Source: Flavobacterium cutihirudinis (lineage in GTDB: Bacteria; Bacteroidota; Bacteroidia; Flavobacteriales; Flavobacteriaceae). Taken from it: a stretch of 64,000 bases of DNA. Of this stretch, positions 1 through 64,000 are shown in pieces. How positions within the stretch are numbered: the stretch's first letter is position 1; every line of letters starts with the position of its first letter. The notes beneath the pieces are model-generated. The model did no database searches. It saw nothing but the letters and a program-made list of their open reading frames with translations, and was not told the origin of the DNA. The translations under genes were made by a program, and so were the position numbers. The stretch covers positions 372,001-436,000 of the forward strand of contig NZ_QRDQ01000009.1 in NCBI RefSeq assembly GCF_003385895.1, given 5' to 3'.

Positions 1-256
1 AAAGCAGAAGCAAAACTGAAAAAATAATTTTACCTCCAAATTTGTCTGTTAAAATACCAATTGGAAGTCTAAAAATTGAACCAGAAAGAATAGGAATTCC
101 AAGAAGCCATCCTATTTCAACAACAGAAAAACTAAATATTCCTTTATCTGCTAAAAAAGTAATTAAAACGCCATTTAATGTCCAGCAAGCAAAACATACA
201 GTAAAAGCTAGTGTGTTAAGGAATAAAATTCGGTGAGATTGGGAAAGATTATTCAT
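1..256 (-). CDS. NarK-type nitrate/nitrite MFS transporter, N-terminal part only
   Basis: Read on the minus strand from ATG at 256, this frame stays open to the window edge and gives 85 residues; the rest of the gene lies outside. The N-terminus (MNNLSQSHRILFLNTLAF, then CWTLNGVL and VEIGWLLGIPILSGS, ending in GILTDKFGG) matches the start of the complete transporter at 469-1941 almost position for position, so the two are tandem paralogues. The family is the major facilitator group of inner-membrane nitrate/nitrite transporters. A Crp/Fnr-like palindrome and a TAnnTTTG element lie just upstream. Nitrate versus nitrite preference cannot be read from this fragment. Confidence 0.85.
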   Translation of the reverse strand, partial: MNNLSQSHRILFLNTLAFTVCFACWTLNGVLITFLADKGIFSFSVVEIGWLLGIPILSGSIFRLPIGILTDKFGGKIIFSVLLLL

Positions 257-301
257 ACTATGAAGATTACATAAATATAACTGAGTGATTTTCACCAATT
301 A

Positions 302-353
302 TACATGCAAAATTATAGCCTCCGATTCTATTTTTTTATGACATATATCATAA
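302..353 (-). promoter_or_regulatory. Putative Crp/Fnr-type operator and promoter of the partial NarK gene
   Basis: The palindrome TTATGA-N6-TCATAA lies at 336-353, similar to the TTGA-N6-TCAA boxes of Crp/Fnr regulators. On the minus strand TAATTTTG (308-315) fits the Bacteroidota TAnnTTTG -7 element. That puts the start of transcription near 302 and the palindrome centre about 43 bases upstream of it, the usual place for an activator overlapping the -33 region. No TTTG -33 element is present, as expected for an activator-dependent promoter. The regulator itself is inferred. Confidence 0.45.
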
Positions 354-407
354 AAAAGACAATTTTGTCTTATTTTAAAACATCCCAAGTAATTAAGTAA
401 AAAACAT

Positions 408-440
408 AAAAAAACCTTTTCCTATCTTATTAGAAAAAGG
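408..440 (-). terminator. Rho-independent terminator after the second NarK gene
   Basis: On the minus strand the arms CCTTTT and AAAAGG (415-440) are followed by seven T residues (plus-strand A at 408-414). It lies 28 bases past the stop codon of the 469-1941 gene and so separates it from the partial paralogue. Confidence 0.65.
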
Positions 441-468
441 CCTTAAACTGTTTTAATTTCGAAAAAAA

Positions 469-1941
469 TTAATGTTTTCGATCCATATCTTTTGCATATT
501 CCGGAGATTTCTCTTTCATCAGTTTCACTACAACGCGATGCATCCAGATTAAACAAATAAGCGAAATTGCTAAAATAAACATCCAGGAACTTGTCCAGAA
601 ACCGGTTGTACTTAAAAGATAACCGAAGATAATTGGTCCAACAAATCCGCCTAAACCACCCAACATTCCAACCATTCCGCCGACAACTCCAACTTCATTT
701 GGAAAATAATCCGGAATGTGTTTGTAAACTGCTGCAGAACCAATTCCCCAAGCAGAACCAATAAGAATAACTAAAACCAGATAAATCCACATATTGGCTT
801 CAAAATGAATTTGAGTAATTCCTTCCGCTAATAAATCTTTCTTTTGAACTTGTTGATTTTGCTCAACTACTACTTCCTGCCATGATTTTTTCGATGGAAA
901 AAATCGGCTGTGTTTCGCCTCTTTATCCTCTACTGCTATCGGATATGTTTTATCTCCAATAACAATTTTATCTTTTGCAACTTCAGTAACTGTTCCCGCT
1001 TTTGCAGCTGTAATTCCAGAACCGGATGTTGTGATATCCATTTTTGGAAACATTAAAAGAAAACTTAAAACAACCGATGAACTCAAAACCCAGTACATTA
1101 CTTTTCTCGCACCAAAACGATCGGACAAAAATCCTCCATAAGCTCTAATTACTCCTGATGGTAAACTAAATATGGCAGCGAAGATTCCTCCCATTACCAA
1201 TGTTGTATGATAAACGTTCAAGAAATTGGGAAGCAACCACTGCGAAAAAGTCACAAATGAACCAAAAACAAGAAAATAATACAATCCAAAGCGCCAAACT
1301 CTCACACTTTTAAGTGGTTTAAAAACCTGGCTTACCGTTTTTGGTGCTGCTTCAATTTTTTTGTTTTTTGTAAAAATCAGAAAAACAATTCCCATTGTGA
1401 GCAGAACACTTGCGTAAATAACAGGAAGCCATTTCCAGCCATTTTCAGGATCACTTTCAGAAAATTTTGTCAATAATGTTGGAGCAAGAAATGTAGTTAA
1501 TGCGGCACCGGAATTTCCCATTCCAAAAATACCTAACGCTCTTCCCTGCCATTCCTTAGGATAATATACAGAAGTACAACCCACACCAACAGCAAAACTG
1601 GTTCCTACCATTCCAAACAAAAAGCTCAAAATAGCAAATGTCCAGAAATTGTAAGCAAAAGGCAAAAGAAATAAAGGAATCGAGCTTAAAATCAATAAAC
1701 AGGAGTAAACGGGTTTACCACCAAATTTATCAGTAAGAATTCCCATTGGCAAACGCATAACAGAACCTGTTAAAATTGGGATTCCAAGCAGCCATCCTAT
1801 CTCGACGACACTCCATTCAAAAATACCACGGTCATTTAAAAAAGTTACTAATACTCCGTTTAACGTCCAGCAAGCGAAGCAAACAATAAAGGCTAACGTA
1901 TTAAAAAAAAGGATGCGATGCGATTGAGAAAGATCTGACAT
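469..1941 (-). CDS. NarK-type nitrate/nitrite MFS transporter with a periplasmic insertion
   Basis: A 490-residue inner-membrane major facilitator protein. The N-terminal half carries the family pattern: CWTLNGVL in helix 1, GILTDKFGGKP in the loop after helix 2, and a glycine-rich GIFGMGNSGAALTTFLAP helix typical of NarK proteins. The C-terminal half has a second glycine-rich helix (GGMVGMLGGLGGFVGP). About 80 hydrophilic residues (roughly 302-383) sit between predicted helices 9 and 10, on the periplasmic side, where standard NarK proteins have a short loop. The part with VVVEQNQQVQKKDLLAEG looks like a lipoyl/biotinyl-type beta motif; that is my reading, not a known assignment. It is a tandem paralogue of the partial gene at the window start. 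No nitrate reductase gene is in view. Confidence 0.85.
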   Translation of the reverse strand: MSDLSQSHRILFFNTLAFIVCFACWTLNGVLVTFLNDRGIFEWSVVEIGWLLGIPILTGSVMRLPMGILTDKFGGKPVYSCLLILSSIPLFLLPFAYNFWTFAILSFLFGMVGTSFAVGVGCTSVYYPKEWQGRALGIFGMGNSGAALTTFLAPTLLTKFSESDPENGWKWLPVIYASVLLTMGIVFLIFTKNKKIEAAPKTVSQVFKPLKSVRVWRFGLYYFLVFGSFVTFSQWLLPNFLNVYHTTLVMGGIFAAIFSLPSGVIRAYGGFLSDRFGARKVMYWVLSSSVVLSFLLMFPKMDITTSGSGITAAKAGTVTEVAKDKIVIGDKTYPIAVEDKEAKHSRFFPSKKSWQEVVVEQNQQVQKKDLLAEGITQIHFEANMWIYLVLVILIGSAWGIGSAAVYKHIPDYFPNEVGVVGGMVGMLGGLGGFVGPIIFGYLLSTTGFWTSSWMFILAISLICLIWMHRVVVKLMKEKSPEYAKDMDRKH

Positions 1942-2376
1942 AGAAAATAGTGTTAGAATTATTACTTTGAAAATTTAACCTATATAATACGTTCACAGAA
2001 AACTACTTAGCTTGTGTTTTACTGTAAAGAAGATTTATTAAAATTATAAATAAAATGCTAAAAACCCTAATAAAAATAATTTGAAGTCTTAAAACAAACA
2101 GTAAATAACATGGCTTTACTATTAAAATCAAGAAGAAAAAACAATTCATAAGACATAATTCCGTTGTTTTGATTCCATTATGCTGCATTATAAAGCATTA
2201 AAAACAAGTAAATTAAATGTAAAATACTACATTTTTTTGTGGTTTATAAAAAAACTTTTAACATTTTCCTAATTAAAAACAAAAACGCAAATCGCTGAAA
2301 ATCAATATTTTAAATCATAATATTAAGCTCAACTTTTCTATAAAATTAACTTTTATAAAAAATAATCCGCTAATTT
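1942..2376. other. AT-rich intergenic region with no supported gene
   Basis: The gap between divergent transcription units, upstream of the second NarK gene and of the SusC operon. A minus-strand frame of 61 codons (2003-2188) is low-complexity Ile/Leu/Phe sequence without a recognisable domain and was not accepted. I see no clear operator or terminator before the promoter at 2377. Confidence 0.5.
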
Positions 2377-2407
2377 TTTGGTTTTTATTATATTAAAATT
2401 AACTTTG
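2377..2407 (+). promoter_or_regulatory. Bacteroidota-type promoter of the SusC/sulfatase operon
   Basis: TTTG (2377-2380), 19 bases, then TAACTTTG (2400-2407), an exact fit to the TTTG-N19-21-TAnnTTTG consensus of the Bacteroidota primary sigma factor. Transcription would start near 2414, giving a leader of about 480 bases before the SusC start. The same arrangement with the same spacing recurs at 16940-16970, and the following bases (TCTATAGGATTAGTAGAG) are also nearly identical there. Confidence 0.75.
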
Positions 2408-2460
2408 TCTATAGGATTAGTAGAGTTTAAAATAATATTTGAAACTAAAAAAACTATATT

Positions 2461-2547
2461 TTGAAAACAACCGAAAGCATATCGTATTACATTCTTCCTA
2501 AAAAATATACTTATAACACTTTTTGTTATATGTGCTTCTGTTGTTAA
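2461..2547 (+). CDS. Cysteine-rich leader peptide, 28 residues (copy A)
   Basis: A short frame starting with TTG directly after ATT, with an in-frame stop at 2446, so the start is confined to this spot. The 28-residue product ends in NTFCYMCFCC followed by TAA. A second frame of exactly the same length, with the same TTG start and ending in NTFCYMCSCC, lies at 17011-17097 behind the same promoter. The shared residues include PKK and YNTFCYMC.CC, and the N-terminal halves differ freely, as expected if only the cysteine cluster matters. The last two Cys codons and the stop lie in a 7-bp stem (2540-2546 with 2552-2558). I infer a regulatory leader that senses Cys-tRNA supply for the SusC/sulfatase genes. 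A secreted metal-binding peptide is a weaker alternative. Confidence 0.75.
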   Translation: MKTTESISYYILPKKYTYNTFCYMCFCC

Positions 2548-2732
2548 TTCCTAACAACCATATTCGTTAAAAGGAAAACATTTTTACGTCCTTAAACGAA
2601 ATCTAACTATCACCACCAGATTACTTTTATTGAAATACAACAATCTCTTTGAGGCAAAATTTGCATTAAAAAGGTTTTTGAATATACCACTATTTTAAAA
2701 AGAAAATAATTAATAACTAAAACAAAACTAAA

Positions 2733-2765
2733 ATGAAAATAATGCAAAGCTGTTGCTGTAAATAA
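2733..2765 (+). CDS. Micro-ORF MKIMQSCCCK, second cysteine leader
   Basis: ATG at 2733 opens a ten-codon frame, MKIMQSCCCK, with three consecutive Cys codons close to the stop. Its TAA ends five bases before a perfect 10-bp hairpin at 2771-2796. Run-of-codons next to a stop next to a hairpin is the layout of amino-acid attenuators such as the his and trp leaders. It is the second cysteine-rich frame in the same untranslated leader. No exact counterpart is present in copy B. A frame this short could arise by chance; the CCC run and the hairpin are what support it. Confidence 0.5.
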   Translation: MKIMQSCCCK

Positions 2766-2770
2766 AAAAA

Positions 2771-2871
2771 GCCATTTCTGCGGCAACAGAAATGGCGAGG
2801 CTTAAAGAACATTTATCACTAAATCAAGGGAACACTTAGAGAGCTGAAAATTCAGCACTCAGGGCGCCTTG
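2771..2871 (+). promoter_or_regulatory. Structured RNA leader before SusC with a block shared with the encapsulin operon
   Basis: A perfect 10-bp stem (GCCATTTCTG, 2771-2780, with 2787-2796; loop CGGCAA) is followed by TTAAAGAACATTTATCA (2802-2818). The loop side of the stem (CATTTCTGCGGCAACAGA) and the 17-base tail recur at 17238-17282 upstream of the second sulfur operon. A further fold follows: GCTGAA/TTCAGC at 2843-2856 inside CAAGG/CCTTG at 2825-2871. There is no T-run, so this is not an ordinary terminator. It may be an attenuator or antiterminator, or control ribosome access. I do not recognise a known riboswitch class. Confidence 0.6.
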
Positions 2872-2897
2872 TTAATTACTTAAACCAGTACAAAGAA

Positions 2898-5800
2898 ATG
2901 AAAAAAAATTTAAAGATATACTTAGTATTATTTCTCCTGCTGCTAACGGCGGGAATTAATGCCCAAAATACAACCCCGCTTATTCAGTCGAAACTAGATG
3001 GAACAGTTGTGGATGCTATTACAAATCAACCAATTATTGGTGCATCTGTAGTTATTAAAGGTACAACTCACGGCGTACAAACCGATGCCGAAGGAAAATT
3101 TTACTTTCAAACCGGACAAAAATTTCCATATACTTTAATTGTAAGCTATATAGGTTACAAAAAAGCGGAAGTAATTGTTGACAAAAATCCGGTTATTATT
3201 AATCTAAAAGAAGAACGTCAGGAACTGGATGAATTAGTTGTTGTGGGCTACGGATCACAGAAACGAAAAGACATTACAGGTTCTGTTGCTTCTGTTCCAA
3301 AAGCGAATCTTTCTCAGGTAACTTCATCGGCAGACAATCTCCTTCGAGGCGCGATTCCGGGTGTGGTAGTTACACAAAGTTCAGGCCGTCCGGGAGCTTC
3401 ATCAAGCGTACGTATTAGAGGAGGAAATTCGATTACTGCTGGTAACGAGCCACTTTATGTACTAGATGGAGTATTAATTTATAATGATAATAATAACAGT
3501 ACGGCTGGTGTTACTTATGGAGGTCAGACAGTCAATGTTTTATCAACGATTAATCCGGCTGATATCGAATCGATAGAGGTTCTTAAAGATGCTTCGGCAA
3601 CTGCTATTTATGGTTCGCGTGGTGCAAATGGTGTTGTTATTATTACGACTAAAAAAGGTACCAAAGGTCAGGACAACATTTCGTATCAGGGGTATTTTGG
3701 ATTCCAGAATATTTCTAAAAAACTAAATGTAATGAATGCCAGCCAATGGGCAAGTTTACGAAATGATGTTCAGGCAAGTATTGGTCAGGCTCCATCTTTT
3801 ACACAAGAACAAATTGAAGCTTTCAAAACTTCAGGAAGTTTTGATTGGCAGTCGGCCGCATTTGTAAAAGCTGCACCGGTTCAAAATCATCAATTGTCTT
3901 TTTCCGGTGGTGATGAAAGATCACGATATGCAATTTCAGCAGGATATTTTGATCAGGATGGAATTGTTTTGGGAACCGATTTTAAACGAATTTCACTTCG
4001 TGCCAATTACGAAAGAAATTATTCTCAGAATTTCAAATTTGGCGTGAATGCCAATTATAGCAACTCGATCTCAAATGGCGTTGGTACAAATGGCGGCGCT
4101 GCAGCAGGACGAAATCCAAATCCACTTGTGAGTGTATTGTTAACTGCTCCGGTAGTTCCTATTAAAAATGATGATGGAAGTTATAATGTAACGAACAATC
4201 CTTATGCAACTTCCGTTAATGGTTATATTCCTAATCCAATCAACGATTTGGAAAATACAACCAATGAAACCAAAATCAACAGAATCCTGACCAGTTTATT
4301 TGGTGAATATAAAATAACCAAAAAACTAACAGCAAAAGTTGCGGTAAGCGGTGACGTATTAAATACAAAACAAAATTATTATGCGCCAGCAAATACAACA
4401 ACCGGCGCAGGAACAAAAGGTTTGGCGTCAGTTGGGGACAGACTTGTAAGTTCTGTTTTAAATGAAAACACACTGAACTACAATACTAATTTTGGGAATG
4501 ATCACAAATTCTCAGCTTTGGGAGGTTATACATTGCAATACACTAAAGGTGAAGTTGTAAATGCAGGAGCGCAGACTTTTGTAAATGACGCCAATACATA
4601 CAATGCTCTTCAGGATGGTATTGCGGTAAAACCATATAGTGATGCTTTTGAAAGTGTATTAAAATCATGGCTTGCAAGAGTAAACTATTCTTATAAAGGA
4701 AAATACAACTTCACACTTTCTGGTCGTGCCGATGGATCTTCCAGATTTGGATCTGAATCACTTTGGGGTTATTTCCCATCTGCAGGATTCTCCTGGAATA
4801 TTACCGATGAAGATTTTGCAAACAACATTAAAGACTTAACAGAAGCCAAATTGAGAATTACGGCTGGTACAACCGGAAACCAGGAAATTGGAAATTATCT
4901 TTCTCTTGCCTCAATGGGTTCTGTAAACTATTCTTTTGGTGGCACAACCTATACAGGTCTTGCTCCTACCCGATTGGCAAATCCGGATTTGAAATGGGAA
5001 AAAACAAATCAGTATAACATTGGTTTGGATTTGTCATTATTGGACAGAAAAATCAACTTTGTTTTTGATGTTTATTACAAAAAAACAAACGATTTATTAA
5101 TCAACGTTCCTGTTCCGTTGACATCAGGATATGCAACAGTACTTCAAAACATTGGAGGTGTTGAAAATAAAGGTCTTGAAATTGGTTTGATTACTGAAAA
5201 CATTAAAACCGACAATTTCTCATGGAATTCTAATTTCGTTTTTTCTACCAACAAAAATAAAGTTGTAGCGATAGGAAACGGTGTAGAGCAATTTTTTCCT
5301 GTAGTACCAAACGGATCATTATTGCAACAACAACCTGTTATCGTTAAAGTAGGATTACCGCTAGGAACTTTCTGGGGATACAAAACAAACGGTATTTTCC
5401 AGACTCAGGAAGAAGTAAATACACAACCTAAAATCAACAGTTTGGCCAATACAAAAGTGGGAGACAGAAAATATGTTGATACCAATGGTGATGGTGTAAT
5501 TACGGCACTTGACAAAGGAAATTTGGGCACTTCTCAGCCAAAATTTGTTGGAAGTTTCAGCAACACGATTTCGTATAATGATTTTGATTTGAACTTCTCT
5601 TTTCAGGGTGCTTATGGCGGAAAAATATTCAATGCTTTAAATCAGCAATTAGAAATTTCTACTCTTGGAACCAATGCGGCAACGACTCTTGAAGATCGTT
5701 GGACACCAACAAATCCAAGTAACGAAATTCCGAGAGCCTCAAGTTCTCCTTTAGGAATTGTATCAGAACGCTATGTTGAAGATGCTTCATTTTTGAGATT

Positions 5801-6029
5801 AAAACTAATCACATTAGGCTATACTTTACCTAAAAGCATTTCTAAAAAAATAGGGGCAAAAAGCGTGAAATTCTACGTTTCTGCAGAGAACTTAATTACA
5901 TGGACAAAATACACTGGTTATGATCCAGAGGTAAGTTCCTATGAACAAAACAACTTATATCCGGGAATTGATTTTGGTTCGTATCCAAACTCCAAAACCT
6001 TTATTTCTGGTCTGAATGTAACTTTCTAA
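2898..6029 (+). CDS. SusC-family TonB-dependent outer-membrane transporter
   Basis: A 1043-residue outer-membrane protein with a signal peptide ending near GINAQN. It has a carboxypeptidase-regulatory-like domain (about 33-105), a TonB-box-like segment DELVVVGYGSQ (about 110-120), a plug domain with DIESIEVLKDASATAIYGSRGANGV, split here for length as IESIEVLKDAS and YGSRGANGV, and a long beta-barrel ending in an aromatic residue (NVTF), as in barrel proteins. With SusD it would import an oligomeric or amphipathic ligand. Two sulfatases follow, so the ligand is probably a sulfate ester, though sequence alone does not show which. It is the first full-length gene behind the cysteine-rich leaders. 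Confidence 0.93.
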   Translation: MKKNLKIYLVLFLLLLTAGINAQNTTPLIQSKLDGTVVDAITNQPIIGASVVIKGTTHGVQTDAEGKFYFQTGQKFPYTLIVSYIGYKKAEVIVDKNPVIINLKEERQELDELVVVGYGSQKRKDITGSVASVPKANLSQVTSSADNLLRGAIPGVVVTQSSGRPGASSSVRIRGGNSITAGNEPLYVLDGVLIYNDNNNSTAGVTYGGQTVNVLSTINPADIESIEVLKDASATAIYGSRGANGVVIITTKKGTKGQDNISYQGYFGFQNISKKLNVMNASQWASLRNDVQASIGQAPSFTQEQIEAFKTSGSFDWQSAAFVKAAPVQNHQLSFSGGDERSRYAISAGYFDQDGIVLGTDFKRISLRANYERNYSQNFKFGVNANYSNSISNGVGTNGGAAAGRNPNPLVSVLLTAPVVPIKNDDGSYNVTNNPYATSVNGYIPNPINDLENTTNETKINRILTSLFGEYKITKKLTAKVAVSGDVLNTKQNYYAPANTTTGAGTKGLASVGDRLVSSVLNENTLNYNTNFGNDHKFSALGGYTLQYTKGEVVNAGAQTFVNDANTYNALQDGIAVKPYSDAFESVLKSWLARVNYSYKGKYNFTLSGRADGSSRFGSESLWGYFPSAGFSWNITDEDFANNIKDLTEAKLRITAGTTGNQEIGNYLSLASMGSVNYSFGGTTYTGLAPTRLANPDLKWEKTNQYNIGLDLSLLDRKINFVFDVYYKKTNDLLINVPVPLTSGYATVLQNIGGVENKGLEIGLITENIKTDNFSWNSNFVFSTNKNKVVAIGNGVEQFFPVVPNGSLLQQQPVIVKVGLPLGTFWGYKTNGIFQTQEEVNTQPKINSLANTKVGDRKYVDTNGDGVITALDKGNLGTSQPKFVGSFSNTISYNDFDLNFSFQGAYGGKIFNALNQQLEISTLGTNAATTLEDRWTPTNPSNEIPRASSSPLGIVSERYVEDASFLRLKLITLGYTLPKSISKKIGAKSVKFYVSAENLITWTKYTGYDPEVSSYEQNNLYPGIDFGSYPNSKTFISGLNVTF

Positions 6030-6045
6030 GTAAAAAAAATATAAA

Positions 6046-7518
6046 ATGAAAAAGAGTATTATAATATTACTATTAAGTGCCGGCCTGTTGGCATCGTGCA
6101 CCGATTTAGAGGTAACTCCAACCTCTTTTGTAACCGAAGACAATTATTTTAAAACACAAGATGACGCTGTTGCAAGTGTTACAGCCGTTTATGCATCATT
6201 AAGTTTAGATCCGGGTGAGCAAAGTTTATTTGGAAGAAATTTATATTTCTTAACCGATATGGCTTCAGATTATGCTGCGGCAGGAGTTTCGGCAACAAAT
6301 CCACAAGTTAGAGCTTTGAGCAGTTTAACTCATGATGCAACTTCAGATCGTGTTCAGGTAGCGTGGAGACAAATTTATGCCGGAATAAACAGAGCAAACG
6401 TTTCTATCGATAACGTTCCTAAAGTAAGCGGAAACGAAGTTGTAAAAACAAGATTAATCAACGAGGCGAAATTCATCAGAGCGTTATTGTATTTTCAGGC
6501 AGTTCGATTATGGGGTGGTGTTCCAATTGTTTTACATGAACCAACTTCTATCGAATTAGAAAGTCTGAAAGCCAAAAGAGCCACAGTTGAAGAAGTTTAC
6601 ACTCAGATTATTTCCGATTTAAAAGATGCTGAAAACCTGCCTGCAACTTATCCTGCAACAGATGCCGGACGTGCAACGGCGGGTGCTGCAAAAGCAATTT
6701 TGACCAAAGTTTATCTGACAAGAAAAGACTGGCCAAATGCCATTGCAAAAGCTAAAGAAGTGATTAATGGCGGATATGGTTATGCCTTATTTGAAAATTT
6801 CCAGGACATTTTTACAAAAACAAAAAAGAACGGAAAAGAGCATATTTTCTCAGTACAGTTTGAGCCAAATCAGGCTGGAAACGGTTCTTCCGGAAGTACT
6901 TTTCAGGCAACTTCTTTTACAGGATTTACAGCTACTGAACCTGCAGATATAATCTCTGATGTTGCATTGTTCTATGACATTTATGCCGCAGGAGATGTAC
7001 GTAGAGATGTAAGTTATGCGAAACAATTGCCAAACCCTGCAACTGGAACGCTATATACTTTTCCGAAACCAATTTTCAAAAAATATCTGGACTTAACGAA
7101 TCTGGCTACTCCAGGAAACGTGGCGATCAATTTTCCTGTTATTCGTTATGCTGACATTTTATTGTCTTTGGCGGAAGCCATAAATGAACAAAGTGGGCCA
7201 ACTGCAGAAGCTTACGAATTAATCAACCAAGTAAGAAGAAGAGCATTTGCAAAACCAATTGCAACGCCGGATGCAGATGTTGATTTAACTGGATTAACGC
7301 AAACTACTTTTAGAGCTGCAATTCAGGAAGAACGTAAAAAAGAATTTGTTCAGGAAGGACAAAGATGGTTTGATTTAGTAAGATGGGGAACTTTGGTTAC
7401 GGAAGTGAAAAAAGTAACAGCAAAAAATTCGGTTTCAGAGAAAAACAATCTGTACCCAATTCCACAAAGTGAACGAAATATTAATCCGGATGGTTTACCT
7501 CAAAATCCCGGATATTAA
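6046..7518 (+). CDS. SusD/RagB-family outer-membrane lipoprotein
   Basis: A 490-residue protein with a lipobox (GLLASC, Cys18), so an outer-membrane lipoprotein. It has the SusD/RagB pattern: helical repeats (NEAKFIRALLYFQAVRLWG near 140-155), a C-terminal segment with IRYADILLSLAEAINE, EERKKEFVQEGQRWFDLVRWG, and an ending in LYPIPQSERNINP. It lies 16 bases after SusC and would be the surface lid of that transporter. The ligand is unknown; the sulfatases downstream point to a sulfated compound. Confidence 0.92.
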   Translation: MKKSIIILLLSAGLLASCTDLEVTPTSFVTEDNYFKTQDDAVASVTAVYASLSLDPGEQSLFGRNLYFLTDMASDYAAAGVSATNPQVRALSSLTHDATSDRVQVAWRQIYAGINRANVSIDNVPKVSGNEVVKTRLINEAKFIRALLYFQAVRLWGGVPIVLHEPTSIELESLKAKRATVEEVYTQIISDLKDAENLPATYPATDAGRATAGAAKAILTKVYLTRKDWPNAIAKAKEVINGGYGYALFENFQDIFTKTKKNGKEHIFSVQFEPNQAGNGSSGSTFQATSFTGFTATEPADIISDVALFYDIYAAGDVRRDVSYAKQLPNPATGTLYTFPKPIFKKYLDLTNLATPGNVAINFPVIRYADILLSLAEAINEQSGPTAEAYELINQVRRRAFAKPIATPDADVDLTGLTQTTFRAAIQEERKKEFVQEGQRWFDLVRWGTLVTEVKKVTAKNSVSEKNNLYPIPQSERNINPDGLPQNPGY

Positions 7519-7545
7519 AACTAACCTCAACTAAAACTATAAATT

Positions 7546-9447
7546 ATGAAAGAATATAAAAATAGCATATCAATCAAAAGTCCTAAAACAGGGCTTTTGA
7601 TTACTGCAATTTTACTTGCACAATTTGGTTTTTCACAAACTAAACCAGAAGAATTCAAAGGCGTCATTGGCAAAACCTTAGCCGATTCCAAAGAATATTG
7701 GCCAGAACCTGTCACAGCTCCAAAAGGTGCTCCAAATGTGGTTTGGATTATTTTGGATGACGTAGGTTATGGAGCAACGAGTGCTTTTGGAGGTTTAATC
7801 GAAACTCCTGTTTTAGAAAGTCTTGCCAATAACGGTTTACGTTATACCAATTTTCATACAACTGCGATTTGTGCTCCTACCCGTTCGGCTTTATTGACTG
7901 GAAGTAATTCTCATAAAGTGCATGTTGGCGGATTTTCTCATACAATTATGTCTGCAGGATTTCCGGGTTGGGACGGAAGATTGCCTTCAAAAAACGGAAC
8001 TGTGGCCGAGATTTTACGTGATAAAGGATATAATACTTTTGGTGTTGGAAAATACGGAATTACGCCAGATGAAGAAGCGACTGATGCCGGACCATTCGAC
8101 CGCTGGCCGACTGGAAAAGGATTTGAACATTTCTTTGGATTCTTAGGTTCAGCGACAGATCAATATAAACCCGATTTAATCGAAGATCAAGCGCACGTTA
8201 CTCCTGATGGACGCCATTTGAGCGAGCAAATTACAGATAAAGCGATCAGTTATATTGCAAGACAGCAAAAAGCCGCGCCGGGAAAACCATTCTTTTTATA
8301 CTATTCTCCGGCCGCTGTTCATGCACCTCATCAGGTTGCCCAAAAATGGAGCGATCCATACAAAGGAAAATTTGATGATGGTTGGGACGCTTACCGCGAA
8401 AAAACCATTGCTAATCAGAAAAAATTAGGAGTTATTCCTTCAAATGCTGTTTTGCCAGAACGTAATCCGCTTATTGCAGATTGGAAAAAATTAACTCCGG
8501 ATCAAAAGAAAGTGTATTCCAAATTTATGGAAGTATACGCCGGATATCTTACGTACACGGATTATGAAATTGGAAGATTGGTTAATTATTTAAAAGAAAT
8601 CAATCAGCTGGAAAATACGGTTGTTTTTGTTTTAATTGGAGACAATGGAGCCAGCAAAGAAGGAACATTACAAGGCGCTGTCAACAGACAAACGTATGTT
8701 GTTGGCGAAACTGACGAAACGGTTTTTCAAAACAATTTAAAACGAATTGGCGAAATTGGAACACCTGAAACCTATACTAATTATCCTTTAGGTTGGGCAC
8801 AAGCAACAAATGTTCCTTTTAAAGATTGGAAACAAGATGCTAACTCTGAAGGTGGAACTCACAATCCGTTAATTGTTTATTATCCAAAAGGAATTAAAAC
8901 TCCGGGAATAAGAACGCAATACAGTCACGTAATTGATATTTTACCAACAACGCTGGATATTTTAGGTGTTAAAGCGCCAGAATCTATCAGAGAAATTAAG
9001 CAAGATACTATTCAGGGTTATTCTTTTTACAATTCGTTGAATGACGCAAAAGCAGTTTCAAATCATAAAATACAGCATTATTACATTTTTGGAGCCAGAG
9101 CAATTTATAGTGATGGATGGAAAGCCGCTGCAGCACATCATCCAAATTCAATTGAAGCTAAAGAAGCTTTGAGCGATCCGAAAAAAGCAGGTTTATTAAA
9201 AGCTGATTTTGACAAAGATGTTTGGGAATTGTACAACATCAACGAAGATTTTAATGAGCAGAAAGATTTGGCTAAAAAGTACCCTGAAAAGCTGGCTGAA
9301 TTAAAAAAACTATTTGATGAGCAAGCCAAGAAAAACAACTTGTATCCTTTAATAGACTGGTCGGATGTTTATTTGAGAAAGATTCATAAAACTCCAGCTA
9401 CAGAAGGAAAATCTGCTCAAGAACTATTGACCAAAGCAAATAAATAA
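7546..9447 (+). CDS. S1-type (formylglycine) arylsulfatase, first of a tandem pair
   Basis: A 633-residue sulfatase with a signal peptide ending near FGFSQ, so periplasmic or exported. The motif CAPTRSALLTG (Cys109) is the C-x-P-x-R signature in which Cys is converted to formylglycine. Metal-binding residues are visible as LDDVGYG (about 70-76) and IGDNGAS in the C-terminal half. It releases sulfate from organic sulfate esters. Length and motifs resemble the Pseudomonas arylsulfatase (PAS) branch of the S1 family. No formylglycine-generating or anaerobic maturase gene is in the window, so maturation must be encoded elsewhere. The next gene is a close paralogue 12 bases downstream. Confidence 0.92.
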   Translation: MKEYKNSISIKSPKTGLLITAILLAQFGFSQTKPEEFKGVIGKTLADSKEYWPEPVTAPKGAPNVVWIILDDVGYGATSAFGGLIETPVLESLANNGLRYTNFHTTAICAPTRSALLTGSNSHKVHVGGFSHTIMSAGFPGWDGRLPSKNGTVAEILRDKGYNTFGVGKYGITPDEEATDAGPFDRWPTGKGFEHFFGFLGSATDQYKPDLIEDQAHVTPDGRHLSEQITDKAISYIARQQKAAPGKPFFLYYSPAAVHAPHQVAQKWSDPYKGKFDDGWDAYREKTIANQKKLGVIPSNAVLPERNPLIADWKKLTPDQKKVYSKFMEVYAGYLTYTDYEIGRLVNYLKEINQLENTVVFVLIGDNGASKEGTLQGAVNRQTYVVGETDETVFQNNLKRIGEIGTPETYTNYPLGWAQATNVPFKDWKQDANSEGGTHNPLIVYYPKGIKTPGIRTQYSHVIDILPTTLDILGVKAPESIREIKQDTIQGYSFYNSLNDAKAVSNHKIQHYYIFGARAIYSDGWKAAAAHHPNSIEAKEALSDPKKAGLLKADFDKDVWELYNINEDFNEQKDLAKKYPEKLAELKKLFDEQAKKNNLYPLIDWSDVYLRKIHKTPATEGKSAQELLTKANK

Positions 9448-9459
9448 AAAATAAAAACT

Positions 9460-11391
9460 ATGAAAAATTTTAAATACAACAGTTTAATCAAAAGTCCTAA
9501 AAAAGGGCTTCTGATTACAGCGCTCCTAGTTGCACAATTAGGAAATGCACAAGATAAACCAGAGGAATTTAAAGGAGTTATTGGTAAAACTTTAGCCGAT
9601 TCTAAAGAATATTGGCCAGAGCCGGTAAAAGCTCCTAAAGGCGCACCAAACGTTATTTGGATTTTATTAGATGACGTAGGATTTGGAGCTTCAAGTGCTT
9701 TTGGAGGTTTAATCAGTACACCAACTTTTGATCAATTGGCAAATAATGGTTTGCGTTACACCAACTTTCATACAACAGCTATTTGCGCGCCAACTCGTGC
9801 GGCTTTATTGACTGGAAGAAATTCTGGAAAAGTTCACGTTAGTGGGTTTTCACACACGATTTTATCTGCTGGTTTCCCAGGTTGGGACGGAAGAATTCCT
9901 TCTGATAAAGGAACAATCGCAGAGATTTTACGTGAAAACGGATACAACACTTTTGCCGTTGGAAAATATGGTGTAACGCCAGATGAAGAGGCTACAGATG
10001 CTGGTCCGTTTGACAGATGGCCAACCGGAAAAGGTTTTGATCATTTCTACGGATTCTTAGGTTCTCAGACCGATCAGTACAACCCTGATTTAGTTGAAGA
10101 TCAAGTTCACGTTACACCAGACGGACGCCATTTGAGCGAATTGATTACAGATAAGGCAATCAGCTATATCCAAAAACAGCAAAAAGCAGCTCCGGGAAAA
10201 CCATTTTTCTTGTATTATGCACCGGGCGCAGCACACGCACCTCATCAAGTTGCTACAAAATGGAGCGATCCTTACAGAGGAAAATTTGACAAAGGCTGGG
10301 ATGCTTACCGCGAAGAAGTCATTGCGAACCAAAAGAAATTGGGTGTAATTCCGGCTAATGCAGTTTTACCAGAACGCAATCCGTTAATTACAGATTGGAA
10401 AAAACTTTCTCCAGATCAGAAAAAAGTATATGCAAGATTCATGGAAGTTTACGCTGGATTCTTGACGTATACTGATTATGAAGTAGGAAGAGTGGTGAAT
10501 TATTTGAAAGAAAGCGGTCAACTTGACAACACTGTAATTTTCGTAGCAATTGGCGATAATGGAGCAAGTAAAGAAGGAACTTCTGAAGGAACAATCAACC
10601 AAAGTTTGTTTTCTCAAGGCGTATCTGACGAAGAAAATTTAAAGACCAACTTAGCGAATATCGACGAAATTGGAACTGCAAAAGGTCTAAATACAAATTA
10701 TCCTTTAGGATGGGCTCAAGCGACAAATGTCCCATTCAAAAACTGGAAACAAGATGCGCAATCTGAAGGCGGAACGCATAATCCGCTGATTGTTTTTTAT
10801 CCTAACGGAATTAAAGACAAAGGCGGTATCAGAAATCAATACAGCCACGTTATAGATTTGCTTCCAACTACATTGGATATTACCGGAATTAAAGCACCGG
10901 AATATATTAAAGGTATTAAACAGGACAAAATTCAAGGTTCTTCTTTATATGCTTCTTTGGATAACGCTAAAGCGGAGTCATTACACAAAGTCCAATACTA
11001 TTACATTTTTGGAAACAGAGCAATCTACAAAGACGGTTGGAAAGCCGGAGCAGCGCATGCAAATCCGTTTACTTCACTAAAAACTGCCGGTAATCAGACA
11101 CCTGCACCAAGCAATTTTGATACTGACGTTTGGGAATTATACAACTTAAACGAAGATTTTAACGAACGAAATAATTTAGCTGCAAAATATCCTGAAAAAT
11201 TAGCCGAGCTAAAAAAACTGTTTGATGAACAAGCTAAAGAAAACAACGTTTATCCGTTAATTGACTGGAACGATGTTATAACCAGAAAAATACATAATAC
11301 AACTGCTGATAAAGGTAAAAGTCTTCAGGACTTAATCAAGCAAGTGACTAAACCGGGAGAAGGTACAACCACTGCTGGAGGTAGCCATTAA
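9460..11391 (+). CDS. S1-type (formylglycine) arylsulfatase, second of a tandem pair
   Basis: A 643-residue close paralogue of the preceding gene, from the shared start (IKSPKKGLLITALLVAQLG) through CAPTRAALLTG (Cys109 again) to the C-terminal LFDEQAKENNVYPLIDW. It has a signal peptide and the same metal-binding motifs (LDDVGFG, IGDNGAS). The C-terminus adds a short Gly/Thr-rich tail. The pair comes from tandem duplication followed by divergence, mostly in segments outside the active site, so the two may split sulfate-ester substrates. It sits in the same operon and is expected to be exported. Confidence 0.92.
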   Translation: MKNFKYNSLIKSPKKGLLITALLVAQLGNAQDKPEEFKGVIGKTLADSKEYWPEPVKAPKGAPNVIWILLDDVGFGASSAFGGLISTPTFDQLANNGLRYTNFHTTAICAPTRAALLTGRNSGKVHVSGFSHTILSAGFPGWDGRIPSDKGTIAEILRENGYNTFAVGKYGVTPDEEATDAGPFDRWPTGKGFDHFYGFLGSQTDQYNPDLVEDQVHVTPDGRHLSELITDKAISYIQKQQKAAPGKPFFLYYAPGAAHAPHQVATKWSDPYRGKFDKGWDAYREEVIANQKKLGVIPANAVLPERNPLITDWKKLSPDQKKVYARFMEVYAGFLTYTDYEVGRVVNYLKESGQLDNTVIFVAIGDNGASKEGTSEGTINQSLFSQGVSDEENLKTNLANIDEIGTAKGLNTNYPLGWAQATNVPFKNWKQDAQSEGGTHNPLIVFYPNGIKDKGGIRNQYSHVIDLLPTTLDITGIKAPEYIKGIKQDKIQGSSLYASLDNAKAESLHKVQYYYIFGNRAIYKDGWKAGAAHANPFTSLKTAGNQTPAPSNFDTDVWELYNLNEDFNERNNLAAKYPEKLAELKKLFDEQAKENNVYPLIDWNDVITRKIHNTTADKGKSLQDLIKQVTKPGEGTTTAGGSH

Positions 11392-11405
11392 GATAATGAT
11401 TTTCA

Positions 11406-11438
11406 AAACCTACAAGGTTTCTAAAACCTTGTAGGTTT
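11406..11438. repeat. Palindromic repeat, CCTACAAGG family
   Basis: Perfect 15-bp arms (11406-11420 and 11424-11438) built around CCTACAAGG, with a 3-base loop. Two more members of the family occur at 15373-15462. It could slow RNA polymerase after the sulfatase pair, but no T-run follows. Confidence 0.75.
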
Positions 11439-11611
11439 CATTAATAAGAAATAGAAATACATTTTGATTTAGAATTCACTAAAATCACAATAAATAACAA
11501 AAAAAGAACAATTTAAACACTACTAATTCTATAGAATTAAAAGTTTTTAATTTAAATTTACACTTTATAACTTTTTGATTTTCAACAATACACAATAAAA
11601 AATAAGAAATC

Positions 11612-11731
11612 ATGAAACGAGTAGATTACGAAATTATAGGAAAAAAAATCATCGTGGGCGCGATTGTTTTTTTAGTTCCGCTAGTGATATTGGCGGGAGG
11701 TTTAGCATTAATTAATCAATTTTTAAAATAA
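11612..11731 (+). CDS. Small membrane protein, 39 residues
   Basis: ATG at 11612 opens a 39-residue frame: charged start (MKRVDYEIIGKK), one hydrophobic helix (IIVGAIVFLVPLVILAGG), and the end LALINQFLK. It is followed after 6 bases by the hydroxylase-like gene. Both start codons sit in the same context, AATAAGAAATCATG, which suggests matched translation. The composition, position and shared start context support a real single-span inner-membrane microprotein, perhaps a partner of the membrane-bound hydroxylase. I do not recognise a family. An AT-rich gap of about 200 bases separates it from the sulfatases, so it may have its own promoter. Confidence 0.65.
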   Translation: MKRVDYEIIGKKIIVGAIVFLVPLVILAGGLALINQFLK

Positions 11732-11737
11732 GAAATC

Positions 11738-12796
11738 ATGGCAATAGTACAAAGAGAAAAACTGACAAGGGACTTACTTATAAGCCTTTTTATTTATTCT
11801 TTGCCTGTAGTGGCAATTTTCCTTTATTTCAAATTAAGCAATAATTTGGTAAGCGAATCACACATTTCATTACCCGCTTTTTTAGAATTTTCAAAACCTG
11901 CTTTTGAACATATAAGAACTTGGGGGTTAACCGTTTTTATGCTAGTTTTAGGCGTAATCGAATTTACTGCAGGTTTATACGATGACGAATGGACTGGACA
12001 AGAACGCAAAGTTGATATTATTTGTTTCTTGGCGCCAAAATTGCTTTTGCCTCCAGTAATTGCTTTTTTCAGCTTGACTGCTTTACCTTATTTGATCCCG
12101 AATTTGGCAAATTCACTTTCTTGGGTTCCTTTCTGGGGCGGATTTTTCCTAATCGCAATTGCCGATGATTTGACACAATATTGGTACCACAGATTGCACC
12201 ATCAAGTTCCGTTTTTATGGCGTTTTCACAGAACACATCATTCGGCTCCATACATGGGAATGGCGATGGCTTCAAGACAAAACTTTATTTATACGGTTTT
12301 CTTTTCTCAAATTTATTTGACTGCAACGCTAACTTATTTAGGTTTAGGATTACCGGCTTTATTTGTTTTGGTTATCAAAAGTTTCATCACATTGGGCGCG
12401 CATTCAAGTATTGCTTGGGACAAACCATTTTACAAATACAGAGTTTTACACCCAATTGCTTGGGTTTTAGAAAGATTGATTTCTACTCCTGCAACGCATC
12501 ACGCGCATCACGCAGATACGAGCGGAGACGGAGTTGGGCACTTCAAAGGAAACTTTGGAAACATGTTTTTCATTTGGGATGTCATTTTCGGAACGGGATT
12601 AATCACTCGTAAATTCCCAGAATCATACGGAACAAAATCATACAAACAAGAAGAATGGTACGCACAGTTTTTATGGCCAATTTTCAAATCTAAAAAAGAA
12701 GGAAGTCCACTTGCGGATGGAGTTTTGTCACTTCCGTTAAAAGCAAAAACAGTTGTTGCCGAAGAAACTCCTACTCCAGTATTAGAGCAAGTTTAA
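11738..12796 (+). CDS. Fatty acid hydroxylase / sterol desaturase superfamily membrane protein
   Basis: A 352-residue integral-membrane protein with the histidine clusters that bind the di-iron centre of this superfamily: HRLHH (151-155), HRTHH (164-168) and THHAHH near 255. Several hydrophobic helices surround them (about 15-32, 62-80, 95-122, 185-215). Family members hydroxylate or desaturate fatty acyl chains or sterols, or cleave ether lipids, using O2. The substrate cannot be read here. Its place among sulfatases suggests work on a lipid- or alkyl-type sulfate ester, for example freeing or oxidising the alkyl chain; that is inference. Confidence 0.85.
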   Translation: MAIVQREKLTRDLLISLFIYSLPVVAIFLYFKLSNNLVSESHISLPAFLEFSKPAFEHIRTWGLTVFMLVLGVIEFTAGLYDDEWTGQERKVDIICFLAPKLLLPPVIAFFSLTALPYLIPNLANSLSWVPFWGGFFLIAIADDLTQYWYHRLHHQVPFLWRFHRTHHSAPYMGMAMASRQNFIYTVFFSQIYLTATLTYLGLGLPALFVLVIKSFITLGAHSSIAWDKPFYKYRVLHPIAWVLERLISTPATHHAHHADTSGDGVGHFKGNFGNMFFIWDVIFGTGLITRKFPESYGTKSYKQEEWYAQFLWPIFKSKKEGSPLADGVLSLPLKAKTVVAEETPTPVLEQV

Positions 12797-12807
12797 TCTT
12801 AAAGAAG

Positions 12808-13524
12808 ATGAAAAACACCAGTTTAAAAAATAGTTTAACAGCGATTGCATTTTTCATTGCAATTGCTGTTTTTTCGCAAAACAAGAGCCAAAATACATTG
12901 CCATTAGATGTTTTTTACAGCAAAATTCAAGCGGAGAAAAATCCGCAGATTATTGATGCTCGAGGTCCTGAAGAATTTGCATTAAACCATCTTCTAGGCG
13001 CAGTAAATTTTAATCTGGAATCGAAAGATTATGCTGAAAAAATAGCTAAATTAGACAAAAACAGACCTGTTTTTACGTATTCAATTGGAGCCGGAAGAAG
13101 TGTTTGGCTGGCAGAAGATTTGCTAAAAAAAGGTTTCAAAGAAGCATATAGTTTAGAAGGCGGAATCGCGAACTGGATTGGAAACGGGAAACCATTTTTT
13201 GCTAATTCAAAAAGCAAATTGACTTTAGCCGAATACAACAAAATCATTTCTGATAATAAAACCGTTTTGGTTGATATTGGTTCTGTTTACTGCGGTGCCT
13301 GCAAAAAAGTAAAACCAGTTCTTGAAACGATAAAAGCACAATACGGAAGCAATCTGAAAATAGTTGAAATCGATCTGGAAGACAACACGCAAGTCATCGC
13401 CGATTTGAAAACAATAAAAGTTTTCCCAACTTTAATTTTATATCAAAATGGAAAAATCATTCTTAAAAAAGAAGGTTTTGAAAATTTGAAAAATGAGATT
13501 GATGTGGCGTTGGCTTCTAAATGA
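12808..13524 (+). CDS. Exported rhodanese-like/thioredoxin fusion with a Ser in place of the rhodanese Cys
   Basis: A 238-residue protein with a signal peptide (cut near AVFSQ), so periplasmic. Domain 1 (about 32-130) is rhodanese-like: IIDARGPEEF and YSIGAGRSVWLAEDL, then YSLEGGIANW. The active-site loop normally begins with Cys (YCxxGxRS); here the codon is TCA, Ser92, so sulfur transfer by that residue is not expected. Domain 2 (about 135-238) is thioredoxin-like with CGAC (Cys162, Cys165) instead of CGPC and FPTLILYQNGK with the cis-Pro. It follows the hydroxylase gene by 11 bases. A periplasmic disulfide reductase with a binding-only rhodanese domain fits best. Confidence 0.85.
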   Translation: MKNTSLKNSLTAIAFFIAIAVFSQNKSQNTLPLDVFYSKIQAEKNPQIIDARGPEEFALNHLLGAVNFNLESKDYAEKIAKLDKNRPVFTYSIGAGRSVWLAEDLLKKGFKEAYSLEGGIANWIGNGKPFFANSKSKLTLAEYNKIISDNKTVLVDIGSVYCGACKKVKPVLETIKAQYGSNLKIVEIDLEDNTQVIADLKTIKVFPTLILYQNGKIILKKEGFENLKNEIDVALASK

Positions 13525-13560
13525 TAATTTAATTTTCAAAAGAAGGTTTAACCGCATTTT

Positions 13561-13660
13561 TGTCATTTCGAGGAACGAGAAATCACACACGAAACTCTAT
13601 ACAGATAGTCGCCATTCTTTGTCGAATTACTAGTGTGATTTCTCGTTCCTCGAAATGACA
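13561..13660. repeat. Long perfect inverted repeat (28-bp arms)
   Basis: TGTCATTTCGAGGAACGAGA and the following 8 bases (13561-13588) return as an exact reverse complement at 13633-13660, with 44 bases between. No gene or transposase is linked. It looks like a non-coding palindromic element of the kind scattered in flavobacterial genomes; as RNA it would form a long stable hairpin between the rhodanese-thioredoxin and third sulfatase genes. Confidence 0.85.
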
Positions 13661-13684
13661 AATAATACGTGCACAAAATGAGAA

Positions 13685-13704
13685 AGACGCACTGCTGTGC
13701 GTCT
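13685..13704. repeat. Short palindromic repeat, AGACGCAC family, copy 1
   Basis: AGACGCAC-TGCT-GTGCGTCT followed by CTACAA. Two more copies are at 43594-43613 and 45845-45864, the last with one arm mismatch. All three lie between genes. Confidence 0.8.
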
Positions 13705-13743
13705 CTACAATAAAACCTTTGTCTAAAACCAACTTACCAAAAC

Positions 13744-15360
13744 ATGGCAACTTATAAAAAAATAACCAAGATTATTATACCCATTTTAATTGTACTTTTC
13801 CTTTTAGCAGTATTTCTTTTCTGGCCAATAAACACAGACGGAACTCTAATAAAGCCAAATGAAAAACTAGCCGAAGGTAAAGCTGCATTTTTAGCACAAA
13901 AAGATACCTCAACTTCTCAAAAAAAGCCAAATATCATTATTCTCCTTGCTGATGATTTAGGGAAATATGATATTTCTCTTTACGGAGGAAAAGATGTTCC
14001 AACGCCTCAGATTGATTCTTTGGCAGCTTCGGGAGTAACTTTTACAGATGGTTACGTATCGGCTTCGATTTGTTCGCCATCGCGCGCGGGGTTGCTTACA
14101 GGACGTTATCAAGAACGTTTTGGACATGAATATCAACCGGGTGATCGTTATCCAAAAAACAATTTAGAATATTACGCTTTCAAATATTTAATCAACACCA
14201 ATAATTGGCGATTAAATAATAAAATTAATTATCCAAATGAAGCATCTATAGCTACACAAGGTTTGCCACAATCTGAAATTACTTTTGCCGATTTAGCCAA
14301 AAAGCAAGGTTACAGCACCGTAATTATCGGGAAATGGCATTTGGGCCACAACAAAGGATTTTTTCCTTTAGACCGAGGTTTCGATTATCATTACGGATTT
14401 TATCAGGCCTTTTCGCTTTACACGCCCGAAGATGATAATCCAGATATTATCAATCATCATCATAAAGATTTTACTGATAAAATGATTTGGGGAAATGGTC
14501 GTGTCGGAATTGGGCAAATTCGCCGCGACACTACCATTATTCATGATAAAGCCTATTTAACGGAAACCTTTGCTGGTGAAGCAGAAGCTTTTATCGACAA
14601 AAATAAAAACAAACCTTTTTTGCTTTATGTTCCGTTTAATGCTCCACATACGCCGTTTCAAGTTCGTAAAAAATATTACGATCGTTTTCCGAATGTAAAA
14701 GACGAAAACAAACGTGTATATTATGCAATGATCAGCGCTCTTGATGATGCAATTGGAAGAATCCGAGCTAAAGTCAAAAAAGAAGGTTTAGAAGAAAATA
14801 CCTTAATCATTTTTGCCAGCGATAACGGTGGTGCCGATTATACTTTTGCAACGACAAATGCGCCATTAAAAGGAGGTAAATTTTCGCATTTTGAAGGCGG
14901 AATAAATGTTCCGTTTGCACTTTCGTGGAAGGGAAAAATAAAACCGCACACTGTTTATAAAACTCCTGTAAGTTCTCTTGATATTTTCAGTACGATTGCT
15001 TCTGTCACGGGTTCTGGTTTGCCTAAAGATCGAGTTTATGATGGCGTTGATTTGATTGATGTGGTCAATAACAATAAAGAAGCGCATAAAGATTTGTACT
15101 GGCGTTCTGGCGATGCAAAAGCCATCAGAAGTGGAAATTGGAAATTAATCATAAGCGGCAAAACACATGAAACCTGGCTTTATGATTTATCAAAAGACAA
15201 ATCGGAAACTACGGATCTTGCTTCAAAAAATCCAGAAAAAGTAAAAGAACTGCAAACTTCTTTACAAAATTGGGAAAAAGGATTAATTAAACCGCTTTGG
15301 CCTAATTTGACTTACTATGAATTCGATTTTGGAAAGCAAAAATACTTTGTGGATTTGTAA
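13744..15360 (+). CDS. S1-type sulfatase, membrane-anchored
   Basis: A 538-residue sulfatase. Residues 9-28 (KIIIPILIVLFLLAVFLFWP without a cleavage site) form a signal anchor, so the enzyme is probably tethered to the inner membrane facing the periplasm. The motif CSPSRAGLLTG has Cys110 for formylglycine. Metal ligands appear as LLADDLG and FASDNGG, and GKWHLGH carries the conserved Lys and His. It is distant from the tandem pair at 7546-11391 and closer in outline to glycan or choline-type S1 sulfatases; the substrate is not deduced. A repeat-filled gap separates it from the upstream genes, and the YeiH gene follows. Confidence 0.9.
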   Translation: MATYKKITKIIIPILIVLFLLAVFLFWPINTDGTLIKPNEKLAEGKAAFLAQKDTSTSQKKPNIIILLADDLGKYDISLYGGKDVPTPQIDSLAASGVTFTDGYVSASICSPSRAGLLTGRYQERFGHEYQPGDRYPKNNLEYYAFKYLINTNNWRLNNKINYPNEASIATQGLPQSEITFADLAKKQGYSTVIIGKWHLGHNKGFFPLDRGFDYHYGFYQAFSLYTPEDDNPDIINHHHKDFTDKMIWGNGRVGIGQIRRDTTIIHDKAYLTETFAGEAEAFIDKNKNKPFLLYVPFNAPHTPFQVRKKYYDRFPNVKDENKRVYYAMISALDDAIGRIRAKVKKEGLEENTLIIFASDNGGADYTFATTNAPLKGGKFSHFEGGINVPFALSWKGKIKPHTVYKTPVSSLDIFSTIASVTGSGLPKDRVYDGVDLIDVVNNNKEAHKDLYWRSGDAKAIRSGNWKLIISGKTHETWLYDLSKDKSETTDLASKNPEKVKELQTSLQNWEKGLIKPLWPNLTYYEFDFGKQKYFVDL

Positions 15361-15372
15361 TAGTAATCCAAG

Positions 15373-15462
15373 TCCTGCAAGGTTTTCAAAACCTTGTAGG
15401 TCTTTTACATTTATACTTTTTTAAATAATTAATACCTACAAGGTTTTGAAAACCTTGCAGGA
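15373..15462. repeat. Two CCTACAAGG palindromes arranged as a 29-bp inverted repeat
   Basis: Each unit (15374-15400, 15435-15461) is itself a near-palindrome of the CCTACAAGG/CCTTGTAGG type, and the two are exact reverse complements of each other, extended to 29 bp (15373-15401 and 15434-15462). The transcript could fold as two small hairpins or as one large one. The right end stops 12 bases before the YeiH start codon, so folding could affect its translation. Confidence 0.8.
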
Positions 15463-15474
15463 AATCAAAAACAA

Positions 15475-16737
15475 ATGTCAACTCAAATTAAACAATTTAA
15501 TATTCACGAAGATTGGACAGTAGTAATTCTAGGCTTCATAATTATCGGAATTTCGCTTTTTATATTTCTTCCAGAAGTTCCCGTTTTCAGTTGGTCAAAT
15601 AGTAATGATTTAAAAACGAAAGTATTTGATTTTGCAAACCTAAAAATACTTCTGATTCAGTTTTTATATCTGATTTCTATTGGAGCGTTCGGCGCTTTCT
15701 TAATTGGAAAATCAGTTAAATATTTCTTGTTGACTTTTCCGACATTGTATCTCTTAACTTTGATTGCTTTACTTCTGGCAGGAAATTCGGCTATAAAATC
15801 CATCAATTTAGAAGCTGTAATTTTCAGTTTGATAATTGGTTTGGCAATTGGGAATTTCTTCAAACTTCCAGAGTGGTTTCGTTCAGCACTTTCAACAGAA
15901 GTTTTCGTCAAAATCGGATTGGTTTTATTGGGAACTAGCGTGATTTTCTCTGATATTTTAAAGGCAGGTTCATTAGGCTTAATTCAGGCTTTGGTTGTTG
16001 TTTTGTCTGTCTGGTATTTTGCCTTTTGGCTTTGCCGAAAATTAAAAGTTGATGATGAGTTAACTATGATGATTTCTAGTGCCGTTTCCATCTGTGGTGT
16101 TTCTGCGGCTATTGCAACCTCAGGCGCGATTAAAGGCGATTCTAAAAAACTGTCTTACGTTATTTCAATTGTTTTGGTAACTGCCATTCCAATGATGATT
16201 TTTATGCCCATAATTGCAAAATATTTCAACTTTCCCGAAGAAGTCACTGGCGCGTGGTTAGGCGGCAGTATCGACACTTCGGGAGCAGTTGTGGCTTCTG
16301 GAAGTTTGGTTGGTGAAACGGCTTTAAAAATCAGTACAATCGTAAAATTTTCACAGAATGTTTTATTAGGATTAGCGGCTTTTGCAATATCCGTTTATTG
16401 GACTTACACGCACAACAAATCGGCAGAAGCTGTAGAATCAAAACCTACTTTAAGTGTGATTTGGGAACGTTTTCCAAAATTTGTTATTGGTTTTATTCTG
16501 GCCTCTCTCCTATTTTCTTTTTTTATTACTTCGGAAGTTCGAGATTCGGTAAAAGACAGTTTGAAAAATTTGCAAGGCATTTGGTTTGCTTTGGCTTTTA
16601 CAAGTATTGGTTTAGAAACAAATTTTAAAGATTTGCTTGCTAATAATAGTCGTAAACCTTTGTATGTTTTTTTAATTGCGCAATTATTCAATGTTATTGT
16701 GACTTTGATTATTGCTTATTTTCTGTTTGGGAAGTAG
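15475..16737 (+). CDS. YeiH-family (UPF0324) putative sulfate/sulfite exporter
   Basis: A 420-residue polytopic membrane protein of the YeiH/UPF0324 family, with about ten helices. Family-typical segments: LIIGLAIGNFFKLP, VKIGLVLLGTSVIFSDIL, SAVSICGVSAAIATSGAI, and GAWLGGSIDTSGAVVASGSL. Members are annotated as sulfate exporters and are often regulated with sulfur or taurine metabolism; the transported ion is not settled. Next to four sulfatases, export of excess sulfate or sulfite is a sensible job. It is 114 bases after the sulfatase with a palindromic element between. Confidence 0.85.
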   Translation: MSTQIKQFNIHEDWTVVILGFIIIGISLFIFLPEVPVFSWSNSNDLKTKVFDFANLKILLIQFLYLISIGAFGAFLIGKSVKYFLLTFPTLYLLTLIALLLAGNSAIKSINLEAVIFSLIIGLAIGNFFKLPEWFRSALSTEVFVKIGLVLLGTSVIFSDILKAGSLGLIQALVVVLSVWYFAFWLCRKLKVDDELTMMISSAVSICGVSAAIATSGAIKGDSKKLSYVISIVLVTAIPMMIFMPIIAKYFNFPEEVTGAWLGGSIDTSGAVVASGSLVGETALKISTIVKFSQNVLLGLAAFAISVYWTYTHNKSAEAVESKPTLSVIWERFPKFVIGFILASLLFSFFITSEVRDSVKDSLKNLQGIWFALAFTSIGLETNFKDLLANNSRKPLYVFLIAQLFNVIVTLIIAYFLFGK

Positions 16738-16740
16738 CGG

Positions 16741-16900
16741 GCGAGCAATTCTCTCGCAAAGTCGCAAAAACGCAAAGTTTAAGCGCAATATTGTCATTAC
16801 TAAACTTTAACAAAGTCCTTCCTAATTCTTTTATGCCAAGAATTTCACAAATTTCCACAAATTTAATTCGTGTTAATTCGTGTAATTCGTGGCAAATCAT
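16741..16900. repeat. Intergenic low-order repeats (CGCAAAG and AATTCGTG types)
   Basis: After YeiH come iterated motifs: TCGCAAAGTCGCAAAAACGCAAAG (given as CGCAAAG repeats), then AATTCGTGTTAATTCGTGTAA. Such short iterations are common in gaps of flavobacterial genomes. No gene is supported here; small frames on either strand are made of the repeats. The region ends before the promoter at 16940. Confidence 0.55.
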
Positions 16901-16939
16901 TTCTCTTTACTTCTTTTTTCAAAAAAAAATCAAGATTAA

Positions 16940-16970
16940 TTTGGTTTTTACAATATTAAATATAACTTTG
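16940..16970 (+). promoter_or_regulatory. Bacteroidota-type promoter of the sulfatase/encapsulin operon
   Basis: TTTG (16940-16943), 19 bases, TAACTTTG (16963-16970), the same elements and spacing as at 2377-2407. The bases after it (TCTATAGAATTAGTAGAG) differ from copy A at one position. Transcription would start near 16977, about 345 bases before the sulfatase start codon. Confidence 0.75.
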
Positions 16971-17010
16971 TCTATAGAATTAGTAGAGTTTAATATTTAA
17001 AACTTACATT

Positions 17011-17097
17011 TTGAAAACAATAGCACACAGAACGTCTTTCATTTTTCCTAAAAAACACGACTATAACACTTTTTGTTATATGTGTAGCTGTTGTTAA
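17011..17097 (+). CDS. Cysteine-rich leader peptide, 28 residues (copy B)
   Basis: TTG start after ATT, as in copy A at 2461, and again 28 residues to the TAA. The product ends in NTFCYMCSCC. Aligned without gaps to copy A, the C-terminal half is almost identical (PKK, then YNTFCYMC.CC) while the N-terminal half differs, and the codons in the matching half also vary (TGC/TGT, TTC/AGC). Promoter, start context and distance from promoter to start also match. Conservation of reading frame and length across two loci argues that it is translated. I infer that slow decoding of the clustered Cys codons under cysteine shortage raises expression of the operon. Confidence 0.75.
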   Translation: MKTIAHRTSFIFPKKHDYNTFCYMCSCC

Positions 17098-17237
17098 TTC
17101 CCACATTCGTTTGTCATGATTTTATTAAATTTTAAAATCGCAAACAAGCCTCTATTTTACTCCAATTTCATTTACGACATAGTGTGCAGTTCGTTTTGTA
17201 CGAAGCTGTGTCATAATGTTATACCTTTATAAAAAGT

Positions 17238-17282
17238 CATTTCTGCGGCAACAGAGATTAACCTATTAAAGAACATTTATCA
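17238..17282 (+). promoter_or_regulatory. Conserved RNA leader block, copy B
   Basis: CATTTCTGCGGCAACAGA (17238-17255) and TTAAAGAACATTTATCA (17266-17282) match the block at 2773-2818 exactly in both parts; only the spacer differs. The stem here is shorter (TTTCTG with CAGAGA). It lies 39 bases before the sulfatase start codon. The region between this block and the leader peptide (17098-17237) is not conserved with copy A, but can fold (GACATAG near 17176 with CTGTGTC near 17207). Confidence 0.6.
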
Positions 17283-17320
17283 TTTCAAAACAAAAAAACA
17301 ACAACAAAAAAATCTTAAAA

Positions 17321-18976
17321 ATGAATACTAAAATTACCTCACTATTATTTTCTGCTTTAGTAACCGGAGTTTTCAGTTTTAACAAAGTAAACGCTCAGAA
17401 TACGACAAAGCCAAATATCATTCTGATTATGGTAGACGATATGGGTTATTCTGATTTAGGAAATTATGGATCGGAAATTAAAACACCAAATCTGGATAAA
17501 TTGGCGAGTGAAGGTTTACGTTTACGCGAATTTTACAATAACTCCATTTGTGCGCCAACAAGAGCATCACTTTTAACGGGCCAATATCAGCATAAAGCCG
17601 GAGTTGGTTTTTTTGATGTAAATTTAGGATTGCCTGCTTATCAAGGCTATTTGAATAAAGAATCTTTGACTCTTGGAGAGGTTTTCCGTTCTGGCGGTTA
17701 TAGCACGATTTTATCAGGAAAATGGCATGTAGGTTCTGAAGATCAAGCGCAATGGCCCAATCAAAGGGGTTTTGATAAATTTTACGGCATCTTAAAAGGC
17801 GCATCTAATTATTTTGATACAAAGCCTTTGCCTTTCGGGAAAACGCCTTATCCGGTAAAACTGATTCGTAATAATGAAGAACTGCATCCAAAAGATAATT
17901 CATATTATTTTACAGATGAAATTGGAAACAATGCAGTTAGTTTCTTAGATGAACAAAACAAAGAAAACAAACCTTTCTTTTTGTATTTGGCTTTTACTGC
18001 TCCGCATTGGCCGTTGCAGGCAAAACCTGTTGACATTGCCAAATACAGAGGAAAATTTGATGAAGGCTGGGATATTTTGAGAGAAAAAAGAATCGAAAAA
18101 TTAAAAGCAAACGGAATTTTACCAGCCAATCAAACCATTTCACCAAGAGATCCTGAAGTTCCAGAATGGAGCAAGCTGACTTATGACGAAAAACAATTCT
18201 GGAAAGCTAAAATGGAAGTTTATGCCGCAATGGTTGACAACATGGATCAAAATGTTGGGAAAGTTTTAGATAAACTAAAAGCGCTTAAAAAAGATAAAAA
18301 CACATTAATTATTTTCATTTCAGATAATGGCGCTCAAGGCGGATTTAATACTTATAATCCACTTGGAAGAGGTTTAGTTCGAAATGACGGACCCGTTGGA
18401 ACTTCAGGATCATTTGATTATCAAGAACAAAACTGGGCATATCTATCGAACACACCACTTCAGCAATATAAAAATAATATGCATGAAGGCGGTTTCAGTT
18501 CGCCGTTTATTGCTTGGTTTCCTTCAAAAATAAAAGCGGGAAGAATTGATAAAGGAACCGGACACATTATTGACCTCGCTCCTACTTTCTATGAATTGGC
18601 TGGAATCGAATATCCTAAAAATTATAATAATGTAAATACGAATCCGCTTCCGGGAAAAAGTTTACTTCCTGTTTTATTTGACAATGTTTCAGAAGTTAAC
18701 CGAGGCGAACCGTTATTCTGGGAAAGAGCTGGAAACAGAGCAGTTCGTGACGGAAAATGGAAATTGGTTTCGATTTATCCTTCTTATGAATGGGAACTTT
18801 ACAATCTCGAAACTGATCGTGGCGAAACTACCAATGTAGCGCAACAAAATCCGGGAATTGTAAACAAACTTTCGGCATCTTATTTTGAATGGGCAGATCG
18901 CACTGGCGTTGTAGAATACAGCAAATTCAAACTAAAACCAGAAGTAATGCCGGGCGGTGCATTGCTGAAAAAATAA
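17321..18976 (+). CDS. S1-type sulfatase heading the cysteine/encapsulin operon
   Basis: A 551-residue exported sulfatase: signal peptide ending near NKVNAQ, metal-binding MVDDMGYSDLG, signature CAPTRASLLTG (Cys77), GKWHVG, and FISDNGAQGG. It hydrolyses sulfate esters in the periplasm. It is the first large gene of a five-gene unit that goes on to serine acetyltransferase, O-acetylserine sulfhydrylase, encapsulin shell and cysteine desulfurase, so sulfate release is tied directly to cysteine synthesis. The shared leader with the SusC operon suggests both units switch on together. Confidence 0.92.
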   Translation: MNTKITSLLFSALVTGVFSFNKVNAQNTTKPNIILIMVDDMGYSDLGNYGSEIKTPNLDKLASEGLRLREFYNNSICAPTRASLLTGQYQHKAGVGFFDVNLGLPAYQGYLNKESLTLGEVFRSGGYSTILSGKWHVGSEDQAQWPNQRGFDKFYGILKGASNYFDTKPLPFGKTPYPVKLIRNNEELHPKDNSYYFTDEIGNNAVSFLDEQNKENKPFFLYLAFTAPHWPLQAKPVDIAKYRGKFDEGWDILREKRIEKLKANGILPANQTISPRDPEVPEWSKLTYDEKQFWKAKMEVYAAMVDNMDQNVGKVLDKLKALKKDKNTLIIFISDNGAQGGFNTYNPLGRGLVRNDGPVGTSGSFDYQEQNWAYLSNTPLQQYKNNMHEGGFSSPFIAWFPSKIKAGRIDKGTGHIIDLAPTFYELAGIEYPKNYNNVNTNPLPGKSLLPVLFDNVSEVNRGEPLFWERAGNRAVRDGKWKLVSIYPSYEWELYNLETDRGETTNVAQQNPGIVNKLSASYFEWADRTGVVEYSKFKLKPEVMPGGALLKK

Positions 18977-19005
18977 AAATCTTTTCTAACCATAAAATAA
19001 TCGTT

Positions 19006-19827
19006 ATGAATTCATTTTATCAAGAAATAGCAAAACAGCATCATGACTTAGTGATATTACCTGAGAAAAAATTAATTCATCAGTTTATAGATGATTTGTT
19101 TGTCATCTTATTTTCTAATACCTCAAAATCATTAGAATCTGAGGCAACAATCAAATACAAATTCAATCAGCTGGAAAAGCAGTTTGATGAATTGGTTTTG
19201 GATTTTTCACCAAAAAGTGACCAAAAACAGCAAACCAAAAACTTTTTTGAAGCGATTCCGAAGTTGCATAAAAAAGCATTAAACGACGCTGTAACCATAT
19301 TTACAAAAGATCCTGCGGCCAAATCACTGGAAGAAGTGCTATACTCGTATCCTGGTTTTTTCGCTATTGCCGTTTACCGATTTTCTCATCAGCTTTGGGA
19401 GCAGGATTTAAAATTATTAGCCCGAACCATTTCAGAATATGCTCATATTAAAACGAGTATCGAAATTCATCCCGGCGCCCAAATCGGAAAAGATTTTGCT
19501 ATCGATCACGGAACAGGAATCGTGATTGGAGAAACAACAATTATTGGCGATAACGTGCAAATTTATCAAGGCGTTACTCTCGGAGCTTTGAGTGTAAAAA
19601 AAGACGAAGCCTTTATAAAAAGACATCCAACCATTGAAGACAATGTCATTATTTATGCCAACAGCACTATTCTTGGCGGTCAAACTACTATAGGAAAAGA
19701 TTCTATAATTGGCGGAAATGTCTGGCTGACGTATACAATTCCGTCCAATTCTGTTGTGTATCATAAAAACGAAATTAAAATCAGGGACAATAACCCTTTC
19801 CCTGCACCCATTTTTTATTCTATTTAA
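19006..19827 (+). CDS. cysE: Serine O-acetyltransferase
   Basis: A 273-residue cytoplasmic enzyme making O-acetylserine from serine and acetyl-CoA. The start at 19006 is chosen because the frame upstream overlaps the sulfatase and lacks similarity. An N-terminal helical part (1-140) is followed by hexapeptide repeats with the family pattern [40 protein letters not shown] and [15 protein letters not shown]. Asp and His of DHGTG are catalytic. The last residue is Ile (PIFYSI); in CysE proteins a C-terminal Ile docks in the active site of CysK to form the cysteine synthase complex. The sulfhydrylase starts 14 bases on. The long-N-terminus form is often annotated EpsC. Confidence 0.93.
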
Positions 19828-19841
19828 AAATATCAAAACCA

Positions 19842-20753
19842 ATGAAATATCAAAACATTTTAGAAACCATAGGAAACACTCCTCACATTCGATTAAACAA
19901 ACTTTTTAAATCACATGAAGTGTGGATTAAATTGGAAAAATCAAATCCGGGTTCAAGTATTAAAGATCGAATTGCTCTTGCAATGATTGAAGATGCTGAA
20001 CAAAAAGGACTTATAAATCAGGATACTGTAATTATTGAACCAACTTCAGGAAATACCGGAATTGGACTTTCATTAGTTGCAGCCGTAAAAGGTTATAAAG
20101 TTATTGTGGTAATGCCAGAATCGATGAGTATTGAACGCAGGAGAATTTTGAATGCCTATGGCGCCGAATATGTTTTGACTCCAAGAGAAAAAGGAACTTC
20201 TGGAGCAGTTGAAAGAGCAAAAGAACTGGCTTCGACGATTAAAAACTCGTTTCTTCCGTCTCAATTTACCAATAAAGCAAATGTTGAAATTCACGAAAAA
20301 ACAACCGCTCTGGAAATTTTAGCCGATTTTCCAGAAGGAATTGATTACTTAATTACCGGAGTTGGAACCGGAGGTCATATTACCGGAGTTTCAAAAATAT
20401 TAAAGCAGCATTTCCCGAATCTTCAAACTTATGCAGTTGAACCGGCCTTGTCGCCAGTTTTGAGTGGTGGACTTCCGTCTCCGCATCCGTTTCAGGGAAT
20501 TGGAGCAGGTTTTATTCCAGAAGTTTTTAATCGCGAATATGTCGATCAGATTTTAACGGTTGATAAAAACGAATCGTACAATTTCACTAAAAAAATAGCA
20601 AAAGAAGAAGGAATATTTGCTGGAATATCGACCGGGGCAGCACTTGCAGCACTTTCCAGAAAACTCAAAGATATTCCTGAAAATGCTGTAATTCTGACTT
20701 TTAATTATGATACAGGAGAAAGATATTTATCTGTAGATGAGTTATTTGATTAA
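19842..20753 (+). CDS. cysK: O-acetylserine sulfhydrylase (cysteine synthase)
   Basis: A 303-residue PLP enzyme that replaces the acetyl group of O-acetylserine with sulfide to give cysteine. The PLP lysine is Lys41 in [22 protein letters not shown] is the substrate-binding loop and [11 protein letters not shown] the phosphate-binding loop. The length and motifs fit CysK; CysM is a less likely reading. It lies between cysE and the encapsulin gene. A specialised paralogue serving the encapsulin system is possible, since most genomes also have a general cysK elsewhere. Confidence 0.93.
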
Positions 20754-20814
20754 AATTATGAATAACTTTAAGCAAGCAAAAAATAATTTACAAACCTATT
20801 AAAACACCAGAAAA

Positions 20815-21735
20815 ATGGCAGAATCAAAACAACAACAGACCGCATTAGGCGATGTTGCAGCAAGACAACTCGCAATTGCAACACGTACCGTACCTCAAAT
20901 TGGAACCACTTCTCCACGCTGGCTGACACATCTATTGCATTGGACACCGGTAGAATCGGGTGTGTTTCGTTTGAACAAAGTTAAAAATGCAAACCACATC
21001 GAAGTCGATTGTTCTGCGCGCGATGAGAGAGTTTTACCAAATACTTTTGTTGATTATATTGAAAATCCAAGAGAATATAACCTTGCAGCTGTTCAAACTA
21101 TTGTGGAAGTTCATACACGTGTTTCTGACTTGTACAGCAAACCGTATAATCAGATCACAGAGCAACTTCGACTGGCAATAGAAACTATAAAAGAGCGTCA
21201 GGAAAGCGAATTAATCAATAATAAAGATTACGGATTATTGAGCAATGTAGCGCCTTCACAAATTATAAAAACACGCACAGGAGCACCAACTCCAGATGAT
21301 TTAGACGAATTGCTGACAAAGGTTTGGAAAGAGCCTGGTTTCTTTTTACTACATCCGTTAGCGATTGCTGCTTTTGGACGTGAATGTACACGCAGAGGTG
21401 TTCCGCCACCAACGATATCTTTATTCGGATCTCAGTTTTTAACTTGGAGAGGAATTCCGCTTATTCCATCAGATAAATTGCCGATTGTAAAGGGAAAATC
21501 AAAAATCATTTTATTACGTACTGGTGAAAGCCGTCAGGGTGTAATCGGGTTGATTCAGCCAGGACTGCAAGGCGAACAGTCTCCAGGATTATCAGTTCGT
21601 TTTATGGGAATTAATGAGAGAGCGATTGCTTCTTACTTGGTTTCGCTTTATTGTTCTTTAGCTATTTTGGTTGATGATGCCATCGCTGTTTTAGAAGATG
21701 TCGAAATAGGAAAGTATCATGAGTACAAATACTAA
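20815..21735 (+). CDS. Family 2A encapsulin nanocompartment shell protein (SrpI-like)
   Basis: A 306-residue protein with the pattern of family 2A encapsulins: the N-terminal arm LGDVAARQLAIATRTVPQI, SPRWLTHLLHWTPVESGVFR, LPNTFVDYIENPREYNL, and later FGRECTRRGVPPPTISLFG and LLRTGESRQGVIGL. These are HK97-fold shell subunits that self-assemble into icosahedral cages; SrpI of Synechococcus is the known sulfur-starvation-induced example. The next gene, its cargo, overlaps it by 17 bases, giving translational coupling. No lipid or signal peptide is present, so it is cytoplasmic. The neighbourhood (cysE, cysK, cysteine desulfurase) is the typical one for this family. The absence of a cNMP-binding insertion separates it from family 2B. 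Confidence 0.93.
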   Translation: MAESKQQQTALGDVAARQLAIATRTVPQIGTTSPRWLTHLLHWTPVESGVFRLNKVKNANHIEVDCSARDERVLPNTFVDYIENPREYNLAAVQTIVEVHTRVSDLYSKPYNQITEQLRLAIETIKERQESELINNKDYGLLSNVAPSQIIKTRTGAPTPDDLDELLTKVWKEPGFFLLHPLAIAAFGRECTRRGVPPPTISLFGSQFLTWRGIPLIPSDKLPIVKGKSKIILLRTGESRQGVIGLIQPGLQGEQSPGLSVRFMGINERAIASYLVSLYCSLAILVDDAIAVLEDVEIGKYHEYKY

Positions 21736-23650
21736 CCCAGACGGATTACCAAACATTGACGATTTGCAGTTTTTGGCAAACGAACTGTTCAGTGCGCTGC
21801 CCAATGAATTTCCGAAAGAAATTTCATTGAGTCCAGACAAAGCGGAACATCCTCGTGCGACAAAAATTGCAGAAACGCTTTTGCATGCTGGTGGCGCCAA
21901 TATTTTAACGCCGTTTCCAACGCAAAGTCCGTTAAATGTTAATCTGGCTCCACCTTCGTTCAGCGGTTTTGGAGGTTCTCCAACAAGTGCTTCTCAAAGT
22001 TCGAGTGCCTCGGCTTTGTATCCAAATGCTGGCGCAGGTTTTGACCCTAAATATGGCATCCCTTCTTCTGGAATTCCCGAAGATAATGGACTAAATATTA
22101 ATAATCCGCAAACTGGCTTTAATAATATCAATTTAAAAAACAATAGCACGCCACAACTTAATGAGGAATCGATTTTTTCATCGTTGTTTTTAAATGATCA
22201 ATATTTGCCTTTTCAAAGCGAAAATTCTTCTTTTGAAAATGAGTTAAAAGCTGCCTTAGAAACTGTTGACACTTTTTTCAGAAAGCGAAATGATTTTCCG
22301 TCAAGCGGAAGTGATCTTCAAAACTCGTATTATTTTTTAGATCAGAATCCGTTTGCTTTTGATTCTAAAAATGCAAATGCTATTGTTGGAAGTTCATTCG
22401 GAACAAATCCGTTAAGCGGTAGCACAAATTCGCATTTTAACGCCGAATTGATCAAAAAAGATTTTCCAATTTTGAGTGAAACGGTAAACGGAAAGCCTTT
22501 GGTTTGGTTTGATAATGCTGCGACGACTCAAAAACCAAAATCGGTTATTGATCGAATTGCGTATTTCTACGAACATGAAAATTCAAACATTCACCGTGCA
22601 GCACATGAATTGGCAGCACGCGCATCTGACGCTTATGAAGCGGCACGCGAAAAAGTAAAAACCTTTTTGAATGCATCTTCTGTAAACGAAATTGTATTTG
22701 TTCGTGGTGCCACCGAAGGAATAAATTTAGTGGCTTCAACTTGGGGCGATCAAAATTTAAATTCGGGAGATGAGATTATTGTCAGTAATCTAGAGCATCA
22801 TGCGAATATAGTTCCGTGGAAAAGATTGGCTGATAAAAAAGGTTTGAAACTTCGTGTAATTCCTGTAGATGATGATGGTCAGATTTTACTTGACGAATAT
22901 TCAAAACTGCTGAATTCAAAAACACGTTTAGTTGCTTTTACACAAGTTTCAAATGCATTGGGAACCGTAACTCCGGCCAAAAAAATAACCGAAATGGCGC
23001 ACGCAGCAGGTGCAAAAGTCTTAATTGACGGCGCACAATCTGTTTCGCACATGAAAGTGGATGTTCAGGATTTAAATCCGGATTGGTTGGTTTTTTCTGG
23101 ACATAAATTATTTGGTCCAACAGGAATTGGCGCTTTATATGGCAAAGAAGATTTGCTGAACGAAATGCAGCCGTATCAATCTGGCGGAAACATGATTCAG
23201 GACGTGACTTTTGAGGAAATAAAATACCACAAAGCACCCAATCGTTTCGAAGCCGGAACGGGAAACATCGCTGATGCAATTGGTCTTGGCGCTGCAATTG
23301 ACTATGTAACGAAACTCGGAATCGAAAACATTGGCCAATACGAACATTATTTATTAGAATATGCAACAAACCAGTTAAAACAAATTCCGGGCGTACGTTT
23401 AATTGGAACTGCAAAAGACAAAGCGAGTGTATTATCTTTCAATTTACAAGGCTATACAAACGATCAGGTTGGTCAGGCATTAAACAAAGAAGGCGTTGCT
23501 GTACGAACCGGACATCATTGTGCACAACCTATTTTGAGAAGAATGGGAGTTGAAACTACGGTTCGTCCATCATTGGCATTTTACAATACCACACAAGACG
23601 TTGATACTTTTATCAAGACTTTGTGGGAACTTAAAAAAGTTAAATTTTAA
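21719..23650 (+). CDS. Cysteine desulfurase, encapsulin cargo with long N-terminal loading domain
   Basis: A 643-residue protein. Residues about 245-643 are a SufS-type cysteine desulfurase: NLEHHANIVPW (His360/361), LIDGAQSVSH (Asp437), SGHKLFGPTG (PLP lysine Lys463), RTGHHCAQP (sulfur-carrying Cys601) and RPSLAFYNT. The first 240 or so residues are Ser/Asn/Pro/Gly-rich and mostly disordered, with short conserved-looking pieces such as LPNIDDLQFLANELFSALP. In family 2A systems this kind of extension targets the enzyme into the shell. It removes sulfur from cysteine; studied relatives inside the cage build up elemental sulfur. A terminator 63 bases downstream closes the operon. Confidence 0.93.
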   Translation: MSTNTNPDGLPNIDDLQFLANELFSALPNEFPKEISLSPDKAEHPRATKIAETLLHAGGANILTPFPTQSPLNVNLAPPSFSGFGGSPTSASQSSSASALYPNAGAGFDPKYGIPSSGIPEDNGLNINNPQTGFNNINLKNNSTPQLNEESIFSSLFLNDQYLPFQSENSSFENELKAALETVDTFFRKRNDFPSSGSDLQNSYYFLDQNPFAFDSKNANAIVGSSFGTNPLSGSTNSHFNAELIKKDFPILSETVNGKPLVWFDNAATTQKPKSVIDRIAYFYEHENSNIHRAAHELAARASDAYEAAREKVKTFLNASSVNEIVFVRGATEGINLVASTWGDQNLNSGDEIIVSNLEHHANIVPWKRLADKKGLKLRVIPVDDDGQILLDEYSKLLNSKTRLVAFTQVSNALGTVTPAKKITEMAHAAGAKVLIDGAQSVSHMKVDVQDLNPDWLVFSGHKLFGPTGIGALYGKEDLLNEMQPYQSGGNMIQDVTFEEIKYHKAPNRFEAGTGNIADAIGLGAAIDYVTKLGIENIGQYEHYLLEYATNQLKQIPGVRLIGTAKDKASVLSFNLQGYTNDQVGQALNKEGVAVRTGHHCAQPILRRMGVETTVRPSLAFYNTTQDVDTFIKTLWELKKVKF

Positions 23651-23713
23651 AATATAGAGAATAACTTTTCAAATGAATAATTACTTTTTTTGATATTTTG
23701 AGTAATTATACCC

Positions 23714-23747
23714 AAAAGCGATTGTTTTCCTGAACAATCGCTTTTTT
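23714..23747 (+). terminator. Terminator of the sulfatase/cysteine/encapsulin operon
   Basis: AAAAGCGATTGTT (23714-23726) pairs with AACAATCGCTTTT (23733-23745) and is followed by a T-rich stretch. It lies 63 bases after the desulfurase stop codon. Confidence 0.9.
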
Positions 23748-24033
23748 ATTTTTTATTTTATTCGAAATAAGCAAATATTTCACAAATTGTTAAAAAAAAG
23801 TCATTTTTTCACTTAATTTATGTTAATTCACTTCATTAATTACAGTAAACAAAATATTTTAATTAGAAATTAATCAATTTATTACATTATTTTTTACAAA
23901 TTTAGGCTTCCAAAACCAAAAATGTTACAAATAATACAAAAATTAGCCAAAATGTTATATTTTATGTTAAAAAGAAGGTTTTACTTAACATTAATTTATG
24001 ATATTTGAGAAAACTAATTTAAACATACAGGAG
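23748..24033. other. AT-rich gap before the second SusC gene
   Basis: Very AT-rich leader between the terminator and SusC. No cysteine-rich leader, no GCGGCAA hairpin block and no clear TTTG-N19-TAnnTTTG pair was found, so this SusC gene is not in the cysteine-leader group. The promoter was not located. Confidence 0.5.
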
Positions 24034-27018
24034 ATGAAAATTAAATTTAAACAATTTTTATGGCTGATATTGGTATTATCTGTACAAATAGTTGCCGCAC
24101 AAGACGGATTAATCTCTGGAATAGTAACTGATAAAAAGGGCATTCCTATTCCAGGAGTTAACATTATTGTAAAAGGAACAAAAGTTAGTACACAAACTGA
24201 TTTTGACGGAAATTTCAAGATTGCAGCTAAAAAAGGTGAGTCATTGGTAATAAGCTATGTAAGCTTTGCAACCGTCGAAGTATCTGCTTCTAACAATATG
24301 AAGATCGAATTAATTGAAACACAAAATGAACTTGAAGCTGTTTTGGTTGTAGGTTATGGTACACAATCAAAAAAGAACTTAACAGACAACATCGCTCGTG
24401 TTACTGCAAAAGATATTCAACAAATACCTGTTGCGAACGTACAAAATGCGTTGGTTGGTAAATTAGCCGGAGTACAGATTACACAGACAAATGGTAAAGT
24501 CGAAGGAGGAATGAATATTAGGGTTCGAGGTGCAGCCAGTATCAGTGCTGGAACACAACCTTTGTACGTTATGGACGGAATTCCGCTTATCAATGATGAT
24601 GAGTCTAGCAATGGAGCTCCTACAAACCCTCTTTTAACTTTAAGTCCAAATGAAATAGAATCAATCGAGGTTTTAAAAGATGCTTCTTCTGCGGCAATTT
24701 ATGGTGCACGTGGAGCAAATGGAGTGGTTTTGATCACGACTAAAAAAGGAAAAGAAGGAAAAGGTACTTTTTCTTTAAATTTTTCACAAGGTGTCAGCGA
24801 GGCAACTCATAAAAGAAAATGGCTAAACGCAAAACAATATGTAGAATTACTACAGGAAGCCGGAAGAAATGCAGATGATTTAGAATATGTAGAAGATGAA
24901 TTAGAATACTTATCTGGAGGAACCGACTGGAGAAACGGAGAAATCGATACTGACTGGCAAGACATTGCTTTTAGAACCGGTTATACAACAGATGCAGATT
25001 TTTCTTCTTCGGGAGGTGATGACAGAACAAAATACTTCTTTTCTGGAGCTTACAACAATACTACAGGAATTATTGACAGTAATGACTTAGACAGAATTAC
25101 AGCTAGAGTAAACGTTTCTCATAAAGTATCTGAACGTTTTACAGCAGGTATGAATATTGGTTTTTCGAGATCCGTAATACACAGGGTTCAGGATGATAAT
25201 TCATTTTCTACACCTTTACAGTCAGTTGCTCAGGCTCCAATTTCGCAAGCCAGATTAGCTGATGGAACCCCAAACCCGGATACAGAATATGTAAACTACT
25301 TGTTAGCAAAAGACAATACTTCATGGGAAACTATAATGAGAAGAGTTACCGGAAAAATATTTGGTGAAGTAAAAATTGCAAAAGGTTTAAAATTCAATTC
25401 AGATTTTGGATATGATTTTTTAACACAATCTGAAGATTACTGGCAAGGTAAAAACGCACCATACATGGCAACTGATGGAGAAGTTTTCGCAACATCAGTA
25501 AATACTGAAAACTATGTTTTCACCAACTATTTTACATATGATGCAACATTTGCTGAAAAGCATGTTTTAAATGTAGTTGCAGGTATGGAATTCAATAAAT
25601 ACAACAGAAGATATCAGGATGTAAATAGTATTTATTTTCCAAATGATGATTTTCATACCGTTGATGGTGGTGCAGAAGTAAATGAAGGACATGGAAGTGA
25701 AACTGATTATGTTTTCCTGTCTCAATTTGGAAGATTAAATTATTCATTTAATGGAAAATATTTATTTAAAGCAAGTGTACGTCGTGATGCTTCTTCTCGA
25801 TTTGGAAAAGACGAAAGATATGCCATCTTTCCTGCCTTCTCAGCTGGTTGGATCATGTCTGAGGAAGAATTCTTAAAAGACAACACTATTTTAACTTATT
25901 TAAAATTAAAAGCAAGCTGGGGTCAAGTTGGTAACGCAGAAATTGGAAATTTTGCTTCTCGTCAGTTATATCAACCAAATCCGTATAACTTAAAATCAGG
26001 GCTTACTTTTCAACAAGCAGGAAATGACAGACTTACCTGGGAAAAATCGAAACAGACAGATGTTGGTGTAGAAGTTGGTTTTATAAACAAAATAAATCTC
26101 GAATTCGATTACTATCAGAAAATTACTGACGGACTGCTTTTTGCAACACCTGTTCCATTAAGTTCAGGAGCTTCATCAATTAATAAAAATGTTGGAGATT
26201 TGAAAAGTAGTGGAATTGAGATTACTTTAAACACTAAAAATATTGAAACAGAAAACTTTAAATGGAGCACCAGTTTCAATCTTACTACTAATGAATCAAA
26301 AGTAACTTCATTACCAAATAACAATACAGATGTAATTACAGATTACAACATCAACAGAGTTGGAGAAAACGTTTCATCTTTTTATCTAGTTGAATACGGA
26401 GGAGTTGACCCTTTAAACGGAGATGCACTTTTTATAAAAAACACTGTAAATCCTGATGGAAGCATTGACAGAAGCACAACGAGCAATTATGATGAAGCAA
26501 AAAGAATTATTGCAGGAAATCCTTTTCCAACTTTAATGTCGGGGATGACTAATACACTAAATTACAAAAACTTTGATTTAAACTTTACTTTTCAGGGAGA
26601 ATGGGGCGCAAGTATCTATAATTCAGCAGGATCATACCAATCATCTGCAGCAGATTGGTTTGATAACCAAACCGCTGATCAGCTAAACCGTTGGCAGAAA
26701 GTAGGAGACATTACAGATGTACCGCAGGCAAGGTTTTATCAACAAAACGGAACACAAAATTCTACACGTTATCTTGACAAAGCCGATTTTGTACGTTTGC
26801 GTAACTTAACATTTGGTTATTCTTTACCAAAAGAAACCGTAAACGACGCTGGAATGAGCAGTTTAAGAATCTATTTTACTGCTGTAAATCTGGTAACTTT
26901 TACAAACTATAAAGGATATGATCCAGAAGCCAGAAGAGATGATGCAGGAATTGGAGAAGATTTTTACTCAGCGCCTCCAGCAAAAACAATTGCAATAGGA
27001 GTAAATATTAATTTTTAA
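24034..27018 (+). CDS. SusC-family TonB-dependent outer-membrane transporter
   Basis: A 994-residue outer-membrane transporter. The start at 24034 gives a normal signal peptide (MKIKFKQFLWLILVLSVQIV then AAQDG); the frame also opens 12 codons upstream, but those residues break the signal. It has a carboxypeptidase-regulatory-like domain (about 27-95), VLVVGYGTQSKKN near 105, a plug with ESIEVLKDASSAAIYGARG, and a long beta-barrel ending in INF. It pairs with the SusD gene 10 bases on. No hydrolase lies beside the pair, so the ligand cannot be guessed; its codon use and composition look like its neighbours'. Confidence 0.92.
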   Translation: MKIKFKQFLWLILVLSVQIVAAQDGLISGIVTDKKGIPIPGVNIIVKGTKVSTQTDFDGNFKIAAKKGESLVISYVSFATVEVSASNNMKIELIETQNELEAVLVVGYGTQSKKNLTDNIARVTAKDIQQIPVANVQNALVGKLAGVQITQTNGKVEGGMNIRVRGAASISAGTQPLYVMDGIPLINDDESSNGAPTNPLLTLSPNEIESIEVLKDASSAAIYGARGANGVVLITTKKGKEGKGTFSLNFSQGVSEATHKRKWLNAKQYVELLQEAGRNADDLEYVEDELEYLSGGTDWRNGEIDTDWQDIAFRTGYTTDADFSSSGGDDRTKYFFSGAYNNTTGIIDSNDLDRITARVNVSHKVSERFTAGMNIGFSRSVIHRVQDDNSFSTPLQSVAQAPISQARLADGTPNPDTEYVNYLLAKDNTSWETIMRRVTGKIFGEVKIAKGLKFNSDFGYDFLTQSEDYWQGKNAPYMATDGEVFATSVNTENYVFTNYFTYDATFAEKHVLNVVAGMEFNKYNRRYQDVNSIYFPNDDFHTVDGGAEVNEGHGSETDYVFLSQFGRLNYSFNGKYLFKASVRRDASSRFGKDERYAIFPAFSAGWIMSEEEFLKDNTILTYLKLKASWGQVGNAEIGNFASRQLYQPNPYNLKSGLTFQQAGNDRLTWEKSKQTDVGVEVGFINKINLEFDYYQKITDGLLFATPVPLSSGASSINKNVGDLKSSGIEITLNTKNIETENFKWSTSFNLTTNESKVTSLPNNNTDVITDYNINRVGENVSSFYLVEYGGVDPLNGDALFIKNTVNPDGSIDRSTTSNYDEAKRIIAGNPFPTLMSGMTNTLNYKNFDLNFTFQGEWGASIYNSAGSYQSSAADWFDNQTADQLNRWQKVGDITDVPQARFYQQNGTQNSTRYLDKADFVRLRNLTFGYSLPKETVNDAGMSSLRIYFTAVNLVTFTNYKGYDPEARRDDAGIGEDFYSAPPAKTIAIGVNINF

Positions 27019-27028
27019 TACAACTAAG

Positions 27029-28414
27029 ATGAAAGCACATAAATTAATACTAATCATATTTTTGACAGCCTTTTTTACCAGCTGTGAAGATCAATTAAAT
27101 TTAGATCCTAAGCAAAGTCAGGACGCTACCGAAACCTTAAGTACAGAAGGCGGCGTTACCAATGTTTTAACGGGAGCCTACGCTTTAGCCGCAAACGGAA
27201 ATGGATACGGCGGAAGAATCTTGTTATACGCTGATTTATTAGGTGTAACCGGAGCAGGAAATACAACAACTTTAGAATGGTCAGGGTCTTTTGGAGAATT
27301 AAGACAGATGTATACCAAAAATATGCAGTCTGACAACGTTATCATTGAAGGTACATACGGAAGATGTTATCAAATTATTAATGCTGCCAATACTGTAATA
27401 GAAAACATAGACAAAGTGAAAGATCCGGACAGACAGGCCGTGATGATTGGCGAAGCTAATTTTTTAAGATCACTAGCATATTTTGATTTAGTTCGCTTTT
27501 TCGCAAAACCTTATGTAAGCGGTCAAGCCAATACACAATTAGGAGTTGTAATCAGACCAAATGCTATTTACGATTTTAGTGTTGATCTTTCAAAAGAAAG
27601 AAGCACCGTAGATGAAGTTTATAAAACAATTATTGACGGATTAAATCTGGCTTATACAAATCTTCCTGAAGACAACGATTTTTATGCTGATAAATATGCA
27701 GCTCAGGCTTTATTAGCCAGAGTATATCTACAACAAGGAAATTATGCTATGGCAAGAGACGCTGCAAATGATGTTATTGAAAATAGCGGACATGCACTAT
27801 CTCCAAAATATGCCGATGCTTTTAATCACGATACGGATCAGGCTGAAGATGTTTTTGCCATTCAGATTACAAAACAAACCGGAGTAAATGATATGGTTAC
27901 TTTTTATGCCGCTGAAAGTTATGGCGGACGTGGCGGTGACTTTGCTATTACAGATAACTACTTAGCACAATTTAGCACACCAGATGACAGAGCTGATTTT
28001 GTATATGAAGATTCAAGTATCCTGACTTCAAAATTTACAGATCAATTTGCAGATGTGGGAATCATTCGATTAGCCGAAATGTATTTAATTAGAGCTGAAG
28101 CAAATTTACAGGCCGGAACAGCTGTTGGAAACACACCGCTTGATGACATTAATATTATTAGAACCAGAGCAAATGCAGATAATCTGGCTAGTGTCACTAT
28201 CGATGATATTTTACTTGAAAGAGATTTAGAATTGGGTATGGAAGGATTTTTAATTCACGATATAAAAAGAACAAAACGTTCTATTGACATTAGTAAAAAT
28301 GGAGATGGTTCTTCTTTGATTCTTTATGATGCAAATAGATTAGTATTCCCAATTCCGTTATCAGAAATGGATGCTAATAAATTAATCACTCAAAATCCAG
28401 GTTACTCAAGCTAA
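27029..28414 (+). CDS. SusD/RagB-family outer-membrane lipoprotein
   Basis: A 461-residue lipoprotein with lipobox FFTSC (Cys19). SusD pattern: GEANFLRSLAYFDLVRFF (about 145-162), repeats of helices with AAQALLARVYLQQGNYAMA, IIRLAEMYLIRAEANLQAG, and the C-terminal ERDLELGMEGFLIHDIKR and LVFPIPLSEMDAN. It is the surface partner of the SusC protein encoded just upstream. Its size and N-terminus differ from the SusD at 6046-7518, so the two pairs bind different ligands. A bidirectional terminator follows. Confidence 0.92.
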   Translation: MKAHKLILIIFLTAFFTSCEDQLNLDPKQSQDATETLSTEGGVTNVLTGAYALAANGNGYGGRILLYADLLGVTGAGNTTTLEWSGSFGELRQMYTKNMQSDNVIIEGTYGRCYQIINAANTVIENIDKVKDPDRQAVMIGEANFLRSLAYFDLVRFFAKPYVSGQANTQLGVVIRPNAIYDFSVDLSKERSTVDEVYKTIIDGLNLAYTNLPEDNDFYADKYAAQALLARVYLQQGNYAMARDAANDVIENSGHALSPKYADAFNHDTDQAEDVFAIQITKQTGVNDMVTFYAAESYGGRGGDFAITDNYLAQFSTPDDRADFVYEDSSILTSKFTDQFADVGIIRLAEMYLIRAEANLQAGTAVGNTPLDDINIIRTRANADNLASVTIDDILLERDLELGMEGFLIHDIKRTKRSIDISKNGDGSSLILYDANRLVFPIPLSEMDANKLITQNPGYSS

Positions 28415-28447
28415 ATTTAGATTAAGGTAACAAAGGTTCAAAGTGAC

Positions 28448-28491
28448 AAAGGTCCAAAGTTTTATAATCATTTATAAAACTTTGGACCTTT
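28448..28491. terminator. Bidirectional terminator between SusD and ornithine aminotransferase
   Basis: A long stem of 20-bp arms (28448-28467 with 28472-28491) made from the AAAGGTCCAAAG type repeat. It lies between two converging genes and has a T-rich tail on either strand. The arms derive from a repeat family also seen near 43460 and 45743. Confidence 0.75.
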
Positions 28492-28550
28492 TAAATTTAT
28501 ATTAAAATAAAAACTCAGAATCTTAGAATCTTTGCAACTTAGAATCTTTT

Positions 28551-29801
28551 TTATCTAAACTCATTCAAAGATTTCTCGATAATTTCAAGACATTCTTTAA
28601 TCTGATCTTCTGTCATAACCAATGGCGGAGCAAATCTAATCTTATTTCCGTGTGTCGGTTTTGCTAATAATCCATTATCTCTAAATTTTAGACAGATTTC
28701 CCAAGCTAAATCAGAATCTTCACCGCTATTAATAACAATCGCATTCAAAAGACCTTTTCCGCGAACTAGCGTAATCAAACTGTTCTTTTCAGCAATTTTG
28801 TTTAATCCATCTCTTAAGATAATTCCCAAGCGTTCTGCATTTTCAGCCAGTTTTTCTTCTTTAACAACTTCCAAAGCTGCAATTGCAACAGCAGCCGCAA
28901 CAGGATTTCCTCCAAAAGTAGATCCGTGTTGTCCTGGCTTGATTACATTCATAATCTCGTTATTTGCTAAAACTGCGGAAACCGGATAAACACCTCCTGA
29001 AATCGCTTTTCCTAAAATTAAAATATCAGGTTGCACATTTTCATGGTGAACCGCTAATAATTTTCCGGTACGTGCGATTCCTGTCTGAACTTCGTCAGCA
29101 ATAAACAACACATTATGTTTTTCACATAATGCTTTTGCTTTCGCCAAATATCCTTCTGAAGGAACATAAACTCCAGCTTCTCCCTGAATTGGCTCAACCA
29201 AAAATCCAGCAATATTTTTTGAAGAATCTAAAGCTTTTTCAAGCGCTTCAAGATTATCATATTCAATTTTTATAAATCCGTCTGTAAACGGACCAAAGTT
29301 TTTACGCGCCGTTTCATCATTAGAAAATGAAATGATTGTTGTTGTTCTTCCATGAAAATTATTTTCGCAAACAATAATCTGCGCCTGATTTTCCGGAATC
29401 CCTTTTACTTCATAAGCCCATTTTCTACATACTTTTAATGCCGTTTCAACTGCTTCGGCGCCAGTATTCATTGGTAACACTTTATCGAAACCAAAATACT
29501 TTGTAACGTATTCTTCGTAATTTCCTAATTTATCATTGTAAAATGCACGAGAAGTCAATGTCAGTTTTTGAGCCTGATCGATCATTGCCTGTACAATTTT
29601 GGGATGACAATGTCCTTGATTTACTGCTGAATAAGCAGATAGAAAATCATAATATTTCTTTCCGTCTACATCCCAAACATATACTCCTTCTCCTTTTTCC
29701 AAAACAACTGGAAGCGGATGGTAATTATGAGCTCCGTATTTATTTTCTTTTTCAATCAAAATTTCTGATTTTGACGAAAGGGTATTTTCAGTGTGAATCA
29801 T
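28551..29801 (-). CDS. rocD: Ornithine aminotransferase
   Basis: A 416-residue PLP enzyme of aminotransferase class III that converts ornithine and 2-oxoglutarate to glutamate semialdehyde and glutamate. It has [68 protein letters not shown] and LGKAISGG with the PLP lysine, all typical of RocD. The start at 29801 ([13 protein letters not shown]) is preferred; the frame extends 11 codons further but into the promoter. On the minus strand TACTTTTG (29823-29830) fits a -7 element, though no -33 element is visible. The Lrp/AsnC gene lies divergently beyond the repeat array. Confidence 0.95.
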
Positions 29802-29830
29802 GGTTTGTATTTTTTTAAAGTACAAAAGTA

Positions 29831-30055
29831 TCAAAAAATATTAATTATAAAGCTTAAAAGTAAAATTTTGACTTTATAATTAACAAAATAAGTCAAATTT
29901 TACATTTACAACTTGTTTAAAAATCAAATTAACCTAGAGACAATATCAATTTTATTCCCTTTTATTAAAAAAAATAGTTACTTTTATAAATCAAAAGCAT
30001 TGATACTTGTGTAGTCTCTACGGGACAATTTGATGTTCATATTTTTTTTGCTACC
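29831..30055. other. Intergenic region between rocD and the tandem array
   Basis: Holds the rocD upstream region and a leading fragment of the array sequence (GTCTCTACGGGACAATTTG near 30014). No gene is supported. Confidence 0.5.
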
Positions 30056-30591
30056 GATATTTAATCTCTCCGAGATAATTTTTATTACTAAAACATTAAA
30101 AATCAAACCATTGACATTTATCTATCATAATTAATACACAATGAAAAGAATAAAACTCCGTAGGAGTTAAATATCGGTAGAAACAATTATGGGGTCGATA
30201 AAAAATGCCCCATAGAGACGATATTTACTATTGATATTTAATCTCGCCGAGATAATACTTTTATTATGTAAAGATTAAAAATCAAGCTATTGAAATCAAT
30301 TTATAATAATTAATACACAATGAAAAGAAAACTCCGTAGGAGTTAAATATCGGTAGAAACAATTATGGGTTCGATAAAAAATGTCCCATAGAGACGATAT
30401 TTACTATTGATTTTTAATCTCGTCGAGATAATACTTTTATTATGTAAAGATTAAAAATCAAGCTATTGAAATCAATTTATCATAATTAATACATAATAAT
30501 AAAAATACTCCGTAGGAGTTAAATATCGGTAGAAAACAATTATGGGGTCGATAAAAAATGTCCCGTTAGGGACTATATTTACAACAAATAA
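30056..30591. repeat. Three-copy 176-bp tandem repeat array
   Basis: The unit start (GATATTTAATCTC type) occurs at 30056, 30233 and 30409, and ACTCCGTAGGAGTTAAATAT occurs at 30155, 30331 and 30507, so the period is 176-177 bases. Each unit carries an imperfect inverted pair (CCGATATTTAATCT near its start, AGTTAAATATCGG near its end), ACTCCGTAGGAGT as a small palindrome, and TCGATAAAAAATG. Copies 2 and 3 are nearly identical, copy 1 and the end of copy 3 have drifted. No frame or known transposon end was found. It fills the divergent gap between rocD and the Lrp gene. Confidence 0.85.
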
Positions 30592-30611
30592 AAAAAGCAG
30601 AATTTAAAAGA

Positions 30612-31064
30612 ATGGAAATACTAGACGAATTTGATATTAAGATAATTAAGGAATTGGAAAAAGACGGCAGAATGGCTTTCTCGGCAATTGCATCTAATTT
30701 GAAAATATCAAACACTATGGTGCATCAGCGTGTTAATAGAATGATTGAGCAAGGTGTACTTGGCGGCATAAAACCAATTATTCAGGAAAAAAATATTGGC
30801 TACGACTGGGCTTCTTTTACCGGAATTACATTAAATAAAGATTCTGATTCTGACCGAATTATAGAGGCATTAAAAGACATTCCTGAAATTACCGAATGCT
30901 ACTACGTAACTGGTTCTTTCACGTTGTACATTAAAATTATTGCAAAAAACCACGAACATATGCGTAGAATTCTTTACGAAAAAATCGATGGAATTCCCGG
31001 CATTGCCAAAACCGATTCGATTATTGAATTGGGTTGTGCTTTTAAAAGAAATATCTCGCTATAA
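30612..31064 (+). CDS. Lrp/AsnC-family transcription regulator
   Basis: A 150-residue protein: N-terminal helix-turn-helix (about 5-60: DEFDIKIIKELEKDGRMAF, IASNLKISNTMVHQRVNRM) and a C-terminal RAM ligand-binding domain (about 65-150: IGYDWASFTGITL, ITECYYVTGSFTLYIKI, AKTDSIIEL). Members bind DNA as octamers and respond to amino acids. It stands divergent to rocD and upstream of several peptide and amide hydrolase genes, so control of amino-acid salvage is a fair guess. The ligand is not deduced. The 20-base gap to the next gene suggests co-transcription. Confidence 0.93.
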   Translation: MEILDEFDIKIIKELEKDGRMAFSAIASNLKISNTMVHQRVNRMIEQGVLGGIKPIIQEKNIGYDWASFTGITLNKDSDSDRIIEALKDIPEITECYYVTGSFTLYIKIIAKNHEHMRRILYEKIDGIPGIAKTDSIIELGCAFKRNISL

Positions 31065-31083
31065 ATTTCAAAAACTAAAAAAA

Positions 31084-32592
31084 ATGCGTTTACGAATACT
31101 GCTTTTATTTACTCTGTTTTACTGTAAATCGATGTTGTTTTCGCAGACGACTGTTTCAAATCCATCCAAAAGTGATTTTTCGGGAACACTTTCTTTTTTG
31201 GCATCTGACTGGCTCGAAGGCCGTGGCGCTACACAAAAAGGTGGTTTTATGGCATCTGAATATATTGCCTCAATGATGGGTTTATATCAGTTAGTTCCTT
31301 TTCAAAAAGATACTGCATCGGGTTATTTTCAGGACTTCAAAATTCTGGAACATTCTGTTAAAAATGTTTCTTTGGAAATCAAAAAAGGTAAAAAAATAAT
31401 CGCTCTTTCTCCAGAAACCGATTTCAAGGTTACTCCAATTGCACAATCAATACAAAAAGAAGCTCAAATTGTTTTTGTTGGTTACGGAATAAATCTTTCA
31501 AAAGAAGGTTATGATGATTACAAAAATCAAGATGTAAAAAACAAGGTCGTGGTAGTTTTAAAAGGATTTCCTGGCCATCTGGACAGTACTTCGGTAACCT
31601 ATCAAAAATTCAAAAAAATATTTCCCGAAGAAAATGATTTAGAAGAAACAAAACTTCAGACAGCAATAAACAAAGGTGCAATTGCGCTTGTAATTTTAGA
31701 TTCAAAAGGCAAATTTAAACCTAATAATTCAAAGGAAGATGCTGTATTTCATTCTTTAGAAAATGCATCAAACACGTCAATTCCAGTTTTTAAATTAACC
31801 AAAACTGCTTCTGAAAAACTTTTGTCTGAAACTACTATTTCATTAAACAATATAGAAAAGAAATTAGCTCAAAAAAATGCTGGCACTTCTACTCTATTTA
31901 AAAACACGAAAATCAATTTTTCACTCGAATTACAATCTCAAACTTTTCCGGTTCGAAATGTTCTCGGAATGATTCCAGGAAAAGACACAACCAAAACCGT
32001 TATTATTGGTGCGCATTATGACCATTTAGGAATTAAAAATGATTCGATTTACAATGGTGCCGATGATAATGCATCCGGAACTTCGGGAATGCTGGCTTTG
32101 GCTAAAAAATGGTCAGAATCGAAAGTAAAACCACCTTTTAATTTACTTTTCGCTTCTTGGACTGCCGAAGAATTAGGCCTTTTAGGAAGTGAATACTTTG
32201 TTCAGAATTTTGATTTTCAAAAACAAAAAATACTTCTCGCCATAAATATGGACATGATTTCGCGAAATGCTCCGGAAGATCAGACACATCGAATTTTAAG
32301 TATTGGAACTCCAAAAGAAAATGAGAATTTAAAAGAAATCGCCACTTTAAGTAATTCCAAACTTGCAAAACCTTTCACACTTGATCTCTGGGAAACTGAC
32401 GGCCACAGCGGAAGTGACTACGCCTCGTTTACTGCAAAAGGAATCCCGATCATGACTTTCTTTAGTGGTTTTCACGATGATTATCACACGCCGCGAGACA
32501 AAGCTTCTAAAGTAGATTTAGATAAAGTAAAAGACGTGCTTTTTATTGTCAATACTTCGCTTTTAAAATTCATAGAAAATCAGCATAACTAA
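31084..32592 (+). CDS. Exported M28-family zinc aminopeptidase
   Basis: A 502-residue protein with a signal peptide ending near SMLFSQ. The frame is open further upstream but overlaps the Lrp gene; ATG at 31084 gives the signal peptide. Zinc ligands and catalytic residues appear as IIGAHYDHLG, YNGADDNASG, SWTAEELGLLG, NMDMISRN and SGFHDDYHTPRD, the full M28 set. Residues about 105-215 (VFVGYGINLSKEGYDD) look like a protease-associated domain. It removes N-terminal residues from peptides in the periplasm or outside. Confidence 0.92.
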   Translation: MRLRILLLFTLFYCKSMLFSQTTVSNPSKSDFSGTLSFLASDWLEGRGATQKGGFMASEYIASMMGLYQLVPFQKDTASGYFQDFKILEHSVKNVSLEIKKGKKIIALSPETDFKVTPIAQSIQKEAQIVFVGYGINLSKEGYDDYKNQDVKNKVVVVLKGFPGHLDSTSVTYQKFKKIFPEENDLEETKLQTAINKGAIALVILDSKGKFKPNNSKEDAVFHSLENASNTSIPVFKLTKTASEKLLSETTISLNNIEKKLAQKNAGTSTLFKNTKINFSLELQSQTFPVRNVLGMIPGKDTTKTVIIGAHYDHLGIKNDSIYNGADDNASGTSGMLALAKKWSESKVKPPFNLLFASWTAEELGLLGSEYFVQNFDFQKQKILLAINMDMISRNAPEDQTHRILSIGTPKENENLKEIATLSNSKLAKPFTLDLWETDGHSGSDYASFTAKGIPIMTFFSGFHDDYHTPRDKASKVDLDKVKDVLFIVNTSLLKFIENQHN

Positions 32593-32604
32593 ACCAAAAT
32601 AAAC

Positions 32605-33468
32605 ATGAAAAACCAACCACTTTTCAGACTTACATCCAAGAATTTTACGATCACGCTATTCTTATTTTTGAGTTGTTTGCTTCAGGCGCAAAATCCAAAA
32701 GGAAAACTCTTTATCATTGGTGGCGGAGATCGTTCTGACGAATTAATGAAACAGGTTTTGGCTGTAGCCGAATTAGGAAAAAAAGATTATATCGTCGTTT
32801 TACCAATGTCGAGCGAAGAACCGGATAGTTCGTTTATCTTTTTTAAAACACAAATGGTGAAATTAACTTCAAATCCAATTGTGATGCTGAATTTCAATAA
32901 ACAAACAGCTCAAAATAAAACATTGACAGATTCGGTACAAAAAGCAAAACTGATTTTTATAAGCGGTGGCGATCAAAGCCGTTTTATGGCAGTTGCTCAT
33001 AATACACCAATAAAAACCGCAATTCAAAAAGCATATGAAAACGGAAGTACCATTTCCGGAACAAGTGCAGGAGCAGCTGTGATGTCGGAAAAAATGATTA
33101 CCGGAAATCAGAAACTGGAAAAAGAATATTCTGGTACTTTTGATAATATCAGATATGACAATCTAGAAACTTCAGAAGGTTTGGGTTTACTGAAAACTGC
33201 CGTTATCGATCAGCATTTTTTAAAACGAAATCGCTACAATCGCTTGCTTTCTGCTTTGGTGGAATTTCCAAATTTAACCGGAATTGGAATTGATGAAGCA
33301 ACGGCAATTATTGTGAGAAACAATGAAATTGAAGTTGCAGGAGAAAGCGAAGTTATTGTTGTTAGAAATCCGAAAGGCATTCAAAAATCCAAAAAAAACA
33401 ATCTGATTTCTATTGAAAAATTAGAAATGAGTATTTACAATGCCGGACAAAAATTTAAAATTAAATAA
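32605..33468 (+). CDS. Cyanophycinase-like exported peptidase (S51 family)
   Basis: A 287-residue protein with a signal peptide ending near LLQAQ. It has the S51/cyanophycinase pattern: LFIIGGGDRSDELM, ISGGDQSRFM, the nucleophile elbow GTSAGAAVMSE (Ser), and DQHFLKRNRYNRL, then GIGIDEATAIIV. Family members split cyanophycin or beta-Asp dipeptides. Its neighbours (M28 peptidase 12 bases up, acylase 2 bases down) suggest uptake and breakdown of external amide-linked compounds. The true substrate is not shown. Confidence 0.88.
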   Translation: MKNQPLFRLTSKNFTITLFLFLSCLLQAQNPKGKLFIIGGGDRSDELMKQVLAVAELGKKDYIVVLPMSSEEPDSSFIFFKTQMVKLTSNPIVMLNFNKQTAQNKTLTDSVQKAKLIFISGGDQSRFMAVAHNTPIKTAIQKAYENGSTISGTSAGAAVMSEKMITGNQKLEKEYSGTFDNIRYDNLETSEGLGLLKTAVIDQHFLKRNRYNRLLSALVEFPNLTGIGIDEATAIIVRNNEIEVAGESEVIVVRNPKGIQKSKKNNLISIEKLEMSIYNAGQKFKIK

Positions 33469-33470
33469 AC

Positions 33471-35669
33471 ATGTTTAATTCTTCCAAAATAATAAAATTA
33501 ACTTTTTTAATTTGCTGCAGTTTTCAGATTTCGGCACAAAAAATAAACCAGAAAGAAGTTAACCGGCTTGAAAAATTAGCACAACAAGTTACCATAATTA
33601 GAGATAATTGGGGAATTCCACACATTTATGGAAAAACGGATGCTGATGCCGTTTTTGGATTGTTATACGCACAATGCGAAGATGATTTCAAGCGAATCGA
33701 AATGAATTATATTGAGAAATTAGGTCGCCTGTCAGAAATTAAAGGGCAATCTGTTTTATATAATGATCTTGAAATTAAACTTTTAATTGACACAGAAGAG
33801 GCTAAAGCCGATTATAAAAAAGCGCCGTCATGGCTCAAAAAACTTTTAAATAGCTACGCGGATGCAATCAACTTTTATCTTTATAAACATCCGGAAGTAA
33901 AACCGGCACTTTTAACGCATTTCGAACCTTGGTTTCCTTTGCTTTGGACAGACGGAAGTATTGGCGCCATTAGTACTGCTGATCTTTCGACAGGCGAATT
34001 AAAAGCTTTTTATTCTGGCAACAATGACAAAGTAGCGTATGTAGAAAGAGAAAAATACGTACAAACCGGCTCCAACGGTTTTGCATTTGCGCCATCAAAA
34101 ACAGCTGACGGAAATGCCATTTTATACATTAATCCGCATACGACTTTTTATTTTAGACCTGAAGTTCAAATTACAAGCGATGAAGGTTTGAATGTTTATG
34201 GCGCGGTAACTTGGGGTCAATTTTTCATTTATCAAGGATTTAATGAAAACTGCGGTTGGATGCATACCTCATCAAACGTGGATGTTGCCGATATGTACGC
34301 TGAAAAAATCACCACTAAAAATGGAAAATTATTCTACGAATTTGATAAAAAACTTTTACCGGTTATCGAAAAAGAAATCACGATAAATTATACTGAAAAT
34401 GGAAAATTAGTTCCAAAGAAATTCAAAACCTATTTTACCAACAACGGTCCAATTATGGCCAAACGCGACGGAAAATGGATTAGTCTAAAATCGAATAACA
34501 GATCGATGACCAGTTTGATTCAGAGTTGGGTTAGAACAAAATCTAAAAACTTTGACGATTATAAAAAAGCAATGGATCTAAAAGCCAATACTTCCAACAA
34601 TACCGTTTATGCCGATAATAAAGGAAATATTGCATATTGGCACGGTAATTTTATTCCGATTCGGGATAAAAACCTGAATTGGTCAAAAGTAGTTGACGGA
34701 TCTGTTTCTTCAACACAATGGAAAGGTCTACATGACGTTAACGAAACGGTGCATTTATATAATCCCGTAAATGGATGGTTGCAAAATTGTAATTCTACGC
34801 CTTACTCTGTTGCAGGAGAAAATAGTCCAAAAGAAGTAAATTATCTTCCTTACATGGCACCAGATGGAGAAAATTTCAGAGGCGTAAATGCCGTTCGAAT
34901 TTTTAATAAAGGTGACAAATATACACTGGACAAAGTAATTGCAGATGGCTATGATTCAAAATTATCGATTTTTGAAATTTTAATTCCCAGTTTAGTTACT
35001 GTTTTCGAAAAAAACATAAAACCTGATTCTGCAGAATATTTAGAACTGAAAGAACCAATTTCGATTCTTAAAAACTGGGATTACTATGCCAAAGAAAATT
35101 CGGTGGCAACCACATTAGCGGTAGAATGGGCCTATAAATTAGATCCAATAATCCAAAAAGCTTACATTGACGAAGGCGAATTAGATCAGGTAGAAAACAC
35201 AACAAATTTTGCTAAAAATGCAACAGTCACACAAATGATTCCGCAGCTTCAAACCGTTTTAAAAGAGCTTAATTCGAAATGGGGAACATGGCAAGTGGCT
35301 TGGGGCGAAATTAACCGTTTTCAGCGTTCAAGCGGTGACATTGATTTGAAATATGACGATTCTAAACCAAGTTTACCAATTGGTTTTGGCCCTGGTTCAT
35401 GGGGAAGTTTACCCTCTTTTAAAAGCAGTTACCAAAACGGATCTAAAAAAAGATACGGTTACAACGGAAATAGTTTTGTTTGTGCAGTTGAATTTGGCTC
35501 TAAAATAAAAGCAAAATCGGTATTGGCTGGCGGAAATAGCGGAGATGAAAATTCGAAACATTTTACAGATCAGGCCGAAATGTATCAGAAAGGTCAATTC
35601 AAAGACGTTTTATTTTACAAAGAAGACGTTCAGAAAAATGCAGAAAAAACGTATCATCCCGGCGAATAA
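33471..35669 (+). CDS. Penicillin acylase family N-terminal-nucleophile amidohydrolase
   Basis: A 732-residue exported protein (signal peptide to about ISAQ). The N-terminal chain has VTIIRDNWGIPHIYGKTD, then FGLLYAQCEDDFKRIE. The likely self-cleavage site and nucleophile is the Ser of TGSNGFAFAP near residue 200. It continues with INPHTTFYFRPE and ends with GFGPGSWGSLPSF and a GGNSGDENSKHFTDQAEMY tail, typical of this family. These enzymes hydrolyse amide bonds of penicillins or N-acyl homoserine lactones. It starts 2 bases after the previous stop codon, so it is translationally linked. Confidence 0.9.
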   Translation: MFNSSKIIKLTFLICCSFQISAQKINQKEVNRLEKLAQQVTIIRDNWGIPHIYGKTDADAVFGLLYAQCEDDFKRIEMNYIEKLGRLSEIKGQSVLYNDLEIKLLIDTEEAKADYKKAPSWLKKLLNSYADAINFYLYKHPEVKPALLTHFEPWFPLLWTDGSIGAISTADLSTGELKAFYSGNNDKVAYVEREKYVQTGSNGFAFAPSKTADGNAILYINPHTTFYFRPEVQITSDEGLNVYGAVTWGQFFIYQGFNENCGWMHTSSNVDVADMYAEKITTKNGKLFYEFDKKLLPVIEKEITINYTENGKLVPKKFKTYFTNNGPIMAKRDGKWISLKSNNRSMTSLIQSWVRTKSKNFDDYKKAMDLKANTSNNTVYADNKGNIAYWHGNFIPIRDKNLNWSKVVDGSVSSTQWKGLHDVNETVHLYNPVNGWLQNCNSTPYSVAGENSPKEVNYLPYMAPDGENFRGVNAVRIFNKGDKYTLDKVIADGYDSKLSIFEILIPSLVTVFEKNIKPDSAEYLELKEPISILKNWDYYAKENSVATTLAVEWAYKLDPIIQKAYIDEGELDQVENTTNFAKNATVTQMIPQLQTVLKELNSKWGTWQVAWGEINRFQRSSGDIDLKYDDSKPSLPIGFGPGSWGSLPSFKSSYQNGSKKRYGYNGNSFVCAVEFGSKIKAKSVLAGGNSGDENSKHFTDQAEMYQKGQFKDVLFYKEDVQKNAEKTYHPGE

Positions 35670-35767
35670 CAACATTTTTACCTATATGTTAAATAACCTC
35701 GTAAGAAATAGCTTTCAAGGTTTTTTTGTAACATAATATTTCTGATATTTGTTAAAAATTGTAAGAA

Positions 35768-36541
35768 ATGAAAAATTCAATCGCACTTATTTTTGCAACC
35801 TTAATCTTTTCCGGCAACATGAACGCACAACTAAAACCAGTAAAATATGCTGATGGCAATCAGGCATTAAATGGTTTATCAATAAAAGCAGCCAAAAAAA
35901 GCACTAATAATCCCGGAATTTTACTATTGCCGGCATGGCTTGGAATTGATAATGCCTCTAAAGGAATTGCAGAAAACTTATCTAAATTGGGCTACAATGT
36001 TTTTATCGCTGATATTTATGGCGAAGGAAACTATCCAAAAAATACTGCAGAAGCAGGAAAACAAGCAGGATTCTATAAAACAAATTATGAAGCCTATCAA
36101 AAAAGAATCAATGCAGCTTTGCAGGAATTAATCAAATCCGGAGCAAATGCAGATAACATTGTGGTTATTGGATATTGCTTTGGAGGAACCGGAGTTCTTG
36201 AAGCAGCTCGTGGACATTTGAATGTAAAAGGAGTTGCATCATTTCATGGAGGTTTAGGCAAAGATGCATCAAGAACTGCAACACCAATTACAACAAAAGT
36301 TTTAGTTTGTCATGGTGCTGATGATCCTTTTGTTTCTAAAGAAGAAATTGCGGCTTTTCAGCAAGAAATGCGTGATTCTAAAGCCGACTGGCAAATGATT
36401 TATTATTCAGATTCTGTTCACTCTTTTACAAATCCGGAAGCTGGAAGTGATAATTCTAAAGGCGCTGCCTATAACCCGGTTGCAGCCAAAAGATCATTTG
36501 AGCATTTGAAACTTTTTCTTGACGAAGTCCTAAAAAAATAA
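35768..36541 (+). CDS. Dienelactone hydrolase family protein, exported
   Basis: A 257-residue alpha/beta hydrolase with a signal peptide ending near NMNAQ. The nucleophile elbow GYCFGGTG has Cys, as in dienelactone hydrolases; LVCHGADDPFV supplies the acid and SVHSFTNP the His. Substrates are esters or lactones. It lies about 100 bases after the acylase gene. Function beyond hydrolysis cannot be assigned. Confidence 0.9.
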   Translation: MKNSIALIFATLIFSGNMNAQLKPVKYADGNQALNGLSIKAAKKSTNNPGILLLPAWLGIDNASKGIAENLSKLGYNVFIADIYGEGNYPKNTAEAGKQAGFYKTNYEAYQKRINAALQELIKSGANADNIVVIGYCFGGTGVLEAARGHLNVKGVASFHGGLGKDASRTATPITTKVLVCHGADDPFVSKEEIAAFQQEMRDSKADWQMIYYSDSVHSFTNPEAGSDNSKGAAYNPVAAKRSFEHLKLFLDEVLKK

Positions 36542-36579
36542 ACCTAAACTGAACCAAATCAAAAACAACAAATTAACCA

Positions 36580-37581
36580 ATGTCACACAGTCCGATTAGA
36601 GAAGATAAAACCTGTTTAAACTGCAGGCATGTTGTCGAACAGAAATTTTGTCCAAATTGTGGTCAGGAAAATACAGATACCAGAAAAACATTTCATCATT
36701 TATTTATTCATTTTTTTGAAGATTTAACGCATTATGAAAATGCATTTTGGAAAACAATAAAAAATTTACTTTTCAAACCTGCAACTCTAACAAAAGAGTA
36801 TCTTTCCGGTAAAAGATTGTCTTATTTGGCGCCTGTTCGTCTTTATATTTTCATCAGTTTTATTACTTTTCTTTTAATTGCATTATTTCCCAGTGAAGTA
36901 ACTGAAAACCTGACAAAAGGTGAAAAGGAAATTAGTTCCAATTTCGAAAATGCAAAGCCAAAAGAAACTAAAAACTGGAAGGACAAGTCATACTTAAAGT
37001 CAAAAACAGTGGACAAATCCTATTTTCAATTGAAATCAATGAAAGAAATTGATTCCATTCAGAAATACGGAAAGGAAAGCGAAAAACTAAATACGACATC
37101 GTACTGGCTTTATGAAAAAGCCGTCCATGTTACAGAAAATAATACTAAAAGAGAGATAATTGAAAAATTTATCGAGTCTTTTTTTCATAATCTTCCGAAA
37201 ATCCTCTTCATTATTATGCCGTTTTTTGCCTTTTTCTTGTGGATTTTTCACAGTAAAAAAAGATGGTATTATTTTGATCACGGCATTTTTACACTTCATT
37301 ATTTTTCTTTTCTGCTGCTGATTTTTCTCATTATGTTTATTATCAACAGAGTAGTTGGCCTTTTCGGAGAAGATAGTCCATTGTCTTATATAGCGGCAAT
37401 TACAAACTTTATCGGAACAATTTGGATGTGTTATTATTTTTATCCCGCGCATCATCGTTTCTATGGCGAGTCCAGAATAGTATCATTTGTAAAAAGTTTC
37501 CTGCTATTTATAATAAATTCACTTTTTATTCTATTTTTACTTACCTTTTACGTTCTTTACACATTTATTAATTTACACTAA
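36580..37581 (+). CDS. DUF3667 membrane protein with N-terminal zinc ribbon
   Basis: A 333-residue protein. CLNCRHVVEQKFCPNCGQ (about 14-32) is a four-cysteine zinc ribbon. The segment HHLFIHFFEDLTHYENAFWK and FLFKPATLTKEYLSGKR, here LLFKPATLTKEYLSGKR, define DUF3667. Four to five membrane helices (about 87-107, 215-232, 245-268, 280-300, 310-330) follow, with a hydrophilic stretch of 80 residues between the first and second. The role is unknown; such proteins are frequent in Bacteroidota. Confidence 0.88.
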   Translation: MSHSPIREDKTCLNCRHVVEQKFCPNCGQENTDTRKTFHHLFIHFFEDLTHYENAFWKTIKNLLFKPATLTKEYLSGKRLSYLAPVRLYIFISFITFLLIALFPSEVTENLTKGEKEISSNFENAKPKETKNWKDKSYLKSKTVDKSYFQLKSMKEIDSIQKYGKESEKLNTTSYWLYEKAVHVTENNTKREIIEKFIESFFHNLPKILFIIMPFFAFFLWIFHSKKRWYYFDHGIFTLHYFSFLLLIFLIMFIINRVVGLFGEDSPLSYIAAITNFIGTIWMCYYFYPAHHRFYGESRIVSFVKSFLLFIINSLFILFLLTFYVLYTFINLH

Positions 37582-37589
37582 CTATAGGA

Positions 37590-38606
37590 ATGAAAAAATT
37601 ACTCCTTTTATTACTTGTTGTCTCTGCGTATTCTTGCAAAACTGCGCAGTCTACAGCATCTAAAGACAATTCGGATCCAACAAAATACATTAAAGCTATT
37701 TCCGAAAAAGATCTTAAAAAAATGCTTTACACTATTGCTTCTGACGAAATGGAAGGCCGTGAAACCGGTTCTGCAGGACAGAAAAAAGCAGGGCTTTATA
37801 TGATCGAGCAATACAAAAAAAGTAAAGTTTCGTTCCCAAAAGGAGCAACAGATTATTACCAACATATTCCGGCTGCTTATTTGAATGCCAAACGCAATCA
37901 AAATTTACCGGATTCAGAAAACATCTGGGCTTACATCGAAGGATCTGAAAAACCAGATGAAGTTTTGGTAATTTCGGCTCACTACGATCACGTTGGTATA
38001 AAAGATGGCGAAGTTTACAATGGTGCCGATGATGATGGTTCAGGAACTGTTGCCGTTATAGAAATGGCTAAAGCTTTTGCAAAAGCTAAAAAAGAAGGAC
38101 ATGGACCAAAACGTTCTATTTTATTCCTTCACGTAACTGGCGAAGAACATGGTTTACACGGATCTCGTTATTATTCTGAAAACCCTTTATTCCCAATCGC
38201 AAATACAATTACCGACATCAATATTGATATGATTGGCCGTCGCGATGTTGAACATGCCAATTCTAACAATTATGTATATGTAATTGGAGCGGACAGATTA
38301 TCAACGGAATTGCATAATACAGTTGTAGCTCAAAACGACAAATACATCAAAATGAACCTGGATTTCAAATTTAACGATCCTAAAGATCCAAATCATTTTT
38401 ACGAGCGTTCTGACCATTACAACTTTGCAAAACATGGTATTCCAGCAGTTTTCTTCTTCAACGGAGTTCACGAAGATTATCACGGAAAAGGCGACGAACC
38501 TCAAAAAATAGAATACGACGCTTTAACAAAAAGAACACAACTTGCTTTTGCTGTAGCATGGGATTTAGCCAACAGAGAAAACAGACCGGTAGTGGATAAA
38601 AAATAA
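37590..38606 (+). CDS. M28-family zinc peptidase lipoprotein
   Basis: A 338-residue lipoprotein (lipobox VSAYSC, Cys16). M28 motifs: VISAHYDHVG, YNGADDDGSG, HVTGEEHGLHGS, NIDMIGRRD, NGVHEDYHGKGD, a full zinc-ligand set. It is a second M28 enzyme in the same gene run, differing from 31084-32592 by its lipid anchor and by lacking the protease-associated insert. The C-terminus is rich in charged residues. A bidirectional terminator lies 85 bases on. Confidence 0.92.
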   Translation: MKKLLLLLLVVSAYSCKTAQSTASKDNSDPTKYIKAISEKDLKKMLYTIASDEMEGRETGSAGQKKAGLYMIEQYKKSKVSFPKGATDYYQHIPAAYLNAKRNQNLPDSENIWAYIEGSEKPDEVLVISAHYDHVGIKDGEVYNGADDDGSGTVAVIEMAKAFAKAKKEGHGPKRSILFLHVTGEEHGLHGSRYYSENPLFPIANTITDINIDMIGRRDVEHANSNNYVYVIGADRLSTELHNTVVAQNDKYIKMNLDFKFNDPKDPNHFYERSDHYNFAKHGIPAVFFFNGVHEDYHGKGDEPQKIEYDALTKRTQLAFAVAWDLANRENRPVVDKK

Positions 38607-38785
38607 TCTAAGCTACTAAGCTTCTAAGTTGCTAAGATTCTAAGTTTTTTTAATACTAAGATTCTGAATGACTATAATTTTAAGAAAAATAAAGGGGATG
38701 AGTTTTTAACTCATCCCCTTTTATATATTTAAATCTCAAAGAAAAAATTTAGCAACTTAGAAGCTTAGCATCTTAGCAACTTTCC
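38607..38785. repeat. Intergenic CTAAG-type repeats flanking a terminator
   Basis: Iterated CTAAG motifs (AGCTACTAAGCTTCTAAG and TTGCTAAGATTCTAAG near 38611-38648) return in opposite orientation near 38747-38782 (TTAGCAACTTAGAAGCTTAG). Another set is at 43505-43540. These short iterations appear in several gaps of the window. Confidence 0.65.
38691..38722. terminator. Bidirectional terminator between the M28 lipoprotein gene and rho
   Basis: AAAGGGGATGAGT (38691-38703) and ACTCATCCCCTTT (38709-38721) form a 13-bp perfect stem, with an A-run before and T-run after, so it works on both strands. The two genes converge here. Confidence 0.9.
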
Positions 38786-40600
38786 TTAGTCATTCATCGA
38801 AATCAAAAACTCCTCATTATTTCTGGTTTTCTTGAAACGATCGTTTACAAAATCCATAGATTCTACTGGATTCATATCAGAAAGATATTTACGCATAATC
38901 CACATTCTTTGTAATGTTTTTTCGTCTAATAATAAATCGTCACGACGTGTACTTGATGACGTAAGATCGATTGCAGGGAAAATACGTTTATTGGCAATCT
39001 TACGATCCAATTGAAGTTCCATGTTACCGGTTCCTTTAAATTCTTCAAAGATAACCTCATCCATTTTAGAACCCGTTTCAGTCAATGCAGTCGCGATGAT
39101 ACTTAAAGATCCTCCGTTTTCTACATTTCTTGCTGCTCCAAAGAAACGTTTTGGTTTCTGTAATGCATTTGCATCAACACCACCACTTAACACTTTTCCA
39201 GAAGCCGGTTGAACTGTATTGTAAGCTCTCGCAAGACGTGTAATCGAGTCTAACAAGATTACAACATCATGTCCGCATTCTACTAAACGTTTTGCTTTTT
39301 CAAGAACAATATTGGCAATTTTTACGTGTTCCTGTGGTTCTCTGTCAAAAGTTGACGCGATAACTTCACCACGAACACTTCTTTGCATATCGGTAACCTC
39401 TTCAGGACGCTCATCAATCAAAAGAACGATTAAATAAACTTCTGGATGATTTGCTGCAATTGCATTTGCGATATCTTTAAGAAGCATTGTTTTACCCGTC
39501 TTAGGCTGTGCAACGATCATACCACGTTGTCCTTTTCCTATTGGAGAAAATAAATCGATAATACGAGTTGATATAGAACTGCCTTTTTCGGCTAATTTGA
39601 ATTTTTCAGAAGGGAAAACCGGTGTCAAGTGTTCAAAAGAAACTCTGTCGCGAACAACTTGCGGATCATGTCCGTTAATTTTAAGTACACGAACCAAAGG
39701 GAAAAATTTCTCACCTTCTTTTGGAGGACGAACCACTCCTTTTACAGTATCTCCGGTTTTAAGACCGAATAATCTGATTTGTGAAGTTGACAAATAAATA
39801 TCATCCGGAGAAGCTAAATAATTATAATCTGATGAACGTAAGAATCCATAACCATCCGGCATCATTTCAAGAACACCTTCACTTTCGATAATTCCATCAA
39901 ATTCAAAGTCTGAATCTCTGAAATTATTATTCTTTTTATTTTTATGATTTGGATTTTGATTTCCGTTATTTCCATTACCATTTCCGTTTCCATTCTGGTT
40001 TGGATTCTGATTCGGATTTTGGTTAGGATTTTGATTTTTATTCTGATTTGGATTTATTTTTTTGCTCTGAGGCGCATTTTCTGTCTTTTCTGCAACAACA
40101 GGAGTTTCAGCACCTTCTTCAGCAATCACTTCTTTTACAACTTCTTTTTCTTTTTGCTGTGCAACCTTTTTCTCGTAAGCTGATTTATTAAATTTTACAA
40201 TTTTAGGCTCTTTTTTATCAGCAACAGGATTCTCTATATTCTCCTGAACGTTTGGCGTCGCTTGAATCTTAGGAGTTGCCTGAATCTTTGGTTTTGCAAC
40301 AGGAGTTTCCTTCTTTTCTGCAGTTTCCTCTTCTACTTTATCAAATTCTAAAACCGGAGCATTTTTTGGTGCTGCTGTTTTTTTAGCAGGAACAATTCTA
40401 GCTCTTTTTGGTTTATCATCCGTTATTTCCTTTTCTGCCACAACAGGTTCAGGCGGCGCTACGGTCGCTTCTTGATGTGCCAAAATCTGACTGATTAAAG
40501 TCTCTTTTTTAACACCATTAAACTTTATTGTTTTAGCTAACTTAGCTATTTCCTGAAGCTCAGCAAGCTTCATTTCTTTTAATGCAGAAATATCAAACAT
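38786..40600 (-). CDS. rho: Transcription termination factor Rho
   Basis: A 604-residue hexameric RNA helicase. It has a Rho N-terminal domain (about 1-45, [21 protein letters not shown]), a long low-complexity linker (about 50-230) ending in an Asn/Pro/Gln/Gly tract ([20 protein letters not shown]), an RNA-binding cold-shock-like domain ([21 protein letters not shown] split here as [17 protein letters not shown]), and the ATPase with [26 protein letters not shown] and [10 protein letters not shown]. The linker insertion is typical of Bacteroidota and actinobacterial Rho proteins and may alter RNA binding or favour condensate formation. The start is ATG at 40600. Confidence 0.96.
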
Positions 40601-40781
40601 GAATGTTCTATGAATTTAATTATTTTAAGGAATACTGTAAAAAGAATAGGTAGATAAATAATTTCGATTGACCGCAGTATGAAGTGCTTACGGTATTATG
40701 ATGCAATAATACGAATAAAATTTAATCATACAATAGTATTTATAAAAAAGAAAATATATTTTTGTAAAACAATTTCAAGTT

Positions 40782-41198
40782 ATGTTACAACGAATTCAAA
40801 CCGTATATTTAATTCTTACCTTTGTAATAACAGGGGTATTACTTTTTTTTATACCGCTTTGGTCTTTAAACGACGGTAAAGCTTTTTACTTCATGCAAGA
40901 TCAGCTTTACACCATATTATTAGGATTAAGTACAATGCTTACAATTGTTAGCATTATATCATACAAAAAAAGACAAAATCAGTTTGTAATGAACAGACTG
41001 AACATAATATTAAATTTAATTTTATTAGGATTATTTGTATATCGCTCTCTAAATTTATCTGGAGAAACAGTTAACGCTGTTTCTGAGAAAGGTATTGGGA
41101 TGTTTCTTCCAATTGTTGCTATCGTATTATTAGTTTTAGCTAATAAGGCCATCAAAAAGGACGAAGATCTTGTAAAATCTGTAGATCGTTTGAGATAA
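40782..41198 (+). CDS. DUF4293 membrane protein
   Basis: A 138-residue protein with four membrane helices (about 7-27, 38-60, 70-88, 107-124). The start MLQRIQTVYLILTFVITGV and the YKKRQNQFVMNRLN loop match the Bacteroidota DUF4293 family, frequently placed next to rho. Role unknown. TATTTTTG (40757-40764) is a plausible -7 element. A terminator follows. It is transcribed divergently from rho, 181 bases away. Confidence 0.85.
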   Translation: MLQRIQTVYLILTFVITGVLLFFIPLWSLNDGKAFYFMQDQLYTILLGLSTMLTIVSIISYKKRQNQFVMNRLNIILNLILLGLFVYRSLNLSGETVNAVSEKGIGMFLPIVAIVLLVLANKAIKKDEDLVKSVDRLR

Positions 41199-41228
41199 AC
41201 CTATAAACTTAATTTTTTGTGCGAAGAA

Positions 41229-41258
41229 GAACCCGAATTTTATTCGGGTTTTTTTTTG
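41229..41258 (+). terminator. Terminator after the DUF4293 gene
   Basis: AACCCGAA (41230-41237) pairs with TTCGGGTT (41243-41250) followed by eight or more T residues. Confidence 0.9.
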
Positions 41259-41352
41259 CTTTATTTGTAACTTTTAATGATATAAAAAAGCCTTAATTAG
41301 ACTACCCAAAGAGATCCTTTCAATTTAATTTTGCTGTTTCATTTCCAAAACA

Positions 41353-42015
41353 ATGATTGCAAAAAAAATTAGGATTCATCTCGCAGATGACCATCAGGTA
41401 CTTATTGATGGTCTTAAAAATCTACTGCAAACAGTTTCAAACTTTGAAGTTGTTGGTACTTCAATAAATGGCATCTCCATTTATGACGATATAATACAAA
41501 ACAATGCTGACATTTTAGTTTTAGATATAAGTATGCCCGAAAAAGATGGCATCAAGGTTTTGCAAGAATTTAAGGAGAAAGGAAATCCGTGCAAAATCAT
41601 AATTTTATCAAGCTATGATGATTTAAAAATTATCAAAGAAGTAATGAAATTAAATGCAAAAGGGTATCTCACAAAAAAATGCGCTGGCAAAAATATCATT
41701 GAAGCCATAAATACCGTCTATAAAGGGCACGAATACTTCTCAGACGCAATCCGAGAGAAAATATTTGAGAGCTTTGCCAACAATCCTAAATTAAAGGAAA
41801 ATACCTACTTCAAAAATTCAATTTTAACCCCGCGAGAACTTGAAATTGTTAAATTAATTTCTCTAGAATACAGCGGAAAAGAAATAAGCGAACTGCTTTT
41901 CATTAGTACCAATACCGTAGAAACTCACCGAAAAAACATTATGAAAAAGCTACAAACCAAAAACACAATTGGTCTGGTCAAATATGCCTTAAAAAACAAC
42001 TTAATTAATCCTTAG
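41353..42015 (+). CDS. LuxR/NarL-type response regulator
   Basis: A 220-residue response regulator: receiver domain (about 6-125) with the acidic pair Asp12/Asp13 and phosphoacceptor Asp58 (VLDISMP), Thr/Ser and Lys in ILSS and YLTKK, then a LuxR-type helix-turn-helix (about 155-215; LTPRELEIVKLISLEYSGKE, TVETHRKNIMKKL). It is followed after 18 bases by a histidine kinase and the pair should form one two-component system. The target genes are not known. Confidence 0.94.
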   Translation: MIAKKIRIHLADDHQVLIDGLKNLLQTVSNFEVVGTSINGISIYDDIIQNNADILVLDISMPEKDGIKVLQEFKEKGNPCKIIILSSYDDLKIIKEVMKLNAKGYLTKKCAGKNIIEAINTVYKGHEYFSDAIREKIFESFANNPKLKENTYFKNSILTPRELEIVKLISLEYSGKEISELLFISTNTVETHRKNIMKKLQTKNTIGLVKYALKNNLINP

Positions 42016-42033
42016 GGTATAAATTTTTGCACT

Positions 42034-42951
42034 ATGAATTTCTTCAGAATTATCATTTTACTTTTTCTTTTCGCTCCTTCAAGCAAAATTCTTTTTTTTA
42101 GTCAGCAAAGGAAAACGTCAATAGAATACCTTGATTTACAAGTCAAATCAAAAAATACAAATTCTAAAGAATTGCAAAAATTGAAAGATTTTCAGAATAA
42201 AAAAATCGTAAGCCTAATCATTTTTTTGATTATCCTTTTGTTTTTTCTTTTATACTTCTCTTACCAAAACAATAAACTAAAACAAAAAATAAAAAGAAAA
42301 GACATAAAACAGAAAATCTTATTAAATGTAATAAACTCGGGAATTGACACACAGGAAATTGAACGAAAAAAAATTGCTTCATTCCTGCATGACAATATCA
42401 ATTCTTTGCTTTCATCAGCAGGACTTCATTTGAATACTTTTACAACACAAAATAATATAGAATCAGAAGAAATTCGAAAAACTAAAGTGATTTTAGGTGA
42501 AGCACATGATCTTTTACGTGATATGTCTCACAATCTTGTCCCTAGCCTTTTGGTTAGGTTTGGTTTAATTTATGCTTTAGAAGATTTATGCGAACGAAAT
42601 TCAAACAGTTCTATAAACTTTGAATTTTCAAGCAGTATTTCAATAGATAAAAGATATGTTGAAAAATTTGAAATGAAAATTTATTTTATAGTTTCGGAAC
42701 TCTGTAACAACATTATCAAACACAGCCATGCTCAAAAAGCTACTCTTTTTTTGAAAGAAAACAACAATCAATTTTATATCAAAATCAGAGATTACGGAAA
42801 AGGCTTTGATACCAAGAAGATAAACGAAGTGGAAGGTTTTGGATTGAACAGAATTAGAGCCCGTGTTAAAAAATTTAAGGGAACTATTAATGTTACTTCT
42901 AAAGTCAATCAAGGAACATCTATTAAAATTAAAATTCCGCTTCCGCATTAA
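42034..42951 (+). CDS. Sensor histidine kinase, HisKA_3-like (LuxR-type partner)
   Basis: A 305-residue membrane kinase. A hydrophobic start (1-22) and a helix at about 58-77 leave a 35-residue outside loop, so it has almost no sensing domain. The phospho-acceptor is His119 in ERKKIASFLHDNINSL. The ATPase domain shows VSELCNNIIKHSHAQ (N-box), RDYGKGFD (G1) and GFGLNRIRARVKKFKG (G2). It is the partner of the LuxR-type regulator upstream. It ends 3 bases before the convergent phosphodiesterase gene. Confidence 0.92.
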   Translation: MNFFRIIILLFLFAPSSKILFFSQQRKTSIEYLDLQVKSKNTNSKELQKLKDFQNKKIVSLIIFLIILLFFLLYFSYQNNKLKQKIKRKDIKQKILLNVINSGIDTQEIERKKIASFLHDNINSLLSSAGLHLNTFTTQNNIESEEIRKTKVILGEAHDLLRDMSHNLVPSLLVRFGLIYALEDLCERNSNSSINFEFSSSISIDKRYVEKFEMKIYFIVSELCNNIIKHSHAQKATLFLKENNNQFYIKIRDYGKGFDTKKINEVEGFGLNRIRARVKKFKGTINVTSKVNQGTSIKIKIPLPH

Positions 42952-42954
42952 ATC

Positions 42955-43449
42955 CTATTTTTTCCCGATTTCAATAATTTCCAAATCTTTTATTTTATCG
43001 TCATCAATTACAAATCGAAGCATGGTACGCATTTGATGAAAACCGCTTTTTCCGGCTGCACCGGGATTCATATGCAGTAGATTATTCTTTTTATCAAACA
43101 TCACTTTCAAAATATGTGAATGTCCACAAATAAATAATTTGGGTGGATTTAATGCCATTTCTTCTCTGATACTTGGGTTATATTTTCCTGGATAACCACC
43201 AATATGCGTAATCCAAACGGAAACATTTTCACACATAAACCGATTGTTTAGCGGAAATTCCAATCTTGCTTTTGCATCGTCGATGTTTCCATAAACTGCT
43301 CTTAAAGGTTTTATCTTTTTAATCGTATCCGTAACATTCAAATCGCCAATATCTCCGGCATGCCAAACCTCATCGGCTTGATTAACATACTTTAAAATAG
43401 TATCATCAATATGACTGTGCGTATCGGAAAGAAGGAGGATTTTTTTCAT
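42955..43449 (-). CDS. YfcE/MJ0936-type metallophosphoesterase
   Basis: A 164-residue calcineurin-like phosphoesterase. Metal-binding motifs: LLSDTHSHIDD (Asp, His), WHAGDIGD (GD), VYGNIDD (GN(H/D)), FICGHSHI (GHxH) and LHMNPGAAG. Family members are phosphodiesterases or phosphatases; the substrate is unknown. It converges with the histidine kinase gene. Frequently annotated yfcE. Confidence 0.92.
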   Translation of the reverse strand: MKKILLLSDTHSHIDDTILKYVNQADEVWHAGDIGDLNVTDTIKKIKPLRAVYGNIDDAKARLEFPLNNRFMCENVSVWITHIGGYPGKYNPSIREEMALNPPKLFICGHSHILKVMFDKKNNLLHMNPGAAGKSGFHQMRTMLRFVIDDDKIKDLEIIEIGKK

Positions 43450-43545
43450 TTTTTTGAAGGGGCAAAGGTTCAGAGGCTCAAAGGTACAAAGGTTTTTTTT
43501 AAAGATGCTAAGTTACCAAGCTACTAAGTTGCTAAGTTTTCTAAC

Positions 43546-43580
43546 AAAAAAATCCGATTCGCTTTTGCAAATCGGATTTC
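43546..43580 (-). terminator. Terminator of the flotillin-like gene
   Basis: On the minus strand AAATCCGAT/ATCGGATTT arms (43550-43579) are followed by a T-run (plus-strand A at 43546-43552). The gene stop is at 43639. A palindromic repeat of the AGACGCAC family (43594-43613) lies between them. Confidence 0.8.
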
Positions 43581-43593
43581 AAAACTTTGTGTT

Positions 43594-43613
43594 AGACGCA
43601 CTACTGTGCGTCT
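43594..43613. repeat. Short palindromic repeat, AGACGCAC family, copy 2
   Basis: AGACGCAC-TACT-GTGCGTCT followed by CTACGA, the second of three members in the window. Confidence 0.8.
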
Positions 43614-43638
43614 CTACGATTTATCCTTATGGAAATTA

Positions 43639-45543
43639 CTATTTCTTAATGTTTTTAGAATCTTTTGTATCCATCATTTCCATAAGCTTCATACCTAACA
43701 ATCCGCTTATAGAACCATCCGATCCTGCATTTCCTGAAATTAAAACATCCGGAATTACCTTGATATTTCCTTTACCAATTTCCTCGGTTACTTTATATCG
43801 GGTAAAATTATCTCCTCCCATTGCCGTAACTTGAAGTTGATACGCTTCGGCAGTCGATTTACCAATTGCCATAATCTTCTCAGCTTCAGCCAAACCGGTT
43901 TTTGATATTCTTTCCGCTTCGGCACTTGCGTTTAGTTTTGTAGCTTCAGCCTGTGCTCCTGCTCTTGCTTTTGTCGCTTCAGCTTCAGCGTTTGCACGCA
44001 TCTTTGTTGCTTCCGCTTCAGCGTTAACATTCAGTTTCAAACTCGTTGCATCTCCTTCTGCTTTTTTAACTGTTGCATCGGCGGTTCTTTGAGCAATTTC
44101 AACACTTTGAGAAGCGCGAACAATTTCTTTCTGCATATCTGCAATTGCGGTTTCTTTTTCCATTCCTTGACGCTGTTCCTGCGCCATTCTTTGCGTTTGA
44201 TAGGTTTTTTGCTCTTCTTCAGCCAGTTTTCTATCAGTCAAAGTTTTCATTAATGAATCTGGCGGAACGATATCTCCAATCAAAGTATCAACTGCATTTA
44301 CATTGTATTCGTCAAGAACCAATTTAATATGATTTTTAGCCGATTCCTGACGCTCTTTTCTAGTGGTTAAAAATGAAATCACATCGCTGTCCTGAGCTGA
44401 GTTTCTAAAATAGTTACCAATTGTAGGCTCCAAAACTTGAGAAACTAAGTTATTCATGCTTCCAAAACGTGCAATTACTTTTGGCGCTTCGGCAGCTGGA
44501 ACATGAATGATTTGTGCAACATCCAGATTAAACGGGAAACCATCCTTTGAACGAACTGTAATTGTAGACAAGTTTTTATCTAAATCGTGCGATTCGCTTC
44601 TGGCATTTGCCCAGTTTAAAACTAAGTTGGTTGTTGGAACAGGCTCCAATTTAGTAGTGTATTTATTTAAAGCATATTTTCCTGGCCCAAAAGGTTCCAT
44701 CCAAACACCTCGTTGGCCTTTTGAAACAATGTTACCGTGTTTAAAAGTATCGCCTGTAACATCTTGTCCGTCTTCTCCAATATACGAGATAACAACTCCT
44801 ACATACCCAATTGGCACATCGGTCATTGGATTTTGCTCAATCAGGATTCCCCATGTATTAATATAATACGAACCTGCTAACATAACTTGCGGTTGCAAAC
44901 CACGATTTCCTCCATGTTCTAAGAACTTGTCAAAATCCTGAAAGTTGTTGTGATTTTCAACAAACTTACCTGCAATTTGCCCTTGCGGAATTGGTTCTCC
45001 ATCTAATGCTGTTACGATACCAATCATGTTCTCATAAATCTTAATCTGATCTGCGACAACAATTTCAAACAAAAAAGTGTTAATACGATACGATCCTGTT
45101 GTAATAAAAGCCGTTTGACGTCCTTTTTGTCCTCCATTATTCAGGAACGCTGTTGCATCCTGAAAATTGTCACTCTCTACTCTTCTGGCTAAGATTCGTC
45201 CGGTTGGGATTTCCTTACCGTCTTTACTTAAAACCAATCCAATTTTTCCTTCCGGAATAATTGTAAATCCAGTCATATCGATTGAATATTGCCAAATCCA
45301 CATTCCCCAATATAAACCTGGAGCAAGTGTTTGTGCCTGATAACCCGCCTCGCCTTTTGTCGCAATAATACGGCCATCCGGCAAAGATTTATCGGCACCA
45401 AACAAAACGAATTTTTTGGTTACCAAACCAATTTTATCCTCAGGAACGATCACCATTCCGAAGAAAACGCGTAAAATAAATTTGTAAAAAAGAATAGCGA
45501 ATACAATTAAAAGTACCCACCAATAAGAAGTAATTTCATTCAT
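43639..45543 (-). CDS. Flotillin-like SPFH-domain membrane protein
   Basis: A 634-residue protein with one N-terminal membrane helix (about 7-28: YWWVLLIVFAILFYKFILRV), a head of repeated beta segments (VIVPEDKIGLVTKKFVLFG, PEGKIGLVLSKDGKEIPTG, MIGIVTALDGEPIPQGQ), an SPFH/band 7 domain (about 290-460, LSTITVRSKDGFPFNLDVAQIIH) and a long Ala/Glu-rich coiled coil (about 480-590, MRANAEAEATKARAGA). It likely organises membrane microdomains. The first three repeats (KIGLV..DG..P.G) are an odd feature. Only one transcript end is visible at 43546-43580. Confidence 0.88.
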   Translation of the reverse strand: MNEITSYWWVLLIVFAILFYKFILRVFFGMVIVPEDKIGLVTKKFVLFGADKSLPDGRIIATKGEAGYQAQTLAPGLYWGMWIWQYSIDMTGFTIIPEGKIGLVLSKDGKEIPTGRILARRVESDNFQDATAFLNNGGQKGRQTAFITTGSYRINTFLFEIVVADQIKIYENMIGIVTALDGEPIPQGQIAGKFVENHNNFQDFDKFLEHGGNRGLQPQVMLAGSYYINTWGILIEQNPMTDVPIGYVGVVISYIGEDGQDVTGDTFKHGNIVSKGQRGVWMEPFGPGKYALNKYTTKLEPVPTTNLVLNWANARSESHDLDKNLSTITVRSKDGFPFNLDVAQIIHVPAAEAPKVIARFGSMNNLVSQVLEPTIGNYFRNSAQDSDVISFLTTRKERQESAKNHIKLVLDEYNVNAVDTLIGDIVPPDSLMKTLTDRKLAEEEQKTYQTQRMAQEQRQGMEKETAIADMQKEIVRASQSVEIAQRTADATVKKAEGDATSLKLNVNAEAEATKMRANAEAEATKARAGAQAEATKLNASAEAERISKTGLAEAEKIMAIGKSTAEAYQLQVTAMGGDNFTRYKVTEEIGKGNIKVIPDVLISGNAGSDGSISGLLGMKLMEMMDTKDSKNIKK

Positions 45544-45982
45544 AGTTTTTGATATTTAGTATTACAAACATAGGAGAAATAATTCCTGTTAAAATGGAAA
45601 ATTTTAAAAATTAACATTTGCCGATTTTCGCTAAAAATTGTTAAAAAAAGACTCAAATGAAAACGTTGGAATTGTCAATTTCTGACACGATTTTTTGTTG
45701 TGTCAACTGTGATTTGCATTTTAGGTTTTAACAGTTCTTTTTGAGGTTCAAAGACTCATAGTGACAAAGGTTCAAAGTTTTCTTTAGACAATTTATAATG
45801 CAAATCTATTATTTGATAAAGACATATTTTATCAATCTGATGTTAGACGCACTGCAGTGCGCCTCTATGATAACGTCATGCAAAAAACCTTAGTCCCGAA
45901 GCCTGGGGATAGCACCACAGAACCTTAGTATCTTCAAAAAAACCTTTGTATCTTTGTCACTCTGAACCTTTGAACCTTTACC
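45544..45982. repeat. Repeat-rich intergenic region before truA
   Basis: Contains an AAAGGTTCAAAG / CTTTGAACC inverted set (GGTTCAAAGACTCATAGTGA near 45744, and TTTGTCACTCTGAACCTTTG near 45953), the third AGACGCAC palindrome (45845-45864, one arm changed to GTGCGCCT), and CCCGAAGCCTGGGGA near 45896. No gene is supported. The repeat runs up to the truA start codon. Confidence 0.65.
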
Positions 45983-46717
45983 TTGAGATATTTTATTCAA
46001 TTTGCATATAACGGAACACATTATCACGGCTGGCAATTTCAGCCAAATGCGTCTTCTGTTCAGGAAACTTTAAACAAAGCACTTTCGGTTTTACTAAACT
46101 CTTCAATAAATGTTATGGGAGCCGGACGTACCGATACCGGAGTTCATGCAAGTGAAATGTATGGGCATTTTGATTTTGAAAATCCAATTGATGCTCCAAA
46201 TTTAGTGCACAAACTGAATTCTTATTTACCAAAAGATATTGCCATTTTCGATATTATTTTGGTTCATGATGAAGCGCATTGCCGATTTGACGCTACAAAA
46301 CGAACGTACGAATATCATATCAACACTGTTAAAAATCCGTTTTTACAGGAACTCAGCTGGTATTTTAATCAAAAATTAGATGTAGCTTTGATGAATGAAG
46401 CCGCGAAAATCTTGTTGAAGCATACCGATTTTCAATGTTTTTCGAAAGTAAATACAGATGTAAACACATTTGATTGCACGATTTTTGAGGCCTATTGGAA
46501 ACAAGAAAAAGGTAAATTAATTTTTACTATTTCGGCAAACCGATTTTTAAGAAACATGGTTCGTTCTATTGTTGGAACTTTAGTAAATATAGGTCTGCAT
46601 AAAATTACGCTGGACGATTTTGAAAATATAATTGCCAGCAAAAGCAGAGAAAAAGCCGGATTTTCTGTTCCGGCGCATGGTTTATATTTAACCGAAATAA
46701 AATACGAATATTTATAG
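45983..46717 (+). CDS. truA: tRNA pseudouridine synthase A
   Basis: A 244-residue enzyme that makes pseudouridine at tRNA positions 38-40. The catalytic Asp is Asp51 in GAGRTDTGVHASEMYG; later motifs are LPKDIAIFD, AHCRFDATKRTYEYHI and NRFLRNMVRSIVGTL. The only possible start is TTG at 45983: the frame has a stop codon at 45971-45973, and no ATG precedes FIQFAYNGTHYHGWQFQ. The start lies at the edge of a repeat. The ABC exporter follows after a repeat-filled gap. Confidence 0.95.
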   Translation: MRYFIQFAYNGTHYHGWQFQPNASSVQETLNKALSVLLNSSINVMGAGRTDTGVHASEMYGHFDFENPIDAPNLVHKLNSYLPKDIAIFDIILVHDEAHCRFDATKRTYEYHINTVKNPFLQELSWYFNQKLDVALMNEAAKILLKHTDFQCFSKVNTDVNTFDCTIFEAYWKQEKGKLIFTISANRFLRNMVRSIVGTLVNIGLHKITLDDFENIIASKSREKAGFSVPAHGLYLTEIKYEYL

Positions 46718-46893
46718 CTGTAAGCAATAGGCTTTAAGCTTTAGGCAATAAGCTTTCTCCGGAATGTGCTTAGTCTAATGTATAAAGTTTATAGCTTAAA
46801 GTATAAAAAAATATAGCGATAAGCTGTAAGCAAGAGGGTTTAAGCACTAAGCCTATTGCCTAAAGCTTATAGCCTAAAGCCAATAAAATATAA
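46718..46893. repeat. Intergenic TAAGCTT/AGGCAATAAGC repeats
   Basis: A stretch of overlapping direct and inverted copies of AGCAATAGGCTTTAAGC, TTTAGGCAATAAGCTT and CCTATTGCCTAAAGCTTAT, between truA and the ABC gene. No promoter or gene is apparent in it. Confidence 0.6.
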
Positions 46894-48648
46894 ATGAAAG
46901 CAAAAGCATTCGATACCGGTCTATTCAAACGAATTTTAAAATATACAAAACCTTATAAATGGCGCTATTACGGCGTTATTGTTTTTGCAATTTCATTATC
47001 GATTTTTGCAGCACTTCGCCCTTATTTACTAAAACAAACGGTCGACGGCTATATCAAGACCCATGACAAGTACGGCTTGCTTATGTATATTGTTTTAATG
47101 GGCGTTGTACTTTTATGTGAAGTCTTTTCACAATTCTATTTTGTGTATTGGGCAAACTGGTTAGGACAGGATATTGTAAAAGACATTCGTACCAAACTTT
47201 TCAAACATATTCTAAGTTTCAGAATGAAATATTTTGATTTGGTTCCGGTTGGACAATTGGTAACCCGATCCGTTTCAGACATTGAATCGATTGCCCGTAT
47301 TTTCAGCCAGGGTCTTTTTATGATTATAAGTGATTTGATGAAAATGCTGGTGGTTTTGCTTTTTATGTTTTATATGAATTGGAAACTGACTTGGATTGTT
47401 GTTGTGGCAATGCCGATTCTGGTTTATATCACACGAATTTTTCAACGAAAAATGCAAGTTGCTTTCGAAGAAGTTCGGACACAAATTGCCAATATGAATT
47501 CTTTTGTTCAGGAGCGTGTAACGGGAATGAAAATCGTTCAGCTTTTTAACAGAGAAAAAATCGAAGCAGAAAATTTTAAGGTCATAAATGACAAACACAG
47601 AGTTGCATGGATTAAAACCATTTTATACAACTCGATTTTCTTCCCGATTGCAGATATTATTTCGTCAATAACTTTAGGATTAGTGGTTGTTTTTGGAGGA
47701 TTTAAAATTCTGAATGGCGATCATTTTACCACTTTTGGAGATTTGTTTTCTTATACCATGTTTATCGGAATGCTTTTTAATCCGCTACGACAAATTGCGG
47801 ATAAGTTTAATGAGATGCAGTTGGGAATGATTGCAGCTAATCGTGTTTTTGATATTATTGATACACAAGATCACATTCAAGATACAGGAACTATTGAAGC
47901 TCCGGTTTTTGATGGAAGCATCGAATTTAAAAATGTCCGTTTTAGTTATATTCCGGAAGAAGAAGTTATAAAAGGAATTGATTTATCTGTTGATTCGGGT
48001 CAGACTATCGCGATTGTAGGCTCAACTGGAGCTGGAAAATCGACTATTATAAACTTGTTGAATCGTTTTTACGAAATTAACAGCGGTAGCATTTATATTG
48101 ACGGACAAAATATCGAAAACTACACACTTGCCTCGTTACGAAAACAAATTGCGGTGGTTTTACAGGATGTATTTCTTTTTGCCGACACCATTTATAACAA
48201 TATTACTTTACACAATCCAGAGATTAGCCGCAAACAAGTATTGGAAGCTGCTAAAAAAATTGGTGTTCACGATTTCATTATGAGTCTCCCTGATAATTAC
48301 GATTTTGATGTAAAAGAGCGCGGTGTAATGCTATCATCTGGTCAACGCCAATTAATTGCTTTTTTACGTTCGTATGTGAGTAATCCGAGTATTTTGATTT
48401 TGGATGAAGCAACTTCTTCAATCGACACCTACTCTGAAGAATTGATTCAACGTGCTACAGAAACGATTACCAAAGGAAGAACTTCAATTATTATTGCGCA
48501 TCGATTAGCAACAATTGTAAACGCAGATAAGATCGTAGTAATGGATAAAGGACTAATCGTAGAGCAAGGAACTCATCAAGAATTGCTTAATAAAGCTGAT
48601 GGATATTACAAAAACCTATATGATTCGCAATTTTCGGTGGCAAACTAG
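46894..48648 (+). CDS. ABC exporter, fused permease and ATPase (MsbA/multidrug type)
   Basis: A 584-residue half-transporter expected to act as a dimer. The membrane domain (about 1-320) has six helices; the ATPase (about 335-584) has Walker A GSTGAGKSTI, signature LSSGQRQLIAF (Ser in place of the first Gly), Walker B ILILDEATSSID and the His switch IIAHRL. Such proteins flip lipids or expel drugs. The substrate is not deduced. Confidence 0.94.
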   Translation: MKAKAFDTGLFKRILKYTKPYKWRYYGVIVFAISLSIFAALRPYLLKQTVDGYIKTHDKYGLLMYIVLMGVVLLCEVFSQFYFVYWANWLGQDIVKDIRTKLFKHILSFRMKYFDLVPVGQLVTRSVSDIESIARIFSQGLFMIISDLMKMLVVLLFMFYMNWKLTWIVVVAMPILVYITRIFQRKMQVAFEEVRTQIANMNSFVQERVTGMKIVQLFNREKIEAENFKVINDKHRVAWIKTILYNSIFFPIADIISSITLGLVVVFGGFKILNGDHFTTFGDLFSYTMFIGMLFNPLRQIADKFNEMQLGMIAANRVFDIIDTQDHIQDTGTIEAPVFDGSIEFKNVRFSYIPEEEVIKGIDLSVDSGQTIAIVGSTGAGKSTIINLLNRFYEINSGSIYIDGQNIENYTLASLRKQIAVVLQDVFLFADTIYNNITLHNPEISRKQVLEAAKKIGVHDFIMSLPDNYDFDVKERGVMLSSGQRQLIAFLRSYVSNPSILILDEATSSIDTYSEELIQRATETITKGRTSIIIAHRLATIVNADKIVVMDKGLIVEQGTHQELLNKADGYYKNLYDSQFSVAN

Positions 48649-48792
48649 GTCTCAAAATGCTAAAAAAACATTTATAAACGTTAAATCAGCGTTATAGAAA
48701 TCATAAAACTGCTCCTCAGCACTAGTGCTTTAACATTTCATCTTTGGTTTATTATTTATCTTTGAGATTGTAGAAATCAAATGTAAAAGAAA

Positions 48793-49377
48793 ATGCCACA
48801 AAACAGATTTTATCCAGACGAAAAATTTAAGGAAATAGAAATAAATGCTTCATTACAATTAAAATATGCCATTTCAAATCGAGGCCGACTAATAAGCTTC
48901 ACAGATGAAATAGAAAATGGACGCCTTCTAAAAGGAGGCTTGAGCGATGGATATCCCACTTTTAGATTTAAAGTCAAAAAAGATGACAAAATTGTCAACA
49001 AATATCTTTTCTTGTATAAATTAGTTGCACAATACTTTCTTCCAAAAGATTCAGAAGAACAAACGTATGTACTTCATTTAGATTACAACCGAAGTAATGA
49101 CGATATAAGCAATTTACGTTGGGCGACGAAAGCCGAAATGATGGCTCACAGTCGTAAAAGTCCGCGTGTAATTCAGGCTAAAAAGAACCTTATTGAGCAC
49201 AATCTTAAAGCTGACGGAAGAAAATTGACCACTACAAAAGTGATGTTGATAAAGAAAATTTTGGCCCGACCAGAACAAAAAACACGTCTAAAAATGATTG
49301 CCAAACAATTTGGCGTAAGCGAAATGCAGATAAGACGAATTGCCAGCGGTGAAAACTGGGGACACGTTAAAGTATAA
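48793..49377 (+). CDS. NUMOD4/HNH-like domain protein
   Basis: A 194-residue protein: a NUMOD4-like N-terminal part (YAISNRGRLISF, LKGGLSDGYPTFRFKV, LYKLVAQYFLP), then HLDYNRSNDDISNLRWATK (about 97-115), the tail of an HNH nuclease motif, and a C-terminal DNA-binding-looking region (about 145-190: MIAKQFGVSEMQIRRIASGE). In active HNH proteins the NUMOD4 part is followed by VxHxDGNxxNN; here it is LHLDYNRSNDD, so His and an Asp are present but the usual NN is changed. No intron, phage or intein is nearby. A stand-alone DNA-binding protein or relic of a homing nuclease is possible. Confidence 0.75.
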   Translation: MPQNRFYPDEKFKEIEINASLQLKYAISNRGRLISFTDEIENGRLLKGGLSDGYPTFRFKVKKDDKIVNKYLFLYKLVAQYFLPKDSEEQTYVLHLDYNRSNDDISNLRWATKAEMMAHSRKSPRVIQAKKNLIEHNLKADGRKLTTTKVMLIKKILARPEQKTRLKMIAKQFGVSEMQIRRIASGENWGHVKV

Positions 49378-49822
49378 ATTGATAATTGATAATTGATAGT
49401 TGATAATTGATTCGTTTGTCAGGCTGAGCGAAGTCGAAGCCCACACAAAGTTTTTCGATTTTGATCAGATTTATAACAAAACATAAAAGCCATAGATTAT
49501 AGAAATTAACACTGATTTTCAAAATCATTTTAATCCTCTAATCTGTGGCTTTTCTTATAACATCGATATTGACAAAACGGGTTAATTTTTTAGATTAAAT
49601 TTCTAAATTTCAGTTTTTGATTCATAATTCACAATTAACAATTCACAATTACTCAAGTTTCTGTGAAAAGGTCAAAACCTGAATAGCTAAAAATAAAATT
49701 ACAGGCGTTTTTTTAAAATAAATCCTTAAATTCGCAATCACAAATAATATAAAGAAAAATCGGAAATCGAGTTTCGGAATTATACTTCTCGTTTTCGATA
49801 GTAAATACTAAAAACCAAAAAA
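49378..49822. repeat. Repeat-rich intergenic region before lpdA
   Basis: Holds ATTGATAATTGATA iterations (49378-49408), TCAGGCTGAGCGAAGTCGAA (near 49421), an inverted pair AAAAGCCATAGATTA (49485-49499) and TAATCTGTGGCTTTT (near 49538) and ATTCACAATT repeats (near 49627). No gene supported. The lpdA promoter was not located. ATCGGAAATCGAG / CTCGTTTTCGAT near 49760-49798 can form a stem just before the start codon. Confidence 0.6.
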
Positions 49823-51211
49823 ATGAAATACGACGTTATTGTTTTAGGAAGTGGTCCTGGCGGATATGTAACAGCGATTAGAGCTTCACAATTGGGCTTC
49901 AAAGTAGCTGTGGTTGAAAAAGAAAACTTAGGTGGTGTATGTTTAAACTGGGGATGTATCCCAACAAAAGCATTATTAAAATCAGCTCAGGTTTTTGATT
50001 ATTTAAAACATGCTTCTGATTATGGATTAAAAGTTTCTGAATTTGACAAAGATTTCCCTGCAGTTGTACAACGTAGCCGTGGTGTTGCTGAAGGAATGAG
50101 CAAAGGAGTTCAGTTCTTGATGAAAAAAAACAAAATTGACGTTATTGAAGGTTTTGGAAAACTAAAACCAGGAAAAAAACTTGACGTTACTGATAAAGAC
50201 AATAAAGTTACTGAATACAGCGCTGATCATATTATTATCGCTACTGGTGCACGTTCTCGTGAATTACCAAACTTACCTCAAGATGGTGTAAAAGTAATTG
50301 GATACCGTCAGGCAATGACTTTGCCTACACAACCAAAATCTATGATTATTGTTGGTTCTGGAGCAATTGGAGTTGAGTTCGCTCACTTCTACAACTCAAT
50401 GGGAACTGAAGTTACTATTGTAGAATTTATGCCAAACGTAGTTCCTGTAGAAGACGAAGATATTTCAAAACAATTTGAGCGTTCTTTGAAAAAAGCCGGA
50501 ATTAAAGTTATGACTAACTCTTCTGTAGAAAAAGTAGATACTACAGGAAACGGAGTTAAAGCAACTGTAAAAACAGCAAAAGGTGAAGAAGTTCTTGAAG
50601 CTGACATCGTACTTTCTGCAGTTGGAATCAAAACAAACATCGAAAACATCGGTTTAGAAGAAGTTGGAATCGCTGTTGACAGAGATAAAATCTTAGTGAA
50701 CGCTTACAACGCAACTAACATTCCTGGATATTATGCAATTGGAGATGTTACTCCTGGTCAGGCTTTGGCTCACGTAGCTTCTGCTGAAGGAATTAACTGT
50801 GTTGAAAAAATCGCTGGTTTACACGTAGATCCAATCGATTACGGAAACGTTCCTGGTTGTACTTATGCAACTCCAGAAATTGCTTCTGTTGGTTTAACTG
50901 AAAAACAAGCTAAAGAAAAAGGATACGAATTAAAAATTGGTAAATTCCCATTCTCAGCTTCAGGAAAAGCTAAAGCTGCTGGAACTCCAGACGGATTCGT
51001 AAAAGTAATTTTCGATGCTAAATACGGAGAATGGTTAGGATGCCACATGATTGGTGCTGGTGTTACAGATATGATTGCTGAGGCAGTTGTAGCTCGTAAA
51101 CTTGAAACTACAGGTCATGAAATCCTTAAATCTATCCACCCTCACCCAACAATGAGCGAGGCTGTTATGGAAGCTGTGGCTGATGCTTACGGCGAAGTAA
51201 TTCACTTGTAA
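49823..51211 (+). CDS. lpdA: Dihydrolipoyl dehydrogenase
   Basis: A 462-residue FAD/NAD enzyme that reoxidises the lipoyl group of 2-oxo-acid dehydrogenase or glycine cleavage complexes. Redox pair Cys40/Cys45 in GGVCLNWGCIPTKALL, FAD motif VLGSGPGGYVTAI, NAD motif IIVGSGAIGVEFAHF, and the C-terminal HPHPTMSEAVMEA with the base His. Codon use is biased to the common codons, as in highly expressed genes, for example many GAA, AAA and GTT. A terminator follows. Confidence 0.96.
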   Translation: MKYDVIVLGSGPGGYVTAIRASQLGFKVAVVEKENLGGVCLNWGCIPTKALLKSAQVFDYLKHASDYGLKVSEFDKDFPAVVQRSRGVAEGMSKGVQFLMKKNKIDVIEGFGKLKPGKKLDVTDKDNKVTEYSADHIIIATGARSRELPNLPQDGVKVIGYRQAMTLPTQPKSMIIVGSGAIGVEFAHFYNSMGTEVTIVEFMPNVVPVEDEDISKQFERSLKKAGIKVMTNSSVEKVDTTGNGVKATVKTAKGEEVLEADIVLSAVGIKTNIENIGLEEVGIAVDRDKILVNAYNATNIPGYYAIGDVTPGQALAHVASAEGINCVEKIAGLHVDPIDYGNVPGCTYATPEIASVGLTEKQAKEKGYELKIGKFPFSASGKAKAAGTPDGFVKVIFDAKYGEWLGCHMIGAGVTDMIAEAVVARKLETTGHEILKSIHPHPTMSEAVMEAVADAYGEVIHL

Positions 51212-51272
51212 AAATACCAAGAAGAGGCACAACAGTGCAGCTTAACGGTTACATATAATTTTCAATTTAAAG

Positions 51273-51307
51273 AAATCCGGTTTTCGAAAGTTAACCGGAT
51301 TTTTTTA
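51273..51307 (+). terminator. Terminator after lpdA
   Basis: AAATCCGGTT (51273-51282) pairs with AACCGGATTT (51293-51302) followed by T residues. Positions 62-96 bases after the stop codon. Confidence 0.9.
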
Positions 51308-51354
51308 TGCTATTTTACTAAAAATAAAAATGTTTTCTACAAACAATTTGAACA

Positions 51355-51384
51355 TTGCTTTTTGGGAATAAAGCTTTATTTTTG
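51355..51384 (+). promoter_or_regulatory. Candidate promoter of the TPM-domain gene
   Basis: TTG (51355-51357), 19 bases, TATTTTTG (51377-51384) fits the Bacteroidota TTTG-N19-TAnnTTTG spacing. Transcription would start about 15 bases before the ATG at 51406. Confidence 0.55.
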
Positions 51385-51405
51385 CAGTCCCTAAACAAAT
51401 CTGCC

Positions 51406-51897
51406 ATGAAAAAACTATTTTTCGCTTTAACAATTTTGCTGTTGCTCCCAAATTATATTTCTGCTCAGTCAAAAACAGAACAACAGAATATTTTTTCAAA
51501 ATCATATAATTACGTCAATGACTTTGAGAAAATATTAACCGAAAAACAGATTGAAACGCTAAATACAACTCTAAAGACTTTTGAAAAAAAAGCGCTTTAT
51601 AAAATAGTTATTGTGAGCGTACCATCAATAAAACCTTATGATAGTTTCCCGGAATATGCACACGGATTGGATCAATATCTGGCAAGCGATCCAAAATTAG
51701 ATCCAACTATTCTAATTGTTGTAAGCAAAACATTGCGCCAAATTCAGGTGCTGAGCATCGATCTTATTCGTTATAAACTAAGTGACGATGAAACACAAAG
51801 TATCCTTACTAATTTCACTATTCCTGAATTTAAAAAAGGAGATTATTATCAAGGTCTGGAAAATGCTGTGACACAGATTATCGATAAAATGAAATAA
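51406..51897 (+). CDS. Exported TPM-domain protein (YgcG-like)
   Basis: A 163-residue protein with a signal peptide (MKKLFFALTILLLLP then SAQ). The TPM domain (about 30-160): VNDFEKILTEKQIETLNTTL, YKIVIVSVPSIKPYDSF, ILIVVSKTLRQIQVLS. TPM proteins were called phosphatases but are also implicated in photosystem repair and in membrane-protein handling; role here unknown. The start at 51406 is chosen for the signal peptide; the frame opens earlier, before the promoter. A terminator follows. Confidence 0.88.
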   Translation: MKKLFFALTILLLLPNYISAQSKTEQQNIFSKSYNYVNDFEKILTEKQIETLNTTLKTFEKKALYKIVIVSVPSIKPYDSFPEYAHGLDQYLASDPKLDPTILIVVSKTLRQIQVLSIDLIRYKLSDDETQSILTNFTIPEFKKGDYYQGLENAVTQIIDKMK

Positions 51898-51918
51898 TCG
51901 AAATTATATTAAACTATT

Positions 51919-51953
51919 CAAATCCGATTTGTAGCTGCAAATCGGATTTTTTA
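51919..51953 (+). terminator. Terminator after the TPM-domain gene
   Basis: AAATCCGATTTG (51920-51931) pairs with CAAATCGGATTT (51938-51949) followed by T residues. The stem also matches the terminator of the flotillin-like gene, which suggests shared repeat origin. Confidence 0.9.
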
Positions 51954-52057
51954 TTTCAAAACGACTTATAAGATTATTTTTCAGATAATTAACTACTTTT
52001 ACTACTGACATACTGCTGTCACCATTTCATTTTAATTTTACTAAAAAATAAAAGTTT

Positions 52058-52441
52058 ATGGAAACAAAAGATGGAAAAATAGCAATTTACGCCGAAACCA
52101 GAGCGGACTGGAGAAAATGGCTAACAGAAAATAGCACAAACGAAAAATCAGTCTGGCTAATATTATACCATAAAAAAAGTAAAGTCAAAAGTGTAAATTT
52201 AATAGAAGCAACTGAAGAAGCGCTTTGTTTTGGCTGGATTGACAGTTTATGTAAAAAACGTGACGCCGAAAGCTTTTATTTGACTTATTCGAAACGTAAT
52301 CCCAAAACCAGTAAATGGAGCAAACCTAATATAGAAAGAGCAGAACGCATGATTGCTGAAAATCTAATGACGGAACACGGGCAAAAATTAATTGATCTTG
52401 CAAAAGAACAAGGAAAATGGATTAAGGAAAGTGAAGTTTAG
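52058..52441 (+). CDS. YdeI/OmpD-associated-like protein, short form
   Basis: A 127-residue protein matching the N-terminal two thirds of the YdeI/OmpD-associated family: ADWRKWLTENSTNEKSVWLI, EALCFGWIDSLCKKRD, TYSKRNPKTSKWSKPN and AERMIAENLMTEHGQKLIDLA. The usual family length is near 190 residues; the C-terminal third is missing after QGKWIKESEV. Whether it is a natural short form or a truncation is unclear. Function in this family is poorly known. Confidence 0.75.
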   Translation: METKDGKIAIYAETRADWRKWLTENSTNEKSVWLILYHKKSKVKSVNLIEATEEALCFGWIDSLCKKRDAESFYLTYSKRNPKTSKWSKPNIERAERMIAENLMTEHGQKLIDLAKEQGKWIKESEV

Positions 52442-52542
52442 TACCAATCACTTCTTTATAAGAAGCCTTAAATTGAGCAAGTTAATTTTCTTACAATCTC
52501 ATATTTAATTTTTGTACTTTAGTTTAACTAAAACCTTAAACT

Positions 52543-53223
52543 ATGATTCGAAAAATTATACTATTGACCGTTTTACTAGTTTCAACCCATTTATTTGCAC
52601 AGGAAAACAGCTTTAGCATTCCTGACTACAAATCCATAGAAAAAGAAATAAAGGACAAAAAATCGGCATTTTTTTATCCAAACCTTATGGAGCGTTTGAC
52701 AAAAAATGATACGCTTTTAACTCCCGATGAGTTTCGTCATTTGTATTTTGGTTACGTTTTTCAGCCAAAATATAATGCTTTCTGGAGATCGCCGGATGAA
52801 AAAAAATTACGAGAGTTTTACGGCAAAGATAAACTTGAGACATCAGATTATGATGAAATCATAAAACTTGCTGAACATTCTTTAAGTGAATTTCCTTTCG
52901 ATTTAAGTCAACTTAATTATCTAGCCTATATTTATCATCTTAAAGGAGATGAAAATGCTGCTAAAATAACATCGTTTAAATTTCACAGCATCATAAATGC
53001 TATTTTTTCATCCGGTGACGGAAAAACATGCGAAAGCGGCTTTTATGTTCTTTTGGTTGATCATGAATATGTGCTTTTAAAACTTTTCGATGTAGAATCA
53101 GAATCACAAGCTTTAGTTGGTAATTGCGATTATCTGAGTTTTGAAAAAGGAAAATATAAAGTCGACGGCATTTACTTTAATATTGAAAAAATGCTTGAAA
53201 ATGAAACAAAATCATTCCGATAA
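52543..53223 (+). CDS. Exported DUF4919 protein
   Basis: A 226-residue protein with a signal peptide (cut near HLFAQ). The middle (LLTPDEFRHLYFGYVFQPKY, SEFPFDLSQLNYLAYIYHLK, ISSGDGKTCESGFYVLLVDHEYVLL given in parts) matches DUF4919, a Bacteroidota family of unknown role. Its 3' end overlaps the next gene by 23 bases. Confidence 0.8.
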   Translation: MIRKIILLTVLLVSTHLFAQENSFSIPDYKSIEKEIKDKKSAFFYPNLMERLTKNDTLLTPDEFRHLYFGYVFQPKYNAFWRSPDEKKLREFYGKDKLETSDYDEIIKLAEHSLSEFPFDLSQLNYLAYIYHLKGDENAAKITSFKFHSIINAIFSSGDGKTCESGFYVLLVDHEYVLLKLFDVESESQALVGNCDYLSFEKGKYKVDGIYFNIEKMLENETKSFR

Positions 53224-53677
53224 GGAAGAACATATAGATCCAATTATAAAAATAGTTGAGGCTCAATCCAAAGATTATAAACTTTTGCGGGAAATATTTC
53301 TAAACGAACGGCAAAATGCTTTTTTCTGGCAAAATTCCTCAGATTTTTTATTAGAAGATTTTGATAAACAAACACAAGGAGAATTTATCCTGATTGCTTT
53401 TATTGGCGATATACCAATTGGTTTTATTTCGATTTGGATGCCCAACAATTTCATTCACCATTTGTATATTGATCGAAAATATCAGAAAAAAGGAATTGGA
53501 ACTCTGTTATTAAAAGAAGCCATCAAATACACAAAATTCCCTCTTACTTTAAAGTGTTTGGAAAACAATCTAAAAGCTGTTGAATTTTATAAAAGCAAAG
53601 GCTTTATTGAAAAAGGAAAAGGGCAATCTGAAAATGGAAATTATATTTTATTCGAGCTGTCGAATGAAATAGGTTAA
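53201..53677 (+). CDS. GNAT-family N-acetyltransferase
   Basis: A 158-residue acetyltransferase. The start at 53201 is preferred because earlier codons of the frame lie inside the DUF4919 gene. Acetyl-CoA binding motif A is HLYIDRKYQKKGIGTLLLKE (about 88-107), followed by LKCLENNLKAVEFYKSKGFI. The substrate is unknown. The two genes may be co-translated through the overlap. Confidence 0.88.
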   Translation: MKQNHSDKEEHIDPIIKIVEAQSKDYKLLREIFLNERQNAFFWQNSSDFLLEDFDKQTQGEFILIAFIGDIPIGFISIWMPNNFIHHLYIDRKYQKKGIGTLLLKEAIKYTKFPLTLKCLENNLKAVEFYKSKGFIEKGKGQSENGNYILFELSNEIG

Positions 53678-53696
53678 AGAACTAAAATCAAAAATC

Positions 53697-54086
53697 ATGA
53701 ATCCGGAAATCCAAACATATAACGATTCTCAAAGTAATGAAGACAAAATTATTTGCGATATCCTAAGTCAGGAAATAAACAGTTTTTTGCACGAAGCCGA
53801 AAACAAAATCTGGCATCGTCATCCGGTTTGGTTTTTGGACGGAAATCCTGTTGCGGGTTACAGTAAACTAAAAGATTCGGTTCGATTGCTGTTTTGGAGT
53901 GGCCAATCGTTTGAAGAAAATGGTCTTCAAAACGAAGGAAGTTTTAAAGCAGCAGAAATTCGTTTTACAAAGGCAGACCAAATAAATGTTGATGATCTAA
54001 AAAGATGGCTCGAAAAAGCACGAAACATTCAGTGGGATTATAAAAACATTGTAAAACGAAAAGGCGTTTTGATTCGGCTGAAATAA
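53697..54086 (+). CDS. DUF1801-like protein
   Basis: A 129-residue protein with NKIWHRHPVWFLDGNPVAGYS and RLLFWSGQSFEENGL (about 38-78), then KAAEIRFTKADQINVDDLKRW, characteristic of the YdhG/DUF1801 fold. Role unknown. It starts 20 bases after the acetyltransferase. Confidence 0.78.
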   Translation: MNPEIQTYNDSQSNEDKIICDILSQEINSFLHEAENKIWHRHPVWFLDGNPVAGYSKLKDSVRLLFWSGQSFEENGLQNEGSFKAAEIRFTKADQINVDDLKRWLEKARNIQWDYKNIVKRKGVLIRLK

Positions 54087-54151
54087 TTTTTATTATTCAA
54101 ACTAGTAGAAAATACCTTCTTTTCAGTTCTTATAAAAAAGAAACTTCTCGC

Positions 54152-54221
54152 TAGCCCCGATGGAAATGGCATCCTTTTTCTGGCTTCTTTAGCCGGGAAA
54201 AGATATAATGGACAGCGGGAA
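54152..54221. repeat. TAGCCCCGATGG ... GGACAGCGGGA intergenic element, copy 1
   Basis: TAGCCCCGATGGAAATGGCA opens a 70-base block with GGCATCC, a stem (TTCTGGCTTCTTTAGCCGGGAA) and an AAAGATATAATGGACAGCGGGA end. A second copy is at 59050-59117. It lies after a gene and before a converging one. No function known; palindromic parts suggest an RNA fold. Confidence 0.7.
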
Positions 54222-54263
54222 CGTTATTTCTGCTGAAAATCTGAATTTATGCTCCTAAATAAA

Positions 54264-54305
54264 AAAATGCTCTTCCGAATATTTCTAGAAGAGCATTTCT
54301 TTTTA
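54264..54305. terminator. Bidirectional terminator between the DUF1801-like and M14 genes
   Basis: AAATGCTCTT (54266-54275) pairs with AAGAGCATTT (54289-54298), with A-run before and T-rich tail after, between two converging genes. Confidence 0.85.
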
Positions 54306-56813
54306 TTAATTGACTAAAAACAATGAATTGCTAAATAAAAGAATTCCGTTTTCCCAAAAACCTCTAAAGAGCGGATTATCCATCATGTAAATTACAGATC
54401 CGTCGCCTCTTTTATCGACTGCAAAAGTCACCGTTTCCGGAAGTTTTTTCTTGATGTCGTTTCCAACAAAACCATAACTCAAAAAGTTTTTAGGAATATA
54501 CGCCACGTTGATTGCATTTTTTAAAAGTGAAAATGATCTTTCATTAGTTTTAAGACTATAATAGGTGTTTCCTAAACCAAACGCCATTGGGTATGTTTTG
54601 TCTAATTTATTCTCGATAATCGCGCCCGGAATGGTTCCTGAAATTTCTCTTCTTTCTGATCCTTCAAAGTCTAAAAAGCGTTTTTTAAGCTCTATTTCCT
54701 TTTCTTCTTTTTCTGATTTCTCTTTGTCTTCTTTGCTTGCGAACATGCTTAAAGCATAACCTTCGCGATCCTGAAATAGCGAAATAGCACTGCTCATTGC
54801 GATTACTTTTCCGCCGTTTTTAATCCATTCGTCAATGTGTTTTTTCTGATCGTCTGAAAAATCATAAGAACCGTCAGAAAGTATTAACGTATTGTAATTG
54901 TACAGTTTAACTCGATTGAAATTTGAAGTTTCAACAATACTTACCGGATATTTTATAACTTCATCCAAGTAATGCCAATTGGCGCCAAACTCAGTCGAAA
55001 CAATCCCTTTTCCTGAAAGCATCAAGATTTTTGGTGCTTTTAAGAGAACAAAATTTTCTCCTCCAATATCTTTTGAATTGGTCGAAAATCCTGTACTGAT
55101 AAAACTGTAATCTGATTTAATTTTGATGATTTCGCTGACTGTTTTTTCAAAATCGGTAATTTTAGGATTATCAGCACGGCTAATAATCAAACCTCCCGGT
55201 TCGATTGTTATGGTTCCGAAAACTGCTTTTTTCATTGCCGAACGCACTTTTATTCCCGCCTGATGCAATAACGAAACCACTTGAGCTGAAACTCTGCTGT
55301 TCCAAGGCACGTAAAAAGCATATACGCTGGCCGGAATATTTTTTGGAGCAACTTCAATTGCCGTTTTCGTTTTTACCGAAACTGTATTTTTTACAGCGTA
55401 ACCTTCAATTCCATAAGCCAATGGCAACGCCCAAGCCGTAATATCATATGATAAACTGTCGTTTAATTTTTGATTTGGTTCGAATAAAACCTGCGTTAAA
55501 ACTGATCTTGGCTGATCTGCTCTTATGATTAAATCGTTTGGTTCGATTTTGAAACTTTCGTTTTTCTTATTTTGATAATGAAAACCTGAAGCGCTGGCAT
55601 CAGCATCGGCATAGCTGAATTCAATATCATTCTTTTTCAGCATTTCGGTCAATTGTTCCACTTTTGCATTGCTTTTTAGAACATACGTATTGTAAACGCC
55701 TTTTGCTTTTTTACGTGCGTTTGCATGAAAATCTCTAAAGCCTTTTAAAAGAACATCTTTCTGTGAAGCTGCACTTTCAACAACCGTCAAAACTGCCGTT
55801 GCGTGATGCGTTAAACGGTCTTTTATGGTTACATTTGAGCCGTTTTCCATTGTTACTTCTCGGCCTGCTCCTATTCCGCCTTGCTCTAGCGTTAATCCGA
55901 CAGCTCCATTATAAGTTGGATATGTGTCTCCATAACTCGGATAAAACAAATCGAAACGCTCTCTGGTGTTGTACATCCAGTTTTGTTTGTCGAATTTCTG
56001 CGAAATATTTTTACCTAAAACATTATGAAAATCTTTTTGGTACTGCTCGATAAATTCGTGAAGCGGTTCGGCAGCCGGAGGAAAAAAGTACGGCGAATTG
56101 TAACTCATTTCATGAACATCTGTATGAACCTGAGGCATCCATTGATTGTACACTTTTATACGTTGCTGTGATTCGGCTTGCGTTTGCCACGCCCAATCTC
56201 TGTTTAAATCAAAAAGATAGTGGTTGTATCTTCCGCCCGGCCACTCTTCCATATGTTCTCTGTCATACAAACCTGGATGTGTTTTTTTTCCTGATATTTC
56301 GCGAAGCCAATTTCCGTAACGAGAATAACCGTCAGGATTGATACACGGGTCCAAAATCACAATGGTATTTTTAAGCCACTTTTTGGTTTCTTCGTTTGAC
56401 GGATTCAAAAGTTCATAAGCCACGGTCAAAGCGCTTTCGGTTCCGGCAAATTCGTTTCCGTGAACGTTAAAGCTTAACCAAACAATAATTTTATCTTGCG
56501 CTGTAGCCGATTTTGAATCGGAAAGTCCAATTGAAGCCAAATTATTTAATCGAATTTGCTCCAGATTTTTCAGGTTTTCGGCATCTGAAATAAAATATAA
56601 ATCTAAATCGCGCTGTTCGTTTGTTAAACCATATTGCTGTTTTTTAATTAAAGCTGAATTTTCAGTCAGGTATTTAAAATAATCTTCTACTTGATGATAA
56701 TACGAAATTTGTTTTCCGTAATTCGGAATAAACTCTTGTGGTGCTTTTAATTGTGCAAAAGCAGAATGAGTTGTGATTAAAAGCAATACTGCGACGCAAA
56801 ATATTTTCTTCAT
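54306..56813 (-). CDS. M14-family zinc carboxypeptidase, exported
   Basis: An 835-residue protein with a signal peptide (cut near HSAFA). The M14 zinc site is His118-x-x-Glu121 in VHGNEFAGTESA, with the third ligand in HTDVHEM and the catalytic Glu in TLEQGGIGAG. NPDGYSRYGNW and NRDWAWQTQAESQ are also family motifs. The second half (about 370-835) has no recognised catalytic motif and includes two segments resembling a glutamine-amidotransferase-like fold (ILMLSGKGIVSTEFGANWHY, NTLILSDGSYDFSDDQKKHI). Removal of C-terminal residues in the periplasm is likely. Confidence 0.92.
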   Translation of the reverse strand: MKKIFCVAVLLLITTHSAFAQLKAPQEFIPNYGKQISYYHQVEDYFKYLTENSALIKKQQYGLTNEQRDLDLYFISDAENLKNLEQIRLNNLASIGLSDSKSATAQDKIIVWLSFNVHGNEFAGTESALTVAYELLNPSNEETKKWLKNTIVILDPCINPDGYSRYGNWLREISGKKTHPGLYDREHMEEWPGGRYNHYLFDLNRDWAWQTQAESQQRIKVYNQWMPQVHTDVHEMSYNSPYFFPPAAEPLHEFIEQYQKDFHNVLGKNISQKFDKQNWMYNTRERFDLFYPSYGDTYPTYNGAVGLTLEQGGIGAGREVTMENGSNVTIKDRLTHHATAVLTVVESAASQKDVLLKGFRDFHANARKKAKGVYNTYVLKSNAKVEQLTEMLKKNDIEFSYADADASASGFHYQNKKNESFKIEPNDLIIRADQPRSVLTQVLFEPNQKLNDSLSYDITAWALPLAYGIEGYAVKNTVSVKTKTAIEVAPKNIPASVYAFYVPWNSRVSAQVVSLLHQAGIKVRSAMKKAVFGTITIEPGGLIISRADNPKITDFEKTVSEIIKIKSDYSFISTGFSTNSKDIGGENFVLLKAPKILMLSGKGIVSTEFGANWHYLDEVIKYPVSIVETSNFNRVKLYNYNTLILSDGSYDFSDDQKKHIDEWIKNGGKVIAMSSAISLFQDREGYALSMFASKEDKEKSEKEEKEIELKKRFLDFEGSERREISGTIPGAIIENKLDKTYPMAFGLGNTYYSLKTNERSFSLLKNAINVAYIPKNFLSYGFVGNDIKKKLPETVTFAVDKRGDGSVIYMMDNPLFRGFWENGILLFSNSLFLVN

Positions 56814-56994
56814 AATTGAATTGAATTTGTAGGTTGTTAAAAATAAGGATTAACTTTATAACAATTTAAAAATCGTAATAAATATTATTTTTTTAATTAA
56901 AATATTGCATTATATATTCAGAAGTAGATTTTTCACAACCTTATTCTAAATCTGGCTTATATTTATAATTTCGTTTATCCAAACAAAATATACT

Positions 56995-57489
56995 ATGGAC
57001 AATGCTCTGAAAGAAATACTTTGGCGCCAATTTGCAGGAAGTATAGATATGCTCAAAAATGCTGTTGAATTATGCCCGCAATCATTGTGGAACTCAGATT
57101 TATTATTCGGTTACAACGCCTTTCACACAGCATTCTTTTTAGATTACTATTTAACCCTTGAGCCGAAGGGTTTTGTTCCGCCCAAACCTTTTTCACTTTC
57201 AGAATTTGAAGACAGAATGCCTGAACGAATATATACCAAAGAAGAAGTTTTAATTTATTTGGAATTTGGACGCGAGAAATTGCGTCAGCTGTTGGCCGAA
57301 ATGACCGATGAAATTTATAAAAGCAATTGGGAAAATGAATCGAAAACCATGTGCTATAATATCATTGAAATATTGCTTTATAATATGCGCCATGTACAAC
57401 ATCATACCGCTCAGCTGAATTTATTATTGCGTCAGAATATAGATGATGCCCCTCAATGGGTTCGCGAAGCTAAAGACACACTTTACTAA
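56995..57489 (+). CDS. DinB-family protein
   Basis: A 164-residue four-helix-bundle protein: LWRQFAGSIDMLKNAVELCP, GYNAFHTAFFLDYYL, MRHVQHHTAQLNLLL. The His residues (FHTAFF, HHTAQ) sit where DinB proteins bind metal. Family members are thiol- or metal-dependent transferases; the substrate here is unknown. It lies divergent to the M14 gene. Confidence 0.88.
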   Translation: MDNALKEILWRQFAGSIDMLKNAVELCPQSLWNSDLLFGYNAFHTAFFLDYYLTLEPKGFVPPKPFSLSEFEDRMPERIYTKEEVLIYLEFGREKLRQLLAEMTDEIYKSNWENESKTMCYNIIEILLYNMRHVQHHTAQLNLLLRQNIDDAPQWVREAKDTLY

Positions 57490-57501
57490 ATTATCATTGT
57501 T

Positions 57502-58098
57502 ATGAATATTCTAATCATTTACAGCCACCCTAGCAAAAAATCCTATACTTTTCAGGTTTTAGAAAGGCTTAAAAAAGTTATTTCAAAACAAAACTGGAAT
57601 CTCGAAATCTCTGATTTATATGCTTCAAACTTTCAAAGCGATTTGTCTGAAACGGAATATGAAAGAGAAGGATTTGCAAAACTTGATCTTCCAATTTCTG
57701 AAGATGTTTTAGCTGAACAGAAAAAACTAGAAAATGCAGATTGTGTTATTTTTCTTTATCCGGTTTGGTGGAGCGATTGTCCGGCAAAGTTGAAAGGCTG
57801 GTTTGATCGGGTTTATTCGGTTGGATATGCGTACGGACAAACGGAATCTTTTCCGAAAATGAAAACAGTTCCTTTTGGATTAGTGATATGCACGGCAGGT
57901 CATCCAAATGATTTTTTAGAAGAAATTAAAATGGCGCAAAGCATGGAAACAATTATGCTAGAAGACCGACTTGGAAAACGTTTTGAAAATAAAGAAATGC
58001 TGATTTTGGGTGGTACTTTGGAACTTGAGAAAGTTATGGAAGGTCATTTTTTGGAGATTGAAAATATTTGTAAGAAAATCGAACAGTATTTTACTTAA
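57502..58098 (+). CDS. NAD(P)H dehydrogenase / flavodoxin-fold oxidoreductase
   Basis: A 198-residue flavodoxin-like fold enzyme of the NQO1/MdaB-like group: IIYSHPSKKSYTFQVLERL (flavin phosphate loop), ADCVIFLYPVWWSDCPAKLK (FMN-binding core) and RVYSVGYAYG. It reduces quinones or similar compounds with FMN/FAD and NAD(P)H. It starts 12 bases after the DinB gene and both may act in stress response; that is a guess. Confidence 0.9.
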   Translation: MNILIIYSHPSKKSYTFQVLERLKKVISKQNWNLEISDLYASNFQSDLSETEYEREGFAKLDLPISEDVLAEQKKLENADCVIFLYPVWWSDCPAKLKGWFDRVYSVGYAYGQTESFPKMKTVPFGLVICTAGHPNDFLEEIKMAQSMETIMLEDRLGKRFENKEMLILGGTLELEKVMEGHFLEIENICKKIEQYFT

Positions 58099-58135
58099 AT
58101 CAATTATTTTAGACCAAAATAAAATTGATTTAAAA

Positions 58136-58753
58136 ATGGCCGTTAAAAAAAGTGTCTTAGAACAACTTTCTGATCGCGAATTAGAAAATTACATTAAACC
58201 AGAAACTACTTTCGTTCCCGAGGCTACAAAAATTGCTTTTGAAATACTTAAAAAAAGAGGCCGAGAATTTTCATCCGAAGAAACAGATTCAATTAATTTT
58301 TTGATTCATAAAACCGAGGACAAAAAAATACGCCCTATACATGAAAATCATATAAAAGCTTCAAATTTTATTTTTATTTCAATAGCTATTGGTATAATAA
58401 ATTTTCTTTTAGCTGTGAAATTTTCACAAAATAAAATAGGATTCTTTTCTGCTTTCATTGCATTTATTTTTATTGGAATTATTGGATATTTAATTCGAGA
58501 AGGACGTGACTTAAAAGTATTTCTATTAGTGTTGTTCTTACTCGGATTACTAGGTTCAATTCCTGCTTTAATTTCTGACTTAACTTATTTTCCAATAAGC
58601 GGAATTCTAAGTCTTTCTCAAACAATCTTACAACTTCTTGCTATAATTTTTCTTTTTATGATTCCAAAGAAATTTGAAAGTATAAATAACAATGAATTTG
58701 AAACCTGGCTTTCTAGTGAAAATGGGGAAGATATAGAAAATAGCAAGTTATAA
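58136..58753 (+). CDS. Hypothetical membrane protein
   Basis: A 205-residue protein starting at ATG 58136; the frame opens earlier, but inside the preceding gene. The N-terminal third (1-70, ELENYIKPETTFVPEATKIA, ILKKRGREFS) is soluble and charged, followed by four helices at about 80-98, 105-121, 128-150 and 160-182. I do not recognise a family. The N-terminal LENYIxxET and EIxKKRG pattern occurs in other Bacteroidota membrane proteins. Repeats follow. Confidence 0.7.
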   Translation: MAVKKSVLEQLSDRELENYIKPETTFVPEATKIAFEILKKRGREFSSEETDSINFLIHKTEDKKIRPIHENHIKASNFIFISIAIGIINFLLAVKFSQNKIGFFSAFIAFIFIGIIGYLIREGRDLKVFLLVLFLLGLLGSIPALISDLTYFPISGILSLSQTILQLLAIIFLFMIPKKFESINNNEFETWLSSENGEDIENSKL

Positions 58754-58778
58754 TTTTTGAGAAACCTGAAAGGTTTTC

Positions 58779-58994
58779 AATCCCGAGGCTTCGGGACTGT
58801 GGGTTTACTAACCAACGAATCACCATATAAAACCTCAAACCGGACTGAAGTCCGGCCCTACAAAATGAATCGAGCCAAAGGCTCTTTTATTTAAAGTTCC
58901 GAAGGAACGATTTATATTGTAGGGCTGGACTTCAGTCCAGTTTAAATAAAAGCATATCAAATAATAAACCCGACAGTCCCGAAGCCTCGGGATT
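58779..58994. repeat. Nested inverted-repeat element with several hairpins
   Basis: Outer arms: AATCCCGAGGCTTCGGGACTG at 58779 returns as CAGTCCCGAAGCCTCGGGATT ending at 58994. Inside, CGGACTGAAGTCCGGCCC (58841-58858) faces GGGCTGGACTTCAGTCC near 58922-58938. Between them are the small hairpins GAGCCAAAGGCTC (58872-58884) and GTTCCGAAGGAAC (58896-58908). The whole block is 216 bases and has no gene. It looks like a mobile palindromic element or a structured RNA. Confidence 0.75.
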
Positions 58995-59049
58995 AAAAAT
59001 CTGTCGGTTTTATTGCAGAGAGTCCTTATGAAAAAAAACTATTCTTTTA

Positions 59050-59117
59050 TAGCCCCGATGGGAGCGGTATCCTTTTATGGCGGGGTTCGCCATAAAAGAT
59101 TTAGCGGACAGCGGGAC
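59050..59117. repeat. TAGCCCCGATGG ... GGACAGCGGGA intergenic element, copy 2
   Basis: Matches the element at 54152-54221 at both ends (TAGCCCCGATGGGAGCGG, GCGGACAGCGGGA) with a different inner stem (TTTTATGGCGGGGTTCGCCATAAAA, given in part as TATGGCGGGG/CGCCATA). The inner stem varies while the ends are kept. Confidence 0.7.
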
Positions 59118-59266
59118 GAGTGTTTCTTATAAAAATCCGATTTTATGCTTCTAAAAACCAACATAATACTTGTCTGAAATCCCCCTCAAAATTGTCGCTT
59201 AAACACCCTAACTTATTGATTTTTAAATAATAAATTTGATATTCAACTTTTAAAAAATCAAACAAG

Positions 59267-59752
59267 ATGAGCGCAACAGATTTTACAACAACAATACAAG
59301 TCGATCAATCTCCCGAAGAAGTTTTTAATGCCGTAACCAATGTACGCGGTTGGTGGTCTGAAGAAATTGAAGGAAATACAGCCAAGCTAAATGATGAATT
59401 TGAGTATCATTTTGAAGATATTCATCGCTGCAAAGTAAAATTAATTGAAGTAATTCCGAATCAGAAAATCGTTTGGCTGGTTGAGGAAAACTACTTCAAA
59501 TTTACCGAAGACAAAACTGAATGGACCAATACAAAACCTACTTTTGATATTTCAGAAAAAGACGGAAAAACAGAACTTCGTTTTACGCATTTTGGCTTAA
59601 CCTCAGAATATGAGTGTTTTGAAATCTGCCGAGGTGCATGGACAAATTATATTCAAAACAGTCTCCGAAAACTAATCGAAACCGGAAAAGGAGAACCCAA
59701 CGCAACCGGAAAACCACAAACTGAAAACGAAAAAAGATTATCTTCAAAATAA
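59267..59752 (+). CDS. SRPBCC/AHSA1-family protein
   Basis: A 161-residue START-like ligand-binding protein: IQVDQSPEEVFNAVTNVRGWW, KVKLIEVIPNQKIVWLVEEN, GKTELRFTHFGLTSEYECFE, WTNYIQNSLRKLIETGKGEP. AHSA1-like members bind hydrophobic ligands. It heads a series of small genes on the plus strand. The exact role is unknown. Confidence 0.88.
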   Translation: MSATDFTTTIQVDQSPEEVFNAVTNVRGWWSEEIEGNTAKLNDEFEYHFEDIHRCKVKLIEVIPNQKIVWLVEENYFKFTEDKTEWTNTKPTFDISEKDGKTELRFTHFGLTSEYECFEICRGAWTNYIQNSLRKLIETGKGEPNATGKPQTENEKRLSSK

Positions 59753-59783
59753 TTTCATAAATTAGTGAGCTAAAACTTTATTT

Positions 59784-60209
59784 ATGAACCCTATTTTAAG
59801 AAATACTCTGGCAGTTATTGTCGGAATTATTATTGGAAGTATTGTCAATATGAGTATCATTTTAATAAGCGGTTCAATTATCCCACCTCCAAAAGGAGCG
59901 GATAATACTACAATGGAAGGCCTAAAAGCAACGATGCATTTATTTGAGCCTGAACATTTTCTGTTTCCATTTTTGGCGCATGCCATTGGGACGTTTTCAG
60001 GAGCTACGGCAACTGCAATAATTGCTTTTAATCATAAAAAGAAACTGGCACTGGTTATAGGCGCTTTCTTTTTGTTGGGTGGTATTGTCAGTGTTTGCTC
60101 GCTTCCTTCACCAATGTGGTTTACGATCGTTGATTTACTTTTTGCCTATATTCCGATGGCGTATTTGGCTTTGAAATTAACCTGCAGAAAAAAACCTAAA
60201 CTTCATTAA
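59784..60209 (+). CDS. Hypothetical four-helix membrane protein
   Basis: A 141-residue membrane protein with helices at about 5-30, 62-82, 88-105 and 110-130 and a GA-rich start (LAVIVGIIIGSIVNM). The loop PPPKGADNTTMEGLKATMHLF lies between helices 1 and 2. No family name is recalled. Its stop codon is directly followed by the ATG of the next gene. Confidence 0.75.
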   Translation: MNPILRNTLAVIVGIIIGSIVNMSIILISGSIIPPPKGADNTTMEGLKATMHLFEPEHFLFPFLAHAIGTFSGATATAIIAFNHKKKLALVIGAFFLLGGIVSVCSLPSPMWFTIVDLLFAYIPMAYLALKLTCRKKPKLH

Positions 60210-60425
60210 ATGAACACTAAACCTGTTAAAATTAAACCTGCCAAAATGTGTTACGAACATATTGGCGGAAAACTAGGGCAACTGCTTGCGCTAACTTTTG
60301 CAGAAAAAGGATGGATTGCCAAAAAAAATCCGACGGATAAACATTTCTATATTACAGATTTAGGGCAAATTGAATTTACAAAATTAGGAATCGATTTAAC
60401 CGATATTAAAGCCGAATCATTATAA
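60210..60425 (+). CDS. Stand-alone C-terminal domain of ArsR-type regulators
   Basis: A 71-residue protein whose core CYEHIGGKLGQLLALTFAEK and FYITDLGQIEFTKLGIDL matches the C-terminal half of ArsR-family winged-helix regulators (normally CYDHLAGKLG ... VTEKGE.FF..LGID). The DNA-binding half is missing; no remnant of it lies upstream, where the membrane-protein gene ends at TAA joined to this ATG. It may be a genuine small protein or a relic. Translation is likely coupled to the previous gene. Confidence 0.65.
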   Translation: MNTKPVKIKPAKMCYEHIGGKLGQLLALTFAEKGWIAKKNPTDKHFYITDLGQIEFTKLGIDLTDIKAESL

Positions 60426-60508
60426 TTTTTATTTCTGAAATTCATTTATTTTAATCAGAACCATACTTCAAAATTTCATAACTTAGTTTGCTTTTACAAC
60501 CAGAAATC

Positions 60509-60877
60509 ATGACTAAGAAAGAAATTGCCCAAGACTTCTTAAAACTCGCTGCAAGCGGGCATTCGCATGAAGCATTCCGCCTTTATGTAAGCAAAAATTT
60601 TAAACATCATAATGCTTATTTTAAAGGTGATGCCCAAACTTTGATGCTGGCAATGGAAGAATCATCACGCACAAATCCGAATAAGATTTTTAAAATTCAT
60701 CATATTCTAGAAGATGAAAAATTAGTTGCCGTACATTCTCATCTCAAACAAAATTCGAAAGATATAGGTTTTGCAGTTGTTCATATTTTAAAATTTAAAG
60801 GAGATAAAATAGTCGAACTTTGGGATTTAGGGCAACCAATTCCAACGGAAACTATTAATGAAAACGGAATGTTTTAA
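60509..60877 (+). CDS. SnoaL-like / NTF2-like protein
   Basis: A 122-residue protein of the NTF2-like fold: AQDFLKLAASGHSHEAFRLY, VSKNFKHHNAYFKGDAQTL, AVHSHLKQNSKDIGFAVVHI and KIVELWDLGQPIP. The family has many binding and enzymatic roles. ATG at 60509 is preferred over an in-frame TTG 21 bases upstream. Confidence 0.85.
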   Translation: MTKKEIAQDFLKLAASGHSHEAFRLYVSKNFKHHNAYFKGDAQTLMLAMEESSRTNPNKIFKIHHILEDEKLVAVHSHLKQNSKDIGFAVVHILKFKGDKIVELWDLGQPIPTETINENGMF

Positions 60878-60937
60878 CTAATTGTGAATTATAAATTATT
60901 ATCTGAGACTAAAACCTAAATACACTAAAACCCTAAA

Positions 60938-61984
60938 ATGAACTTTTTAACCAAAACACTTTTTTTGCTTCCTTTCGTTTTTCTTTTTTCAAACTGCAAT
61001 TCTTTTGCTCAAAAAAAAGAAAATTATGCTACACAAATTGATAGTCTCATACAAAATACTTCACCCGTTTTTAATGGTGTAATTCTGATTTCAAAAAACG
61101 AAAAAACATTATATTCGAAAGCCAAAGGATTTGCGAATTTTGAAACTAAAAAACCTTTGACACTGGATAGCCAATTTGAAATTATGTCAATTACCAGACA
61201 AATTACGGCTACTTTGGTTTTGAAAGAAGTTGAGCAAGGTAAAATTGATCTTAACACTCCAATAAAAAAATATCTTCCAAATTTAAAACAGACGTGGGGA
61301 GATACTATAACAGTTCATCAGTTATTAAATCATTCGCATGGAATCATTGATTTACAAAAACCTTTACTTTTTAAACCTGGAACCGATTTTAAATATGGTA
61401 ACGAAGGCTACCCAATACTTGGTCAAATTCTAGAATCTGTTTCAAAAAAAACCTATTCGGAACTGGCAAATAATCTATTTAAAAAACTCAAAATGAATAA
61501 TACATTTTGTTATTCAGAAAATAACAATAGAAATTTAGTTACAGGATATATGAATAACAATAATAATTTAGAAAAGGCTCAGAATAATTTAATAACTCTG
61601 TACAAAGTTCCTTCCGGAGGCCTTATTTCTACTGTAAATGATCTTTTAATTTGGAATAATAATCTTCATAAAGGAAAAATTCTAAAACCTGAATCATACA
61701 AATTAATGACATCGTACACAATTCAAAATCAGCATAATTTCTTCGGAAAACAGAAAGAAGGATATGGCTACGGATTAAGGATTATAGAAAAAGAACCTGT
61801 GAAATATCTGGGACACACTGGTCTTGGTAATGGATTTTCTGCTGTAAATTTGTATTTCCCTGAAAGCGGTATCAGCATGATTGTTTTAGAAAATCAAATG
61901 CCTGAAGATTCTAATTTGTTTTATGCTTCTGAATTTAAGATTAAAAACATTCTTTTTAAAAGCGGTTTATTCAATAAAAACTAA
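60938..61984 (+). CDS. Serine hydrolase (class C beta-lactamase-like) with SxxR instead of SxxK
   Basis: A 348-residue exported protein (signal peptide to about FSNC or FAQ; a lipobox is possible). The beta-lactamase/transpeptidase fold shows in TLDSQFEIMSITRQITATLV, YGNEGYPILGQIL (Y-x-N) and LGHTGLGNGF (H-T-G). In active members the first motif reads S-x-x-K (SMTKQFTA); here it is S84-I-T-R87, read directly from AGA. Catalytic Lys is therefore missing, which suggests a much reduced or non-catalytic binding protein. The remaining motifs are normal. Confidence 0.85.
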   Translation: MNFLTKTLFLLPFVFLFSNCNSFAQKKENYATQIDSLIQNTSPVFNGVILISKNEKTLYSKAKGFANFETKKPLTLDSQFEIMSITRQITATLVLKEVEQGKIDLNTPIKKYLPNLKQTWGDTITVHQLLNHSHGIIDLQKPLLFKPGTDFKYGNEGYPILGQILESVSKKTYSELANNLFKKLKMNNTFCYSENNNRNLVTGYMNNNNNLEKAQNNLITLYKVPSGGLISTVNDLLIWNNNLHKGKILKPESYKLMTSYTIQNQHNFFGKQKEGYGYGLRIIEKEPVKYLGHTGLGNGFSAVNLYFPESGISMIVLENQMPEDSNLFYASEFKIKNILFKSGLFNKN

Positions 61985-61989
61985 ATCAA

Positions 61990-62412
61990 ATGGCTAAAAA
62001 TAAAACCACCGAAACCGAAAGCAGTGTGACTGATTTTATAAACGCTACCGATGATGAAGCTAAGAGAAATGATGCTTTTGAACTTGTAAAAATTATGCAG
62101 AAAACTTCGGGTTTTGAAGCCAAAATGTGGGGACCAAGCATTATTGGTTTTGGAAGTTATCATTACAAATATGCAAGCGGACATGAAGGTGATGCACCTC
62201 TTGCAGCATTTTCACCAAGAAAAGCGGCTATTTCACTTTATCTTCATGTACCTGCCGAAGAAAGGGAAAAAACATTAGCAAAATTCGGAAAACATAAGTC
62301 AGCAAAAGGCTGTATTTATATCAAAAAACTGGCAGACATTGATGTTGAAACACTCAAAAATATGATTTCAATATCAGTAAATGAATTACAAAAACAATAT
62401 CCTTCTAACTAA
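61990..62412 (+). CDS. DUF1801-family protein
   Basis: A 140-residue protein with VTDFINATDDEAKRNDAFEL, WGPSIIGFGSYHYKYASGHE and FGKHKSAKGCIYIKKLADID, typical of DUF1801. Role unknown. It starts 5 bases after the hydrolase stop codon and is followed by the MBL-fold gene 6 bases after its stop, so these three probably share a transcript. Confidence 0.88.
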   Translation: MAKNKTTETESSVTDFINATDDEAKRNDAFELVKIMQKTSGFEAKMWGPSIIGFGSYHYKYASGHEGDAPLAAFSPRKAAISLYLHVPAEEREKTLAKFGKHKSAKGCIYIKKLADIDVETLKNMISISVNELQKQYPSN

Positions 62413-62418
62413 AAATAT

Positions 62419-63516
62419 ATGATTCTTACTTTATTTCTTCTTTTAGCCGCTATTGTAATTTACTTTTTATATCATCCAAGATATGGAAAAAGGCCATCCG
62501 GCGAAAGACTCGCTCTTATCCAAAAATCGCCTCAATACAAAAATGGAAAATTCGAAAACCAAAGTTTTACACCAGAACTTGCAGAAGGTTATGGCTATTT
62601 TGATGTTTTAAAAGAATTTTTCTTCAAAAAAGTGGACCGTAAAATTCCAACTGATGTTATTCCGTCTATAAAAACCAATTTGCATGAAATTCCGTTAGAG
62701 CAGGATATTCTAGTTTGGTTTGGACATTCGTCTTATTACATTCAGCTTGAAGGAAAACGTTTTTTAATTGATCCTGTTTTTAGCGGCAACGCCTCTCCCA
62801 TTTATGGAACCACAAAAGCTTTTAAAGGAACTGAAATATACACCGTTGCCGATATTCCGGAAATTGATTATTTATTGATTACGCACGATCATTACGATCA
62901 TTTGGATTATGCTACAATTACTGAGCTAAAACCGAAAATAAAAAAGGTAATTACGGCGCTTGGTGTTGGTTCGCATTTTGAATTTTGGAAATTTCCTTCT
63001 GAAATCATAATCGAAAAAGACTGGCACGAAAAAATCGAACTTGATGACAATTTAACACTTTACACCGCGCCATCAAGACATTTTTCAGGAAGAAGTATTA
63101 AACGCTGCAACACGCTTTGGACTTCTTTTGTTTTAGAAACGAAAGATTTTAAAATGTATTTGGGAGGTGACAGCGGTTACGATTCGCATTATGCTGTTAT
63201 TGGCGAAAAATATGGTCCTTTTGATATTGTACTTATCGATAATGGTCAATATAATCCCGCCTGGAAATACATTCATAATCTGCCGGAAGATGTTGTAAAA
63301 GCGATAAAAGATTTGAAAGCCAAAAGAGTTTTTCCGGTTCATTCATCAAAATTTGCATTGGCATTGCATCCTTGGGATGAACCTTTGAAAAAAATAACGG
63401 AATTGAATGCGAATTCGGAAAACCCAATTCCGTTAGTTACGCCTAAAATTGGTGAATTAATAGAATTAAAAAATGATAAACAGGAATTTCAACAATGGTG
63501 GAAAGGGGTTAATTAA
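62419..63516 (+). CDS. MBL-fold metallohydrolase (UlaG/NAPE-PLD-like)
   Basis: A 365-residue enzyme with one N-terminal helix (1-20). The metal-binding motif THDHYDHLD (about 154-162) is complete and further ligands appear as PSRHFSGR and LGGDSGYD, with VHSSKFALALHPWDEP near the end. It resembles the UlaG and NAPE-PLD branch (GHSSYYIQLEGKRFLIDPVF). Phosphodiesterase or lactonase activity is possible; the membrane anchor is not typical of UlaG. Confidence 0.9.
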   Translation: MILTLFLLLAAIVIYFLYHPRYGKRPSGERLALIQKSPQYKNGKFENQSFTPELAEGYGYFDVLKEFFFKKVDRKIPTDVIPSIKTNLHEIPLEQDILVWFGHSSYYIQLEGKRFLIDPVFSGNASPIYGTTKAFKGTEIYTVADIPEIDYLLITHDHYDHLDYATITELKPKIKKVITALGVGSHFEFWKFPSEIIIEKDWHEKIELDDNLTLYTAPSRHFSGRSIKRCNTLWTSFVLETKDFKMYLGGDSGYDSHYAVIGEKYGPFDIVLIDNGQYNPAWKYIHNLPEDVVKAIKDLKAKRVFPVHSSKFALALHPWDEPLKKITELNANSENPIPLVTPKIGELIELKNDKQEFQQWWKGVN

Positions 63517-63605
63517 TTATTAATTGATAATTGATAATTTGAGCGCGGGCTTCTCCCGAAGCCTCGGGACGCTCAGCCTGACAATCTGTACAGAACTTGA
63601 AACCT
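63517..63605. repeat. Intergenic repeats (ATTGATAATTG, CCCGAAGCCTCGGGA)
   Basis: TTAATTGATAATTGATAATT, then TTCTCCCGAAGCCTCGGGAC with CAGCCTGACAATCTG; the motifs match pieces at 49378-49430 and 58779-58994. No gene lies in this gap. Confidence 0.6.
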
Positions 63606-63623
63606 GAAACTTGAAACAAAAAA

Positions 63624-64000
63624 ATGAACAACTATACCATTCGAAACGCAAATCCTTCAGAATTTGAAGAAATTGGAAAACTTTTAATTCGCGTTTATTC
63701 GGCATTAGAAGGTTTTCCGAAAGAAAATGAACAGCCTAATTATTATAAAATGTTGGCCAATATTGGCGATTTTACTAAACTTCCCGATACTGAACTTTTG
63801 GTTGCTGTTGATGACAACAATACGATTTTAGGCGCAGTTGTATATTTTAACGACATGCAATATTATGGTTCCGGCGGGATTGCAACACAAGAAAAGGATT
63901 CGGCAGGATTTCGTCTGCTTGGCGTTGATGCTACAGCAAGAGGAAAAGGAATTGGTAAGCTTTTAACTTTAGAATGCATTCAAAAAGCAAATTTAAATAA
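63624..64000 (+). CDS. GNAT-family N-acetyltransferase, partial at the window edge
   Basis: ATG at 63624 opens a frame that runs to the window end (125 complete codons). It has the GNAT pattern: MNNYTIRNANPSEFEEIGKL, then FRLLGVDATARGKGIGKLLT, the acetyl-CoA binding motif A. The 3' end is not in the window, so length and substrate are unknown. Confidence 0.85.
   Translation, partial: MNNYTIRNANPSEFEEIGKLLIRVYSALEGFPKENEQPNYYKMLANIGDFTKLPDTELLVAVDDNNTILGAVVYFNDMQYYGSGGIATQEKDSAGFRLLGVDATARGKGIGKLLTLECIQKANLN

Follow-up and report, generated by a model that had tools for sequence, protein, structure and literature searches.

Cysteine-codon leader frames upstream of SusCD, sulfatase and cysteine genes in Flavobacterium point to a probable attenuation of sulfate-ester scavenging

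Two operons of Flavobacterium cutihirudinis each open with a short frame that ends in clustered cysteine codons, raising the question of whether these frames are translated and, if so, what they would report to the sulfatase genes behind them. In the window (the whole stretch of DNA analysed, 64,000 nucleotides, to whose first letter all positions refer), leader peptide 1 lies on the plus strand at 2461–2547 and reads (TTG)KTTESISYYILPKKYTYNTFCYMCFCC followed by a stop, ending MCFCC; leader peptide 2, also on the plus strand, lies at 17011–17097 and reads (TTG)KTIAHRTSFIFPKKHDYNTFCYMCSCC followed by a stop, ending MCSCC. The original prediction of twin 28-codon frames with TTG starts, each behind TTTG-N19-TAACTTTG and the stretch CTATARRATTAGTAGAGTTTAA, was borne out by the window sequence, as was its clustering of cysteine codons at the stop (M-C-x-C-C-stop in both leaders). 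The plus-strand promoters were placed at 2377–2407 (operon 1) and 16940–16970 (operon 2) from the sequence and from the consensus TTTG-N19-TAnnTTTG, which we take to be the ordinary Bacteroidetes housekeeping promoter; the TTTG-N19 part of the twin loci is therefore not special. Just 3' of each promoter lies a 20-nt motif (CTATAGGATTAGTAGAGTTT, 2409–2428, plus strand; CTATAGAATTAGTAGAGTTT, 16972–16991, plus strand), which is probably the site of an Rrf2-type regulator. A third copy with one mismatch was found on the minus strand at 11515–11534, with no Cys leader seen beside it. The 4.9-Mb genome holds seven sites with two mismatches or fewer (reversed control 0).

Annotation agreed with the predicted content of operon 1, all on the plus strand: a SusC-type TonB-dependent receptor (2898–6029, by Pfam), a SusD-like protein (6046–7518) and two sulfatases (PF00884; 7546–9447 and 9460–11391). 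Operon 2, also on the plus strand, had been described as sulfatase, cysteine synthesis and encapsulin, and we recovered a sulfatase (17321–18976), a CysE/EpsC-like serine O-acetyltransferase (19006–19827; the frame is open from 18889 and the start MNSFYQ was set by comparison with relatives), the cysteine synthase CysK (19842–20753) and a family 2A encapsulin shell (20815–21735). It also encodes the encapsulin cargo cysteine desulfurase (21719–23650) and a SusCD pair, made up of a second SusC-like receptor (23998–27018) that has no motif upstream in the window and a SusD-like protein (27029–28414).

Conservation of the frame in related genomes had been proposed as a check, and a leader family was found: the tail pattern occurred 35 times in 30 of 249 Flavobacterium genomes, that of F. 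cutihirudinis among them, with none in the reversed control, and the genes behind the leaders are of SusC, sulfatase and CysE-like types. A search across Flavobacteriaceae, likewise proposed, recovered the tail in one of 237 genera, Flavobacterium only, and common descent therefore accounts for part of its constancy. One carrier is a strain named Flavobacterium johnsoniae CI04. For a sample independent of the tail, 47 sites before susC, sulfatase or cysE genes were selected by the upstream DNA motif. A leader was present at 35 of them; the other 12 (a second susC class) lacked leader 1, and 10 of these 12 carried a mini-ORF such as MKKRMCCR. Among the 35 motif-selected leaders, 30 had exactly 28 codons (range, 26–29), with start codons TTG (26), GTG (8) and ATG (1). 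Met stood at position −5 in 34, and Cys at −4 in 33, at −2 in 33 and at −1 in 34. At least three Cys were found among the last eight codons in 34 of 35 leaders, and when 56 motif-headed 5' regions were dinucleotide-shuffled, 53 of 5,600 shuffles gave an ORF of that kind. The main class shares a conserved body, ILPKKYTYNTFCYM, and a divergent class (6/35), LKTIKNTSFLIKQGSLSFDTLSRMCCCC followed by a stop, keeps length, start and tail. The N-terminal halves had been said to differ; they do between the two window loci, yet most of the family has LKTTESISYYILPKK or something close to it.

The tail pattern gave 128 rows (motif matched in 112), of which 122 had enough flank; 11 of these were left out for want of a classifiable gene, and 3 of the remaining 111 starts were missed by the search expression, leaving 108 located leaders. 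The frame measured 87 nt in 106 and 84 nt in 2 (the two 27-codon leaders, numbered back from the stop, account for two ATT triplets at codon 1). All 108 carried A at −3, described in PMC6847099 as a positive determinant of initiation in Flavobacterium johnsoniae. A check of synonymous versus nonsynonymous change gave a divided answer (pairs differing at >15 positions omitted): the susC frame stood out (pN/pS 0.49 in frame, 0.99 and 0.68 out of frame), but neither the sulfatase frame (0.87 versus 0.96 and 0.62) nor the cysE frame (0.54 versus 0.58 and 0.79) was singled out. Judged from these comparisons, the data support a conserved leader frame that looks translated and whose most constant feature is the set of Cys codons at its stop.

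A stem-loop overlies codons 17–25 of leader 1 (2509–2533, plus strand; arms 2509–2518 and 2524–2533) and recurs in identical register in leader 2 (17059–17083, plus strand). This register stood out across the family: at least four consecutive pairs formed in 33 of 35 leaders (mean run, 7.4), and 278 of 363 cells paired, against a maximum of 266 in 1,000 shuffles (one of the 35 leaders, in which Met is shifted, was omitted from the pair counts). Compensatory exchanges (A-U/U-A, U-A/C-G and A-U/G-C) were seen, and consensus folding of the susC leaders, extended 130 nt past the stop, supported this stem-loop only. Because hairpin and frame overlap, RNA constraint explains part of the leader conservation. 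A window-wide Rfam scan at curated thresholds gave no match to a known RNA across either leader; five sub-threshold matches for the operon 1 leader were all unconvincing.

The two window leaders belong to a wider regulon that has, besides the DNA-level motif, a further mini-ORF and possibly an antisense RNA. The second Cys mini-ORF (MKIMQSCCCK then a stop, 2733–2765, plus strand) had been overlooked by the original prediction. SusC loci carry such a frame in the form MKxMQxCCCK; it ends 5 nt 5' of a conserved hairpin in 73 of 79 cases, and the Cys cluster is absent from 2 of 79 (MKIMHCPTLS and MKIMHCPILS). In operon 1 the hairpin (GCCATTTCTG-TTGCCG-CAGAAATGGC, 2764–2796) has T7 on the minus strand, an intrinsic-terminator signature that hints at a candidate RNA antisense to the susC leader. 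The CATTTCTGCGGCAACAG hairpin recurs in partly decayed form at 17236–17259, where mini-ORF 2 is missing and neither strand drew a terminator call. A role as plus-strand terminator was ruled out for the downstream hairpin, as its plus side has no T-run, and a third reading frame through it (MARLKEHLSL...) was dismissed by eye, since stop and frame were not kept. As a guide to which strand of the hairpin folds, G-U and A-C were counted at 10 and 18; much of the A-C count came from the end pair, and the comparison did not favour either strand. Hairpin matches in two other genera lay before a SusC-like gene (by eye) and within a coding region. The DonS RNAs (78–128 nt, divergently encoded to susC homologs; PMC7366714) offer a parallel in that a minus-strand terminator sits inside the susC leader here too (79/84 loci and 26/27 further loci), so that the hairpin perhaps marks a DonS-like antisense RNA. 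DonS, by contrast, serves mucosal-glycan loci. An antisense promoter near the susC start common to most of the Flavobacterium loci was not found (TAnnTTTG at one shared place in 14/103).

The motif also heads metY, ahead of Cys/Met leaders such as MKTIANNMVMCCQMMQMCIPICCCQK, and here a strong plus-strand terminator follows in nine of nine cases. Folding of six of these leaders (three of nine were not matched and so were left out) retained the terminator in the lowest-energy fold in both simulated ribosome states, and so lent no support to an antiterminator. One metY leader (L205) has LLLPK instead of CCCQK. Rrf2 genes adjoin motif sites; of matches in three other genera, two were in unrelated places and one, in another member of Flavobacteriaceae, lay between an Rrf2 gene and cysH (the motif search over 249 genomes gave three reversed-control matches). 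Outside Flavobacteriaceae, five tail matches were found among the 80 matches listed. Two Mucilaginibacter metagenome-assembled genomes (MAGs) hold a 33-codon frame ending CYMCRCC and a stop between a SAM riboswitch and metX; the 20-nt motif was not found in either genome, and the frame is likely an independent Cys leader. The other three tail matches, in Thermoproteota, Bacilli and Theseobacter MAGs, were set aside as chance, with no recognised sulfur gene just downstream.

No plus-strand intrinsic terminator was called between leader and gene at susC (0/84), sulfatase (0/21) or cysE (0/8) loci (0/113 in total); at further SusC loci the one call in 27 was the leader stem-loop itself. A classical terminator attenuator is therefore ruled out at these leaders, and their readout should be Rho-dependent or translational. 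In a comparison aimed at a rut-like stretch, rich in C and poor in G, C exceeded G after the leader in 80 of 85 susC loci versus 14 of 94 intergenic controls. The enrichment was about as high upstream of the susC promoter (62/78; C/G of 2.02, versus 1.97 after the leaders), so that it is not specific to the stretch after the leader and the Rho reading is weak.

The proposal of a cysteine-sensing leader is thus partly supported, by the conserved frame, its terminal Cys codons and the sulfur-acquisition and cysteine genes behind. We put at about two in three the probability that these short frames are translated into leader peptides and that the M-C-x-C-C-stop codons at their end read the level of charged Cys-tRNA, and cysteine-codon attenuation of sulfate-ester scavenging is the best reading. 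We infer the response to cysteine, the stalling and the Rho-dependent or translational readout as follows. Transcription would begin at the Bacteroidetes promoter, overlapped by an operator to which an Rrf2-type protein probably binds, and a ribosome would initiate at the weak TTG or GTG codon and melt the stem-loop just 5' of codon 24, a probable pause or synchronising hairpin. With cysteine plentiful, the ribosome would get to the stop and depart, and the untranslated leader would then be lost to Rho-dependent termination or be poorly translated. With Cys-tRNA scarce, it would stall at the last Cys codons and shield the RNA past the stop, so that the polymerase, or the ribosomes that follow, could get as far as the SusCD-sulfatase or sulfatase-CysE-CysK-encapsulin genes; in the SusC operon, MKxMQxCCCK would repeat the test. 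The fuller picture is tentative, and we hold it at rather less than even odds: one 5' UTR would combine an Rrf2-type operator with a Cys leader of almost invariably 28 codons, whose start is weak and not AUG and whose stem-loop keeps its register, and with a further Cys mini-ORF and an antisense RNA. Through a terminator-less attenuator of undescribed design, a Cys-tRNA gauge inside the cell would then set a SusCD/sulfatase scavenging system in the outer membrane.

Other readings share parts of this evidence. The leader may leave transcription alone, with a stalled ribosome remodelling a structured 5' UTR to open the distant start, likened to polycysteine upstream ORF (uORF) control in mycobacteria. 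The missing terminators at susC, sulfatase and cysE loci fit this, the stretches before the susC start look structured and conserved by eye, and mRNA structure tunes initiation in F. johnsoniae (PMC6847099, which also reports ribosome profiling of that species). We nonetheless find it doubtful: the gene starts ~160–370 nt past the leader stop in most loci, far for simple coupling, and the consensus fold, which ended short of the gene start, backed the leader stem-loop alone.

That an Rrf2-type sulfur regulator alone controls the promoters, the frames being untranslated relics around an RNA stem-loop, is improbable. Some motif sites do lack a Cys leader (11515–11534 in the window; L006) and motif sites do lie beside Rrf2 genes, but relics would not hold on to frame length, start codon and Cys positions, which agree across two divergent classes, or to the A at −3. 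Less probable again is a peptide that itself senses, by nascent-chain arrest or by binding a thiol or metal through its cysteines in the ribosome. The near-fixed length and the conserved body of the main class would suit such a peptide, yet the RMCCCC class has an almost entirely different body with its Cys and Met in unchanged positions. The last residues of a nascent peptide, moreover, lie at the peptidyl-transferase centre, hardly free for a ligand.

Cysteine-codon attenuation as a kind is known from mycobacteria. The polycysteine uORFs of mycobacteria and other Actinobacteria precede sulfur genes (cys operons) and have a run of Cys codons close to their stop, with no conserved terminator and Rho proposed (PMC1262725); translation attenuation of Mycobacterium smegmatis cysteine genes is cited in PMC13236596. 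The Flavobacterium leaders share the Cys codons clustered at the stop, the sulfur genes behind and the lack of a conserved terminator. What sets them apart is their phylum (Bacteroidota), a start other than AUG, a length of nearly always 28 codons, a stem-loop that overlaps the frame, a second mini-ORF in tandem, and their targets, which are SusCD/sulfatase operons for scavenging. Whereas the mycobacterial form initiates leaderless, the Flavobacterium start codon lies, where measured, 39–53 nt 3' of the start of the motif, which directly follows the predicted promoter. With classical trp/his attenuators they share a leader peptide, regulatory codons and an overlapping pause-type hairpin (pausing predicted); the metY member has a terminator, and the SusC, sulfatase and cysE members do not. 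Rho-dependent attenuators of the TnaC type act at the stop codon of a 20- to 30-codon leader that has no intrinsic terminator. The Flavobacterium leaders would likewise exert control at the leader end; TnaC, however, depends on ligand-induced arrest, whereas codon starvation is proposed here. A literature search found no earlier account of such attenuation on Bacteroidota SusCD/sulfatase operons, nor of this architecture.

The usual view of SusCD loci is of systems that acquire carbon under glycan control. The SusCD/sulfatase loci described here appear tied to cysteine status; in a group common in soil and freshwater, sulfur scavenging would then run separately from carbon use. They would let leader-peptide attenuation be tested in a phylum that does not use Shine-Dalgarno initiation, one genome holding versions with and without a terminator behind the same motif, and they give a sequence handle for recognising sulfur-dedicated SusCD loci.

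The two frames put forward in the original prediction, each of 28 codons with a TTG start and a cysteine cluster ending at the stop (M-C-x-C-C-stop, hereafter the tail), were confirmed at 2461-2547 (leader 1) and 17011-17097 (leader 2) of the window, a stretch of contig 3 in the 4.9-Mb genome, and the phenomenon proved larger than first described. Both leaders lie 3' of TTTG-N19-TAACTTTG, the customary promoter of the phylum, and of a 20-nt motif, CTATARRATTAGTAGAGTTT (hereafter the regulon motif). The sulfur operons assigned to them were also borne out: leader 1 precedes genes for SusC, SusD and two sulfatases, and leader 2 those for a sulfatase, a CysE-like acetyltransferase and CysK, followed by an encapsulin part and a SusCD pair. 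The encapsulin belongs to family 2A and its cargo is a cysteine desulfurase; a Synechococcus encapsulin with cysteine desulfurase cargo is described as upregulated under sulfate starvation (PMC8049743). Between the two operons lie a rhodanese-thioredoxin protein (12808-13524) and a PF03601 membrane protein (15475-16737), both of which fit a sulfur island, and two plus-strand copies of Flavo-1 RNA were recorded at 54149-54226 and 59047-59122.

The frame is conserved in related genomes at near-constant length, with the tail pattern present at 35 places in 30 of 249 Flavobacterium genomes (reversed control: 0). Of 397 genomes sampled across the family, 3 had a slightly shorter tail form; every one was a Flavobacterium, and the other 236 sampled genera had none. 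A tail scan of named genomes returned at least 118 stretches, and the 80 listed matches inspected comprised 75 from Flavobacterium or from Flavobacteriaceae without a genus name, two from Mucilaginibacter MAGs, and three others that look like chance. Among the matches listed, codon 1 (counted back from the stop) of 100 distinct tail-selected leaders was TTG in 76, GTG in 22, ATT in 2 and ATG in none; the two ATT cases are 27-codon leaders with a TTG start one codon later. The start was located in 108 of the listed leaders; all of them have A at position -3, and start and stop are 87 nt apart in 106 and 84 nt apart in the other 2.

The leaders were also recovered by the regulon motif alone, without selection on the tail. 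The motif was present in 67 of 249 genomes of the genus (reversed control: 3 matches), and a non-random part of the matches listed, picked by motif variant, gave 111 distinct sites: 47 before susC, sulfatase or cysE-like genes, 9 before metY, 1 before metK, and 54 before another gene or with none within reach in that direction. A leader was found at 35 of the 47 sites, with exactly 28 codons in 30, Met at -5 in 34, and Cys at -4, -2 and -1 in 33, 33 and 34, respectively. Six of the 35 end in RMCCCC or RMCCSC and make up a divergent class, which shares little with the window leaders beyond start, length and tail. The 12 sites lacking the leader represent a second susC class, of which 10 retain a mini-ORF such as MKKRMCCR.

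A stem-loop occupies a fixed register in 35 leaders, in which bases 5' of the Met codon pair at positions summing to -18 relative to the Met A. Of the 35, 33 had runs of at least four consecutive pairs; the mean run was 7.4, versus 4.8 in the next best register, and 278 of 363 pairing cells were filled over 33 distinct windows, compared with a maximum of 266 in 1,000 shuffles that still carry kinship within them. Compensatory exchanges were seen at three stem positions (A-U/U-A, U-A/C-G and A-U/G-C). Because of the stem, Cys-22 is TGT and Tyr-23 is TAT in 100 of 100 tail-selected leaders among the matches listed, while the codons of Cys-25 and Cys-28 alternate between TGT and TGC in the same set. 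The proposed comparison of synonymous and nonsynonymous change supported the susC leaders (pN/pS of 0.49 in frame, 0.99 and 0.68 in the other two frames) but not the sulfatase and cysE leaders, whose reading frame was not distinctive. From the stem constraint and codon pattern together, selection therefore seems to act on leader peptide and leader RNA alike.

A second short cysteine frame, mini-ORF 2 (2733-2765; typically MKxMQxCCCK before the stop), lies 3' of the leader in susC operons; its Cys cluster is missing in 2 of 79 sequences, and a conserved hairpin starts 5 nt after it in 73 of 79. Read on the plus strand, this hairpin lacks a T-run. Its minus strand is a strong predicted intrinsic terminator (2796 to 2771, within 2764-2796, minus strand), kept at 79 of 84 susC loci and 26 of 27 further susC loci. 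Such an element within the susC leader is compatible with an antisense RNA resembling DonS, as described in PMC7366714, and one dedicated to the sulfur operon is possible on sequence grounds; no antisense promoter common to the susC loci was found, and strand asymmetry in the hairpin did not tell the two strands apart. Plus-strand terminators after the leader numbered 0 among 84 susC, 21 sulfatase and 8 cysE loci, and the only call in the 27 further susC loci was the leader stem itself.

In this genome the regulon motif also precedes metY, with a leader, MKTIARRKMMCCSMMQMCIPTCCCQK, and then a strong terminator; a plus-strand terminator follows the leader at all 9 metY loci. At the 6 loci compared, the leader ends in CCAAAAG, the complement of CTTTTGG in the terminator arm. 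Lowest-energy folding nevertheless retained the terminator in either case, which leaves antitermination at metY plausible, no more. One metY leader outside the window (L205) is frame-shifted, so that CCCQK becomes LLLPK. In another retrieved stretch (L287, own numbering), a SAM-II riboswitch lies upstream of the metY leader on the opposite strand (1201-1307, minus strand), in the direction of a metK-like gene recognized by eye. A motif-less leader ending ICVCVC precedes a SAM riboswitch and metX; at 5102-5932 of L287 this leader is followed in series by a hairpin that resembles a terminator by eye, then by a small ORF and the SAM riboswitch, before metX. The motif (opposite strand) and a terminator further precede a Glu/Leu-type dehydrogenase gene (L289, approximately 4050-4450 of that stretch), with two Cys/Met-rich short ORFs, MKNYVLNIIPFMCSLTMCCMFDNAMKWR and MRSNRNTNSMMHCCLMKIPCCTCSYCRFYFTSL, and the motif also precedes a TonB receptor gene whose leader ends CMMCMC and which adjoins an Rrf2 gene. 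A different genus of the family carries the motif in the gap separating an Rrf2 gene from cysH. From this proximity we infer that an Rrf2-type sulfur regulator likely binds and reads the motif. Within this genome, the gene that matches Rrf2 best is clustered with cysH and CysN, and the only motif copies near it carry 4 mismatches.

Both Mucilaginibacter MAGs (L049 and L093) carry a 33-codon frame ending CYMCRCC at the stop, between a SAM riboswitch and metX, and the regulon motif was not found in either genome at ≤1 mismatch; Cys codons at a stop appear to have been put to use there independently. Leaders with Cys runs and without terminators have been predicted in Actinobacteria (PMC1262725), and translation attenuation of Mycobacterium smegmatis cysteine genes is cited in PMC13236596. 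Among Bacteroidota, leader-peptide attenuation before amino-acid operons receives general mention in the F. psychrophilum transcriptome (PMC9723704), and leader-like sORFs are mentioned in that of B. thetaiotaomicron (PMC7366714). Targeted searches of the open-access literature, judged by titles and abstracts, gave no description of a cysteine leader in Bacteroidota or before sulfatase or SusCD genes.

In the mechanism we propose, initiation of the leader would be held weak, and the polymerase would pause at the stem-loop ahead of codon 24, which the arriving ribosome would have to melt. With cysteine present, the ribosome would be released at the leader stop; with cysteine absent, it would stall within the final four codons. 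The metY member could convert ribosome position into a choice of terminator. The SusC and sulfatase members have no terminator, and readout by Rho or translation would therefore be needed; C-over-G content 3' of the leader does not discriminate between these. As judged from comparative sequence evidence, it is well supported that these leaders would act as a cysteine gauge.
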